Shown: piece by piece, positions 1 through 64,000 of the stretch
How positions within the stretch are numbered: the stretch's first letter is position 1
Layout of the letters: every line of letters starts with the position of its first letter
From: Liolophura sinensis
Taxonomy: Eukaryota > Mollusca > Polyplacophora > Chitonida > Chitonidae
Direction: 5' to 3'
Length of the DNA stretch: 64,000 nucleotides
Assembly: GCF_032854445.1 (NCBI RefSeq)
Contig: NC_088295.1
Coordinates: 56,277,249 to 56,341,248 of the forward strand
Notes under the pieces: generated by a model
Database searches by the model: none
What the model was told of the DNA's origin: nothing
The model's input: only the letters and a program-made list of their open reading frames with translations
Made by a program: the position numbers and the translations under genes

Positions 1-1004
1 TCCACTAAAAATAATTTAACAGAACCCATTTAATCCGATATTTTGCATTTTGCCTGGAGCTGGGGAGGGAGATGCATGTAGCCTGAATATGCATTGTCGT
101 AACCCTTGGCTTTTGTTGTTGTTTCATTGAAATGACGATCACGACGAAAGAGTGACGTACGCTCACATATTATTCCTGGTACAGTTGTGGCAAACTGACG
201 ACTTTATCTGCGCAACACAAAGACCCATTAGATTTACACAAAATGCGATCGCTGTGGGTTCAATTCTCGACTATCATCCTGTGTCATTGAGTGTACATGT
301 GCTGAGGGCCTTCAGACAAACCCCGTAAACGTCTACACTTCGACATGTTGACTTCAGGAGGTGTCAAAGGCGGATACATGACAGTCGATCTCCAGAGTTT
401 TGCTTTTCAAAACTTGGACACTCAGCATCCTAGTGTACACAAAATGGCCAAGAACCTCTTGTGGGCGTGTAACATTGTACACACTCATCTCCATGCTTTA
501 AGCAATGTCACCAGGGTTTGAAATCCCCACGTGCTTCTACGAAACAAAGACTAGTAGTTTTACTTTGCTTGTGTCTGAATTCCACAGTTTTACTCCGTTT
601 GAAAATGTAAAATCTGGATATTTTTACGGAGGTGCATTTTAAAAATAAGCACAGGTTATTAAGTCGGATAGTTTATTTTTCACCTTTGTTTCAGCCTTGG
701 TTGTGCCATAACCTAAGGCATTACTAAGCTATAGGCATAACTCCTGTACGCAGACCAGTGAGCTCAGTATAGGGATTAATGTTCATATTGTGACATGTGC
801 AGGACAAACCATTTGACTGTGAGAAGGTTAAGGCTTTGGTGGTTTGTATTAAATAATGTTTCGACAATCACGCACGTGATCTTCGAATACATACCTGGAA
901 CGTTCGTTATTCGGCTGAAGATTGGTTTCTGAATGTCTCAATCGACGCTTCGATTGACAAGCGTACAAGAAAGTTTTGACACTCAGTTTAAGTCTAAGTA
1001 TATT

Positions 1005-1256
1005 TATTGATTTATTTATTTGATTGGTGATTTCCCCGTTACTAAAAATTGTGGCAGTTCCCAGCATCAAGGTGGGGGAAATGAAAACCCGGCACTGCCA
1101 GGGGGAAACCGATGACTATCTACAGGTTGCTGGTGGACCTTTCCGTATAGGATCGGAGAGGAAGCGTGAGCTGGACTTAATCTCACCGCGACCACTGGTT
1201 AGAGGCTACCAAGTGATAATGTTGCACCAACACGCTAATCACTAGGCCGAGGAGAC
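1005..1256 (-). mobile_element. SINE, minus orientation (unit 1)
   Basis: AAATAAATAAATA tail (seen as tttatttattt) at the left, internal gaaaacccggcactgccagg block, and a head near 1250 reading ggcctagtgattagcgtgtt on the minus strand, tRNA-like. It sits downstream of the copy 1 gene. Orthologues lie at about 22,860-23,113 and 54,853-55,109. Confidence 0.7.
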
Positions 1257-1915
1257 TCCTAAAATAAGAGTATGTGAACATGAATAACAGCAGTCATGTA
1301 GTGGAAATGCTGCGATCTGACTCAAACTTCTAAGTATCTCCTGCTTTCAGTCCACTTAAAATATGTAAGCTTATGTTCAGTCATCAAGTGCATAACAACA
1401 GGAAACGTGGTCCATATGAAATGTAAGATAAGCCTTTACATGCAAATTACCAGAAGTACGACCCAAAACCTCGACGCATGAAGTTGGTAGTTTTCATATT
1501 ACCTGCCTGTTTCCCAATGGATGTGAAGACATTCGTTATGGTTTTGTTTTGACATTAAATGAGCTTATTTGTTTTAAAACACGCCTTATTTTTTACTCGT
1601 CTTGCTTAAATTCCAGAAACACCCCTTCGTAATTTATGGAGATATAGGAGAAATAACCGGGCATGTAAAACGTCATGCACATTTTGATAATAGAACACAG
1701 AATTTATCAAATTACAACTGTGAGACAGGATATATACATATAAACAAAATGATGCACAGAAAATTTGAGAAGGATAGTATATAGTCGTATGTTTTCATAC
1801 AGTAACTAAATATTGCATAGTATCCCAAATTACATGATGAGTTAACCAACAATGCAACAGGTGAGTCAACTGTGGAGAGTTGAGATCCATGCTTGCAAAC
1901 CTAGAGATACTTGGA

Positions 1916-1921
1916 TTTATT
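1916..1921 (-). terminator. Possible polyadenylation signal of copy 1
   Basis: AATAAA on the minus strand about 425 bp after the stop codon. The same hexamer sits in copy 3 at 55771-55776. The segment carrying it is deleted from unit 2. Confidence 0.35.
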
Positions 1922-2344
1922 TATGAGCTTTGTAGACGTATAAAAATTATTCAAAAGCAGTGAAATAATGTAGTATACACAAAACATTTTCCAAGAAGTT
2001 AAAAGGATGGGAACTTGGTTTCTAAAAGTCTTAATTTCCAATAATCGAATTTGAGTTGGACTCTTTGGGAAATCTTCTTGATCAATAAACCACTTAATTG
2101 CAGGCCGGCGAATGTGTATAGGGCGAGTCCTCAAAAGCAAACGTGATAGGACAGAACGAATTGAATAGGTAATATTCCAAAAGCCAACTGAATGCAGTAA
2201 GGAAAGTGTTTTCAGTCCTTGATGTACGTGGTCCAACTACAAACGTCAAAAAGACACATTTCTTTTCATGGAACAGCTTTTGAACTACTTATACTGCCAT
2301 TGTCACAATCCCTTACGTTCACAAGTCACCACTCTCGCTGTCAG

Positions 2345-2879
2345 TCAAGCGTCCAGATCTTGTTTTGCGCGTGTGTTAGCCCTGTTCAGAACATCATAAG
2401 GATTAGCCTCGGTCTCAGTCCTGGCAGGAACTGCCCTGCCTCGATGCAACTGATTATACGTCATGTCGACGTCAACATTTCCCGTGACAGCGCCAATAAC
2501 GTTATCAGAACTGCTCTCACCGTAAGAGTGTCTGACCACGTGATCGTAATCTCCATGCACTTTAAAATGTGCAGCTTCCCCTTGTACTCGGTCGTAGTCG
2601 CCATGGTGATTTGTTCCTGCGGCGGACCCAACCGAGAATGCGGCGTCTCCTGAAGTGTTGGCCGCTCTTCCGGTTTTGTTCACCTTGGAGTACAAGTCGC
2701 TGACATTCGTCTCTGCAGCACGATTCCAGGGTGTGCCATTGTCGTCTCTCTCAAGCTGGTACAGCGAGTATCGGGAGTTAATGTTGTCGTAACCAGCGTT
2801 GGGTCGGCTGACGATCTGTGCCTCCGTGACGTCATCATCACGGTTTTCTGTTTGAAGAATGCGAGGCTTCTCTGCGGAC
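2345..2879 (-). CDS. Cytoplasmic tail exon of copy 1, multi-tyrosine
   Basis: About 177 residues after the WKRR stop-transfer sequence; the acceptor is gtttttgtcag. Tyrosine motifs in order: YDNI (also Y-x-N, a Grb2-type site), YSLYQL, YSKV, YDRV, YDHV, YNQL, YDVL. Six fit Y-x-x-hydrophobic, usable by SH2 domains or endocytic adaptors. Spacings do not make a strict ITAM, and residues at -2 do not make strict ITIMs. No kinase or TIR domain is visible. The ends at the same stop codon are shared by copies 2 (24073-24607) and 3 (56207-56741). Confidence 0.78.
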
Positions 2880-5800
2880 CTGACAAAAACAAACAAACGA
2901 AATCCATAGATGACTTTGGCATTTAAAAGCCTACAAACTCTTAGGGTCTAAGTTTTTCAGTGGCAAGGTGATTTTGTCCAAGGCAGACGATGCGCGGTTT
3001 CAATACCGACCTTGAGCAGAGACGATAAATTCTTCCGCTCCTATTTTTCACGTGGCATTGGTGACAAAAAGTGGTCGAGGTTCCTCGTGTCAATGTCTTA
3101 GTTCGTGGAACACAGCTTGTCTTCATCCAATATAACCAAGTTTCTACGTCACGGATGGGAAAGTTCGTCAATAACTTGCCTAAGGTCGATGGGGAAAAAT
3201 GGCATTATAATTATGACGAATTCTTGTGTAAGGCCGTAGTTTGCAAGTTTTACTTTCCACTATAGTCCTTCAGACACCACAAAAAGTTTTCAGCACAGAG
3301 GAACATAGGAGAAATTTACTAACTGAAGACAAATGTTATAACCAGAATGTTTTGACCTAGATCAAAAATTGATTAACGTTCCAATTTTGATGTTACGAAA
3401 ATCTGGAGGAAAAATGGAATTACCGTCTTTTCCAGAGGAACACGAGTAGAACCACAATCAGAACACACACCACCAGTCCTCCGATAACCCCGCCCACAAT
3501 AGCACCGGTATCTGGGGAGAAAGAGAAACTTATAGGGCAAACTTGACCAAACTTCTGAAAATCACTCCTACAGTCTTTGGGTAATATACGAGTCTTTACA
3601 ACCGTACCTGAGAAGAAATCTGTTCAAGATAACGAGAATTCTACTATGGATAATACCAAGTTTTGTAAACATTTCGACATTACACCTAATATCACATGTG
3701 GCTATAAACATGGGTATACAGTTTGACACAGTTTTGCACGTTTTGGGAGAGATCTGTCAAAATCAGACTGTTTAGGAAAGAGTCACCACTGAACTATATG
3801 AAATGCAATGATTCGTGGCAAATGAAACTTGTACAGTAGAACTGTAAACACTGTGTCTTCTATCTAGTCAATAGAGTGCAGCACATAAGGCTTTCCTGAA
3901 ATTTTATGCTGTATACCCTATTTATTTTCACCAAATTTAGAAAATCAAACCTTACTGTTCACATTCATATTGTTGGCTTTAAGGATATAAGGATAGGACA
4001 TAAAAGAGCGCTCTGGGGCCGGTTGTTCAAAAGATTATTCAAAGTTAAGCTAATTAACATGTCATTTGTACATGTTCTCGCTTTCACTGCTTGTGAGGCC
4101 TTAGTGACAATAAGTCGTCGACGAAGCTCGTGTGGTCGTATATGCAGTCTAACATTCGTTGAAGCTCACTTGTCTTCCATCAATATATGGCGTTCATCAC
4201 ATTTGGGCAAGTTTGTTAGTAACTCGCCAAAGGTTAATGGTTTATGAGGGGCTCTCCAGTTTCCTCCACCCATAAAACTGACTTAAAACAATCATAATAG
4301 TGAAAAAGTCTTGCGTATTACGTCAGAAAATAATGGAATAAATAAATAAATACATGAGTCTCGGTTTATTTGTTTGATTGTTGTAAAATGCCATACTCAA
4401 AAATGTTTTGTTATAGAATTGGCTGCCCGTTTTACTGGTAGAAGAAACCGGAGGGCCCGGGATAAACCATCTACCTTTGGCTCGGTACTAACAAACTATC
4501 CATCATGTGACCTATACAGACAGCCAAATTGCATACCATAGTGACAGGAAACAAGTGGTCCTCAACAAGTCCTTGCCACCAAAACCCAACGATTCCTCAT
4601 AGCGGCAGAAGCGGCAAATTCCATGTCCAGGAATGAGCCTTGCTTTAGCCGCTGTTGGTGACTGTTTTATTACCAGCAGGAGGATCTAGTATTAAACATT
4701 TTGCGATCTGCATGGTACGACGACACTGCCACTATTTAACTGGGTCTTTTTAGCGTGCCATTTAGTTCCTCTTTTAAATGGGAGATATCACGAGTTGTAT
4801 TTTCCAAAGAGAGGCTGTTATTTGGCAGCGTGGTCTCGTATGAAGTCACGGTGGGTTGGTATGTCGTTGCTCAAAAACAAAAGAAAGTTGCCACTGCACC
4901 TAAACGGGGAATACTACTTATGTAAGGCTGAAATATATTTAATATGTTTAGTTTAGAAAATTATACGTTTTATCGATGAATTTTACCCCTATCTTTGAGT
5001 GAGACAGGGATTGTCTTGGAGTAAATTTACATTGGTTGGCTGATATACCTGTGTGTAATGCTTATTAGAAACAGACATCGTTTAAATCCGATCTGTTTTA
5101 TGATTGACATCTATTTAGAAGTCATTTATGGTGTTTTCATTACCTTTATTTATCTATTCGACCGTAATGCTCAAGAATTCAGTTTCATGGGTGGAGGAAA
5201 CAGGAGTGGCTGTGCAAAACCATAGTTATTAAGTGACCAATCTTGAGTGATTGCTGTCAAAGATAAAATAATTGGGCAAATTTGTTTCGAAAACTTAGTC
5301 TAAAAGAACGTTAACACAACCTGTAATAATTTGTATCAAACTGCTGTGCACGTGATATTTTAATAGGTAAATGCTGAGTATACTCAGTATACTGATTACA
5401 AGAAAGAATGGTTAACGGACCTTGCAGCACTGGTATATATACCCTATTTATAATAGCTCTACGAGTAAGTTTTACAATGTCCTATAGGTGCAGCTGAGCA
5501 ATATGTAGGAATTATTGTATAACTGCAGAAGATCATCTGTCATTGCTGCAGGAAACTCAGTTTTAAAAATATGTAAAGTCGATTTGTTTCTTTCTCGTTC
5601 AACTATAATAGGGGTCATACAATTAAAGACCAGAAATTTTAAGACCAGTAGCAGAAATCTAACTTACTGGATGTCTTTATTGAAGACAATTCTTCTGATC
5701 CTCTTGTTGAACCTGCTGAGATTGTTGTTGCTGCAAGAGGAGGGCAAGTCCCTGACAACAATAACAGTCGGTAATTTATACAAAAATTAAATCTAAAAAA

Positions 5801-8800
5801 AATGAAGTAAAAGAAATATGAATGGCGGCCCATGCGTGGATGTTGGCACCATCCTGATCGCATCTAACGCGGATCTTGATTGGCCGGTACATGTAGTCTC
5901 GTTTAGACCGTTTATGGCACTTTAGCCTTTCCTACACGCTAGCTATAAACATGACACGATGTATCTTCAGTTTGCTGACCTGTTAAGACAGGCGTGGTGA
6001 CGAGAAAACTATCAGTGAATGATCTTTCATTCGCTTCACTCACTGTCTTTCAAACCTGTAAAAACCTGACCTAGCCCAATGCATAATTCTGGCTTTTGTG
6101 TTTCACGACAAAGTCTATTAATGTCAGTGAAAATGTAAAAGTGAAAAGTCGTTACCACATTCCCGGACAACCGGAGATAATGTAATTTCTCACCAAAAGT
6201 TGTACTTATGTTATAAATTAGCCATTTGTGGTGCCTAAATTATCATGCATATGTTCTGTTATAATTATACACTATATTTATCTCTTACAATGACCCATTA
6301 TCTTGATTATGTGCGAATTAGTAATCAGGCCAGGAAGTAGGCTGTTTGTGAATACCCTTTTTTATTTCGGGAGAACAAACAAGGTTGGTGTCGAACAACG
6401 CGGCATTATGTGTAAACATTTACGTGTAAACGTTAGTGTATGTCGGAAAACCCTACGCAGATCATGGTCGGATCCTACACACATCATACGTGGATCCTAC
6501 GCCCATCATATGCGAATGGTACACCCATCTTGACTGTATGATCGAACAGTACTGTACATCTCAGTAGCCCAAAGTTCTTATATTACGACAAACGTGATAT
6601 TTGATAATCCGAAAATGGAGAGATGAAAAGGTTTTAGACTCTCCAGACACAGGTTCTCCAGATGGTACATCTTATCTGGACCTACATTTGTACAAAGACC
6701 AGAAGGGTTTCCTCTCTCGCAGACTTTACGACAACAGGGATAATTTCAATTTTGATATTGTAAATTATCCTTACTTGGACAGCAATATGCCGAAAGGTCC
6801 TGCATGTGGCGTGTACACATCTTGCCTAGAAGCATTTGTCAGATCTTGAGTGTTGTGTGAGGATTTCAATCAACTTTACAAGTTATAACTGCAAAAACTA
6901 GTATATCACGGTTATTAAATTAAACGCCTTCACTTCAAGTTTCTTAAGTTTTACAATACATTTCTCTTGTACGTAAATACAGATAGAGCGTCCAGAATCT
7001 CTGACACTGTGCTTCATGATTGTGTCTAATTCCGCTTAACCGGAGAATGAATACTCATCGTGCTGAATCAAATCACCGCGTTGCAATCAGGGCGCAACTG
7101 AGATACATATCTTGTTATCGACAACTGATATTCTTGCATGGTACACGATTTGAATACTGATTTCACTCAGTCGCCTAGAACATACCTTGCGTCTTTCCTA
7201 CTTTATTGAAAACTGTTGGCTGCTTCTCTTTGTATGATTTCGTCCTATTTTCGTACTTTATATAATTTCTTGGGAACTAGCCATGCGACTACTGACCCGG
7301 AACACCCCTATGAGTTGACGGCTGGTATACGATTATCTGTTTCGACGCATAGATTACAATGGTAAAACACGTTTTCAAATAGTTCTACTGAACTTCAAAA
7401 GTAAAAACAGTCAAAACTATTTTTGTTTAAACATTTTAGTCATAGGGACAAAATTTACCTAAGGGGCACTCGCCATTAAAAAGGTCATTTGCCGATAACA
7501 TACACGAGAAATAACTTGGAATGCTGTGGGAGACACCATTTCCTTCAAACGAGAGCGAAAACAGAAAAAAACGTGTCTGTAGTGGTTTTGAGATAACGGA
7601 ATATCGGAATCAACAACGCCGAATTAATTAGTTGGGAGTGTCAGATGTTTATTTCGTGCACCCTACGTCGATAAAGTATTCTTGGACAACCACTCAGATA
7701 AAACAATACAGCGCAGTACATGCCCCGTGGAAATATGTTCCTATCGCTCACTGATTATCAGAGTTCCCTGACGATGCAAAAACAGCCCCGCTCACCAGAG
7801 CAGCTGTGCACTACCCGAGCCGTAAAACTCAACACTGAGATCTGCCCGGTCCGAAATTTGACTCGAAACCAGCAAGAGCGGAACAACAAAAATAACCCAA
7901 CAAACTAAAACCGTGAAGACCCGTCACATATGAAATTGAAATTAACATCACTGCACTTTTAAACCTAATTTTTCTCTGAATGGTACCACAGGAGGTTTGT
8001 AAAGTACTAGTTTTAAAGCATTTACATGAATATTTGGAACAATGTTGCTGACAGGAGATTGAATTTCATTGATTATATGTGATCATTTGTCAACTATCAC
8101 AATGTCGTCCCTACTCCATAGTTTAACTCTCCATGCTGTAGGCCTTTGTATTGCAGCTGAAAATTATCTATTCGTATGTATTCAAAATAACTCAGCGAAA
8201 CTGTTAATTCTTTAGTGTCAACAGAATTTAATTGCTTGCTGAAAATACTTACCGGAAGAAGTGCATGTGTATGTGATCGATCTCACGCTGCTGAATGTGG
8301 ATATGTGACCGAGACGTACACACGGGTCAGCTACTAGTCTCGGACTGGAGATATGAAGATCACACTGGCCTAGGCCAGTACAATTTTGCTGTAACTCATG
8401 GCGGTCATCGTTTGTATTTCTAACCCAGCTACATCGGCTTGTGTTACCACGGCAACATCGGTCATCCACAGGGGCTGATATAAGACGAGGACAAAGTTGG
8501 TCGTTTGGATCCCATTGGTAAAACTTGACCTCTAATATACAGATCTGAGCCCCCTCGTCACACTCTAATTTGTTGTGTGTTTGACTGAAAACTGATGATC
8601 CGTGACAGGCCTCGGAGATAATGACTGAAAAATATAAACAAGAATTGTATATCAACATGAAAGTGTAAAAATGTGTGATTCTACACACACAAAAAAGAAA
8701 GGAACAAATCATGCAGGAAGAACAGAACAGTCTGTATAGCCTGTGTGGGTCAGATGGAAGCACCTTAATCTAGCTCATTAGTCAAACAGTTGTATCGCAC

Positions 8801-9866
8801 CAGTGGAAACACCTCCACGTGTATGTGTTGAAAATCGGGTGAGTCGGGGGAGGAGGGTGGGGTGGGGTGGTGTGTTGTAGGGGAGCCCAATAATATATGA
8901 GTGAAATATTTTTAGTACGGCATTAAAAAATAAATTGTACAGCACAGATATTGGTGTTATTACACCACACGGCAATATGTACGACATTAACTGCTGGTGT
9001 ATTATTTCATACCCTGACCATATAATGCTGGCAGCCGTCGTTTACGCGAAACATTATTAAGTGCGGCGTAAAACACCCATAAATACATATCGTTACACAA
9101 CATGGTGTAACAGGTTCGTCATGCGCACTGATGAAGGGCGGTGTTTATCTATGAGCCCTGTCCCATACACGTTATGGTCATCAGTGGAATGTTTTTCAGA
9201 ACCACAATTAAACAACTACTTAAATATACTACTTAAGAAAGCTCTGTGTTTTTTTGTTGTTTTTTTGTTGTTGTTGTTGTTGTTTCCTTTTTTTTGTTTG
9301 TTTGTTTTTTTTTGGCGCGATTCTTCAGTCACGTAAGCTTGTATTTGGTTTGGTAACGTCTACACAGTAGACATAAATTTACGTCAGACTTGGCCGGCCC
9401 ATTTATGATCAGCGTAAGATCCTGTACATATTTATCACCATTCAGAGAAAATTCTATTGATTTGATTGGTTGAAATGCCAAACATTCAAGATCGAATATG
9501 AAAGGGTAGATCAGTTTTTATATACCCCTGCAATCAAAGCGTCAGGCTCGGATGTATCCCCAGAATCAAGGCGAAACGCGTAGATGTAAAATGTAAACAA
9601 AAAGGGAGACAACTTTGAACAAACTTCGTCCGTTAATATTTTCATCTGCTTCGCCTGGGAAAAATATTATCGACATCAGCCAAATATCTACGCGTAAACC
9701 CCCGGAAGGCCGTCATATAACTAATAATATATGCACATGTATATTGTGACACCCACCTTCTAAGACACTTACCTTCACTATCTACGAAACATACTTGCAG
9801 TCCAGCTGTCAGAATTGTCAGGAAGATTGGCATATACATGGACGGTTGTCCTCTAATAAGACACAT
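2345..9866 (-). CDS. SUEL-lectin-like transmembrane receptor, copy 1 (six exons)
   Basis: Predicted single-pass surface receptor of about 427 residues. Exons on the minus strand, 5' to 3': 9866-9773 (signal peptide), 8624-8253 (lectin-like domain), 5751-5668 (Ser/Thr stalk), 4869-4759 (Thr-rich stalk), 3511-3424 (transmembrane, ending WKRR), 2879-2345 (cytoplasmic tail and stop). Junctions follow GT-AG and phases run 1-1-1-1-2 without a break, except that the fourth exon has GC instead of GT at its donor and a weaker GAG acceptor. That exon is phase 1-1, so skipping it would keep frame. The start at 9866 is preferred over an in-frame ATG at 9890 because the distal ATG is GTG in unit 3. The lectin exon has 11 Cys, an N-glycosylation site in NTSRC and a DPC motif, but not the usual YGR sugar-contact motif, so ligand binding is open. 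A possible polyadenylation signal lies at 1916-1921. Exon structure is inferred from conservation between three copies, not transcripts. Confidence 0.8.
4370..4690 (-). mobile_element. Diverged SINE-like repeat (unit 1)
   Basis: Left end has the tttgattgttgtaaaatgcc tail-type sequence, followed by the accggagggcccgggataaac block shared with other molluscan dispersed repeats. Orthologues lie at about 26,025-26,330 and 57,835-58,145. It sits in the intron before the transmembrane exon. Confidence 0.5.
6601..6849 (+). mobile_element. Retroelement reverse-transcriptase C-terminal fragment (unit 1)
   Basis: Open frame with SYLDLHLYKDQKG, LYDNRDNFNFDIVNYPYLD and GPACGVYTS, a pattern typical of the region after the catalytic domain in molluscan and amphioxus retroelement polyproteins (LYDKRDDFNF.IVN.PFL). 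No catalytic motif or upstream part is present, so it is a dead fragment. It lies in the intron between the lectin and stalk exons of copy 1, opposite in strand. Confidence 0.65.
8253..8624 (-). CDS. Lectin-like exon of copy 1 (SUEL/rhamnose-binding-lectin type)
   Basis: Acceptor ...tttttcag, donor G|gtaagt, phase 1 to 1, 372 bp. Seen in order: ACHG, LECDE, QICI, DRCC, NTSRCSWVR, NCT, QCDL, ADPC, SVRSITYTC. The LxC..G..I opening, the xCxL..DPC block and the closing hydrophobic-Y-x-C strand follow the SUEL domain. The YGR motif of sugar-binding family members is replaced by FYQW. Two sequons (NTS, NCT) are kept in all three copies. Confidence 0.78.
9005..9095 (+). repeat. SINE 3'-domain fragment (unit 1)
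   Basis: Reads gctggcagccgtcgtttacg then aagtgcggcgtaaaacaccc and ataaatac, the 3' end of a SINE with its 5' part lost. Copies lie at 31,197-31,258 and 61,388-61,450. It is in the first intron of the lectin receptor gene, antisense to it. Confidence 0.6.
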
Positions 9867-11384
9867 CTTGAAGTTTTCACATCTGTTCACCCCGAGGAAA
9901 GATACAAGTCTTTGGAATGAACGTAAACGGCGAATGTATACGTATTAGCTAGTAATCAGGACGACTGGCTGAACACCTGCGTAATCAAAAAAAAAAAAAA
10001 AAACACAGACAGAGTTGTACATCAAGAAGGGTTTGTCATCAGCCTATTTTCGTCAGAAATATGATCACAGGTGCCTCGTAAGACAACAGAAGAAAACTCA
10101 GCTAAATGTGCCTCCACCCTCCACCCTCCACCCTCTGGTATATCACGGGCGACTCTGTGTGCTTGCAGAACGTGGTCCCTGTGACAAATCCCGTCCCCCT
10201 CACTGATCTGTTACTACTGCTTTTCGGGAAGCAGAGCTTAATAAAGAGTCCAGCATGTCAATGCGGCTAAATGCTAGAACACCCACGTCTTTCATGTACA
10301 CAAACTCGCATATGTATGTAAGCCGGATGGGCCCAGGCTGTCTTTCCTATACACACTTTCTCCAAACCAGGAAGTTCGACATCTAAGCGACCCTACGAAA
10401 TTTAGTCAAGAGTCATGCAGCCCAGGAGGACAACGCGATATTCTGAAAACTTTCTATAGACATCCCAGCCACATTTAGTCAGGAATATCGTAGTCTGAAT
10501 CTGGCATTGTCAACTGAATTTTGTGTCCTCTCCCAAACCCCGTTTACTCCATCATTTTTCCGCCAAATCTAATTGAGTTTCGACCAAATTTCATATAGTG
10601 GATTGGTTGTCGGCTTAATCATGACTTAAAAGTGAACATAAAGTCATCCACTATATATACATAAAAAACATGATATAGGACAGTTATCCGAGAAAAATAT
10701 GTAAAAAGTTCTACGAAGTTTTGAAAGCCGAAAAGATGAAGTTCAGCACTGCAAATATGACACTGATGGACAATTCATTCTGAGCAGCCATGCTGCAGGT
10801 GCCCTTATGGACTGTGCCAATCTCTAGCGCTGAAAGCGTCACGCGATAAATGGCTGTCACGTCAAAAACCCCATTAGCTCTCTATTGTCGATTTTTAGGT
10901 TGGGTTGATCGTTAAACTGATGCATTTTGGACCACATATATATGAGCAGCTAAACGAGAACGTCACAATATCTACATGTTGGGCAGGATATTACAGTAAC
11001 TTGTAAGGATAATCGGGCAAGAAAACCGCCTCGGGAGAGTCACTGCTTGAGGAAAAATATTTTGACTTTGCATTATCTTTCCACACAAAGTTATATTTAT
11101 TACGAAAATATCCCCCCAAATTAAAAATTCAGGTAAATTCCCTGAAATCGATACAGCCAGCTAGGTCAAATACTTACACCCATGTAGGACGAGGACGAGC
11201 AGGACGACTAAAACACGACGCCTGTGTCCACGAACATCGCTCTGACCGAGCAATAGAACATTTCCGGAATACTACTTTATCAACTTATTGAGCTTTAGTG
11301 CCTGACTTTATGTTCACTTTAAGAAGGGTATATTCTCTGTGCGAAATAAATACCCTTTTTGCGTGTTAGTTTGTTTCTTTTGTT

Positions 11385-11715
11385 GTTAATAACGTCATGC
11401 ACACTGAAGAATTTTCCTTTTATATGATGGTGGTCAATTTTATGCGATGAGGAAACTACAGTGTCCGGTGTAAACCACCGACCTTTGGCAAGTTGCTGAC
11501 GTACTATCCAACATGTTACCCACAGATGTGCTCACCATACTGGTTGACGACAAGTGTTCTTCAAGAAAGTTTGGTGCCACTAAGACCCAAAGTACAGTGA
11601 GAGAGGGGGAAATCAGTAAATTCCATGCTCCAACTATCAGTCTCGTTTTCTTCCTCCGCAACTGTTTTATTACGAAGTGCAAGTTAGTGACGGACATGTG
11701 GTGTACGCTCACATA
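11385..11715. repeat. Dispersed-repeat-like segment (unit 1)
   Basis: Contains the gtgtaaaccaccgacctttgg block of molluscan SINE-like repeats. It is duplicated at about 33,850-34,195. Open frames over it on both strands are by-products. Confidence 0.45.
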
Positions 11716-12615
11716 CACCATGTGCTTTCAGCGAAGATTACACTATATGCAAACGGCACAATGCGTGCTGCAGGCTTTGTGACCAAAGCCCAAAAATTGT
11801 GAGAGCAGGCAAATCTAATCATTCCCTGCTCAAAGCTTCGTAATTCAAGCGCCTTTAACAATTAGTGCTATAAAAAACATGAAAACATGGTTAAAAGCGC
11901 GACATTTAGAGGAATGACTCCTTCTGGAACCAGATCGACACTGAATGTCATCTAAATCTCGAAATGTACACTACAACTCCAACTTTACATCATTTTTAAC
12001 TTTCCATTAACCTGTTTTCTAATCTGAAAAAAGTAAGACATTCTGGCGAAATTTGGAGGACAGCGCCAGATTCGAACGTGATTCTGTCGTGATTTCGTGT
12101 CCCCTGAGATGAATTCGTGATCTTATTTCAGAGCACGCCATTCCTGTACATCTCGTTTTATTCATCAAATTACGCCGTAAAATTTGGGTTCATCTTGCCA
12201 GCTAGAATATACATGTATAATGTCCCAGTTTCTAACTCGAGCTCAAATTTGGAAAATCAAATCATTTATTTTGAGGAGAATGCAACATTTGGACGACCTG
12301 AAGACGAAATGCGATATTCTGACAAGATTAAGTGGAGAGTCGATGTGTTCTGCGAGATATGGTCGAGAATTGGTCGAGGATTGGTTGAGGTTTGGTGGAA
12401 AAGTGAAAAGATCAGGAGATCAAGTGAAAAGAGATATTCCATTGAATGTCGTTCGGATTTGATCAGAATGAGATGTTGAGGTTCTCATCTCGACCGAATC
12501 TTTTTTAAATTTCGTAGTGTCGTTTGAACATCACGGTTTTTGGTTTAAAGCAAATTTGCTCAGGAAGTCAAACATGAAAGTGACCCCATGGAGCGGCTGT
12601 GACAAGAACAAATCT

Positions 12616-12708
12616 TCTTATTCCCTGTACAACCTCGCGAAACACTCCAACCCCAAGCCTTCTTATTCCCTGTACAACCTCGCGAAACACTCTAACCCGA
12701 AGTCGTAG
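12616..12708 (+). repeat. Two 45-bp repeats within a conserved short open frame
   Basis: tcttattccctgtacaacct plus 25 more bases is repeated head to tail in unit 1 and present once in unit 2 (about 34,575-34,631). The frame, ending at the same TAG in both units, reads SYSLYNLAKHSNPK. It resembles a tail with a tyrosine motif (compare RYSLYQL in the receptor tails), but no splice context or upstream exon is evident. Confidence 0.5.
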
Positions 12709-13780
12709 AGACTGGTAAACGAATGTTAGCCAAACATCTGGCAAGGTGTAGGTGGATTTATGTGTCTTTGCTCTCGTCTTCAAAGTTTATCTCAAATAAT
12801 TTCAGTCGGGTATGGAGAAGCCATTTAATTACAAAAACACTGATGTTTAGCCATGGTACTAAGTGGTGTCAAAGTTGTCAATCTTTACGCATTGACATGA
12901 GCAGTTAGAATAAAACTCTAAATGCTCTTTTACTGAGCATAGATGTCAGAGAAGAACCGGCATTTTCAAGTACTCGAGCCATTTTAGAGCGTCTTGCCTT
13001 GACGTGGAATCACTATGTCGACATGGAAGAGACGGGTGTTTAGGTATTGGTTGATGGGCAAATGCCAAACGAAACTTTTATTTGCAGCTAAATGGAACTT
13101 TATTAGTCCCTGGGGACAGATGTTAAATATATTTAGTTAAAGAAGGGTGAAAGAAGTAAATTTAAGGCACGATTTTCATCTCAGACACCAAATTAGAGAC
13201 ACTATTTCATTTGAAGCCACCGGAAAAGAGCGGTTCCCGTGATGTTGTCGAGCTTTCCAACCACAAATGGAAACCAACTGTATTTCATAACAGTCGAACT
13301 CCACATCTGCGATCAGCGTAGGTTACGCAGTTGTATATCCATGTACTTTCGGAGACAATGCCTATTCGATTGGGATATATGGTTGTGCTAAAACAGCTGT
13401 GCGCTGACTTATACTATCAAAAGACTGAGAATATAGACTGGCATTTAAACATATGTGGGCTTCATCTTAATGACCAAACTATTCCATAATATACAATAAC
13501 GTGGTAATCTAGTGGATATATATCTTTGTCCCCACATCATCCTTGATTCTCGGTTGCTAGGGTCTGATCAGGTGGGTTAAAATGTGGGCAAAAACTTGTC
13601 AGAGCTACAAGCCATACCCACAAGTGTTAAAATTCACACCCATTGTTTAAATCCCCATGTACATTTCTCATTGCGCAGATAACTTATAATATCTACACTG
13701 AAGAAAAAAAACTACAGGCTTTTGGCCACCTTTTATAGTGCTTGCTGTATGCAGGCACACACCCGTGTTAAAACACTTAC

Positions 13781-13874
13781 CTTCATCATCGGCGGAACAT
13801 TAACACAGATCACCTCTGATAGCTACCAGGAAGATAGCCAGGTATGCGGGTCGTTGACTTGTGACTAGGAACTT
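13781..13874 (-). pseudogene. Dead copy of the second signal exon (unit 1)
   Basis: Aligns with 35854-35947, keeping 94 bp and the G|gtaag donor, but the ATG is AAG and an in-frame TAA interrupts the codons just after the hydrophobic core. Unit 1 therefore has only the first-exon choice at 9773-9866. Confidence 0.65.
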
Positions 13875-14574
13875 CTCGACCTGCTACACCTGTTCTTTCA
13901 GCTGAAGGACATCTTATAAGGCCTTATGTCAAAGATGTAAAGAATCAGTTAGAGATCAATGTAGGCATGAGGATTCGTAGATTTTCCATTTTCATCCGGT
14001 AATTTTTCACCAGTATATAAGTCTTTGAGGTGATCAGACACACGCCATGGTATGAAGACAGCACGATATGTACTCCTGTCCTCCTTATGCAAACCACAAA
14101 CTTGTTTGTTCCTATGTGCGGGCTTTTACGTTATGACTTTACAAATTGTTTCATAGGTATGATCTAATACGGCTACAAAATATCGGTGAACTACGCGATC
14201 ACACTGCAGGCAAATCTAGAACACTCAGTTATATCACTTTTATTTACATTAGTCTATTTACAGTTAGACTGTGACATGAAGCCGGATCTCACCAGGTATG
14301 ACCGATTATTTGTTACCTATCACACTGTCGTTACTGCTCTTGTTTTTAGACTATGTGGTGTTGTCGTTTATGTGGCTGTTTGGTATAATAATGTACATAG
14401 CGCAGTGTCCTGGGATGTTGTATACAAAGTTACATGTTCTTGTATAAAACTGACATGTGCGTAACGTGAATTCATGTTACTCAAATCAACTAAAGGGATC
14501 GATTCGTCTTACTCTAAAATAGAGCTATGTATAACTGTACAATTGCCAAATAAATGCTGACCGTTGTCGTATAA

Positions 14575-14632
14575 GTGAAATATTCTGGAGAACGGTATAA
14601 AACACCAACCAAATGAATAAATAAATATAGCC
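14575..14632 (+). repeat. SINE 3'-domain fragment
   Basis: Reads gtgaaatattctggagaacg, then gtataaaacaccaaccaaat and (aata)n; a 5'-truncated SINE end. No counterpart was recognised in unit 2. Confidence 0.55.
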
Positions 14633-16289
14633 AAATATCTTTTGTACTACGGCCAGATATTTATTAAAATGCTCTATTGCCTCTGACCTACATGTAACAA
14701 GCATACAGTGTATATAGGTTTATACGGTTAACCATGTACACATGGGAAGGGAATTGCTGCACGTGCCTTATACTGCCTATGTCCTGTATATGAAGACTAC
14801 ATAAACAAGGCCAGTTGACTATAAATTATCAGCACATCTATTTATACGCTTTTGTTACGAGGTACCCTCATGGGGCTGTATATGGACACTGAGAAAGAAA
14901 ATCCGGTTAGACTTTAAGAAGTCTATGACGTAAGCATTTCTGAGTACACAGCAAGGATTTTGTAAGATAACTATGTTGCCTTTAGAGCCGACATCCTAAA
15001 ACATGATGACTAGACCATAATCTTGTTTTCTTGATCCCGTTACGAAAGAGTGGGCGTTGGTTATGACTGGTGGAAGGGCAAGTTTGTATTTATACACCGT
15101 TGTGGGATTGTCGTTATCATTTCCCCTACAGAAGGACTTTGTCACCAGTTTTGTTTTCCGCATAGAAAATAAATAAATAATCTCTAGCTCCATGAATTAT
15201 CATAGGAAAAGGCGGATTTAGATTTATTATGAAGATGCATCACGGAAAGGGGAAGTTTTTCAAATCCAAACGCAAAAAGATATTTTTAAGTTAGCCTATA
15301 TGATATCCTTTAGATTTAGGGTTGTAGAAAACGGGAGTTCTCAGAATAAACCACTGAGCTGTGGCAAGGTACTGATGGACTTTTTCACGCGTAAAGTAAA
15401 GGTATGCACACAGTGCATCAAACGTGCGTGATAGCCAAATAAAAACACTACAAACCTAGCGATATCTCCTCGGTGTGACCCGAAGCTGGGCTCAGTAGTT
15501 ACAAATGGTATCAGGTATGATTTGATCTCGGGACTTCTGCCTTCGAGGAAGTGTATACCACTCGACAACCGTAGTGCAGTCAACTCCATACGACGTGTTA
15601 ATATATTTCATATAGCCTATACTAAACATTCGAAAAAAAGATAAATAAGTGTGAATATTTTAAATACTTTCTTTATTTTTATAATTACACAAAGGCTGTT
15701 TTGATACTCCTTTGAAAATCTAACATTTCATATTATGACGTAATGTAACTAATTACGGTAAATTACGGTACGATGTATTTCTTTTCATATTTTTGTCACA
15801 CATGCATCAGAGGCGTAATACATGTATATGTGACCTAAAGAACATATAACAGCTGGCACATTATATGGTAGATGAGCCTGTAATCAATAATCCATTCGAC
15901 AATGTGCGGGATGAATGAACCTCATTCTGGCAGGTTATTTACTGTGTGATAACACAAACATGTACGGTATATTAGTACAAGAGTATAGTTGGGGAGTGGG
16001 GAGTTCTTTTAAGTGAATCACAAGTGCATGCGCGCATCACTGTAAAGCGTTCACGTTTATTAACTTACATTTAAAAATGCTAATTTACCTGCTCGACAAC
16101 TGTCATTGTAAAATCCATTCTTCCACAGAAGTTTATAATGCTTGTATGGAAGCCGGATAAAACCATTATCGTACCATCGTACCATCGCATCATCGTTCCA
16201 TCGTCCGGCGTACTTAGTGTTAGGTATCCCTTAGCCGAGAGTCCCAGTTTTCCCGCATTCCTTCTCTTATTCCCTGATGTTACACTTGA

Positions 16290-16625
16290 TTGATTTGATA
16301 ATTTACATGGTTATTGTGTAACGTAATTATCGATAACGGCGAGGTTTATGAGTGGAGGAAACCTGAGTGCCAGGGCTCAGTAAACCACCGGCATTTCCAC
16401 ATACACACATGCACACCCGATTGGTGGAAGACGAGTGGTCTTCAACAAAGGCATACTGCGCAAGCGTCCACAGGTGCCTCGTTTTTGTCATTAATTGAGG
16501 CTATATACAAATCTTGGGTCAGGGGAATCCACAAATTCCTCGTCCAAGGTCGGGATTGATCACGCACCTCGTGCATGTGTTTTTACAACGGATGGTCACA
16601 CATCTTAACCACTCGGCCACGCCTT
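16290..16625 (-). mobile_element. SINE with tRNA-like head, minus orientation (unit 1)
   Basis: Minus-strand head ggcgtggccgagtggttaag near 16,600-16,622, a clear tRNA-Ser/Leu-like box A. The body includes the ggaggaaacctgagtgcc block near 16,355. An orthologue lies at 36,845-37,160. Confidence 0.72.
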
Positions 16626-19600
16626 ATGTGCTACGTAAGTCGCCAGTTACACTTTCATAGTCATTGGGACGTGACCTTGACCTTGGCAGGTCATTAAAAC
16701 CTAAGTATGGATTTTACAATTGCCCTTACAAGACAACACAGTTTGCAATTTTTCTGGGGAATCAAGCTCTTAGACATTATTCCCTATTACAACTGGCCTT
16801 TGCTTTGTGTAAAATAATTCTCCAACATCAAACTAGAATGAACGATATACCCTTCGTTGAGTTGGCGATATTGAGTGATAAGGCCCCTATATAGCCATCT
16901 TCTCTTCCCAAATAATTAGTTTCCTGAAAGAGTCACTTCACGTGAGCTATAAGTTTAAAGTTGAAACTGTTCCAAACGTAAAGACATCTTTGTCATTGAC
17001 ATAGACGGTCTGCTTTTTTATTTTGTGATTGTTCTCCTTTTACAGCAAATGAGGTTTTTATCAATTAGTGTCCTATATCTGTCAAATAATATACAAGAAC
17101 ATGTATAAGTTGAAGGTCGACTGGAAAAAAATCTCATCAAGGTGATCATTACCACAACAACACAGGCCTAGCGAGGCCTCGATCTGGCAGCAGAGGTCTG
17201 TAGGTAGCCTACACTGGCTGCAAACTAGAACCTCATATGCTACAATAAGGAATCGTAGTAGTCCCACAGTTAAAGATTCACTTCTTTGGCTGACACGTTC
17301 AACACTGTTGCTAAGCCTGATTGGATTTTGTCTCGTCCAGTTTAACAAAACCGTGACGTTAAATAACTGGCAATAATGATAATCATTTTGGAAGAAGGAC
17401 AGTATCTGACATCTACACAAAAAAATTTAAAATGTAGTCCCGTACACATTTTTTCTCCATCCCAACCTTCTTTTAACACCAACATGTTAACGGCAAGCAC
17501 AAAAAGCCCAAGTCTTTATTCTGTGAAATATCTGTGAATGGCTATACACATTTTAATGGCATTCCCAAGAATTCTGTTGCCAGTGGGATACGTTTCCCGG
17601 ACCATTTCGGTACTATGCTACTGGTTTGTCTCATAATCTTTCCGGGCAAAGCACGAATTAACAGCAAAGATCTTTGACTCGAATAATTTTAGTTGGGTAT
17701 GGTTCCCAATAGTTTCCAGCATGGCGTGACGGAACTCGAATTGCTTACACTTTAAGTTGGTATATAAGAATGCCTTATTTCACAGCGTACTGTGCACTGT
17801 TAAGGGTAGTCAACCAATGAAACATCACAGGACGGAAAAACATGTGATATATAAACAAACCATTTTGCAATAGTTTATCAGAGGAATAAAACATCTTTGA
17901 CACGGAATAAAAGAGAGAAACATGTTCAGGCAGAGAATAAGGAAGGGAGACGACTTCCTCAATTGCACAGTTCTAGTTAAGCAGGAAACGTACAAATTAC
18001 AAAACAAAACAATGTTAGTCTGGTGGTTGTTTCGATCGTTAAACGTGACATAGGTACTAGATTCCGGATACAAAAAATCAGATCACAGAAAGCACACTTA
18101 TGAACAATACTTATTAGAATGTTTTTGAAAGAATTTACTTGTATATTATGGTTTAGACGTACTGAAACGTATTTTTGGGTCATGCGTGTTTACAGAAGGC
18201 GAAAGTCTTGTAGAACTATAGGGAAACCACCGCGCCTTCTCACGTTAGTTCAGAAATTGTAGGGGATAAGACCGCAGCTACACCAGCCAGACAAATATAA
18301 GAAAAGAGGAAATTACTTATTTTGCTTATTTACAGCACGCCTAATCCATCCGTACAAAATTGTACAACCAGTGGTCACTGTAATTGTCACCGTCACTGTC
18401 AGGTATTTCGAAAAAAGTGTAGTACATATATATGATATCCCACCAAATATGGAACAAATGGAAAATATAATTTCTCTTGTAAGATATGAAAATACAGTAC
18501 GCTTATTGAATCCCTGCATAATATTAACCAGGTACCGTGACAAGTCGATGCAAAATTTTATACATATATACCTGTCTTCCACGAAGACTGCATGCATTGA
18601 ACACAGCTCGCCGGCAAGAACCACGCCACTCCTCAAAAACTGTGACGAGTGCCAGCTAAGTTGATATATGAAACAAATATGCACACAGTGACGGTACTTT
18701 GCTAAGAAAGAATTTAAAATACAAAGCATATACGGCAATTTACTTCCCAAGGTCACCAATATAATGAAAGTACCAATAAAACTGTGGCAAATTTGTGCCC
18801 GAAAGGAAGTGTAGACAATCGGAAATCCGCTTAAAGCTAGTAACTGGCCTAAGCTATACAGGAATGCTTTCTCTAATAATTTACTTATATATGTTGTAAA
18901 TACAATAACACTGAATATAAGATAAACGGAACAATAATAACCTTAGAGCCCGCTTTATCACTGGGTGGGATGGAAGGGAGTTAAAATCAGGGCGTTGATT
19001 AATGAACTAGCTCTGTACATCGGCCAGACTGTGAAAGGAAAGACCTCCCGGCAGGGAGACCGCTGGACCAAGGGGGATAACTCTAACAACCCAAGTTTCA
19101 CAATCACCACAGAGTTGGATACATCACCCAAGCCCACAAACCACTAAAAATTCCTCCTATGTAACAATACTGTTTACCCTGTATTAATGATCAACAAGTT
19201 GAATAACGTCGTCGCTAAGTGTTTATCGCAAATGTTGCATATAGACAAACATGAGGGAGAAATGTTATTTGGTGGCTCTTTCAGACTAACCGTGCAAGAT
19301 ACAGTGGTGCATCCTGTGTCAGACTTGGTAAAAGTCCTCTGCGTTTATTCATGTGGGCGTGGCTAACTATCCCATGGGCGAGTTTATCTCTCCACTGTGG
19401 ATCGGTCATTTTGTCTGAAACATGGTTTCAGTCCTTTTGCATTTTTATAGCTGTTAGGCTCAGTTTATAGACACAAACTGAAAGGTATGGAAATTTCATT
19501 AGGTGTTGAAGTACCTTATTTAAGTTGAAGAATTTATTTAATTAAACAATAGAGAAAATTATGTTTATATGTTATCAACTTAAACAGATGAAAGTAACAA

Positions 19601-19685
19601 TATGATAGATTTTAAAATTCATCGCCTTTTGGAGAGCTGTGCAACTCAGTCATTGTTTTATTTGCTCTTTTTTAAACTCATCAGA

Positions 19686-19961
19686 GTTTTCAGAAAGACG
19701 CCCCTAGCGTTTCGCCAAATTGCAATTCCGGCCTGACGAATCCACTATTCCACGTTGATCTCCAGACTCGACAAGATCAGCTCGGGGGCCTGGAAGACAG
19801 AACGGAAATGTTGACTTATAATACTGCGGGTAGTTATCTGACGCCGATTTTCAGGCCGACTCGTCAGCCAGATTCTCAGTTTACAGGAATGGATCACGGG
19901 GCCGAACTCTTTTAACACTGGTGAAGAGGATGATGGGTATTGTACGCCACTCTCAGACCAG
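19686..19961 (+). pseudogene. Orphan tail-exon fragment of the plus-strand receptor (unit 1)
   Basis: Homologous to about 51,189-51,477. The splice acceptor and first codons are deleted. A 5-bp deletion after GAACTC creates an in-frame TAA. The end, with the NPLY and YSQM motifs, stop and 3' region, is gone: the sequence jumps from gaccag straight to agtgttaacc, which in unit 2 lies near 51,958. The five upstream exons are absent from unit 1, so this is a clear relic. Confidence 0.82.
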
Positions 19962-20261
19962 AGTGTTAACCATTATATACGGTGTTTTTGTTATCTGAAT
20001 ATAGGTATGGAGTAATTTTAGAATAAATGCACGCAGTTGTGAATATAATACTAGAAAACAATGCGACAAGGTAGAAGTGTGCTTAAAAGTGTCAATGTGG
20101 TCAAAATAAACATAGGATGTATACATTAGAATTCAACAATACAGCACGAATTAATGCATTTTCCGATGTAGTTATGCTAATTCTCTTTCCGTTTTATTCT
20201 AATAACAAATAGTACCAATATTGGATGTCTGTCACAACCAGTCTCATGTTAATTATATTTT

Positions 20262-20512
20262 TTTTATTTTTTTTTTATCTTATTGGTGTTTTAAGCCATA
20301 TTCAAGAATATTTCACTTATACGACGGCGGCCAGCATTATCGTGGATGAGACAGGGCAGAACCCAGAGGAAACCCACGATCATCCGCAAGATGCTGGCAG
20401 ACCTTTCCACGTACCTGCGGAGAGGAAGCCAGCATGAACTGGGCTTGAACTTACAGGCTCCTGGGTCATTCACCGTGCTGACGTGCTACCTCACTCGGCC
20501 ACGGAGGCCCGC
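20262..20512 (-). mobile_element. tRNA-headed SINE, minus orientation (unit 1)
   Basis: On the minus strand it begins ggcctccgtggccgagtgag, a tRNA-Ser/Leu-like box A, and carries aagttcaagcc as a box B-like site. It ends with the gaatatggcttaaaac 3' domain and a T-rich or A-rich end. An orthologue lies at about 52,262-52,506. Confidence 0.75.
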
Positions 20513-21460
20513 ATCTTAGTTTTATCTTAATATCTCAAATTTATGCTATTTGTTATCTGTAAGCATCAAACTGCACACGTACTTATATTATTATATCTCT
20601 TTCTGGTCATGCGTAATATAAAAAAACAGATGGGCCGCTGAGAGGTAATAATGGGTTGTAATTAAAATGAGCATTTAACCGGACAGGACTTTGCAGCACA
20701 AGTAAAGATTTTCACTATGGGCTGATTAGTGATTTAGAATGTTGTGAGGAGACGGTTGTCGATGAATATACCTTGTCTAAAACTGTATCACCTAAAGCGA
20801 GAGTATCCCAAGGATCAGTTCCAAGACTCCTGCTGTTTGTAGTATAATTTGTCACATATATTTTATTTACGCTATACTGATACGTCCGCGTTGAGGTTAA
20901 TGGGTGGAGGAAATCGGAGTGCTCGACGTATGGTTCGAAAAGTACCTGTTTCAGCAGCTCAAAGCCGGTGTCTAGGTCAGTTTACAAAATCATTTTTAAT
21001 TTGCATAAAACTTGCCCAATAATTTGATGATATGAGATAAACCATATCAACACGGTTTGTTCACATTATTGTTTGCCAACATAACCAAGGCTATCTTGGT
21101 TTTTTAGAGAATTTTTATTTTAACAAATGTAAGTAAAATGGTGCAAAATAGCCCAGCAGAAATACATCAGGTGGGAAGAGAGCTTTAAAGAGTATTTTGT
21201 TCAATGTGTCGGCAAAAATTTATTACTATTTTCATTTTTTTAAAATTTAATTAAATGAAAAATTTTAGAAAATTGGTAAAATATAGATTTTAAAATGTCC
21301 ATAATTATTATCTCCTTGATTATTCCAATTATCGACTGATAATTTCTAAATGTTTAAACATTTCCCTAATAGTATACATAAGCTGCAGGCATAATTATTT
21401 GGGATTCTGCTCGGCATAATTGAAAGTAGACGTGTGAATGATATGCACTTCTTTAAACGG

Positions 21461-21820
21461 TACCGGCCCGGATAGCACAGTTGGTAGAGCGTCCGCTTCG
21501 GGACCGGTAGATCCAGGATCAATCATTGATCGAGTCACACCTAAGACTTTAAAAGGGGAAGTTGTAACTTCCTCGCTTGGCGTTCAGCATGAAGGGGATA
21601 GTGCAACGACTGGTTGACCCGTACCAGTATAATGGCTCGGGCGGGGCAGCTTACTTGCCTTCGGCTTAGTCGTCTCAGTGAAGCAGCACTAAATAAAAGA
21701 GCGGTGGAAATCCGTCCTGCAACAAGGAGGCACATTACACGTGCATGCACCCTAAGGATTCCTTCGTCGTCATATGACTGAAAAATTGTTGAGTACGACG
21801 TTAAACCCCAAGCACTCACT
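21461..21820 (+). mobile_element. Full-length tRNA-headed SINE with target-site duplication
   Basis: Starts with a tRNA-like head (ggcccggatagcacagttgg, box A-like; ggatcaatc, box B-like) and ends in a conserved 3' domain (gttgagtacgacgttaaacc). A 10-bp direct repeat, ctttaaacgg, flanks it at 21451-21460 and 21821-21830. The orthologous copy at about 53,461-53,820 shows it inserted before duplication; it sits next to the unit boundary. Confidence 0.82.
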
Positions 21821-22859
21821 CTTTAAACGGCTGATGAGAAGTTACGTACATGTACTTATATGTTCGATGTATAAAATCACTATGTTCCATCCACTAAAAA
21901 TAATTTAACAAAACCCATTTAATCCGATATTTTGCATGCATGTAGCCTTAATATGCATTGTCGTAACCCTTGGCTTTTGTTGTTGTTTCATTGAAATGAC
22001 GATCACAACGAAAGAGTGACGTACGCTCACATATTATTCCTAGTACAGTTGTGGCAAACTGACGACTTTATCTGCGCAACACAAAGACCCATTAGATTTA
22101 CACAAAATGCGATCGCTGTGGGTTCAATTCTCGGCTATCATCCTGTGTCATTGAGTGAACATGTGCTGAGGGCCTTCAGACAAACCCAGTAAACGTCTAC
22201 TCTTCGACATGTTGACTTCAGGAGGTGTCAAACGCGGATACATGACAGTCGATCTCCAGATTTTTGCTTTTCTAAACTAGGACACTCAGCATCCTAGTGT
22301 GCACAAAATGGCCGAGTGCCTCCTGTGGGCGTGTAACATTGTACACACTCATCTCCATGCTTTAAGCAATGTCATCAGGGTTTGAAATCCCCACGTGCTT
22401 CTACGAAACAAAGACTAGTTTTACTTTACGTGTGCCTGAATTCCACAGTTTTACTCCGTTTGTAAATGTAAAATCTGGATATTTTTAAGGAGGTGCATTT
22501 TAAAAATAAGCACAGGTTATTAAATCAGATAGTTTGTTTTTCTCCCTTGTTTCAGCCTTGGTTGTGCCATAACTTAAGGCATTACTAAGCTATAGGCATA
22601 ACTCCTGTACGCAGACCAGTGAGGCCAGTATAGGGATTAATGTTCATATTGTGACATGTGCAGGACAAACCATTCGACTGTGAGAAGGTTAAGGCTTCGG
22701 TGGTTTGTATTAAATAATGTTTCGACAATCACGCACGTGATCTTCGAATACATACCTGGAACGTTCGTTAATCGGCTGAAGATTGGTTTGCGGATGTCTG
22801 AATCGACGCTTCGATTGACAAGCGTACAAGAAAGTTTTGACACTCAGTTTAAGTCTAAG

Positions 22860-23113
22860 TATATTTATTTATTTATTTATTTGATTGGTGATTACCCCGT
22901 TACTAAAAATTGTGGCAGTTGCCAGCATCAAGGTGGGGGAAATGAAAACCTGGCACTGCCAGGGGGAAACAGTTGACTATCTACAGGTTGCTGGTGGACC
23001 TTTCCATATAGGATCGGAAAGGAAGCATGAGCTGGACATAATCTCACCGCGACCACTGGTTAGAGGCTACCAGGTATTTATGTTGCACCAACACGCTAAT
23101 CACTAGGCCGCGG
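22860..23113 (-). mobile_element. SINE, minus orientation (unit 2 copy)
   Basis: Orthologue of 1005-1256, with only scattered substitutions. Confidence 0.7.
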
Positions 23114-24072
23114 AGACTCCTAAAATAAGAATATGTGAACATGAATAACAACAGTCATATAGTGGAATTGCTGCGATCTGACTCAAACTTCTGTGTCTCC
23201 TGCTTTCAGTCCACTTAAAATATGTAAGCTTATGTTTAGTCATCAAGTACATAACAACAGGAAACGTGGTCCATATGAAATGTAAGATCAGCCTTTACAT
23301 GCAAATTACCAGAAGTACGACCCAAAACCTTGGCGCATGAAGTTGGTAGTTTTCATATTACCTGCCTGTTTCCCGATGGATGTGAAGACATTCGTTATGA
23401 TTTTGTTTTGACATTACATGAGCTTATTTGTTTTAAAACCCGCCTCATTTTTTACTCGTCTTGCTTAAGTTCCAGAAACATCCCGTTGTAATTTATGGAG
23501 ATATAGGAGAAATAACCAGGCATGTAAAACGTCATGCAGATTTTGATAATAGAACACAGAATTTATAAAATTACAACTAAGAGACAGGATATATACATAT
23601 AAACAAAATGATGCACATAAAATTTGAGAAGGATAGTATATACTGGTATCTTTTCATACAGTAACTAAATATTTCATAGTATCCCAAATTACATGATGAG
23701 TGAAGGACAAAACGTTTTCCAAGAAGTCAAAACAATGGAGACTTGGTTTCTAAAAGTCTTAATTTCCAATCATCGAATTTGAGTTGGACTCTTTGGAAAA
23801 TCTTCTTGATTAATAAACCACTTAATTGCAGACTGGTGAATGTGTATAGGGCGAGGCCTCAAAAGCAAACGTGATAGGACAGAACGAATTGAATAGGTAA
23901 TATTCCAAAAGCCAATTGAATGCAGTAAGGAAAGTGTTTTCAGTCCTTGATGTAGGTGGTCCAACTACAAACGTCAAACAGACACTTTTCCTTTCATGGA
24001 ACAGCTTTTGAACTACTTATACTGTCACTGTCGCAATCCCTTACGTTCACAAGTCACCACTCTCGCTGTCAG

Positions 24073-24607
24073 TCAAGCGTCCAGATCTTGTTTTGCCCGT
24101 GTGTTAGCCCTGCTCAGAACATCATAAGGATTAGCCTCGGTCTCAGTCCTGGCAGGAACTGCCCTGCCTCGATGCAACTGATTATACGTCATGTCGACGT
24201 CAGCATTTCCCGTGACACCGCCAATAACGTCATCAGAACTGCTCTCACCGTAAGAGTGTCTGACCACGTGATCGTAATCTCCATGCACTTTGAAATGTGC
24301 AGCTTCCCCTTGTACTCGGTCGTAGTCGCCATGGTGATTTGTTCTTGCGGCGGATCCAACCGAAAATGCGGCGTCTCCTGAAGTGTTGGCCGCTCTTCCG
24401 GTTTTGTTCACCTTGGAGTACAAGTCGCTGACATTCGTCTCTGCAGCACGATTCCAGGGTGTACCATTGTCGTCTCTCTCAAGCTGGTACAGCGAGTATC
24501 GGGAGTTAATGTTGTCGTAACCAGCGTTGGGTCGGCTGACGATCTGTGCCTCCGTGACGTCATCATCACGGTTTTCTGTTTGAAGAATGGGAGGCTTCTG
24601 TGCGGAC
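24073..24607 (-). CDS. Cytoplasmic tail exon of copy 2, multi-tyrosine
   Basis: Compared with copy 1 there are about 12 nucleotide differences in 535 bp: 7 amino-acid changing and 5 silent. All seven tyrosine motifs (YDNI through YDVL) are unchanged. This is much closer to neutral or constrained change than the lectin exon of the same gene. Confidence 0.78.
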
Positions 24608-27600
24608 CTGACAAAAACAAACAAACGAAATCCATGGATGACTTTGGCATTTAAAAGCCTACAAACTCTTAGTTTTTCAGTGGCAAGGTGATATTGTCCA
24701 AGGAAGACGATGCGCGTATTCAATACCGACCTTGAGGAGAGACGGTAAATTCTTCCGCTCCAATTTTTCACTTGGCATTGGTGACAAAAAGTGGTCGAGG
24801 TTGCTCGTGTCATTGTCTTAGTTCGTGGAACACAGCTTGTCTTCATCCAATATAACCAACTTTCTACGTCAAGGATGGGAAAGTTCGTCAGTAACTTGCC
24901 TAAGGTCGTTGGGGAAAAATGGCATTATAATTATGACGAATTCTTGTGTAAGGCCGTAGTTTGCAAATTTTACTTTCCACTATAGTCCTTCAGACACCAC
25001 AAAAAGTTTTCAGCACAGGGGAATATAGGAGAAATTCACTAAATGAAGACAAATGTTATAACTAGAATGTTTTGACCTGCATCAAAAATTGATTATCGTT
25101 CCAATTTTGATGTTACGAAAATCTGGAGGAAAAATGGAATTACCGTCTTTTCCACAGGAACACGAGTAGAACCACGATCAGAACACACACCACCAGTCCT
25201 CCGATAACCCCGCCCACAATAGCACCGGTATCTGGGGAGAAAGAGAAACTTGTAGGGCAAACTTGACCAAACTTCTGACAATCACTCCTACAGTCTTTGG
25301 GTAATATACGAGTCTTTACAACCGTACCTGAGAAGAAATCTGTTCAAGATAACGAGAATTCTACTATGGATAATACCAGGTTTTGTAAACATTTCCACAT
25401 TACATCTAATATCACATGTGGCTATAAACATGGGTATACAGTTAGACACAGTTTTGCACGTTTTGGAAGAGATCTGTCAAAATCAGACTGTTTAGGAAAG
25501 AGTCACCACTGAACTATATGAAATGCAATGATTCGTGGCAAATGAGACTTGTACAGTAGAACTGTAAACACTGTGTCCTCTGTCTAGTCAATAGAGTGCA
25601 GAACTTAAGGCTTTCCTGAAATTTTATACTGTATACCCTTCTTATTTTTACCAAATTTAAAAAATCAAACCTTACCCTTCACATTCATATTGTTGGCTTA
25701 AGGATATAAGGATAGGAAATAAAAGAGCGCTCTGGGGCCGGTTGTTCAAAAGATTATTCAAAGTTAAGCCAATTAACATGTCATTTGTACATTTTCTCGC
25801 TCTCTGCTTGTGAGGCCTTAGTGACAATAAGTCATCGACGAAGCTCGTGTGGTCGTATATGCAGTCTAACATTCGTTGAAGCTCACTTGTCTTCCATCAA
25901 TATATATAATTCCTCCACCCATAAAACTGACTTTAAACAATCATGAGAGTGAAAAAGTCTTGAGTATTACGCTAGCCAATAATGAAATAATGAAATAAAA
26001 AAATAGATGGGTTTGGGCTTATTCTTTTGATTGCTGTTAAACGTCATACTCAAATATGTTTTGTTATAGGATGGCCGCCCGTTTAACTGGTGGAAGAAAC
26101 CGGAGGGCCTGGGATAAACCAACAACCTTTGGCTAGGTACTAACAAACTATCCATCATGTGACCTATACAGACAGGCATATTGCATACCATAGTGATAGG
26201 AAACAAGTGGCCCTCAACAAGTCCTTGCCATCAAAACCCAACGATTCCTGATAGCGGGTGAATCGGCAAATTCCGTGTCCAGGAATGAGCTTGGGTTTAA
26301 CCGCTGTTGGTAACTGTTTTATTACCAACAGATTGATCTATTATTACACATTTTGCGACCTGCATGGTACTGCCCTTATTCTACTTGGTCTTATTAGTAC
26401 CGTTTAATTCCCCTTTTAAAGGAAAGATATCACGAGTTGTATTTTCCAAAGCGAGGCTGTTATTTGGCGACGTAGTCTCGTATGACGTCACGGTGGGTTG
26501 GTATGTCGTCATGGTCTCGTATGACGTCACGGTGGGTTGGTATGTCGTCGTGGTTTTGTATGGCGCCACGGTGGGTTGGTATGTCGTCGTGGTCTCGTAT
26601 GGCGCCACGGTGGGTTGGTATATCGTCGTGGTCTTGTATGGCGTCACGGGTGGTTGGTATGTCGTCGTGGTCTTGTATGACGTCACGGTGGGTTGGTGTT
26701 TCGTGACTGAAAAACAAAAGAAAGTTGTCACTGCACCTTTACGGGGCCTTTGGTGCCAAACTATCTTGAAATTTATTTATTATACTACTGATGTAAGCCT
26801 GAAATATTTTTAATGTGTTCAGTTTAGAAAATTATACGTTATATCGACGAATTTTACCCCCATCTTTGAGTAAGACAGGGGTAGTCTTGGAGTAAATTTA
26901 CATTGGTTGGCTGATATAGCTGTGTGTAATGCTTGTTAGAAATCAGATCTGCGCTATGATAGACATCCACTCAGATGGCATGTAATTTGTTTTAATTACA
27001 TTTATTTATTTATTCAACCATAATACTCAAGAGTTCAGTTTCATGGGTGCAGGAAACAGGAGCGGCTGTGCAAAACCACAGTTATTAAGTGACCAATCTT
27101 GAGTGATTGCTGTCACTGATAAAATAATTGGGCAAATTTGTTTTGAAAACTTATTTTAAAAGAACGATAACACTATATAACCTATATCAAACTGCTGTGC
27201 AGGTAATAGTTTAATAGGGAACTTAATTAATGTGGTTCCAAGCTGTGCATGTAGTCTGTGGGGGAAAAACAGTAACATCGTATACTGCATACAAGAAACA
27301 AATGTGAATGGACCTTGTAGCATTGGTATATATACCGTATTTATCATAGCGCTTCGAAAAAGTTTTATAGAGCCCTATATGTGGAACTGAGCAGTATGTA
27401 GGAATAACTGCATTAGATCATCTGCAATTGCTGCACGAAACTCAGTTTTAAAAACTTGTAAAGCCCCTTTCTTTCTTTTTTGTTGAACTATTATGAAGGC
27501 CATACAATATGTTTACCCCAAATAAACTAAATAAATTTTAGTTCTCCACACAACTGACAAAATGCGAAATTTCAAGGCCAGAAGCAGAAATCTAACGTAC

Positions 27601-30600
27601 CGTTTGTCGTTATTGAAGACGATTCTTCTGATCCTCCTGTCGAGCTTGCTGAGATTGTTGTTGTTGCAAGAGGAGGACAAGTCCCTGACAATAATAACAG
27701 TCGATAAATTATACAAAAATGAAATTAAAGATGCTAGGAAGTTTACTAGATTATGAGAAAAAATATACCAAGCACCTTAAACTCTCATTGGAAACGAACT
27801 ACCACGTAGTTAAGCGAAGAATGCAACCAAGATGCTGAGTTATAGCTTAACGCCTGTCATCCGCCCATCTTGCACGCATCTTGATCGGCTGTGAGGCGAA
27901 CCCTACGCGGATCATAGGGCCATGATGGGTGGCCCATACCCGGATGTTGGCACCATCCCGATAGCATCTTACGCTGATCTTGATTGGCCGGTACATGTAG
28001 TCTCGTTTAGACCGTTTATGGCACTTTAGCTTTTGCCTACACGGTAGCTATAAACATGGCATGATATATGTTCAGTTTGCTTACCTGGAAAGGTAGACGT
28101 GGTGAAGAGAATACTATAACTGAATGATCTTTCATTCGCTTTATTCTCTCTCATTCAAACCAGTAAAAAGGTGATCTAGCCCAATGCATGACGTCTAACT
28201 TTTTCTTTCTCGTCTCTCAACGCTGTTTATTAGTGTCAGTGGAAATGTAAAGTCGTTAACGCATTCCCGGACAACCGGAGATAATGGAAGTTCTCACCAA
28301 AAGCTGTACTAATATTATAAATTAGGCACCCGTGGTGCCTCAATTATCATTTATAAGTTCTGTTATATCTATACACTATATTTAGCTCTTAAACTGACTG
28401 ATTATCTAGATTATGTGCGAATTAGTAACCACGCTGGGAGCTAGACCGTTAGTGAATACCCTTTTTTATTTCCAGAGAACAAATAAGGTTGGTGTCGAAC
28501 AGTCCGGCATTATGTGTAAATGTTATGTGTAAACGTTAGTGTATGTCGTAAAACTCTACTCAGATCATGGTCGGATCCTATACCCATCATACGCGGATCC
28601 TACTCCCATCAAATGCGAATGGTACACCCATCTTGACTGTATAATCGAGCAGTACTGTACATCTCAGTAGCCCAAAGTTCTTATATTACGACAAACGTGA
28701 TATTTGATAATCCGAAAATGGAGAGAGGAAAAGGTTTTAGACTCTCCAGACACAGATTCTCCAGATGGTACATCTTACCTGGACCTACATTTGTACAAAG
28801 ACCAGAAGGGTTTCCTCTCTCGCAGACTTTACGATAAGAGGGATTTCAATTTTGATATTGTAAATTACCCTTACTTGGACAGCAATATACCGAAAGGTCC
28901 TGCCTGTGGCGTGTACACATCTCGCCTTGAAGCATTTGTCAGATCTTGAGTGTAGTGTGAGGATTTCAATCAACTTCACAAGTTATAACTGCAAAAACTA
29001 GTATATCACGGTTATTACATTAAACGCCTTCTCTTCAAGTTTCTTAAGTTTTACAATACAATTCTCTTGTACGTAAATACAGATAGAGCGTCCAGAATCC
29101 CTGGCACTCTACTTCATGATTGTGTCTAATTTCGCTTAACCGGAATCTAGAGAACAAATACTCATCGTGCTGAATTAAATCACCGCGTTGCAATCAGGGC
29201 GCAACTGAGATACATATTTTGTTATCGACAACTGATATTCTTGCATGGTACACGATTTGAATACTGATTTCACTCAGTCGCCTAAAACATACCTTGCATC
29301 TTTCCTACTTCATTGAAAACTGTTGACTGCTTCTCTTTGTATGATTCCGTCCTATTTTCGTACTTTATATAATTTCTTGGGAATTAGCCATGCGACTACT
29401 GACCCGGAACACCCGTATGAGTTGACGGCTGGTATACGAATGTCTGTTTCGACGCATAGATTACAATGGTAAAACATGTTTTCAAATCGTTCTACTGAAC
29501 TTCAAAAGTAAAAATAGTCAAAACTAGTTTTGTATAAACATTTTAGTCATAGGGCCAAAATTACCTAAGGGGCACTCGCCATTAAGAAGGTCATTTGCCG
29601 ATGATATACACGAGAAATAACTCGGAATGCTCTGGGAGACACCATTTCCTTCAAACGAGAGCGAAAACAGAAAAAAACGTGCCTGTAGTGGTTTTGAGAT
29701 AAGATATTTTGTTGTTTCTATGGGTAAATAAATTGATATATGGTATATTTAATGACCGGAAAGTTCGTATTCCCCGGATATTAATTTCGGAATCAGCAAC
29801 GCCGAATTAATTAGTTCGGAGTGTCAGATGTTTATTTCGTGCACCCTACGTCGATAAAGTATTCTTGGACAACCACTCAGATAAAACAATACAGCGCAGT
29901 ACATGCCCCGTGGATATATGTTCCTATCGCTCACTGATTATCAGAGTTCCCTGGCGATGCAAAAACAGCCCCGCTCACCAGAGCAGCTGTGCACTACCCG
30001 AGCCGTAAATCTCAGCATTGAGATCTGCCCGGTCCGAAATTTGACTCGAAACCAGCAAGAGCGGAACAAGGAAAATAACCCAATAAACTAAAACCGTGAA
30101 GACCCGTCACATATAAAATTGAAAATAACATCACTACACTTTATCTCTGAATGGTACGATAGGAGGTTTGTTAAGTACTATTTTTAAAGCATTTACATGA
30201 ATATTTGGAACAATTGCTGACAAGAGATTGAATTTCATTGATTATATGTGATCATTTGTCAACAATCACAATGTCGTCCCTACTTCATAGTTTAACTCTC
30301 CATGCTGTAGGCCTTTGTATTGCAGCTGAAAATTATCTATTCGTATGTATTCAAAATAACTCAGCGAAACTGTTAATTCTTTATTGTCAAGAGAATTTAA
30401 GTGCTTGCTGAAAATACTTACCGGAAGAAGTGCATGTGTATGTGATCGATCTCACGCTGCTGACTGTGGATATGTCACCGGGATGTACACACGGGTCAGC
30501 TACTAGTTTCGAACTGGAGGAATGAAGATCACACTGCCTTTGGCCAGTACAATTTTCCTGTAACTTATGGCGGTCATCGTTTGTATTTCTAACCCAGCTA

Positions 30601-32252
30601 CATCGGCTTGTGTTACCACGGCAACATCGGTCAGGCACAGGGGCTGATATCTCATGAGGACAAAGTTGGTCGTTTGGATTCCACTGGTAAAACTTGACCT
30701 CTAATATACAGATCTGAGTCCCCTCGTCACACTCTAATTTGTTGTGTGTTTGACTGAAAAGTGATGATCCGTGACAGGCGTCGGAGATACTTACTGACAA
30801 ATATAAATATGAATTGTATATAAACATTAAAGTGTAAAAATGTGTGATTCTACACGCACAAAATAGAAAGGAACAAATCATGCAGGAAGAACAGAACAGT
30901 CTGTATAGCCTGTGTGGGTCAGACAGGATCACCTTAATCTATCTCATTAATCAAACAGTTGTATCGCACCAGTGGAAACACCTCCACGTGTATGTGTTCC
31001 AAACCGGGTGAGTTGGGGTAGGAGGGTGGGGTGGGGTGGTGCGTTGTGGGGGAGTCCAATAATATATGAGTGAAATATTTTTAGTACGGCATTAAAAAAT
31101 AAAGTCTATAGCACATATATTGGTGTTATTACACCACACGGCAATATGTACTACATTAACTGCTGGTGTATTATTTCATACCCTGACCATATAATGCTGG
31201 CAGCCGTCGTTTAAGCGAAACATTGTTAAGTGCGGCGTAAAACACCCATAAATACATATCTTTACACAGCATGGCATAACAGTTTCGTCATGCGCACTGA
31301 CGAAGGGCGGTGTTTACCTCTGAGCCCTGTCCCATACACGTTATGGCCATCAGTGGAATGTTTTTCAGAACCAAAATTAAACAACTACTTAAATATACTA
31401 CTTAGCAAAGCTCTCTGTTATTTTTTTGTTTGTTTGTTTTCTTGGCGCGATTCTTCAGTCGCGTAAGCTTGTATTTCATTTCCTTTAGCTATTTACAAAG
31501 TCTTTTATGACATGAGTTTTGTCACTACTTTTAGTCTTAGTCTTAAAATTGAACAGGAAAGAGATGCCCAGGGGAATACATACATGTGAAATATTGCTAT
31601 ATTTTGTATCCTTTTTTAGAATTCGTTTCATGTTAGCGTTCTGTATTTAGTGTTGCACGTCATATATACGTTTGCAAAGAGTGCCCTACTTAAATTCTAA
31701 AACAATGTACCTGTATGCACACGGAATAGGTTTGGTAACGTCTACACAGTACATATGCACTTACCTACGACTTGGCCGGTCCATATACGATCAGCGTAAA
31801 ATACTGTACATATTTATCACCATTCAGAGAAAATTCTATTGATTTGATTGGTTGAAATGCCAAACATTCAAGACCGAATATGAAAGGGTAGATCAGTTTT
31901 CATATACCCCTGCAATCAACGCGTCAGGCTCGGATGTATCCTTAGAATCAAGGCGAAACGCGCAGATGTAAAATGTAAACAAAAAGGGAGACAACTTTGA
32001 ACAAACTTCGTCCGTTAATATTTTCATCGACATCGCCTCGGAAAAACATTATCGACATCAGCCAAATATCTACCCGTAAACCCCCGAAAGGCCGTCATAT
32101 AACAAATAATATATCCACATGTATGTATATTGTGACACCCACCTTCTAAGACACTTACCTTCACTATCTACGGAACATACTGGCAGTCCAGCTGTCAGAA
32201 TTGTCAGGAAGATTGACATATACATGGACAGTTGTCCTCTAACAAGACACAT
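24073..32252 (-). CDS. SUEL-lectin-like transmembrane receptor, copy 2 (six exons, long stalk)
   Basis: Paralogue with all splice sites canonical. Exons 5' to 3': 32252-32159 (signal peptide), 30793-30422 (lectin-like), 27684-27601 (Ser/Thr stalk), 26706-26401 (Thr-rich repeat stalk), 25231-25144 (transmembrane), 24607-24073 (tail and stop); about 492 residues. The repeat exon carries six 13-residue units (consensus TTTYQPTVTSYET) where copies 1 and 3 have one. It is exactly 195 bp longer, so frame is kept. The lectin domain is about 85% identical in protein to copy 1, with changes concentrated in the loop-like second half. The tail differs at only 7 of about 177 residues. A second signal exon at 35854-35947 could replace the first exon. 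The AATAAA present downstream of copies 1 and 3 is lost here with a deletion. Probable membrane recognition receptor signalling through tail tyrosines; the ligand is unknown. Confidence 0.83.
26025..26330 (-). mobile_element. Diverged SINE-like repeat (unit 2)
   Basis: Orthologue of 4370-4690, in the same intron position of copy 2. Confidence 0.5.
26465..26706 (-). repeat. 39-bp in-frame coding minisatellite in the copy 2 stalk
   Basis: Six head-to-tail units of about 39 bp encode a 13-residue Thr/Tyr/Pro repeat such as TTTYQPTVTSYET. Copies 1 (4825-4869) and 3 (58276-58320) have one unit. The extra 195 bp equals five units. Thr density suggests an O-glycosylated, extended stalk, so unit number would set how far the lectin domain stands off the membrane. 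Other frames are also open across the array (for example on the plus strand), a by-product of the stop-free unit. Confidence 0.88.
28704..28949 (+). mobile_element. Retroelement reverse-transcriptase C-terminal fragment (unit 2)
   Basis: Same insertion as 6601-6849, one codon shorter (LYDKRDFNFDIVN), so it predates the split of units 1 and 2. Unit 3 jumps from the sequence left of it (about 60,055) to the sequence right of it (about 60,130) and lacks it. Confidence 0.65.
30422..30793 (-). CDS. Lectin-like exon of copy 2
   Basis: Same length, phase and cysteine pattern as 8253-8624. I count 26 nucleotide differences from copy 1. Two are silent (one Gln and one Val codon) and the other 24 change 19 residues. 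They include Arg-Leu to His-Glu before the ISAP stretch, Leu-Gly to Gln-Arg before QCDL, and Arg-Leu-Gly-His to His-Pro-Gly-Asp after DPC. The about 150 bp of intron next to it differ at only 4 positions. Confidence 0.78.
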
Positions 32253-35200
32253 CTTAAAGTTTTCACAACTGTTCACCCCGAGGAAAGATACAAGTCTTTG
32301 GAATGAACGTAAACGGTGAATGTATACGTATTAGCTAGGTATCAGGACGACTGGCTGAACACCTGCGTAATCAAAAAAAAAAACAAAAAACAGAAAGAGT
32401 ATGATCAAGAAGGGTTTGTCATCATCCCATTTTCGCCAGAAGTATAATCACAGGTGCCTCGTAATACAACAGAAGAAAACTCAACTAAATGTGCCTCCAC
32501 CCTCCACCCTCTAGTATATCACGGGCGACTCTGTGTGCTTACAGAACGTGGTCCCTGTGACAAATCCCGTCCCCCTCACTGATCTGTTACTACTGCTTTT
32601 CAGGAAGCAGAGCTTAATAAAGAGTCCAGCATGTCAATGCGGCTAAATGCTAGAACACCCACATCTTTCATGTACACAAACTCGCATATGTATGGAAGCC
32701 GGATGCGCCCAGGGTGTCTTCCCTATACACACTTTCCCCAAACCAGGAAGATCGACATCTAAGCGACACTACGAGATTTAGCCAAGAGTCATGCAGCCCA
32801 GATAAGGAGGACAACGCATTATTCTGAAAACTTTCTACAGACATCCCAGCCACATCTAGTCCGGAATATCGTAGTCTGAATCTGGCATTGTCAACTGAAT
32901 TTGGTGTCCTCTCCCAAATCCCGTTTACTCCTTCATTTATCCGCCAAGTCTTGTCGGAATTTCGACCACATCTCGTATAATGGATTGGTTTTCTCCTTAA
33001 TCATGACTTAAAAGTAAACATAAAGTCAGCAACTATATATACATAGAAAAATGATATAGAACACAGTTATCCCAGAAAAATATGTAAAAAGTTCTACGAA
33101 GTTTTGAAAGCCGAGAAGATGAAGTTCAGCAATAGGAAAATGACAGTAATGGATAATTGACTCTGAGCCGCCATGTTGCAGGAGCCCTTATGGAGTGTGC
33201 CAATCACTAGCGCTGAAAGCGTCACGCGATAAATGGATGTCACGTCAAAAAGCCTATTGGCTCTCTATTGTCAATGTACCTTCTTATAGTGGATTTATAT
33301 CGGTGCAATCAGTTGGATTTTTTGGTTGGTTTAAGTGTTAAACTGATGCATTCTGGACCACACATATCTGAGCAGCTAACCGAGAACAGCTACCAAATGT
33401 ACATGTTGGGCAGGATACCGCAGTAACTTGTCAGGATAATCGTGCAAGAAAACCGCCTCAGCAGAGTCACTGCTTGAGGAAAAATATTTTGACTTTGCAT
33501 TATCTTTCCTACACAAAGTCATATTTATTAAAATATATCTTCCCAAAATCTGAATGAAAGAGTCGGTTATAAATCAGAAGGTCCTGCTATGTTCTGTAAA
33601 TTCCATGAAATTGGTACAGCCAGATAGGCCCAATGCTTACACCCATGTAGGACGAGGACGAGCAGGGCGGCTAAGGACGGCTAAAACACGACGCTTGTGT
33701 TCACGAACATCGCTCTGACCGAGCAATAGAATATTTCTGGTATACTACTTTCTCAGCTAATTAAGCTTTAGTGACTGGGCTTCATGTTCACCTTCAGAAG
33801 GACATGTTCTCTGTGCGAAATAAATACCCTTTTGGTGTGTTAGTTTGTTTCTTTGATTGTTATTAACGCCATTCACACTGAAAAATTTTCATTTTATACG
33901 ATGGCGTTCAATTTTATGCAATGAGGAAACTACAGTGTCCGGTGTAAACCACCAAAGTTTGGCAAGTTACTGACATACTATCCAACATGTTACCAACAGA
34001 TATGCTCACCATACTGATTGAGGGCAAGTCTTCCTCAAAAAAGTTTAGTGCCACTAAGACCCAAAACACAGTGAGGGCGTGGGAAATCTGTAAATTCCAT
34101 GCTCCAACGATCAGTCTCGTTTTCTTCCTCCGTAACTGTTTTATTACGAACTTCAAGTTAGTGATGGACGTGTGACGTACGCTCACACACACCATGTGCT
34201 TTCAGCGAAGGTTACACTATATGCAAACGGCTGAAAGAGCGCTTCTGACTTTGTCACCAAAGCCCAAAAATTGTAAGAGCAGGTAAATCTAATCATTCAC
34301 ATCTCCAAGCTTCGTAATTCAAGCGCCTTTAACAATTAGTGCTATAAAAAAGATGAAAACATAGTTGAAAGCGCGACATTTAGAGGAATGCCCCGTTCTA
34401 TGCTATTTCGTTTACCATCTAGGATGCTCTAATTTCATATTACGGCTGTACAATATTTCGTTAATGTGCAAAGTGGCCAATAATACTTCGCATAAACTCT
34501 CAAAATGTATGGTGATGCACTGTAGAAACAGGAAGTCAATCTTGAATGTGACCCTTTGGAGCGGATGTGACAAGAACAAATCTTCTCATTCTCTGTACAA
34601 CCTCGTGAAACACTCTAACCCGAAGTCGTAGCGACTGGTTAACGGATGTTAGCCAAACATCTGGCAAGGTGTAGGTAGATTTATGAGTTTTGGCTGTGGT
34701 CTTCAAAGTTTATCCCAAATATGTTCAGTCGGGTACGGAGAAGCCAGTTAATAATAAAAACACTGATGCTCAGCCATGGTGTTGAGGGGTGTCTAAGTTG
34801 CCACTCTTTATGCATTTACATGAACAGTTAGAATAAAACTGAGATACACTGAGAAGTTAAGAATTTTACTGAGTATAGATATCGGAGAAGAACGCGCATT
34901 TTCAAGTATTTGAGCCATTTTAGAGCGTCTTGTCTGGACATGCAATCACTATGTCGACATGGAAAAGACGGGTTTTTAGGTATTGGTTGAAGGACAAACG
35001 CCATTGTAGACTTTTATTTGCAACTAAATGGAACATTATAAGTACCTGAGGATAGATACTAAATATATTTAGTAAAACAAGGATGAAAGAAATACATTTC
35101 AGGCACAATTACCATTTCAGAGACATCCAATTAGGGACGCCATTTTTTAAAGCCACCGGAAAAGAGCCAAACCCGTGATGTTGTCGAGCTTTCCAGCAGC

Positions 35201-35853
35201 AAGTGGAAATCAGTCGTATTTCATAACAGTCGAACTCCACATCTGCGATCACACTCTCTACTACTACGCTCGACCATATCCCCTCAGAAACAAGTTTTAT
35301 TGAATGTCTACCAAAATTGGTACGGTAATGTAAATGTGGACTGGGTTTGTACACGAACATATATTGCAGGCGTAAACCTTTCTGCAAACTAGCTTACCAT
35401 AATGGAGTATCTCTCCTTGCTAGAGGCGCAGGTGTAAAGCCTTGTACTTCCGGAGACAATGTCTATTCGATTGGGATATGTGGTTGTACTAAAACAGCTG
35501 TGCGCTCACTTATAATATCAAAAGACTGAGGATATAGACTGGCTATTTAAACATATGTAAGCTTCATCTTAATGATCAAACTATTCCATAATACACAAAA
35601 AATTTGGTCATCTAGTGAATATATGTCTTTGTCACCACACCATCCTTGATTCTCGGTTGCTAGGGTCTGATCAGGCGGGTTAAAATGTGGACATAAACTT
35701 GTCAGGGCTACAAGCCATACCCACAAGTGTTAAAATTCACACCCATTGTTTAAATTCCCATATACCTTTCTCGACGCGCAGATAACTTATAATATCTACA
35801 ATGAAGGAAACCAAACTACAGGCTTTTGGCCACACACGTGTTAAAACACTTAC
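32253..35853. other. Interval between the two signal exons of unit 2
   Basis: Aligns with 9867-13780 with indels. It holds the repeat at 33850-34195 and the single-copy form of the 45-bp motif (34,575-34,631). No further exon is supported. Confidence 0.45.
33850..34195. repeat. Dispersed-repeat-like segment (unit 2)
   Basis: Duplicate of 11385-11715. Confidence 0.45.
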
Positions 35854-35947
35854 CTGCATCATCGGCGGAACATTCACATAGTTCCGCTTTGACAGCTACC
35901 AGGAAGATAGCCAGGTATGCGGGTCGTTGACGTGTGACTAGGAACAT
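35854..35947 (-). CDS. Second signal-peptide exon of unit 2 (alternative first exon)
   Basis: ATG at 35947 opens a 94-bp exon ending at G|gtaag (donor 35853-35852). It encodes 31 residues plus one base with a hydrophobic core (YLAIFLVAVKA) followed by CECSADDA. Length, phase and layout match the first exon at 32159-32252. Either could splice to the lectin exon at 30793, giving the same gene a second promoter and N-terminus. It could instead belong to a further minus-strand gene whose other exons are lost. The phase match is seen; use is inferred. Confidence 0.55.
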
Positions 35948-36125
35948 CCCGACCTGTTACACAGGACACTACGGATGACTGTCTTATAAGGTCTTATGTC
36001 AAAGATGTAAAGAATCAGTTAGAGATCAAACTAGGGAAGAAGATTCCCTGATTTCCCATTTTCATCCTGTAATTTTTCACGAATATATAAGTCTTTAAGG
36101 AGATCAGATACAAGTCATGGCATTG

Positions 36126-36360
36126 AGTGAGTGAGTGAGTGCTTGGACAGTTTTTTCAGTTGTATGACGACGAAGGAATTCCACCGCTCTTTTAACTGGT
36201 ACTGCTTCACTGAGACGACTTACCGAAGGCAAGTAAGCTGCCCCGCCCGACCCATTTTAGTGATACAGGTCAACCAGTCGTTGCACTATCCCCTTCATGC
36301 TGAACGCCAAGCCAGGAAATTACAACTTCCTCTTTTAAGGCCTTAGGTGTGTCATGACAT
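36126..36360 (-). mobile_element. 5'-truncated SINE private to unit 2
   Basis: Same family as 21461-21820 but reversed and without the tRNA head. The corresponding place in unit 1 (about 14,050) runs uninterrupted from the catgg before it to the acagcacgatatg after it. The insertion therefore followed the split of units 1 and 2. Confidence 0.75.
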
Positions 36361-36844
36361 TAAAGACGACAGGACAGGATACAGCACGATATGCATGTAC
36401 TCCTGTCCGCCTGTATATAAACCACAAACTTCCTCGTTTTACGGCAAATGTGTGGGCAATTACCTTTTCTTGGTCGTTGGGGGCCTTCACAAATTGTTTC
36501 ATAAGTATGATCAAAAACGATGACAGGAAATTCTTTAAGTGAATCACGAGTGCATATCTGTATCACTGTAAAGCGTTCACGTATATAACCTTGCATTTAA
36601 AATGCTAATTTAGCCGCTGGACAACTGTCACTGTATAATCCATTCTATCACAGAAGTTTATAACGCTAGTATGGAAGCCGGATAAAACCATCATTGTACC
36701 ATCGTATCATCGTTCCATCGCCCGGTGTACTTAGTGTTAAATATCCCTTAGCTAAGGGCCTCAGTTTTCCCGTATTCCATCTCTAATCCAGATATGTTAC
36801 ACTTGATTGAACTGCTTATTTAAATGGTTATTGTATACCGTAAT

Positions 36845-37160
36845 ACTCTTAACGTTTTCAGTTCATGGATAATAGCGAGTTTTATGAGTGGTGGACACCG
36901 GAGTGCCTGGGTACAATAAGCCACCGGCATTTCGGTATACATATATGCACACCATTTTGGTGGAAGACAAGTGGTCTTCAACAAGGGCATACTGTGCAAG
37001 CGTCCACAGGTGCGTCGTTATTGCCATTAATTAAGGCTACAAACAAATCTTGGGTGAGGGGAATCCACAAATTCCTCTTCCAAGGTCAAGATTGATCCCG
37101 CATCTCGTGCATGTGTTTTGACAACGGATGGTCACACATCTTAACCACTCGGCCACGCCT
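36845..37160 (-). mobile_element. SINE with tRNA-like head, minus orientation (unit 2)
   Basis: Duplicate of 16290-16625, with the same minus-strand head ggcgtggccgagtggttaag. Confidence 0.72.
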
Positions 37161-38228
37161 TATGTTCCACGCAAGTCGCAAGTTGCACTTTGATATTCAT
37201 TACGGCGTGACCTTGAACTTGGTAGGTCATTTAAACCTAAGTATGGATTTCACAATTGCCCTAACATGACAACACAGAAGACAATATCCTGTCATAAGTG
37301 GGAAGATCGCCGGAAACCTGCAGATGGTCATGGGCTTCCCTCGGGATCTGAATTGCTTACACTGTGGTGGTACATAAGAATGCCTTATTTCACAGCGGAC
37401 TGCGGACTGTTTAAGGTAGTCAACCTATGAAACATCATAAGGAGGAAAAACAAAACAACTGATATATTATCAAACCATTTTGCATGAATTTATTAGAAGA
37501 ATAAAACAACTTTGACACCGAATAAAAGACAGAAATATGTTCAGGCAGAGAATAAGAAAGGGAGACAACTTCCTCGACTGCACAGCCCTAGTTAACTACG
37601 AAACATAGAAATAACGAAAAAAAAGAAAAAGAAAAAAAAGGCAATGCTAGTCTGGTGGTTTTCAACAAACAAGTATTGCGTAGGAACTAGATTACGGTTC
37701 AAACATATCAGATCACACTTTGTTTAATATACATTACTTATTATAACGTTGTTGAAAAGGATTTACTTGTATATGATGGTTTAAACCGTGCTAAAACGTA
37801 CCGGTATTATTCGTTCATGCGTGTTTACAGGTGGCAAAAATCGCGCAGAGCTATAAGGAAACCACCACGCCTTCTCACCTTCGTTGAGAAATTGTTTGAA
37901 ATAAGGCTGCGGGTACACCAGAAATTAATTTTTTGCGTATTTGCAGAACATCCAAAATCCCATCCACACAAAATTGTACCACCAGTTGTCACACTTTTAC
38001 ACTTTTAGATTCCTTCATATTCCGACTGGTTCATTTATTTCCTTTAATTTTAAATGAAAGCTATCAACTCGTGAAAACACGACTTGATTTGAAGAACACG
38101 AGGACGTGGGCCATTGTGTAATGCCCACAAAGTCTGACACATGCGCGATTTTTCTGACCGAGATCCGAAAATAGTCCTCCTCCCAAAAGTTTGGGGATTT
38201 TTTGACGACGTGTTCCGAAAATTCTCAA

Positions 38229-38300
38229 GTAATTTCCATACTTTCTAGTCTCTCTTCAGGACTCTTCTGAGTCCGCTCGTCACACTCTAATTTGTTACTG
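38229..38300 (-). pseudogene. Relic of a fourth lectin exon
   Basis: On the minus strand a tttcag-type site is followed by codons for NKLECDERTQ, matching NKLECDEGTQ of the copy 2 lectin exon. Similarity then breaks off, and a stop follows after about 18 unrelated residues. Flanking bases (acacacaaaagtg and the tract near 38,390) also resemble the sequence upstream of the lectin exons. It marks a former receptor copy between copy 2 and the plus-strand gene. Confidence 0.6.
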
Positions 38301-38799
38301 AAAGTAGATAAACAATGGAATAAATACAGGTATAATGCTAGACACACAAAAGTGAAAAATAAATATGATGGAATAATTAAAAACAGGATAGTCAGGCTGC
38401 TTCCTTCATTGGTTAAGTACTTTTCAAAGATAGTGTCCAACAGAAGGTTCTATGCGATGTTAAACCCTAGCAAAAAGACAAACAATCCGGCTGGAAGGCA
38501 TGAACTCTTTTTAGGAATAACAGCGACAGCAAACTTGAGTGCAATGCTCTATAATTTACATATGAAGTAAGCGTATTTAATTCATCGATATTTTACACAT
38601 TACTAAAGTACATTTTTACCTGTATGGTAGGAGCCATATTTCATGAATGCATGATATGTGGGGTATATGTCATACAAAAGACTACATCATAGAGGCTAAA
38701 ACAAAAGCAATGATGGCACTGTAATATTTGGCCAATGGTCACACATATTATCGATCAAATCTGGCCTCGTCTCAGTTTACATTAGACCTTATCAGTTTT

Positions 38800-39125
38800 C
38801 CCTGCCTCAAAGCTTTTGTTAGTTTAGCGTACCTCAGGACTCTTCAGTTTACCATATCTCAGGCCTCTTGTCAGTTTATCTCAGGCCTCTTGTAGTTTAC
38901 CGTACCTCATGCCTGATGTCAATTTACCGTGGATCGGGCCTCTTGTAAGTTTACCGTACCTAAGGCCTCTTCAGTTTACCATATCTCTTGTCAGTTTAGA
39001 GTTCCTCATGTCTCTTGTCGGTTTACCGTGGCTCGGGCCTCTTGTAATTTTACCGTACCGCAGGCCTCTTGTCAGTTTACCTTACCGCATGCCTCTTGTC
39101 AGTTTACCGTTCCGCATGCCTCAGG
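38800..39125 (+). repeat. 27-bp minisatellite
   Basis: About ten imperfect copies of a unit like gcctcttgtcagtttaccgt plus acctcag. As 27 is a multiple of three, two plus-strand frames stay open over part of it (ASCQFTVPH-type repeat). Unique to unit 2; it lies upstream of the plus-strand receptor. No reason to call it coding. Confidence 0.8.
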
Positions 39126-39834
39126 TAAGGGTTTCATCCTAGCTTTCCTAGCTTAAATAGTAGGAAACTGCACGCCCCCTAGTGCCATGACTTGAGCAGA
39201 ACTGGGGAAAAAAATGTTGTGATGTTAATTGCAATATATTAGAACCAGTCCCACAGCTGCAACCGTAGGGTTTGCGTAGGAAGTGTAATCTTTGAGCCAG
39301 GGAAAACACCATTCACATATATAATGGATTCTGGGCACCCAGAGGAGACAGACAGCGAAGAGACATCCGTAAGTTCTCATCTTGAAACCAAGCTAACCTT
39401 TTCAGGTTAGATCTATATACGAAATGGCGACCGACATATTTCTACAACTAAAACACACGGCAAATCAGTAATCTATGGCTCGGTCTACATGTCAGACATG
39501 GTTAAGCACAGATCAGATGTCAAATGTGATTTATCAGTCCAAGAATACACATTGTACTGAAATGTACTGAAAACTGAACAAAGACAGGAGGTTCCAAAGT
39601 AACGAGGACGCTTGATTATGAAGGCGACTATGTGAAATTCATATGTCGGAGCGAAATGTCCAAGAGATTGTTCTCGTTGCAATCTCCTCTTGTCTCTGCT
39701 GAAGTCATATCAGACCAAATGTAATACCCGGCGCGTTGAATCTCAATGTAGATAACACCAATTGTATAGTCCATTGTGTGTAGTGGCTGGTTGGACCTGA
39801 AATACATAATGGCGTTTAACAGTAGGCATTATTT

Positions 39835-40010
39835 ATATATTTATCTATATATTTGATTGGTATTTAATGCCACCATTGAAAAGCTTTCACTTATACGGTG
39901 GCGAGTGGGTGGAAGAAACGAACTTTCCCACGGCCATGTCACGCTTACACATGTACACAATTTTGGCGTTATACAGGTGGGCATTAGCAAACATTAGACT
40001 GCGTTAAACA
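39835..40010 (-). repeat. SINE fragment (tail side)
   Basis: Begins tatatatttgattggtattt aatgccacc and shows cacttatacggtggcgagtg, the usual 3' region of these SINEs read from the opposite strand. The head is not recognised. Confidence 0.5.
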
Positions 40011-40540
40011 CTCGCACTAGCTTTATTATCAACAAAAAGTCATCACATTTTTTAAGTTTTAGGCGTGTACCAATGCAATAGAAGTTTTAATAGAAAAAAA
40101 AATAGAAAAAAATTTGTAAGAAAACATTGTCTGTGTAACGATAAACTACTTTGTCTTTAGTAATCTACACTGAAAATTAAACATCTTGAAAAGAGGAATA
40201 GATGCAATATTTTCTCTGAGTATAAAACGAATTCCAAAGAACAATCGCCCGAAGTTGTTCCTAACACAAAGAACTTTTACCATAGTCTTGGATACTTTAA
40301 TTTTCTCAACACTGCATGAGTTTTGTAACATAGTATCGCACATTCTGCCGCTTTTTTGTGCATTTGGTGTTCTTTTTTTTCTACCCATTAATTTAAACGG
40401 AATTTAGATTAGAAGAAAGTAAATGTTGAGGAAACCGAGCTGCCATCGCATGGCCAAATTAAGCCATGGCTGCTGGAAAGCTCATCACGCGCTAAGCCGC
40501 ATGTATCTCACGAGTACATCAGTGGTTTGGATGGCGGTTG

Positions 40541-40579
40541 AGGTAGATAGATCGATAGGTAGATAGATAGATAGATAGA
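40541..40579 (+). repeat. (GATA)n microsatellite
   Basis: aggtagatagatcgataggt followed by agatagatagatagatag. Intergenic in unit 2. Confidence 0.9.
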
Positions 40580-42102
40580 CATACTTTTTTATCGTTAGTT
40601 TACAAAACAAATAAACATTAGCTCACAATGGCGCTATTATCAACGACCACCGGTATATTGTTTAAAGTTGATTTGTTGCATAGGAATGTATTTCGTTACA
40701 AAAGAGTACAATGTTAAAGCCAGGGATGTAAGAAACCTGGTTCAGATGTACACAATGCCTCCGTTTTAATACACGAATTATTCATTCAAGATCCAACTCC
40801 TGGGCCATTGCATGGTAAGACACGTCAACCCTTACCTACCCGTTTCAGTTTTCATCATTATATGTGTAAAAAGTAAAATATGTAATATGACAACTAGGTA
40901 ATCGAGGAAGTGTGTGTGTTCGTGACGTTGTATCAGCTTGCGTTGTCACGCTTTGTCGTCACCTTCTCTCTTTGAGTAGAGCGGATATGACATGCCAATA
41001 GACAGCTCATGACCGGTGTGATACATGGCGGATCTCGCACTGGGACTGTAATCGCTGTTTACAATACAGCTTAATTTCGATGTCACAAATTGTCAAAATG
41101 ATGTTTACAATGGTGGGCAATATATTTGCTCGAGCTGTATTGTCCAAATTCATTTCTTTACAATATGACTCAAAAATGTATTAATCAATATAAATGATTT
41201 AGTAGTAAAAGAGATCAAGGTATGCTAACTATATACATCGGTGGCGTATAGGACCGTATTTAGGAAAACAAGCAGGATGCAGCTGTAACGTAAACGATCG
41301 TATTTGTCAAACTATCTATGTAGGGAAACAGCAATATAAAGAGGGAGGCTTAGCACAGTACGTCATATCCGGAATTTCCGACCACTGGTGGGAAATATGC
41401 ATAAAATAGTGGGTTATTAAGGAATATAATGTAAGCCTCCAAAAACGACCATACTTGCAACAATGACTACATGAGTAAATATAACACAGATTCATTTGCA
41501 TAAATACAAAACAGCGGCAATGAATCAATCAGAAACAGGAGGGATGTTATAGCCTATAGCAGCAGTTCTTGTGACAGTTATTTTTTTTAATATTATTAGC
41601 GATATTCTCCATACTATCTCACCTACACAACGGCACTTAAATTTATGGACCGTGAAATCCACAGAGCCTGGCCAGATTCACAAAAATATAGCTGTGAAGC
41701 ACACAAGCGAAGGAGATCTGGTTTTGAACCCGCTATGCCTTTGATGTGGAATGAAGAAATTATATAACTATATAAACTATAGTACTGCTAAGAAACACAT
41801 ATTTACTGAACATAGTTTTTTTTAACTAAACATCCGGACGCGTTTCTGAACTGTTAAAGAAAGGTTTCAAACCGAAACTCTTATTTCTGTATTGTGTATT
41901 TCTTGCGCAGTAAATCAGCTTCTAAGCAGATGTCAATAGAATACATGCCTACATGTAACACCGCACCAGTTCAGCGTAATCGGCGGAAATAGTAACCCGG
42001 ACTTAAGAACGGAAATGCCCGACAGGATGTCAACAGGATACGGGCATCCCCCTGATATAGATATTTTTGGCACACAGGAATCTTTTCACCATAGCTATTT
42101 AC

Positions 42103-42149
42103 GGGAGGGGGCGGGGGTGGGGGGGGGGGGGGGGTGGGGGGGTGGGTGA
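42103..42149 (+). repeat. G-rich tract with G-quadruplex potential
   Basis: Nearly 50 bases of almost pure G with single A, C and T interruptions, ending about 355 bp before the ATG of the plus-strand receptor at 42504. Many G-runs of three or more allow a quadruplex. It could be promoter-proximal or an assembly-difficult homopolymer. Confidence 0.85.
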
Positions 42150-42503
42150 GGAATAGAGCAAAAAATACAGCATCAGATGAAAAGTATATTAGTAAATATA
42201 CTTCAATCTATCAAAAAGAAATAATAAGTAGACAAAACAATAAAATCGATGAAGATGAAGGAACTTGTGTACGACAGCGCATATAGAATTATTCTCCGTG
42301 ATGTATCGAATCTTTACCAGCAAGACGACGGCACAATACAACGGTCTTATTGTTCTTTTTAGAAATAACACATACAATATTGTTATTAAAATATTTTAAT
42401 ATATTTATATATATGAACCTTCTTGGAATGAAAAAGGATGTGACTACGTGTAGTAACCCGTGAACAGGAAGTAAGGTGCTACCCTGGAAAGGTCAGAACA
42501 ACC

Positions 42504-45500
42504 ATGGGCTTCAAGAGTTACATGTCGTTTTGGTTATCCCTCTACCTTACAAGCCAAGAACTGCCACATACCCAAGGTAAGATCTTGTTCGGCCCGCTGG
42601 TTGAATCTGATTAGTTTTATTTTTCTACAGTCTGTAAAAAAATTGCCGTTAAACCCCGAAAAAGTGTGGGCTTATTTGCCATTTTGAAGGCCACACGGCC
42701 AGAAACCATTGCTGCTGTGAAATTGAAAACTGATCTGCAGATAGACCAACTGGTGCTCTGCATTTGTGTAGCATGCAATCATTTGGCTTCGAGGAATATT
42801 AAATTGCGTTTAAAGACTTGTGTTCAGGAACACGTTAGATCAGTTTTAACGGTAACAGTGTCTCGCTAGTAGGTGCCTATGACGGCAGCCTTACTAGGCT
42901 GTCTACCACGCCAACGTTTTAATACACTATAGCTGTGTATTTAGAGGAGCCTTATGAACAAAATCTTATTTCTTGGCTACCCCGAGCTATGGTTACGTAG
43001 AAAACATCTACGTGTATATTCTAACTTTGTGGTAAATAATATTCTGCATGTGATTTACATTATCTTAACAAGTGTTTGTAATATAGAGCTAGTTAAAAGC
43101 TATTCTTCTTGGGTGTTTACCTTGGCACGGGAATACGTGTAGCTGTAAGAAACTTAACAACTTTAAAATTATTATGCTCCAGATTTTTGTGTCACGCTTT
43201 CAGCTAAAACGACCACAGTGCAATTCATAAAACAGTGACAGTAAAGACTTACATATATGGTCTAATTTTTTTGCCGAAAAAGGTGTACCTCTCATAAGAA
43301 GTGCACATCAGTCTAAAATCAGAAAAACGGTTGATTTCTCTTAAAGTTTTTACAGTGGTTAATGAACTAAAGTACATAACAAGGTGTTCAGGTAAAGCAG
43401 AAATAATTAGTTTTCTATATTGCTACTCAGTGTTCATTTAATATGGCAAGATTGTAATGGTTAGTGAGATATTGTTGTAATTCTTGCTAGGCCTATATAA
43501 CAGCAACTAAATAAAATGGTATCAGATTGGCAGCAGTTATATACAGATGTATTTCTTGACATACCAGCTGTGCTTCCTAACGATTGTTCATTGTTATGTC
43601 CCGAAATAGGTTTGTTGTGGAACAGACACTGAAAATTATAGACATTTGTATACCACCCGTCAACCATATGCACATGCGTCAAAATATAGACATTTGTATA
43701 CCATCCGTCAATCATTTGCACATGCGTCAAAATGTAGACATTTGTATACCATCCGTCAATCATTTGCACATGCGTCAAAATATAGACATTTGTATACCAT
43801 CCGTCAATCATTTGCACATGCGTCAAAATATAGACAATCGTATACCACCGTCATCGCAAAAAATCCTACGGCCAATTCGCAAAATAACGTTCAACACAAA
43901 TCACCTAAGAAAGTATATAAAGTACGAAATTAGAACAGATCCATACAAAGAGAAGGAGTCCAATGATTACCAAATGTTCTGGGCGAATAAATTAAATGAT
44001 TATGCAGATTGTGTACATGTATCATGCCCGGTTATAAGTTGTGGGAGATGAAAATGTGTATCCCGGATGCGCTTTGAGTGCAACTATTCATTTCTCCAAA
44101 ATGGCCCTCTACTTCAGCATTTAACACGCCGCAAGCTCCGGATTAAGCGGAATTAGACGCAGTTATCAAGTAAAGTGCCAGAGATTGTGGACAGTGACAC
44201 AGATTCTTCACTCTTTGTCCTTAAAAAGCGTAACATTGCATGCATTCTAGTTCTCTATGACATCTACGCATGTATAGTTGAAGTAGATATTTGCAACACA
44301 GAACAAGTCTTCAAAAGAAAACTGAGAGATGTCCGTTCTTTACCTAATTTTTTTTTTCTTTTTAATTTGCAATCACACTGTGTTTAATTCAACCAAAGAT
44401 AATTTTTAAGAATAATGGTATTGCAGGCTTTCCTTTAACACTTATTTACGGCTTAGAAAGTTTTCACTTTGATAGCTTATATTTGCGAAGCTATATGACT
44501 CTTGTCTCTACTGTCTTTGCCGCGTTTATTCAGCTGTTTTTCTTTTTCATAATTTCTTATCTCTGCAGTGTTAGCGCTTTGGTTCAACGGGAGCCTATGA
44601 ACTGAATAAGATCAAATGGAATCAAATCAAGCCAAACCTTCTTCGTCTTAAACATCCGCCCAATAGTCAAATGATCTCACACATTTCTGTTCACAGGCAA
44701 AGACCCAATTTGTGTCTGGACAGGGGCAAGTGGACATTGCCCTAAAGGCAATCGAGTTCTTATTACATCCGTTATGTCAGGATTGTGTCCAAACCGTATC
44801 GATGAGCAAAGCATGACACTCGACCTGTGTACGCTTTCTGAAAGTTATGGTGTCTGTTGTTTGATATGTGGTGGTTCGGATGGAACACCAATAAAATTAC
44901 CGTGTAAAAGATTGAATGGAAATTTCTGTCAAAAGGGTATGTATACGTGGAACCATTTTCCCCGGAATAAATGCATAATTGATGTTCAACGCCACATTAT
45001 AAAAATATCAGTCACATCATGGCGAGAACCTGTCGGAACCAGAAGACAGCTTTTATGGCAACAATTTAGTGTTTCCGAATTTAAGATGTATTAAATCTGG
45101 TACTATATGTATTTACTTATTTATACCATTGTTGGTTAATGCCATTCTCAAAAACTGACCCTCTGCAAGCTTGAATCCTTTTCACGGTGGCTTTGAGTTT
45201 GTCAGATAACTGGTGAAGGGCGATAAGGTAACCAGTTTCCCTATTGAACAAACAAAACAAGTGAACAACAATCAAATAAATGTATACATTATTTATTATT
45301 GTTTTACACTAAGATGAAAATTCGTTTTGTTTCATTACATGTATGAAGGAAGGAGGATGGACAAAATTCTCGCGGACAAAGGCCCAGCGGAAAAATTCCC
45401 CGCTGGACAGAAACCTCTTGATCAGTATTAAGAGTATTCAAAAATTAATAGTTTTCTTTTGAACTATAATATGCTCTGGTTTAAATTTCTAAATAATCAA

Positions 45501-48500
45501 AATTTTTAAAATACATCTTTTATAATGAGTACATAAAATTACATGAGATGCCTGTAAACCGACTCAAAATGGATACCTTATGGCAGATGTGAGGTGATGC
45601 TGTGAATCGTAGCAAGCTATAACTTGTATGTAATACTGAAATATTTCAGCCTCACAATTTGAGTATAGTGGTTGATTAAACTTATATTTAACTTATATGT
45701 CACACTATATGAATTCCCGTCAACAAATATTTAACATCATGTTTGTTAGACTGTCGGATATTTTTTGTCGGTAAATGAAGACAACGGGGCTTTTGTCCGC
45801 CGGGGATTTTGTCCCGGATTCATGACGGAACTGTTTCCTGGATTTATGTTTAGGTTTACGACAGCGATCAGGTTTGTTCTTGTGTCAGTGTCAGTTTTTT
45901 GTCTGTGCACTGTCAGGTTTGTGCAAGTATCAATGCCAGGTTTCTGCCTGTGTCAATGCCAGGTTTGTGTCTGTGCCAATGCCAGTTTTGTGCCGGTGCC
46001 AATGCCAGGTTTGTTCGTGTGTCAATGCCAGGTTTGTGTCTGTATCAGTGTCAGGTTTTTGTCTGTATCAGTGTCAGGTTTGTGTTTGTGTCAATGCCAG
46101 GTTTGTGCCTGTGTTTTTGCCAGTTTTTTGCCTCTGTCAATGTCAGGTTTGTGCCTGTGTTAATGTCAGGTTTGTGCCTGTTTTAATGTCAGGTTTGTTC
46201 CTGTGCAAATATCTGGTTTGTGCCAGAGTCAATGTCAGTTTTGTGCCAGTGTCAATGTCAGGTTTTTACCTGTGTCAATGTCAGGTTTGTGCCTATGTCA
46301 ATGCATGGTTTGTGCCTGTTTTAATGTCAGGTTTGTTCCTGTGCAAATATCTGGTTTGTGCCAGTGTCAATGCCAGTTTTGTGCCAGTGTCAATGTCAGG
46401 TTTGTGCCTGTGTCAATGCCAGGTTTGTGCCTGTGTCAATGCTAGGTTTCTTCCTGTGTCAATGTCAGGCTTGTGCCTGTGTAAATGCTAGGTTTGTGCC
46501 TGTGTCACTGTCAGGTTTGTGCCAGTGTCAATGCCAGGTTTGTGTCTATGTCAATTCCAGTTTTGTGACTGTGTCAATGCGAGGTTTGTGTCTGTGTCAA
46601 TGCCAGTTCTGTGACTGTGTCAATGTCAGGCTTGTGTCTGTGTCAGTGTCAGGCTTGCGACTGTGTCAATGTAAGGTTTCTGGCAGGTTTGTGACTGTGT
46701 CAATGCCAGGTTTGTGTCTGTGTTATTCACTCGTCTGTGTCTATGTCAATGTTAGGTTTGCTCCTGTATTAACATCAGATTTGTGCCTGTATTAATGTCA
46801 GGTTTGTGCCTGTGTCAATGCCAGTTTTTTGCCCGTGCGAATGTCAGGTTTGTGTCTGTGTCAGTGTCAGGTTTGTGCCTTTGTGAATGTCAGGTTTGTG
46901 CCTGCATCACAGTCAGGTTTATGGGAGAAAGTTTGCAGTCTGACAAACGGGAACCCAGTTGGGCAGGTGGCCTTAGTCATTACAGCCGACTTTTTATAGA
47001 ACTCATTTGACGAGTAGCTTACATCCGTCACACTGGGGACAGGAAATGCTATTGATTACGACGTAAAGTACCAAATAAATACACATATAAATGAATGATG
47101 GAATTAACTAAGTAATAGTTCAAACTTGGTAAAAGAACAATTATGTGGTGTCTGTTTTTGTTGCAGTAAACTGTTCCTCTCATACGGCGCATGGACAGAA
47201 ACCAGGTAAACTTCTTTCATATGTAGCTACCTCAGAGAGTGAATATTCTATGCAGTCTTTATTCTATACGTGGATTTCCCATGGACGTTGCCTGCCTCCC
47301 TTCCACCATGATGCTGACCGGCGCCATATAAGTGAAACTTTCTTGAATACGGCGTAATACTTCTATCAAATGATTGAAAAAAATTAATAACCCTAATTAC
47401 CACTATATCGACCTGTAAATGCCTACCTCTTGCACCCCTTGGCCTTCCACTGTTAACGGTGAACATGAATCTTGACCAACATTGGAGTAAAGTGTAAGTA
47501 AAATTTCTGATCTTTCTAAGTGCTATCAAAACAAAACTGGGTAAATTTAATCATTTTTTTAGATGAAAAAGCGACGGCAAGAACATCTGTGATAGAGTTT
47601 CAAATGAGAACTAAAACGGCAACACTTCCGGTGTTACCGGAAGTTACATCATCTTCCACGCTCACACTGACTCAGTCCTCAGGTGTAAGCACCACACTAA
47701 TTTCTGCATCTTGTGAGAAAAGTACAGGTAAGTTCTGTTTTACTAAGTCTTAAAGCTAATGTGGTCATCAGTATTTAGAAATCTAGCCGTGAGTTTTATT
47801 TATTTATTTGATTAAGTTTTAACGTAATACTCAAGCGTTTCCCCGTTCCTCGAGACAAGTTAGTTTTAGTGTAGGAGGAAAGCATGTAGCCATGCATACA
47901 GTAAACCACCTGCTAGTGACAAAAGTCACGTGATCTCTCGTTTACTTTATATAAGAACAATTAAGCGATCTGTGAACGCACGCGGCCGCTTATTGTTACC
48001 AATAAGGGTTCTCTCTTTGAAATTTGAAACCATATACATGTGGAATACTGTATATGTATAAAGAACAACAAGGTGGGAGTATTCTGGATGGCCTTCGCTC
48101 CTTCAGACTTCAAACAAAATAAAGCAGTTTCTATAATACATTCAGTCGTGGGATTACCTGTAATCGTCTACACAAGCATTAGCCGGCACATTCTTAGTTC
48201 CTCGTTGCATAACACAGACATTTCCTAAAACCATCTTTCCTCTGTATTCGAAGCTAGTTGTTGTAACATCAATTTTCCATGTGCTGCTTGCGGGTAGACA
48301 GAGGAAAGGTAATTCTGTAAAATTTCAGTCTTACCTGAGGAAGAGCTGATAAAATTTTGACTACAAAATACACCATATGATAAACTGACTGACTGTTTTA
48401 ATAATGTATATGCTTGGAGATGAATACAAGAATAGATTATTTCAGCTCTAAAAAGAAATGCCGTTCTTTATTCCTGCACATCATTCTAAATCGTCTGGGG

Positions 48501-51500
48501 GAGGGAGGTACTCTTTGGCCGAGTTGTTAGCGTGCTAGCGCAGCAGAATACCCAGGAGACTTTTAACAATACGATTGCAGTGAGTTCAAATCCTGCCAGA
48601 AGCTGGCCTCTTCTCCTGTTGTGGGTTTTCCTCAGGCTCTGCCCAGTTTTCCTCCCACCACAACGCTGAGTACCGCATAAAACTCCAACCAGAAAAAATA
48701 AATGAACAAAGAGTTAATAGATGGGATTTAATTAACACATTGTGTGTTATGAAAAGTTAACCTCAAACAACAAACGCCCACCTCAGCTCTTCCCCTCATA
48801 GTTGTTTCACGGTATTCACAATGTACATCACTGACCAACAGGATGATTTTTAACAAATTCTGATTTAGATGTGGCTGTAACAGTAATTACAGCGGGTGTG
48901 GTCACTTGTGTTGCCTTGGTTACTTGCCTTGTGTCGGTGTATATATGGAAGAGAAGGTAAGCAAACGTATTTTGTAAATCTTTTATCGGCCTTTCTCCTT
49001 AATCCGCTATCGGAATTTTGTGAAAAGAATGTGGTACAATGGATTTGAACCCTAATACGGAGACACTATGATGGCATTAATACAAATTCATTTTCCTTTG
49101 CGTATGGGATGACTTACAGGATTCCGCCATGCACGTATTTACAGCACTGGAAATTATTAAAGAAACCAGAAAAAATAGTTAATTTCTACAAAAATAGTGT
49201 AGTTAAATTGCTGTGATATTTCTGAAAGTTGACATACCTAGAATTTGCATATCCCAGAATAAATGAAAAAGTTATCATTGAGTTTGAACTATGGATATAT
49301 TCTGGGCCCGAGTACTGTCTGTTTTTTTTTTTTGGACAGAAGTGTATCAAGCCTTAGTCTCAAGTGAGTATCAACACTGATGTCAACGTCAATTCTGCAC
49401 ATATAACAGAAACGTTTTTTTTTTTTAACTTATTCGGCTCTGTAAGAGAAATGTACAATTTAGAGTATTTTATTGTGTTATTTTCATATATGTGTGAAAC
49501 TCTGACTGAAATATACATGCTATTTTCATTTCACTGACTCCATATATACCCCCTTGATTTCAATAATCCGGACATAAAGAAAGCACTTTAACAACTATTA
49601 GCACGCATTAACAAAACATGGAATAAATTCAAGAAACACGTTAATTTGAATTGAATGGATGAATTATGGCCACATGTTTATTACTGAAAATTACATCAAA
49701 CGACTGACGAGACCCTCACAAGGACGCTGAACATCAGCCTTACCATCACAGGATGAATCAGCCTCTATTTCATACAGCTTATTTAGTTCACCCCACGCAA
49801 AAACAAAGCGGGGATGTCAAATGCTCGCTCCTTGAGACATTCAAAGGTAGCCCATATCTCTTGCCAAATACACAGACGATACACCAAATGTCCGCTCCTT
49901 GATAAATTTGAAGGTAGACATGTCTCTGGTGAAATACATAGATGATACGTCAAACACGCGTTCCTTGAGAAATTCAATGGGTAGTCCATATCTCTAGAGA
50001 AATACATAGATGATACGCAATAAAGTCTCACTTGCACCTCCACGGCCTTGCCGCACTGTGACTGCATGTATTAAACACAGCTCGCGGGCAAGAACCACGC
50101 TACTCCTCAGAGACTGTGACGAGTGCCAGCTAAGTTGATATATGAAACAAATATTCACACAGCAACAGTACTTTGCTAAGAAAGAATTCAAAATACAAAG
50201 CATATGCGGCAATTTACTTCCCAAGGTCACCAATATGATGAAAGTACCAATAAAACTGTGGCAAATTTGTGCCCGAGAAGAAGTGTAGACAATCTAAAAT
50301 CCGCTTAACGCTAGTAACGGACCAAAGCTATACAGGAATGCTTTCCCTGATAATTTACTTATATATGTTATAAATACAATGACAATTAATATAAGATAAA
50401 CGGAACAATAATAACCTTAGTGCCGGCTTTATCACTGGGTGTGATGGAAGGGAGTTAAAATCAGAACGTTGATTAATGAACTAGCTCTTTACATCGGCCA
50501 GACTGTGAAAGGAAAGACCTCACGGCAGGGAGAGACAGCTGGACCAAGGGGGATAACTCTAACTACCCGTTTCACAATCACCACAGAGCTGGATACATCA
50601 CCCAAGCCGATACACCACTAAAAATTCCTCCTATGTAATAATACTGTTTACCCTGTATAAATGATCAACAAGTTGAATAACATGGTCGCTGTGTGTTTAT
50701 TGCAAATGTTCCATATAGACAAACATGAGGGAGAAATGTTATTTGGTAGCTCTTTCAGACTAACCGTGCAAGATACAGTGGTGCATCCTGTGTCAGACTT
50801 GGCAAAAGTCCTCTGCGTTTATTCTTGTGGGCGTGGCTAACTATCCCATGAGCGAGTTTATGTCTCCCCTGTCGATCGGTTATTTTGTCTGAAACATCGT
50901 TTCAGTCCTTTTGCATTATTATAGCTGTAAGGCTCAGTTTATAGACACAAATAGAAAGGTATGGAAATTTCATTAGGTGTTGAAGTACCTTATTTAAGTT
51001 GAATAACTTATTTAATTAAACAATAGAGAAAAATATGTTTATATCTTATCAACTTAAACAGATGAAAGTAACAATATATATGCTACATTTTAAAAATTCA
51101 TCGCCTTTTGGAGAGCTGTACAACTCAGTCATTGTTTTATTTGCTATTTTTTTAAACTTAGCAGACCAACACAAATGTCACGACGAAGTTTTCGGAAAGA
51201 CGCCCCTAGCGTTTTGCCAAATAGCAATTCTGGCCTGACGAATCCACTATTCCACGTTGATCTCCAGACTCGACAAGATCAGCCCGAGGGCCTGGAAGAC
51301 AGAACGGAAATGTTGACTTATGATACTGCGAGTAGTTATCTGACGCCGATTTTCAGGCCGACTCGTCAGCCAGATTCTCAGTTTACAGGAATGGATCACG
51401 GGGCCGAACTCAGGTCTTTTAACACTGGTGAAGAGGATGATGGGTATTGTACGCCACTCTCCGACCAGAATCCGCTGTACGAGGTTCTCGGGGAACGAGA

Positions 51501-51543
51501 GACCGTGGCAGATAAACACCCCTACAGCCAAATGCGTTACTGA
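42504..51543 (+). CDS. Cys-rich single-pass receptor with NPxY/YxxM tail (six exons)
   Basis: Predicted 327-residue type I membrane protein. Exons: 42504-42576 (signal peptide, start in the good context aaccatgg), 44697-44936 (Cys-rich ectodomain, 80 residues with 9 Cys), 47167-47205 (13-residue linker), 47563-47727 (Ser/Thr-rich stalk), 48869-48956 (transmembrane, ending WKRR), 51165-51543 (tail and stop). Junction phases run 1-1-1-1-2 and all introns are GT-AG. The transmembrane exon has the same 88-bp length and phase as in the lectin receptors and also opens with Asp and closes with WKRR, so the two gene types probably share ancestry. The ectodomain contains HCPKGNRVLITSV, faintly like the opening of an SUEL domain, but I do not assign it. 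It is divergent from copy 2 (24073-32252) and convergent with copy 3. A possible AATAAA lies at 52020-52025. Exons are inferred from phase and splice signals. Confidence 0.72.
43641..43848. repeat. 48-bp minisatellite in the first intron of the plus-strand receptor
   Basis: Four near-perfect 48-bp units starting gacatttgtataccatccgt, then a partial fifth. Frames are open on both strands (plus-strand unit DICIPSVNHLHMRQNI). It lies between the signal exon (42504-42576) and the Cys-rich exon (44697-44936). Confidence 0.88.
44697..44936 (+). CDS. Cys-rich ectodomain exon of the plus-strand receptor
   Basis: Acceptor ttctgttcacag, donor G|gtatgt, phase 1-1, 240 bp. Nine cysteines, including a CC pair and a C-x-x-C, with a Trp near the start (ICVWTGASGHCPKG). 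I do not recognise the family. Its place between signal peptide and stalk matches the lectin exon of the neighbouring genes. Confidence 0.66.
45868..46925 (+). repeat. 23-bp minisatellite, about 46 units
   Basis: A unit such as gtgtcaatgccaggtttgtg plus cct repeats every 23 bp for over 1 kb. The unit has no stop in any plus-strand frame and 23 is not a multiple of three, so all three plus frames stay open and every frame yields the same Cys/Val-rich periodic peptide. It lies in the intron after the Cys-rich exon of the plus-strand receptor. I treat it as non-coding. Confidence 0.9.
47262..47358 (+). repeat. SINE 3'-domain fragment in the plus-strand receptor
   Basis: Reads ccaccatgatgctgaccggc then ataagtgaaactttcttgaa and tacggcgtaat. 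It lies in the intron between the 39-bp and 165-bp exons, same strand as the gene. Confidence 0.6.
47795..47990 (-). repeat. SINE fragment in the plus-strand receptor intron
   Basis: tttatttatttgattaagtt followed by taacgtaatactcaagcg and a gtaaaccacctgctagtgac block. Tail side of a diverged SINE. Confidence 0.55.
48508..48715 (+). mobile_element. tRNA-headed SINE in the plus-strand receptor intron
   Basis: Head ggccgagttgttagcgtgct (box A-like) and gagttcaaatcc (box B-like), with a 3' end cgctgagtaccgcataaaac followed by an A-rich tail with aaataaatg. It lies between the stalk exon (47563-47727) and the transmembrane exon (48869-48956), and could carry its own RNA polymerase III promoter. 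Confidence 0.72.
49818..50018. repeat. About 66-bp tandem repeat, three units
   Basis: Three diverged units beginning caaatgctcgctccttgaga, caaatgtccgctccttgata and caaacacgcgttccttgaga. The array stops about 40 bp before the block homologous to unit 1 (50,058 onward). It may mark the breakpoint of the unit 1 deletion. Confidence 0.7.
51165..51543 (+). CDS. Tail exon of the plus-strand receptor
   Basis: About 126 intracellular residues. Motifs in order: NPLF (NPxF), LTYDTA, SYLTPI and GYCTPL (both Y-x-x-P, Crk-type SH2 sites), NPLYEVL (NPxY, PTB-domain or endocytic site), YSQM (Y-x-x-M, PI3-kinase p85-type site). The acceptor is a tandem NAGNAG (ttagcag, 51159-51164), so splicing at 51162 or 51165 would add or omit one serine while keeping frame. 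The kinase-substrate reading is inference from motif knowledge. Confidence 0.74.
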
Positions 51544-51566
51544 CTTTTACCACTGTAAAAGGACAA

Positions 51567-51884
51567 TTGTATACATCAGTCCGGTTCTTCATGATAATTA
51601 TTAACGTAGAATTACAGCCTGAAAAATTTGAATGCGCGTACGTGTTGGAGACAAGCTCCACACTTTCTGCAAGGACGCTAGGGGAGTATGCTGCCTCAGT
51701 GAAGCACTATGCCAAAGATAACAGGCATGACACTACACTCACCTATGCAGTACACAAACATCTCATCGACAAGTATACTTGTTCTTGCCCTATTAAGCTT
51801 TCGTACAATTTCTGCGAAGTATTGCGTCCAGAAACAGGCTCCATACTTAAATGTGACTCTAGCAACTCTCACATACGAGAATGA
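51567..51884 (+). mobile_element. Possible retroelement endonuclease-like relic
   Basis: Open frame containing YVLETSSTLSARTLGEYAAS, KHYAKDNRHD and LTYAVHKHLIDK. This resembles GIY-YIG-type endonuclease tails of retroelements (Y.GET.RTL..RL.EH, followed later by an H-rich AVH block), with key residues changed. It lies directly after the plus-strand receptor stop, probably in its 3' UTR. Weak call; it may be chance. Confidence 0.3.
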
Positions 51885-52019
51885 ACTCAAAGATTACATT
51901 CCATGGTAAAGTGTACTATAGGAACAGCAGGCTACTCATAGCCTATTTACGTCACACTGAGTGTTAACCATTATAAACGGTGTTTTTGTTATCTGAATAT
52001 AGGTATAGTGTAATTTTAG

Positions 52020-52025
52020 AATAAA
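52020..52025 (+). terminator. Possible polyadenylation signal of the plus-strand receptor
   Basis: AATAAA about 480 bp after the stop at 51543. No cleavage-site evidence is available from sequence alone. Confidence 0.3.
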
Positions 52026-52261
52026 TGCACGCAGTTGTGAATATAATACTAGAAAACAATGCGACAAGATAGAAGTGTGCTTAAAAGTGTCAATGTGGTC
52101 AAAATAAACATAGGATGTATACATTAGAATTCAACAATACAACACGAATAAATGCATTTTCCGATGCAGTTTTGCTAATTCCTCTGCCGTTTTATTGTAA
52201 TAACAAATAGTACCAATATTGGATGTCTGTTGCAGCCATTCTCATATTAATTATATTTATA

Positions 52262-52506
52262 AATTTTTTTTTTATCTTATTGGTGTTTTAAGCCGTATTC
52301 AAGAGTATTTCACTTATACGATGGCGGCCAGCATTATCGTGGATGAGACAGAGCAGAACCCAGAGGAAAACCACGATCATCCGCAAGATGCTGCCAGACC
52401 TTCCCACGTACCTGCGGAGAGGTAGCCAGCATGAACTGCGCTTGAACTTACAGGCTCCTGGGTCATTCGCCGTGCTGACGTGCTACCCCACTCGGCCACG
52501 GAGGCC
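52262..52506 (-). mobile_element. tRNA-headed SINE, minus orientation (unit 2 copy)
   Basis: Duplicate of 20262-20512, with few differences. It lies in the 3' flank of the plus-strand receptor. Confidence 0.75.
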
Positions 52507-53460
52507 TGCATCTTAGTTTTATCTTAATATCTCAAATTTATGCTATTTGTTATCTATAAGCATCAAACTGCACACGTACTTATATTATTATATCTCTTTC
52601 TTGTCATGCGTAATATAAATAACCAGATGGGCCGCTGAGAGGTAATAATGGGTTGTAATTAAAATGATCATTTAACCGGACAGGACTTTGCAGCACAAGT
52701 AAAGATTTTCACTATGGGCTGATTAGTGATTTAGAATGTTGTGAGGAGACGGTTGTCGATGAATATACCTTGTCTAAAACTGTATCACCTAAAGCGAGAG
52801 TATCCCAAGGATCAGTTCCAAGACTCCTGCTGTTTGTAGTATAATTTGTCACATATATTTTATTTACGCTATACTGATACGTCCGCGTTGAGGTTAATGG
52901 GTGGAGGAAATCGGAGTGCTCGACGTAAGGTTCGAAAAGTAGCTGTTTCAGCAGCTCAAAGCCGGTGTCTAGGTTAGTTTACAAAATCGTTTTTAATTTG
53001 CATAAAACTTGCCCAATAACTTGATGATATGAGATAACCCATATCAACACGGTTTGTTCACATTGTTGTTTGCCAACATAACCAAGACTATCTTGTTTTT
53101 TTAGAGAATTTTTATTTTAACAAATGTAAGCAAAATGGTACAAAATAGCCCAGCAGAAATACATCAGGTCGGAAGAAAGCTTTAAAGAGTATTTTGTTTA
53201 ATGTGTCGACAAAAATTTATTACTATTTGCATTTCGTTTAATGTAATTAAATCAAAAATTTTAGAAAATTGGTAAAATATAGATTTTAAAATGTCCATAA
53301 TTATTATCTCCCTGATTATTCCAATTATCGACTGATAATTTCAAAATGTTTAAACATTTCCCTAATGGTATACAAAAGCTGCAGGCATAATTATGTTGGA
53401 TTCTGCTCGGCATAATTAAAAGTAGACGTGTGAATGATGTGCACTTCTTCAATCGGTACT

Positions 53461-53820
53461 GGCCCGGATAGCACAGTTGGTAGAGCGTCCGCTTCGGGGC
53501 CGGTAGATCTAGAATCAATCCTTGATCGAGTCACACCTAAGACTTTATAAGAGGAAGTTGTAACTTCCTCGTTTGGTGTTCAGCATGAAAGGGATAGTGC
53601 AACGACTGGTTGTCCCGTATCAATATAATTGCTTGGGCGGGACGGCTTACTTGCCTTCGGTAAGTCGTCTCAGTGAAGCAGCACTAAATAAAAGAGCGGT
53701 AGAAATCCGTCCTGCAACAAGGAGGCACATTACACGTGCATGCACCCTAAGGATTCCTTCGTCGTCATATGACTGAAAAATTGTTGAGTACGACGTTCAA
53801 CCCCAAGCACTCACTCACTC
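53461..53820 (+). mobile_element. tRNA-headed SINE, duplicate of 21461-21820
   Basis: Same head, body and 3' domain, flanked by cttcaatcgg and ctttaaatgg, decayed forms of the unit 1 target duplication. Adjacent to the start of unit 3. Confidence 0.8.
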
Positions 53821-54852
53821 TTTAAATGGCTGCTGAGAAGTTACGTACATGTACTTATATGTTCGATGTATAAAATCACTATGTTCCATCCACTAAAAAT
53901 AATTTAACAAAACCCATTTAATCCGATATTTTGCATGCATGTAGCCTGAATATGCATTGTCCTAACCCTTGGCTTTTGTTGTTGTTTCATTGAAATGACG
54001 ATCACGACGAAAGAGTGACGTACGCTCACATATTATTCCTGGTACTGTTGTGGCAAACTGACGACTTTATCTGCGCAACACAAAGACCCATTAGATTTAC
54101 ACAAAATGCGATCGCTGTGGGTTCAATTCTCGACTATCATCCTGTGTCATTGAGTGTACATGTGCTGAGGGCCTTCAGACAAACCCCATAAACGTCTACT
54201 CTTCGACATATTGACTTCAGGAGGTGTCAAAGGCGGATATATGACAGTCGATCTCCAGATTTTTGCTTTTCAAAACTTGGACACTCAGCATCCTAGTGTA
54301 CACAAATGGCCGAGTGCCTCCTGTGGGCGTGTAACATTGTACACACTCATCTCCATGCTTTAAGCAATGTCATCAGGGTTTGAAATCCCCACGTGCTTCT
54401 ACAATACAAAAACTAGTTTTACTTTGCGTGTGTCTGAATTCCACAGTTTTACTCCGTTTGAAAATGTGAAATCTGGATATTTTTAAGGAGGTGCATTTTA
54501 AAAATAAGCACAGGCTATTAAATCGGATAGTTTATTTTTCTCCTTTGTTTCAGCCTTGGTTGTGCCATAACCTAAGGCATTACTAAGCTATAGGCATAAC
54601 TCCTGTACGCAGACCAGTGAGGCCAGTATAGGGATTAACGTTCATAATATGACATGTGGAGGACTAACCATTCTACTGTTAGAGGGATAGGGCTTCGGTG
54701 GTTTGTATTGAACAATGTTTCGCCAATCACACACGTGATCTTCGAATACATACCTGGAACGTTCGTTATTCGGTTGAAGATTGGTTTGTGAATGTCTGAA
54801 TCGACGCTTCGATTGACAAGCGTACAAGAAAGTTTTGACACTCAGTGTCAGT

Positions 54853-55109
54853 TTAAGTATATTTATTTATTTATTTGATTGGTGATTTTCCCCTTTCTAA
54901 AAAGTGTAGCTGTTGCCAGCATCAAGGTGGGGGAAATGAAAACCCGGCACTGCCAGGGGGAAACCGATGGCTATCTACAGGTTGCCGGTGGACCTTTCCA
55001 CATACGACCGGAGAGGAAGCATGAGCTGGACATAATCTCACCGCGACCACTGGTTAGAGGCTACCGGGTAATTATGTTGCACCAACACGCTAATCACTAG
55101 GCCGCGGAG
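54853..55109 (-). mobile_element. SINE, minus orientation (unit 3 copy)
   Basis: Orthologue of 1005-1256; same tail and tRNA-like head. Confidence 0.7.
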
Positions 55110-55770
55110 ACTCCTAAAATAAGAGTATGTGAACATGAATAACAGCAGTCATGTAGTGGAAATGCTGCGATCTGACTAAAACTTCTAAGTATCTCCTGCT
55201 TTCAGCCCACTTAAAATATGTAAGTTTATGTTTAGTCATCAAGTGCATAACAACAGGAAACGTGGTCCATATGAAATGTAAGATAAGCCTTTACATGCAA
55301 ATTACCAGAAGTACGACCCAAAACCTTGGCGCATGAAGTTGGTAGTTTTTATATTACCTGCCTGTTTCCCAATGGATGTGAAGACATTCGTTATGGTTTT
55401 GTTTTGATAATAAATGAGCATATTTGTTTTAAAACACGCCTCATTTTTTACACGTCTTGCTTAAGTTCCAGAAACATCCCTTCGTAATTTATGGAGATAT
55501 AGGAGAAATAACCAGGCATGTAAAACGTCATGCACATTTTGATAATAGAACATAGAATTTATAAAATTACAACTGTGAGACAGGATATATACATATAAAC
55601 AAAATGATGCACATAAAATTTGAGAAGGATAGTATATAGTCGTATGTTTTCATACAGTAACTAAATATTGCATAGTATCCCAAATTACATGATGAGTTAA
55701 CCAACAATGCAACAGGTGAGTCAACTGTGGAGAGTTGAGATCCATGCTTGCAAACCTAGAGATACTTGGA

Positions 55771-55776
55771 TTTATT
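55771..55776 (-). terminator. Possible polyadenylation signal of copy 3
   Basis: AATAAA on the minus strand, about 430 bp after the stop at 56207, in the same context as 1916-1921. Confidence 0.35.
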
Positions 55777-56206
55777 TATGAGCTTTGTAGACGTATAAAA
55801 ATTATTTAAAAGCAGTGAAATAATGTAGTATACACAAAGGACAAAACATTTTCCAAGAAGTTAAAAGGATGGAGACTTGGTTTCTAAAAGTCTTAATTTC
55901 CAATCATCGAATTTGAGTTGGACTCTTTGGAAAATCTTCTTGATTAATAAACCACTTAATTGCAGGCCGGCTAATGTGTATAGGGCGAGCCCTCAAAAGC
56001 AAACGTGATAGGACAGAACGAATTGAATAGGTAATATTCCAAAAGCCAATTGAATGCAGTAAGGAAAGTGTTTTCAGTCCTTGATGTACGTGGTCCAACT
56101 ACAAACGTCAAACAGCCACTTTTCCTTTCATGGAACAGCTTTTGAACTACTTATACTGCCACTGTCGCAATCCCTTACGTTCACAAGTCACCACCTTGGC
56201 AGTTAG

Positions 56207-56741
56207 TCAAGCGTCCAGATCTTGTTTTGCCCGTGTGTTAGCCCTGTTCAGAACATCATAAGGATTAGCCTCGGTCTCAGTCCTGGCTGGAACTGCCCTG
56301 CCTCGATGCAACTGATTATACGTCATGTCGACGTCAGCATTTCCCGTGACAGCGCCAATAACGTCATTAGAACTGCTCTCACCGTAAGAATGTCTGACCA
56401 CGTGATCGTAATCTCCATGCACTTTAAAATGTGCAGCTTCCCCTTGTACTCGGTCGTAGTCGCCATGGTGATTTGTTCTTGCGGCGGATCCAACCGAGAA
56501 TGCGGCGTCTCCTGAAGTGTTGGCCGCTCTTCCGGTTTTGTTCACCTTGGAGTACAAGTCGCTGACATTCGTCTCTGCAGCACGATTCCAGGGTGTGCCA
56601 TTGTCGTCTCTCTCAAGCTGGTACAGCGAGTATCGGGAGTTAATGTTGTCGTAACCAGCGTTGGGTCGGCTGACGATCTGTGCCTCCGTGACGTCATCAT
56701 CACGGTTGTCTGTTTGAGGAATAGGGGGCTTCTGTGCGGAC
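56207..56741 (-). CDS. Cytoplasmic tail exon of copy 3, multi-tyrosine
   Basis: Nearly identical to copies 1 and 2 outside the first dozen residues, with every tyrosine motif kept. The contrast with the diverged lectin exon of the same gene points to homogenisation of this end of the unit, or to strong constraint. Confidence 0.78.
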
Positions 56742-59700
56742 CTGACCAAAACAAACAAACGAAATCCATGGGTGACTTTGGCATTTAAAAGTTTACAAAC
56801 ACTTATGTGCTGAGTTTTTCAGTGGCAAGGTGATATTGTCCAATGCAGACGATTCCGACCTTGAACAGAGACGGTAAATTCTTCCGCTGCTATTTCTCTC
56901 GAGGCATTGGTGACAACAAGTGGTTGAGGTTGCTCGTGTCAATGTCTTAGTCCGTGGAACACAGCTTGTCTTCATCCAATATAACCAAGTTTCTACGTCA
57001 CGGATGGGAAAGTTCGTCAGTAACTTGCCTAAGGTCGATGGGGAAAAATGGCATTATAATTATGACGAATTCATGTGTTAGGCCGCAAATTTTACTTTCC
57101 ACTATAGTCCTTCAGACACCACAAAAAGTTTTCAGCACAGAGGAATATAGGAGAAATTCACCAAGTGTTATAACTAGAATGTTTTGACCTGGATCAAAAA
57201 TTGATCAAAAATTGATTAACGTTCCAATTTTGATGTTACCAAAATCTGGACGAATAATGGAATTACCGTCTTTTCCAGAGGAACACGAGTAGAACCCCGA
57301 TCACGACACACACCACCAGTCCTCCGATAACCCCGCCCACAATAGCACCGGTATCTGGGGAGAAAGAGAAACTTGTAGGACAAACTTCTGAAAATCACTT
57401 CTACAGTCTTTGGGTAATATACGAGTCTTTACAACCGTACCTGTGAAGAAATCTGGTCAAGATAACGAGAATTCTACCATGGATAATACCAAGATTGGTA
57501 AACATTTCCACATTTGTACATGTTCTCGCTCTCACTGCTTATGGTGCCTTAGTGACAATAGGTCGTCGCCGAAGCTCGTGTGGTCGTATATGCAGTCTAA
57601 CATTCGTTGAAGATCACTTGTCTTCCATCAACGTATGGCGTTCATCCTATTGAGACAAGTTTGTTTGTAACTCGCCAAATGTTAGTGGTTTATGCGGGGC
57701 TCTACGGTTTCCTCCACCCACAAAACTGACTTAAAAGAATCGTAATATTCAAAAAGTCTTGAGTATTACGTTAGTCAAAAATGAAATAATGAAATAAATA
57801 AATACATAGGTCTGGGTTTATTCCTTTGATTACTGTTAAATGTCATACTCAAAAATGTTTTGTTTGAGAATGTATATCAGTTTTATTGGTGGAAGATTCC
57901 AGAGGGCCCGGGATAAACCAACAACCTTTGGCTAGGTACTAACAAACTATCCATCATGTGACCTATACAGACAGGCATATTGCATACCATAGTGATAGGA
58001 AACAAGTGGTCCTCAACAAGTCCTTGTCATCAAAACCCAACGATTCCTGATAGCGGGTGAATCGGCAAATTCCATGTCCAAGAATGAGCCTTGGTTTAGT
58101 GGCTGTTGGTAACTGTTTTATTACCAACAAGATGATCTATCATTAAACATTTTGCAATCTGCATGGTACGACTACACTGCTCCTATTTTATTTTGTCTTA
58201 TTAGCGTACCATTTAGTTCCTCTTTTAAATTATAGATATCTCGAGTTGTACTTTCCAAAGAGAGGCCGTTATTTGGCAACGTGGTCTCGTATGACGTCAT
58301 AGTGGGTTGGTATGTCGTTGCTGAAAAACAAAAGAAAGTTGTCACTGTACCTAAACGGGGCCTTTGGTGTCAAACTAACTTAAAAGTTATGAAAAATACT
58401 GCTTACTTAACCCTGAAAATTATACGTTTTATTGACGAATTTTGCGTTGTCTTTGAGTAATACAAGGGTGATCTAGGAGTAAATTCGCACTGGTTGACTG
58501 AAATAGCTGAGTATAAATTATTAGAAACAGACATCGTTGAAAGCAGATCTGGCATCCACTCGGATGGCATTGATGTTGTTTTCATCACATTTATTTATTT
58601 ATTCGACCGTAATACTCAAGAGGTCAGTTTCATGGGTGGGGGAAGCAGGAGTGGCTGTGCAAAACCACCCACCCTGATCATTTGACTGATTAACACTCCT
58701 AAATGTTACCTAGAGATATGTACATCACATTGGATGGAAAACAAGTGGTCTTCAACCAACGTTAGGTTGTAGAAACGAGTGTCTTATTGTCACCAATCTC
58801 CCATGAACATTGAAAGCAGTGGAATCTACAAATTCCCTGTTCAAGGCTAGATTTGAACACACAGTTGACAAGAGTGAAAAGCATGCTCCTTAATTAACCA
58901 CTCGGCCAAAGAATGTTTCCCTTTGACGCTACATGCAAGACGCTGGTTGGAGCGATTCAAATCGTTCTTACCAGCCTTGAGTGATTGCTGTCACGGATAG
59001 AATAATTTGGTTAAATTTGTCTCAAAAACTTAAGGTAAAAGGACGGTAACACAAAACATTCTATACCAAACTGCTGTGCACATGATATTTTAATAGGGAA
59101 CTTAATTAATTTGGGTTCACGTTGTGCATGCAGTCTGTGGGCAAGACATTGACATCGTATACTGAGTACAAGAAACAATGGTCGATGGATTTTGTACTTT
59201 GATATTTATACCCTATTTATCATAGTATTTTGTGTTGGTCTTACAGAGCCCTGTAGGTGCAGCTGAGCAGTATGCAGGTATGCAGGAATTATTGCATAAT
59301 TGCATTTTATCGTCTACCAATGCTACAGGAAACTCATTTTTAAGAATGTTCATTGTTTCGTTTTATTCAGCTATAAAAAAAGCTATACAATATGCTTGCC
59401 CCAAATAAACCAAATAAGTTGTAGTTGTCCAAACAACAGAAAAAGTCTAAATTTCTATACCAGAAGCGGAAATCTAACTTACCGTTTGCCTTTATTGAAG
59501 ACGATTCTTCTGATCCTCCTGTCAAACCTACTGAGACTGTTGTTGTTGCAAGAGGAGGGCAAGTCCCTGACAACAATAACAGTCAATAATTTATACATAA
59601 AGGAAATTAAATCCGCACGGAAGTTTACTAGGTTATGAGAAAAAATTAATAGTTCAAAAATATGAAATTCTCACTGGAAACAACTGGAAAGAAGCTAAAC

Positions 59701-62412
59701 GAAGAATGCAACAATTGTACCGAATCTCAGTAGCACAAAGTATTTGTTTACGACCAACGTGATATATCTTAATCCAATAGTTTTATAACGTTAAAAGTAT
59801 ATCACTTCCAAAAATAAAAGTGAACAAGCGATACAACTTCCTGGCAACAATAAAAATCAACAACTGACACGAAAAGGAAATTAAATATAGACGGAAGTTT
59901 ACTAGGTTATGAGAAAAAGGAAAAAAACAAACATCTTAAATTCTCAATATAAATAAGCTAAATGACGATTCCCACGAAGGTCACAGTCACAATTTGTTGA
60001 CTTCAGTCGCCCGAAGTACTTTATGTTACGCCCAACGTGATATTTCATAATCCACCCATGGCGAGATTCAATGCTTTTAAAACGTTGAAATACACATCCA
60101 GATCATTCTGCTGATGTCAAAAGTATTGAGCACCTAAGTACCACTCGCCATTAATATGGACCTTTGTCGATGACACAAATCTTACAATGCTACCAGTAAT
60201 AGAGAAGCAGCCGTTTCCTTCAAACGACGGCGGAAAGCAATGGTTTATTTTGGGGTATGTTGTTTTCGTGATATTTGGTCATTAATGCGTGTAATTAACT
60301 TGTTATGTGGTATACAAATGCAATCAACACCCTGGCACTGTTATACCTAATTCTGCTTTGGTGCCTTAGGAGTTCTCCAAATGTGCTACTTTTTAAGCAC
60401 TTCCATGAACTGTTACAATAATGTCCTGTTAGAGATAAGTTGAGTTTCACTGGTCATATGTGATGATTTGTCATCTATTACGATGTCGTTGTTGCTCCAG
60501 TTTTATTCCGCATTCTGAGCTGTTTGTAATGCAGCTTGTATGCATTGTATGATAATAACACAAGGGAAGCGACAAATTTTTTTTATCAACATAATTCATA
60601 GGCTTGCTGATTACACGTACCAGAAGAAGTGCACGTATACGTGATGGATCGCACGCTGCTCTGGGTAGCCCCGGGATGGGTGAGATTACATGGATGCCCT
60701 ATGAATTTCCAAACAGCAGAATGAAGATCACACTCGCTTTGATCAGTGCAGTTTGTCTGTAACTCCTGACGGTCATCGTTTACATCTCTTACCCAGCTAC
60801 ATCGACTTGTGTTGCGCTGACAACATCGGTCAGGCACATCCCTGGATATAAGATACGAACAAACTTGGTCGCTTGGATCATACTGGTAGTACCTGACCTC
60901 TGTTATACAGATCTCTTGCAACTCGTCACACTCTAACATGTTGTGTGTCTGAGTAAATGTTGATGGTCCGTGACATGCGTCCGAGGTTTTCACTGAAAAA
61001 GATATAAACATAGGGTAAATCTAGGTATGATTCTATGCCAAAGAAAAACATATACGAACAAATCATGCAAGAATAGTGTGTATAGCCTGCATGGGGTGGC
61101 ATCACCTTAACCTATAGCTAATTAGTCCAACAGGCATGGTCCTATAATATATGAGTGAAATATTTTTGAGTACGGCATAAAACACCAGTCAAAAAATAAA
61201 TTCCATAGCACATACATTGGTATTATTACATCACACGACAATTTTTTTTAGGTTACGCAGGGATATTACATAACACGGCAATTTGTACTACATTAAATGG
61301 TGGGTGTTACATAACACGGCAATTTGTACTACATTAAATAGTGGATGTTACATTGATGGTGTATTATTACATACCCTCACCATATAACGCCGGCAGCCGT
61401 CGTTTAAGGAAATATTCTTGAGTACCGCGGAAAACACCCATAAATACATATTAAAACACAGCGTGGTGTAACAGGTTCGTCACGCGCACAGATGAAGGGC
61501 GGTGTTTATCTCTCAGCCTTGTCCCATACTCGTTTTGGTCATCAATGGAATTTTCTTCAGAACCATTTAACTATTTAACAAAGTTAAACTCTCTGTTTTT
61601 TTTTTCTTTTTTGACTCTTCAGTCGCGTAAGCTTGTATTTCATTTCCTTTGACTATTTACAAAGTGTTTTATAACTTTTGTCACTGGTCATAGCCTTAGG
61701 ACGGAACAGGGTGGACATGCCTAGGTGAATACATACATGTATAATATTGCTACATTTAGTATACTTCTTCAGAACTCGCTTCATGTTAGCGTTCTGTGTG
61801 TAGTGTTGTACGGCATATATACGTTTGTAAAGAGTGCCCTACTTAAATTCTAAAACAATGTACCTGTATGCACACGGACTGGGTTTGGTAACGCCTACAC
61901 AGTATAGTTACACTTACCTACGACTTGGCCGATCCATTTATGATCAGCGTGAGATCGTGTACATATTTATCACCATTCAGAGAAAATTCTATTGATGTCA
62001 TTTGTTAAAATGCCAAACAGACAAAACCGAATATGAGTGGGTACATCGGTTTCATATACTCCCGCAATCAAGGCCTAAGGCGTGGAATGTATCCGCAAGT
62101 CAGGGGCAAAACGAGCAGATGCAAAATGTAAACAAAAAGGGAGACAACTTTGCACAAAATTCGTCCGTTAATTTTTTTATTGGCTTCGCCTCGGAAAAAT
62201 ATTATCGACCTCAGCCAAATATTTACCCGTGTACCCCCCACCCCCCAAAGGCCGTCATATAACTAATAATATATACACATGTATGCATATTGTGTCACGC
62301 ACCTTTTAAAACACTTACCTTCAACATCTACAGAACATACTTGCAGTCCAGCTGTCAGAATCGTCAGGAAGATTGGCATATACATGGACGGTTGCCCTCT
62401 AATACGACACAT
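56207..62412 (-). CDS. SUEL-lectin-like transmembrane receptor, copy 3 (six exons, diverged lectin)
   Basis: Exons 5' to 3': 62412-62319 (signal peptide), 60992-60621 (lectin-like), 59566-59483 (Ser/Thr stalk), 58320-58210 (Thr-rich stalk, one unit), 57354-57267 (transmembrane), 56741-56207 (tail and stop); about 427 residues. All junctions are GT-AG and all lengths match copy 1. By eye the lectin exon shares about 60% of residues with copy 1, while the tail is about 95% identical. The DPC motif of copies 1 and 2 is HPC here. Cysteine positions, the NTSRCSWVR stretch and the closing SSVRSITYTCTSS block are kept. The upstream in-frame ATG seen in copies 1 and 2 is GTG here, which fixes the shared start at 62412. 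A possible polyadenylation signal lies at 55771-55776. The gene runs convergently with the plus-strand receptor ending at 51543. Confidence 0.82.
57835..58145 (-). mobile_element. Diverged SINE-like repeat (unit 3)
   Basis: Orthologue of 4370-4690, in the same intron position of copy 3. Confidence 0.5.
58588..58912 (-). mobile_element. SINE, full in unit 3, internally deleted in units 1 and 2
   Basis: Runs from a tttatttatttattcgaccg tail to a minus-strand head ttggccgagtggttaattaa. At 5145-5225 and 27000-27080 only the tail-side 80 bp remain, joined to the same downstream sequence (cttgagtgattgctgtca). The shared deletion groups units 1 and 2. Confidence 0.68.
60621..60992 (-). CDS. Lectin-like exon of copy 3
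   Basis: 372 bp, phase 1-1, acceptor tttttcag, donor G|gtacgt. The fold-determining cysteines and both sequons are kept, but most of the region between QCDL-like and SSVRS is replaced, and DPC becomes HPC. If DPC contributes to ligand contact as in canonical SUEL lectins, specificity here probably differs. Confidence 0.76.
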
Positions 62413-63805
62413 TTTAAAGTTTCCACATCTGTTCACAAGAAAAGATACAAGTCGTTGGAATGAACGTAAAAAGCGAATGTATAGGTATTAGCTAGTAATC
62501 AGGACGACTGCCTGAACACCTGCGTAATCCAAAAAACAAAGAGTTATACATCAAGAAGGGTTTGTCATCACCCCATCTCCGTCAGAAGTACTATTACAGG
62601 TCCTCGTAAGACAACAGAAGACTCAGCTAAAAGTGCCTCCACCCTCCACCCTCTAGTGTATCACTGGCGACTGTGATCTGTGTAATTTCAGATCGTGGTC
62701 CCTGTGACAAATCCCGTCCCCCTCAGTGATCTGTTACTACTGCTTTTCAGGAGGTAGAACTTAATAAAGAGTCTAGCATGTGAGTGCAGCTAAATGCTAG
62801 AACACCCACGTCTTTTATCTACACAAACTCGCATATGTATGGAAGCCGGATGCTCCCAGGCTGTCTTTCCTATACACTTTCCCCAAACCAGGAAGATCGA
62901 CATCTGTGCGACACTACGAGATTTAGTTAAGAGTCATGGAGTCCAAAGAATGAGGACAACGCCACATTGTAAAAACTTTCCATAGACATTCCAGCGAAAT
63001 TTAGTCCGAAATATCGTAGTCTGAATCTGGCATTGTCAACTGAATTTTGTGCCCTCTTCCAAATCCCGTTTACTCCTTCATTTATCCACCAAATCTTGTC
63101 GGAATTTCGACCACATCTCGTATAATGGATTGGTTGTCGACTTAATCATGACTTTAAAGTGAACATAAAACATGGTTGAAAGCGCGACATTTAGAGGAAT
63201 GACTCCTTCTGGAACCAGATCGACACTGAATGTCATCTAAATCTCGAAATGTACACTACATCTCCAACTTTACATCATTTTTAACTTTCTATTAACCTGT
63301 TTTCTAATCTGAAAAAAAGTAAGACATTCTGGCGAAATTTGAAGGACAGCGCGAGATTCGAACGAGATTCTGTCGTGATTTCTTGTCCTCTGAGATGAAT
63401 TCGTGATCTTATTTCAGAGCAAGCCATTCCTGTACATCTCGTTTTATTCATCAAATTACGCCGTAAAATTTGGGTTCATCTTGCAAGCTAGAATGTACAT
63501 GTATAATGTCCCAATTTCTAACTCGAGCTCAAATTTAAGCTTGGAAAATCAAATCATTTATTTTGAAGAGATTGCAACATTTGCACAACCTGAAGACGAA
63601 ATGCGATATTCTGACAAGATTAAGTGGAGAGTCGATGTGTTCTGCGAGATATGGTCGAGGATTGGTCGAGGTTTGGTGGAAAAGTGAAAAAATCAGGAGA
63701 TCAAGTGAAAAGAGATATTCCACTGAATATCGTTGGAGTCTCGTTCGGATTTGATGAGAATGAGATGTTGAGGTTTTCATCTCGACTAAATCTTCTTTAA
63801 ATTTC

Positions 63806-64000
63806 GCCCCCGTGGGGTTTGCGGGGTGATAAGAATAGGACCTCAGCCCTCTAGGCAAGCTTGTCGTAAAAGTCGACTAACCTAGAGCTCTCCTGTGTGA
63901 GCCCGGTGAATAGAATAGGCTCACATCTTCTCGGTTGTTTGCCGTGGGTTGCGACCCGTAATCTACGAGGACGGGATCCTGGTGGCTGAGGGTGTCTTGA
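63806..64000 (+). mobile_element. Start of an unrecognised repeat interrupting unit 3
   Basis: Unit 3 follows unit 1 (to about 12,510, aatttcg) and then switches to GC-rich sequence beginning cccccgtggggtttgcgggg and containing cttgtcgtaaaagtcgacta. The sharp switch and different base composition suggest the 5' end of a mobile element. The rest is outside the window. Confidence 0.5.

Follow-up and report, generated by a model that had tools for sequence, protein, structure and literature searches.

A tandem array of predicted single-pass receptors with divergent SUEL-like heads and a shared tyrosine-rich tail in a chiton genome

Hydractinia Alr receptors and vertebrate NK receptors are encoded by clustered paralogues that combine a variable ectodomain with a tyrosine-containing tail. 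They are built on Ig or C-type lectin folds, and many carry strict ITIM or ITAM motifs. EVA-1 (C21orf63) is a single-pass receptor with two RBL/SUEL domains and a short tail (PMC2430599 and PMC4133157), and in bdelloid rotifers and Acanthamoeba SUEL domains form part of membrane-associated or multidomain proteins (PMC8878817 and PMC4053784). The Glu located right after the first cysteine of the latrophilin RBL is reported to be required for sugar binding, and receptor RBLs are frequently devoid of such residues (PMC2430599). Here we describe a locus of the chiton Liolophura sinensis, part of which lies in a 64,000-nucleotide stretch of DNA (the window; C1:56277249-56341248). Judged from its sequence, the locus is a genuine expanded receptor family, of a known domain type but in an arrangement for which the literature searched held no description. 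A sequence-only reading of the window had not recognized the single-pass, multi-tyrosine SUEL form in a tandem cluster as described. This goes too far for the basic single-pass form, since EVA-1 is known (PMC2430599 and PMC4133157). No tandem tyrosine-tailed SUEL family was found in a literature search that covered few subscription journals.

As that reading had proposed, three six-exon genes are predicted on the minus strand within positions 2345-62412 of the window. The models of all three (copies 1, 2 and 3, or g09, g10 and g11) are complete, their predicted exon joins each give a single open frame (427, 492 and 427 aa, respectively), and the exon phases agree across the copies (Table 1). 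The proposal that the exons also match in length fails for exon 4. The exon lengths are 94/372/84/111/88/535 bp in copy 1, 94/372/84/306/88/535 bp in copy 2 and 94/372/84/111/88/535 bp in copy 3; exon 4 is unmatched because that of copy 2 holds six 39-bp units. The introns are GT-AG throughout, save for a GC donor 3' of exon 4 in copy 1. The signal peptide and transmembrane segment were assigned by eye, and the single hydrophobic segment, followed by basic residues, describes a single-pass membrane protein on the same inspection. Copies 2 and 3 also show a sub-cut-off match to Pfam TM_ErbB1.

A different donor for exon 4 (ACTC/gtgata) exists in copies 1 and 2 but not in copy 3, and was discarded for that reason; the donor used in the models is GT in ten of the 11 complete copies of the array and GC in one (copy 1). 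A stop codon lies a few codons beyond the exon-4 donor of copy 2 (window 26380-26401), and a secreted form of this copy through intron retention at exon 4 is possible. Two minisatellites are located between copies 2 and 3: ~45 copies of a 23-bp unit at 45868-46920 and ~4.6 copies of a 48-bp unit at 43633-43853.

Table 1. Predicted exons of the three genes, in window coordinates
Gene	Exon	Assignment	Position	Strand	Remark
Copy 1 (g09)	1	Start codon and likely signal peptide, ends in phase 1	9773..9866	-	
Copy 1	2	SUEL-like lectin domain, A type, phase 1-1	8253..8624	-	
Copy 1	3	Ser/Thr-rich stalk, phase 1-1	5668..5751	-	
Copy 1	4	Thr-rich stalk, one 39-bp unit	4759..4869	-	GC donor
Copy 1	5	Transmembrane segment, phase 1-2	3424..3511	-	By eye
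Copy 1	6	Cytoplasmic tail, 9 tyrosines, stop codon	2345..2879	-	
Copy 2 (g10)	1	Likely signal peptide	32159..32252	-	By eye
Copy 2	2	SUEL-like lectin domain, A type	30422..30793	-	
Copy 2	3	Stalk	27601..27684	-	
Copy 2	4	Stalk, six 39-bp units	26401..26706	-	
Copy 2	5	Transmembrane segment	25144..25231	-	By eye; TM_ErbB1 below cut-off
Copy 2	6	Tail	24073..24607	-	
Copy 3 (g11)	1	Likely signal peptide	62319..62412	-	By eye
Copy 3	2	SUEL-like lectin domain, B type	60621..60992	-	
Copy 3	3	Stalk	59483..59566	-	
Copy 3	4	Stalk, one unit	58210..58320	-	
Copy 3	5	Transmembrane segment	57267..57354	-	By eye; TM_ErbB1 below cut-off
Copy 3	6	Tail	56207..56741	-	

Searches of the genome (609,464,459 bases in 632 contigs; all counts are lower bounds) placed these genes in a larger array. 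At E 0.01, the lectin exon gave at least 25 matches: 16 close ones at C1:56.12-56.50 Mb, one in a divergent neighbor (g00, 56.509 Mb), a group of five at 56.88-56.90 Mb and three more that are distant. The tail exon gave at least 14 at the same threshold, every one within the array. With g00 kept apart, the array consists of 17 loci, whose exons extend across C1:56119422-56494147 (~0.37 Mb) and three of which are contained in the window; the sequence bears out the tandem cluster that had been suggested and shows it to be larger than the window. Eleven loci are complete, with intact frames of 427-492 aa that have no internal stops, and 54 of their 55 introns are GT-AG, the other being GC-AG. 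The gene models reflect more than chance, since all 11 of these copies show the same exons, open frames and splice sites. The other six loci are incomplete in the DNA examined. There, exons 5-6 are missing from g01 and g03 (nor does a clean model fit exons 3-4 of g01), g05 lacks exons 4-6 except for one 38-base match, g13 lacks exon 5, g14 lacks exon 1, and g08 is a tail only.

The heads of the array fall into two types, A (n = 11) and B (n = 5), and stalk exon 4 varies by 39-bp units. Judged from the length of this exon, there is one unit in g02, g03, g07, g09, g11, g12, g13 and g14, three in g16, and six in g04, g06, g10, g15 and g17. B-type heads recur at every third slot (g02, g05, g11 and g14), with the slot of g08 holding only a tail and g03 being extra; the duplication unit may be a three-gene block.

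Beyond the array, the five related lectin exons at C1:56.88-56.90 Mb (L018-L020, L050 and L051) form a second cluster with members on both strands. Downstream of one of its heads, an open frame (L050, 4271-4600) contains several tyrosines (YLSL, YINL) and looks like a different multi-tyrosine tail, its join to the head being putative. The distant relatives of the head are located at C10:18.86 Mb (L052), C1:48.3 Mb (L053) and C1:49.3 Mb (L054). Hydrophobic, membrane-like stretches were noted by eye downstream of L052 and L053.

The assignment of exon 2 to the SUEL family was examined with sequence profiles. Against Pfam PF02140 (SUEL_Lectin), single sequences showed weak matches below the gathering score. 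The whole protein of copy 2 matched at E 4.1 and none was listed for copy 3, while exon 2 of copy 2 alone matched at E 0.0068, with 17.2 bits against a gathering score of 31.4. In a 15-member head alignment (A2), eight of the 15 matched within an E limit of 10, the best at E 0.00098. A search of the genome with the SUEL family found five places over the cut-off, none of them in the array. Profile-profile comparison by hhalign aligned the heads (15 of 25 relatives) with a SUEL profile of five domains, four from three PDB entries (two of them 5h4s domains) and one exon of the chiton genome. The match was collinear over 67 columns, covering head residues 18-102, with a probability of 91.9 and a score of 40.1. 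None of 200 column shuffles reached this score (maximum 17.5), nor did any of 200 in which the cysteine columns were held fixed (maximum 23.6), and the reversed alignment scored 13.9. Since 400 shuffles failed to reach the profile-profile score, we conclude that the predicted head is a divergent SUEL/RBL domain, whose similarity exceeds what composition and cysteine pattern give. A PDB profile search with the A2 alignment returned nothing at E 10. AlphaFold models of the lectin exons, built from 3-row alignments of the window's own exons, were too low in confidence for use (pLDDT 42.4 and 39.9), and a Foldseek search with only the first of them gave no matches at E 0.001. The SUEL-like head of the sequence-only reading is upheld by the profile-profile comparison; it falls short of the Pfam cut-off, and the structure models do not bear on it.

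The residue that follows the first cysteine is His in every head (CHG in 16/16, CEG in 0/16), and the sugar-contact Glu of the latrophilin RBL thus appears to be replaced. We infer that the two first cysteines are equivalent, and no more than infer it because the first cysteine of the array heads falls outside the stretch aligned by hhalign. YGR and, for the loop-2 Lys, KYL are absent (0/16 each), and DPC is found in 8/16. Given the invariant His and the absence of YGR and KYL, rhamnose binding by the array heads is unlikely.

Head and tail have had different histories. Between A and B genes, the lectin exon shows a dS of 0.82 and a dN of 0.28, compared with 0.061 and 0.025 for the tail. Copies 1 and 3 differ at 29% of exon 2 and 38% of the alignable part of intron 2 versus 2.6% of the tail. 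For the 13 genes that have both exons, the tail tree was rejected by the head data (AU p 2.5e-11) and the head tree by the tail data (AU p 8e-4; KH and SH 0.03). Exons 3-4 of g10, g15 and g17 show only one or two differences per 390 bases; these genes differ at 5-9 of 94 positions in exon 1 and at 9-12 of 535 in the tail. Such divided histories point to gene conversion or exon exchange, and a process of this kind that homogenizes the tail end would fit the data.

Codon models were run with a program written for this analysis. For the 11 A-type heads, some of which come from incomplete genes (g01 and g13) where constraint may be relaxed, the M0 omega was 1.28. M2a was preferred over M1a with 2dL of 26.5, placing ~30% of codons at an omega of 3.5; 2dL was 40.1 for all 16 heads, and the two halves of the A-type head, analyzed apart, were both positive (13.4 and 12.1). 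None of the 26 finished null simulations (of 60 planned) reached 26; their maximum was 9.5 and two exceeded the 5% line of 5.99. These simulations were run without recombination, and site tests can be inflated by gene conversion. The same comparison for the tail was not significant (p 0.07). Loop codons 43-53 and 93-110, whose exact limits were chosen after the sites were seen, had a dN that was higher than the divergence of the flanking intron ends by a factor of 2.66 (bootstrap 1.95-3.57). Outside the loops it was 0.57 times the flanking intron divergence (0.41-0.77). Counting over the whole domain gave an omega of 0.87 for the A-type heads, with dN exceeding dS in 18 of 55 pairs. The codon models and the loop rate support positive selection on predicted head loops, whereas the whole-domain counting does not.

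Seven of the 13 high-probability selected sites fall in residues 93-110, a stretch that includes the cysteine aligned to DPC of SUEL domains. The loop that follows this cysteine probably matches the sugar-pocket loop of latrophilin, a correspondence that is extrapolated past residue 102 (PMC2430599). The head loops may contact ligand. Positive selection focused on the loops favors a recognition role for the array, as read from sequence.

The tail exon encodes 177 residues. It is a multi-tyrosine tail, as had been stated, although the count of seven tyrosine motifs does not stand: there are nine tyrosines and six Yxx[LIVMF] motifs. All nine are kept in 14/14 array tails, each of which has five or six Yxx[LIVMF] motifs, and acidic residues precede two tyrosines per tail. 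With just 42 of 177 tail columns variable, the nine invariant tyrosines are weak evidence on their own. A strict ITIM is present in 1/14 array tails (g06), ITSM and ITAM are each found in 0/14, and a relaxed ITAM occurs in g00 only. A strict ITIM/ITAM immunoreceptor reading was rejected on the near absence of these motifs from the 14 tails.

The divergent neighbor g00 has lectin, transmembrane and tail exons in the same phases as the array, and its transmembrane exon is 50% identical. Its tail carries five Yxx-phi motifs (YSML, YDHV, YDHL, YDHL and YDLL). The alignment score of this tail, 62.8, is borderline, given that 300 shuffles averaged 23.1 and reached up to 66.0, and a search of the genome with it at E 1 found only itself. 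Because the search with the array tail missed that of g00, distant tails elsewhere in the genome are possible.

We think it rather probable that the array encodes tandem recognition receptors, type I single-pass proteins in which diversifying heads are joined to a shared phosphotyrosine or endocytic tail. The ligand would differ from head to head or change rapidly, with a protein or a glycan other than rhamnose likelier than rhamnose itself, and binding would lead to receptor clustering. The common tail would then be phosphorylated and recruit SH2 proteins, feed into clathrin-adaptor uptake, or both. Many ligands would in this way be read into one response, most plausibly self or non-self recognition, and an immune, allorecognition or gamete function may be envisaged. 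More tentatively, at less than an even chance, the array could be a SUEL-fold recognition locus in which a former rhamnose-lectin scaffold gave rise to a diversifying polygenic repertoire with a homogenized signaling tail, for non-self or mate recognition. Yxx-phi is a clathrin-adaptor sorting signal, and the proteins might instead be endocytic or scavenger receptors whose tails take up varied ligands without phosphotyrosine signaling. The five or six Yxx[LIVMF] motifs in every array tail and the five in g00 agree with this possibility, which we would not expect to prevail; the acidic residues before two tyrosines, together with the number of motifs, seem to exceed the needs of an uptake signal.

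Many marine fertilization proteins evolve under sexual selection or conflict, and the heads could likewise belong to gamete recognition receptors shaped by these forces. The positive selection indicated for the loops by the codon models and the loop rate would suit such a role, as would the first isolation of RBL domains from eggs of marine species (PMC2430599), but a large tyrosine-rich tail would be unexpected for an egg-coat lectin, and we consider this explanation unlikely. An array that is recent and largely redundant, with head diversity arising by drift and gene conversion under relaxed constraint, would account for the whole-domain omega of 0.87, for the six of 17 loci that are incomplete in the DNA examined and for the differing head and tail histories. 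Against it stand the 11 intact frames and a loop dN above the flanking intron divergence while that of the remainder is held to 0.57 of it; we judge it about as improbable as the gamete explanation.

Should tandem recognition receptors be confirmed, the SUEL fold would join the animal scaffolds used for clustered, fast-evolving recognition receptors, and there would be an evolutionary split inside one gene, with diversifying loops in the head and a homogenized signaling tail. The array supplies concrete candidate genes for chiton immune or gamete recognition. It resembles the Alr and NK families in general layout (clustering, variable ectodomains and tyrosine tails). With secreted RBLs (CSL3, 5h4s) it shares the SUEL domain, two 5h4s domains being part of the matching profile; those proteins have several tandem domains and are named as L-rhamnose-binding, whereas the array has one membrane-anchored domain and YGR in 0/16 heads. 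Latrophilin (ADGRL) has an RBL attached to a receptor, with the same cysteine order over the aligned part, but it is a seven-pass receptor in which Glu and Lys contact rhamnose; the array heads have His after the first cysteine in 16/16. The rotifer and Acanthamoeba SUEL proteins are large multidomain or EGF-linked, and the accessible parts of their descriptions mention no tandem tyrosine-tailed family (PMC8878817, PMC4053784). EVA-1 is similar in being single-pass, in its RBL/SUEL ectodomain and in the substitution of sugar-contact residues; it differs in its pair of RBL domains, its short tail and its action with UNC-40 or SAX-3 (PMC2430599 and PMC4133157). What sets the array apart from EVA-1 is its single lectin exon, its Thr-rich stalk, its tyrosine tail of 177 residues and its tandem arrangement.

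Follow-up and report, generated by a model that had tools for sequence, protein, structure and literature searches.

Conserved tails and diverging heads in a tandem array of candidate surface-recognition receptor genes from the chiton Liolophura sinensis

The window analysed here, a 64,000-nucleotide stretch of the Liolophura sinensis genome (contig NC_088295.1, assembly GCF_032854445.1) within which all coordinates are given, contains three related genes and raises the question of whether diversifying selection, as proposed in a preliminary description of the locus, has acted on one lectin-like exon. Gene models place the three in tandem on the minus strand, each intact, with six exons and all frames open. 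In order, the exons would encode a signal peptide (called by eye only), an RBL/SUEL-like domain, a Thr/Pro-rich stalk, a single membrane span and a cytoplasmic tail. We consider it probable that these are single-pass receptor genes in which exon 2 encodes the ligand-binding head of a diversifying surface-recognition family, with tails kept alike while the heads diverge. The sequence itself shows the gene structure, the open frames, the relatives of head and tail, the slow tail beside a fast head and the different ages of the copy 3 head and tail. A variable head on a common tyrosine tail makes a candidate immune, gamete or self recognition receptor, and the head exon described here is a substrate for a proper selection and ligand test. 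Among the matches listed in a search of the open-licence PMC literature there was no paper on these genes and, for chitons, little of a comparable kind.

The exon of interest is exon 2 of copy 2 (30422..30793, minus strand), the RBL/SUEL-like head; like its counterpart in copy 1 (8253..8624), it is 372 bp long and is flanked by AG before and GT after. The copy 2 gene opens with exon 1, carrying the start codon and the putative signal peptide (32159..32252), and continues from the head through a linker in exon 3 (27601..27684), a Thr/Pro-rich stalk of about six 39-bp repeats in exon 4 (26401..26706) and a membrane span in exon 5 (25144..25231) to exon 6 (24073..24607), which encodes the cytoplasmic tail with its six YxxI/L/V motifs and the stop codon. 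Copies 1 and 3, also on the minus strand, have a much shorter exon 4 in place of the six repeats. The remaining exons of copy 1 lie at 9773..9866 (exon 1), 5668..5751 (exon 3), 4759..4869 (exon 4, stalk), 3424..3511 (exon 5, membrane span) and 2345..2879 (exon 6, tail). Its stalk exon has an unusual GAG acceptor and GC donor and may be skipped, which would preserve the reading frame. Copy 3 comprises exon 1 (62319..62412), exon 2 (60621..60992), a head of an older lineage with a dS of 0.74-0.76 to copies 1 and 2, exon 3 (59483..59566), exon 4 (58210..58320, stalk), exon 5 (57267..57354, membrane span) and exon 6 (56207..56741, tail). This tail lies within NCBI protein LOC135461687, and the NCBI gene model for copy 3 omits the head.

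Exon 2 had been called a lectin exon, and what stands of that name is a weak RBL/SUEL homology. PF02140 (SUEL) matched the copy 2 head at E 0.0068 and 17.2 bits, below the curated cut-off of 31.4. It matched two of four family members tested; copy 3, P0002 and P0004 were without a match, P0006 gave E 4.2, and P0004 matched Pfam HRM instead (E 0.0018, also below cut-off). At an E threshold of 0.001, Pfam matched none of six window ORFs, and NCBIfam gave no match for the head ORF and two weak matches for P0004. A PDB sequence search returned one weak Fab match for a single sequence and none with a four-row profile; a seven-row head profile had 5iaz as its sole match (E 0.67). Eleven cysteines are invariant across the seven heads. 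The order of the eight cysteines expected to form the four RBL disulphides fits the chiton heads, with three extra, and the C-x5-C pair (81, 87) is spaced like Cys96-Cys102 of latrophilin-1, while the other spacings differ.

Rhamnose or galactose binding by RBL domains needs a Glu directly after the first cysteine, as stated in PMC2430599, and PMC10817417 gives YGR, DPC and KYL as the RBL lectin motifs. In all seven heads the position after the first cysteine is His, not Glu; YGR and KYL occur in none of them and DPC in two. A sugar-binding lectin was rejected as the default reading, this Glu, YGR and KYL being missing throughout, and, since the Glu is replaced by His in every head, a protein would be a likelier ligand than rhamnose or galactose. 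PMC2430599 describes receptor-attached RBL domains as often lacking the sugar-binding residues and proposes protein binding.

The three window tails are 96-97% alike, and five of the six YxxI/L/V motifs are retained in both P0003 and P0005. The strict ITIM (S/T/I/V/LxYxxI/L/V) had no match in any of the three tails, NPxY was absent from them, and tail tyrosines as a class were not significantly more conserved than other residues (6 of 9 versus 64 of 168, P=0.16). The copy 3 counterpart of the membrane span matched Pfam TM_ErbB1 (E 2.2e-5, below cut-off).

A recount of the head exon in copies 1 and 2 bore out the 26 base differences in 372 bp, which change 19 of the 124 encoded residues. Their division into about 24 replacement and 2 silent changes was close; Nei-Gojobori paths give 23 and 3, with two codons purely silent. 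Four codons carry more than one change, among them the Leu-to-Glu codon noted earlier, CTT/GAG, in which all three bases differ. Three or fewer silent changes among 26 would be borderline under neutral mutation at the local ts/tv ratio (P=0.053-0.060). When mapped through the cysteines, the copy 1-2 changes were enriched in the equivalent of loop2, the sugar-pocket loop of the latrophilin RBL domain (7 of 23 versus 12 of 100, P=0.049, uncorrected), as were the copy 2-3 changes (P=0.004); loop1 had no enrichment of copy 1-2 changes (4 of 23 versus 15 of 100, P=0.75). A scan detected no one-dimensional clustering of changed residues (P=0.32 for a 20-residue window, 0.06 for 35 residues), nor did they concentrate on columns in which copy 3 and P0002 differ (11 of 19 versus 39 of 104, P=0.13). 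Faster evolution of copy 1 was considered and not supported, exon 2 having 13 copy-1-unique and 6 copy-2-unique sites (P=0.17); asymmetry between the two copies was not significant in five noncoding stretches or in the other exons.

Codon-based analysis across the three window copies gave an omega for the head exon, copy 1 versus copy 2, of 2.2 by counting (NG86) and 3.3-3.5 by likelihood (GY94, three codon-frequency models), only borderline above 1 (likelihood P=0.055; bootstrap 0.05, one-sided 0.037; count-based Fisher P=0.32). Omega was 3.5 on the two young branches, copies 1 and 2, versus 0.35 on the copy 3 branch (LR 12.85, P=0.0003). The ratio of replacement to silent changes in the head was 23:3 between copies 1 and 2 versus 64:37 between copies 1 and 3 (P=0.017). 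Within the copy 1-2 comparison it also differed from the 14:9 of exons 3+4 (P=0.044) and, less clearly, from the 7:5 of exon 6 (P=0.08), and exons 1+2 together stood at 28:3 versus 7:7 in exons 5+6 (P=0.005). It is firmly established that the heads of copies 1 and 2 have been released from the purifying constraint seen on the copy 3 branch. Positive selection on them is plausible but not proven: the point estimate of omega exceeds 1 in each exon 2 test and the contrast between branches is marked, but an omega of 1 is not clearly rejected.

Quite possibly, relaxed constraint alone accounts for these figures, the duplicated heads being partly redundant and drifting without favoured changes while the tail is still constrained. 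Forcing the young branches to an omega of 1 costs only LR 3.81 (P=0.051). Masking the four multi-hit codons lowers omega to 2.6 (P=0.17), and exons 1-4 jointly give 1.5 (P=0.22) and exons 3+4 0.89; exons 1+2 jointly, one among five groupings tried, give 4.7 (P=0.012). The replacements are no more radical than random and, if they deviate at all, are milder (mean BLOSUM62 of -0.07 for 15 single-base replacements versus -0.60 expected, P=0.12), and the odd splice sites of copy 1 exon 4 point the same way. Drift alone sits less easily with an omega estimate above 1 in every exon 2 test, with frames that are all open, and with changes that lean to loop2 while sparing all eleven cysteines.

According to the preliminary description, the noncoding DNA beside the exon differs less than the exon itself, on the strength of about 150 bp of intron with 4 differences. 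That count holds for the low-coordinate flank (8103-8252, 4 of 150), but the opposite flank (8625-8774) differs at 12 of 150 positions, a rate above that of the head exon. Over the 7600-9269 block, aligned noncoding DNA differs at 69 of 1284 positions (5.4%) versus 26 of 372 (7.0%) in the exon (Fisher P=0.25), and replacement sites alone (23 of 292) compare with this block at P=0.13. Taken by side, the exon rate exceeds that of the low-side noncoding DNA (25 of 639, P=0.037); on the high side, noncoding DNA differs at 44 of 645 positions, a rate that the exon does not exceed (P=0.90). Because of the 12 differences in the second flank and the whole-block result, the claim that the exon has changed faster than adjoining neutral DNA does not hold generally.

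Multi-nucleotide mutation would inflate omega with the selection signal absent, and we think this unlikely. Codon models that ignore multi-nucleotide changes can yield false positives, according to PMC6332903, and it is the masking of four multi-hit codons that weakens the test; adjacent changes are also in excess in two of four noncoding stretches (5818-7596, P=0.003; 9347-11925, P=0.012). However, the block flanking the exon has no such excess (5 versus 3.7 expected, P=0.30), omega stays above 1 after masking, and this process by itself leaves the branch contrast unexplained.

Copies 1 and 3 have a silent divergence of 0.76 for the head and 0.05 for the tail (silent changes 37 of 78 for exon 2 versus 6 of 124 for exon 6, P=6e-13). 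The tail exons of copies 1 and 2 differ by 7 replacement and 5 silent changes in 535 bp, as first counted; silent divergence between these copies is about 4% in both head and tail, and along the gene their identity varies between 72 and 98%. The unequal ages of the copy 3 head and tail, together with this varying identity, indicate that exchange occurs at the locus. Conversion with a diverged paralogue outside the known copies, foreseen in the preliminary description as a possible refutation, is thus relevant here, and exon changes lying 2 bp or less apart are over-represented (8 versus 3.4 expected, P=0.01). That it imported the blocks of difference in the head is nevertheless improbable: a donor constrained as in the copy 1-3 comparison should give about 64:37 and would hardly yield 23:3, the copy 1 state at 15 of the 19 changed residues and the copy 2 state at 9 are absent from five other head sequences, and the adjoining introns differ at similar rates. 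An assembly artefact, with two haplotypes of one gene placed end to end as copies 1 and 2, is very improbable, since the silent divergence, though within the range of a polymorphic marine invertebrate, is accompanied by identity that drops to 72-85% in places, by spacers between units that differ in length and content, and by the unequal stalk exons.

If these are single-pass receptors with diverging heads, the cysteine-rich head would be a diverged RBL/SUEL-like fold that binds an extracellular ligand and is held away from the membrane by the Thr/Pro-rich stalk, and tail tyrosines could be phosphorylated to recruit SH2-type proteins. Duplication and inter-copy exchange would keep the tails similar while the heads diverge, with the purifying constraint of the older branch lost from the heads of copies 1 and 2. 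Some replacements in these two heads were probably, though not provably, favoured for altering ligand binding.

Latrophilin, EVA-1 and PKD1-like 2 likewise carry an RBL-like domain on a membrane protein. EVA-1 is single-pass; latrophilin has a 7TM layout, which the chiton receptors do not share. The chiton receptors differ from all three: their heads have eleven cysteines, not eight, and His where sugar binding needs Glu, they carry a Thr/Pro-rich stalk and six YxxI/L/V motifs in the tail, and their genes form a tandem array. With the soluble rhamnose-binding lectins found in eggs and haemolymph, the heads appear to have in common the cysteine order, and they show the weak PF02140 match, but they lack YGR and KYL, have DPC in only two of seven cases and are membrane-bound. 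In Siglec-11 and Siglec-16, related membrane receptors, inter-copy gene conversion accompanies relaxed constraint on the binding-domain exon, as reported in PMC5701461. The chiton receptors resemble this pair in exchange between related membrane receptors and relaxed constraint on a binding exon. The Siglecs, in contrast, have Ig-like folds and a binding-domain exon within the converted part, whereas in the chiton it is mainly the tail that is alike, and activating and inhibitory tails on similar heads were not seen among the three window tails. More speculatively, and with some doubt on our part, the genes might form a lineage-specific chiton family of single-pass receptors, with an RBL head and a tyrosine tail, whose evolution resembles that of vertebrate paired receptors. 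Exchange would fix the signalling half, and positive selection acting on a single head exon, chiefly in the ligand loop, would produce new self/non-self, microbe or gamete specificities. A further L. sinensis protein, P0004 ('mucin-2-like isoform X2'), belongs to the same head family, with 40% identity across the matching stretch, and has a stalk, a membrane span and a Tyr-rich tail; its contig equals in length the one that carries copy 3. It has two heads, however, and its tail looks unrelated, with other motifs.

The fast-changing exon is the second of six in a receptor-like gene on the minus strand, present in the window in three tandem copies, each open from start to stop: copy 1 (2345-9866; 427 residues), copy 2 (24073-32252; 492 residues) and copy 3 (56207-62412; 427 residues). 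The encoded order is a putative signal peptide, called by eye, a cysteine-rich head, a linker, a Thr/Pro-rich stalk, a single membrane span and a tail some 180 residues long with nine tyrosines, six of which lie in YxxI/L/V motifs. The stalk exon of copy 2 (26401-26706, minus strand) is 306 bp long, with about six 39-bp repeats, versus 111 bp in copies 1 and 3; that of copy 1 (4759-4869, minus strand) is bounded by GAG as acceptor and GC as donor, in contrast to the CAG and GT of the other two copies. Over the stretch matched, the NCBI protein LOC135461687 of the chiton Liolophura sinensis is identical (100%) to the tail portion of copy 3, which marks the window as molluscan; its 237 residues begin at a methionine within copy-3 exon 4, without signal peptide or head. 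An assembly originally called L. japonica is now assigned to this species by correction (PMC12441733). For copies 1 and 2, no record of their own came up in the protein database searched, which is clustered at 90% identity. We conclude that this is a real tandem family of intact receptor-like genes with a fast-changing head.

The head is likely a member of the RBL/SUEL group, although its profile scores fall short of the formal thresholds. The Pfam SUEL/RBL model (PF02140) matched two of four members, copy 2 with an E of 0.0068, under its cut-off, and did not match P0002 or P0004, two of the proteins found with a profile of the whole receptor; P0004 matched the Pfam HRM model, also under cut-off (E 0.0018). 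A seven-row profile matched a single PDB chain, 5iaz ‘beta-galactosidase 1’ (E 0.67), which may be a SUEL-like domain. Eleven cysteines are invariant in all seven head sequences, and their order fits that of RBL domains, with three extra. The head has a His where the RBL domain of latrophilin-1 has Glu after the first Cys. According to PMC2430599, sugar binding by the latrophilin-1 domain needs this Glu and is weakened or lost even when the change is conservative, and receptor-attached RBLs often miss such residues and could bind proteins. Since the His occupies this position in 7/7 heads, sugar binding is unlikely, and the head may work like a receptor-attached RBL domain.

Between copies 1 (8253-8624) and 2 (30422-30793), exon 2 differs at 26 of 372 bases and 19 of 124 residues. 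Nei-Gojobori counting gave 23 replacement and 3 silent changes (dN 0.083, dS 0.038; Fisher P=0.32), and GY94 likelihood an omega of 3.53 (P=0.055); with the codon frequencies modelled in two other ways, omega was 3.44 (P=0.058) and 3.30 (P=0.065). A parametric bootstrap with 300 neutral replicates yielded P=0.05 (one-sided 0.037), the replacement excess over neutral mutation at the locus's own ts/tv yielded P=0.053-0.060, and leaving out the four multi-change codons yielded an omega of 2.6 (P=0.17). Because five exon groupings were tried, the P of 0.012 for exons 1+2 (omega 4.7) is not a clean test; the others were exons 1-3 (2.5, P=0.044), 1-4 (1.5, P=0.22), 3+4 (0.89, P=0.82) and 5+6 (0.41, P=0.11).

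The preliminary description had set the exon above an adjoining intron differing at 4 of 150 positions, a figure that holds on one side of the exon but gives way to 12 of 150 on the other. Across the whole flanking noncoding block (69/1284), neither the exon (26/372; P=0.25) nor its replacement sites (23/292; P=0.13) differed significantly; exon 2 lies above the low-side noncoding sequence (25/639; P=0.037) and not above the high side (44/645; P=0.90). The noncoding divergence of copies 1 and 2 varies among the six aligned blocks, with 4.4% at the lowest and 12% at the highest, so that any one stretch taken alone is a poor standard of comparison. Exon-2 changes no more than 2 bp apart are in excess (8 observed versus 3.4 expected, P=0.01), with 4 adjacent changes against 1.8 expected (P=0.09). 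Of four noncoding stretches, two carry an excess of adjacent changes, but the block flanking exon 2 does not (5 versus 3.7, P=0.30).

Measured against copy 3 (exon 2 at 60621-60992), the heads of copies 1 and 2 have omegas under 1, namely 0.43 (P=0.001) and 0.37 (P=0.0002), and a three-copy model with omega 3.5 on the young branches of copies 1 and 2 and 0.35 on the copy-3 branch was favored over a single omega of 0.54 (LR 12.85, P=0.0003). The head was therefore long under constraint, of which the comparison of the two young copies shows no sign. The surplus of replacements may be adaptive, driven by positive selection, or may reflect drift under relaxation; both explanations are live, and fixing the young-branch omega at 1 costs an LR of 3.81 (P=0.051). 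A fast-changing exon had been rightly noticed, but the diversifying selection ascribed to it leaned on a one-sided control and was put with more certainty than the numbers allow.

Loop1 and loop2 of latrophilin were placed on the head by cysteine order, a mapping of our own; the latrophilin-1 paper describes loop2 as the main part of the latrophilin-1 sugar pocket (PMC2430599). In the loop2 equivalent, 7 of 23 residues changed between copies 1 and 2 versus 12 of 100 elsewhere (P=0.049), and 15 of 23 between copies 2 and 3 versus 31 of 100 (P=0.004), both P values being nominal and among several looks. The loop1 equivalent showed no enrichment (4/23, P=0.75), and the two together gave P=0.07.

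Head and tail of copy 3 differ in age. Silent divergence from copy 3 is 0.76 (copy 1) and 0.74 (copy 2) in exon 2 versus 0.05-0.06 in exon 6, and silent changes between copies 1 and 3 number 37/78 and 6/124, respectively (P=6e-13); the copy 1-2 comparison shows no such contrast between exons 2 and 6 (3/80 versus 5/124, P=1). Copy 1-3 identity, measured in windows of 350 bp, is 88-98% across the tail and downstream of the gene and 82-86% at exon 1; exon 2 stands at 71%, and four windows near it could not be aligned. Copy 1-2 identity alternates along the gene between 72 and 98%. No single history accounts for both the head and the tail of copy 3: after the heads parted, either the tail was exchanged or the head was replaced.

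Single-sequence and head-only profile searches each matched one protein, and a four-row profile of the whole protein (E up to 1) matched six. P0001 is the copy-3 tail; P0002 and P0006 match the head exons, P0003 and P0005 the tail exons, these four all stemming from a source labelled lgn. Five of the six YxxI/L/V motifs are kept in P0003 and likewise in P0005, and tail tyrosine columns as a class are not significantly more often invariant than others (6/9 versus 64/168, P=0.16). P0004 (‘mucin-2-like isoform X2’, L. sinensis), encoded outside the window, has two heads, a stalk and a membrane span, and its tail, though rich in Tyr, is a different one; its two heads are nearly identical, which suggests a recent internal duplication.

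A 31-bp piece resembling the head exon (38267-38317, minus strand; 30/31 to copy 2, 29/31 to copy 1) stands directly after CTTTCAG, with unlike flanks, and would be a relic, or else a short templated insertion. The plus strand carries another tail-like exon, which has tyrosine motifs such as NPLYEVL and is likewise duplicated (51094-51543 and about 19615-19961); it has no match in Pfam, and matches to the left copy are spread over different frames. Between copies 2 and 3, about 45 copies of a 23-bp tandem repeat with strong AT skew occupy 45868-46920, where more than one plus-strand frame is open.
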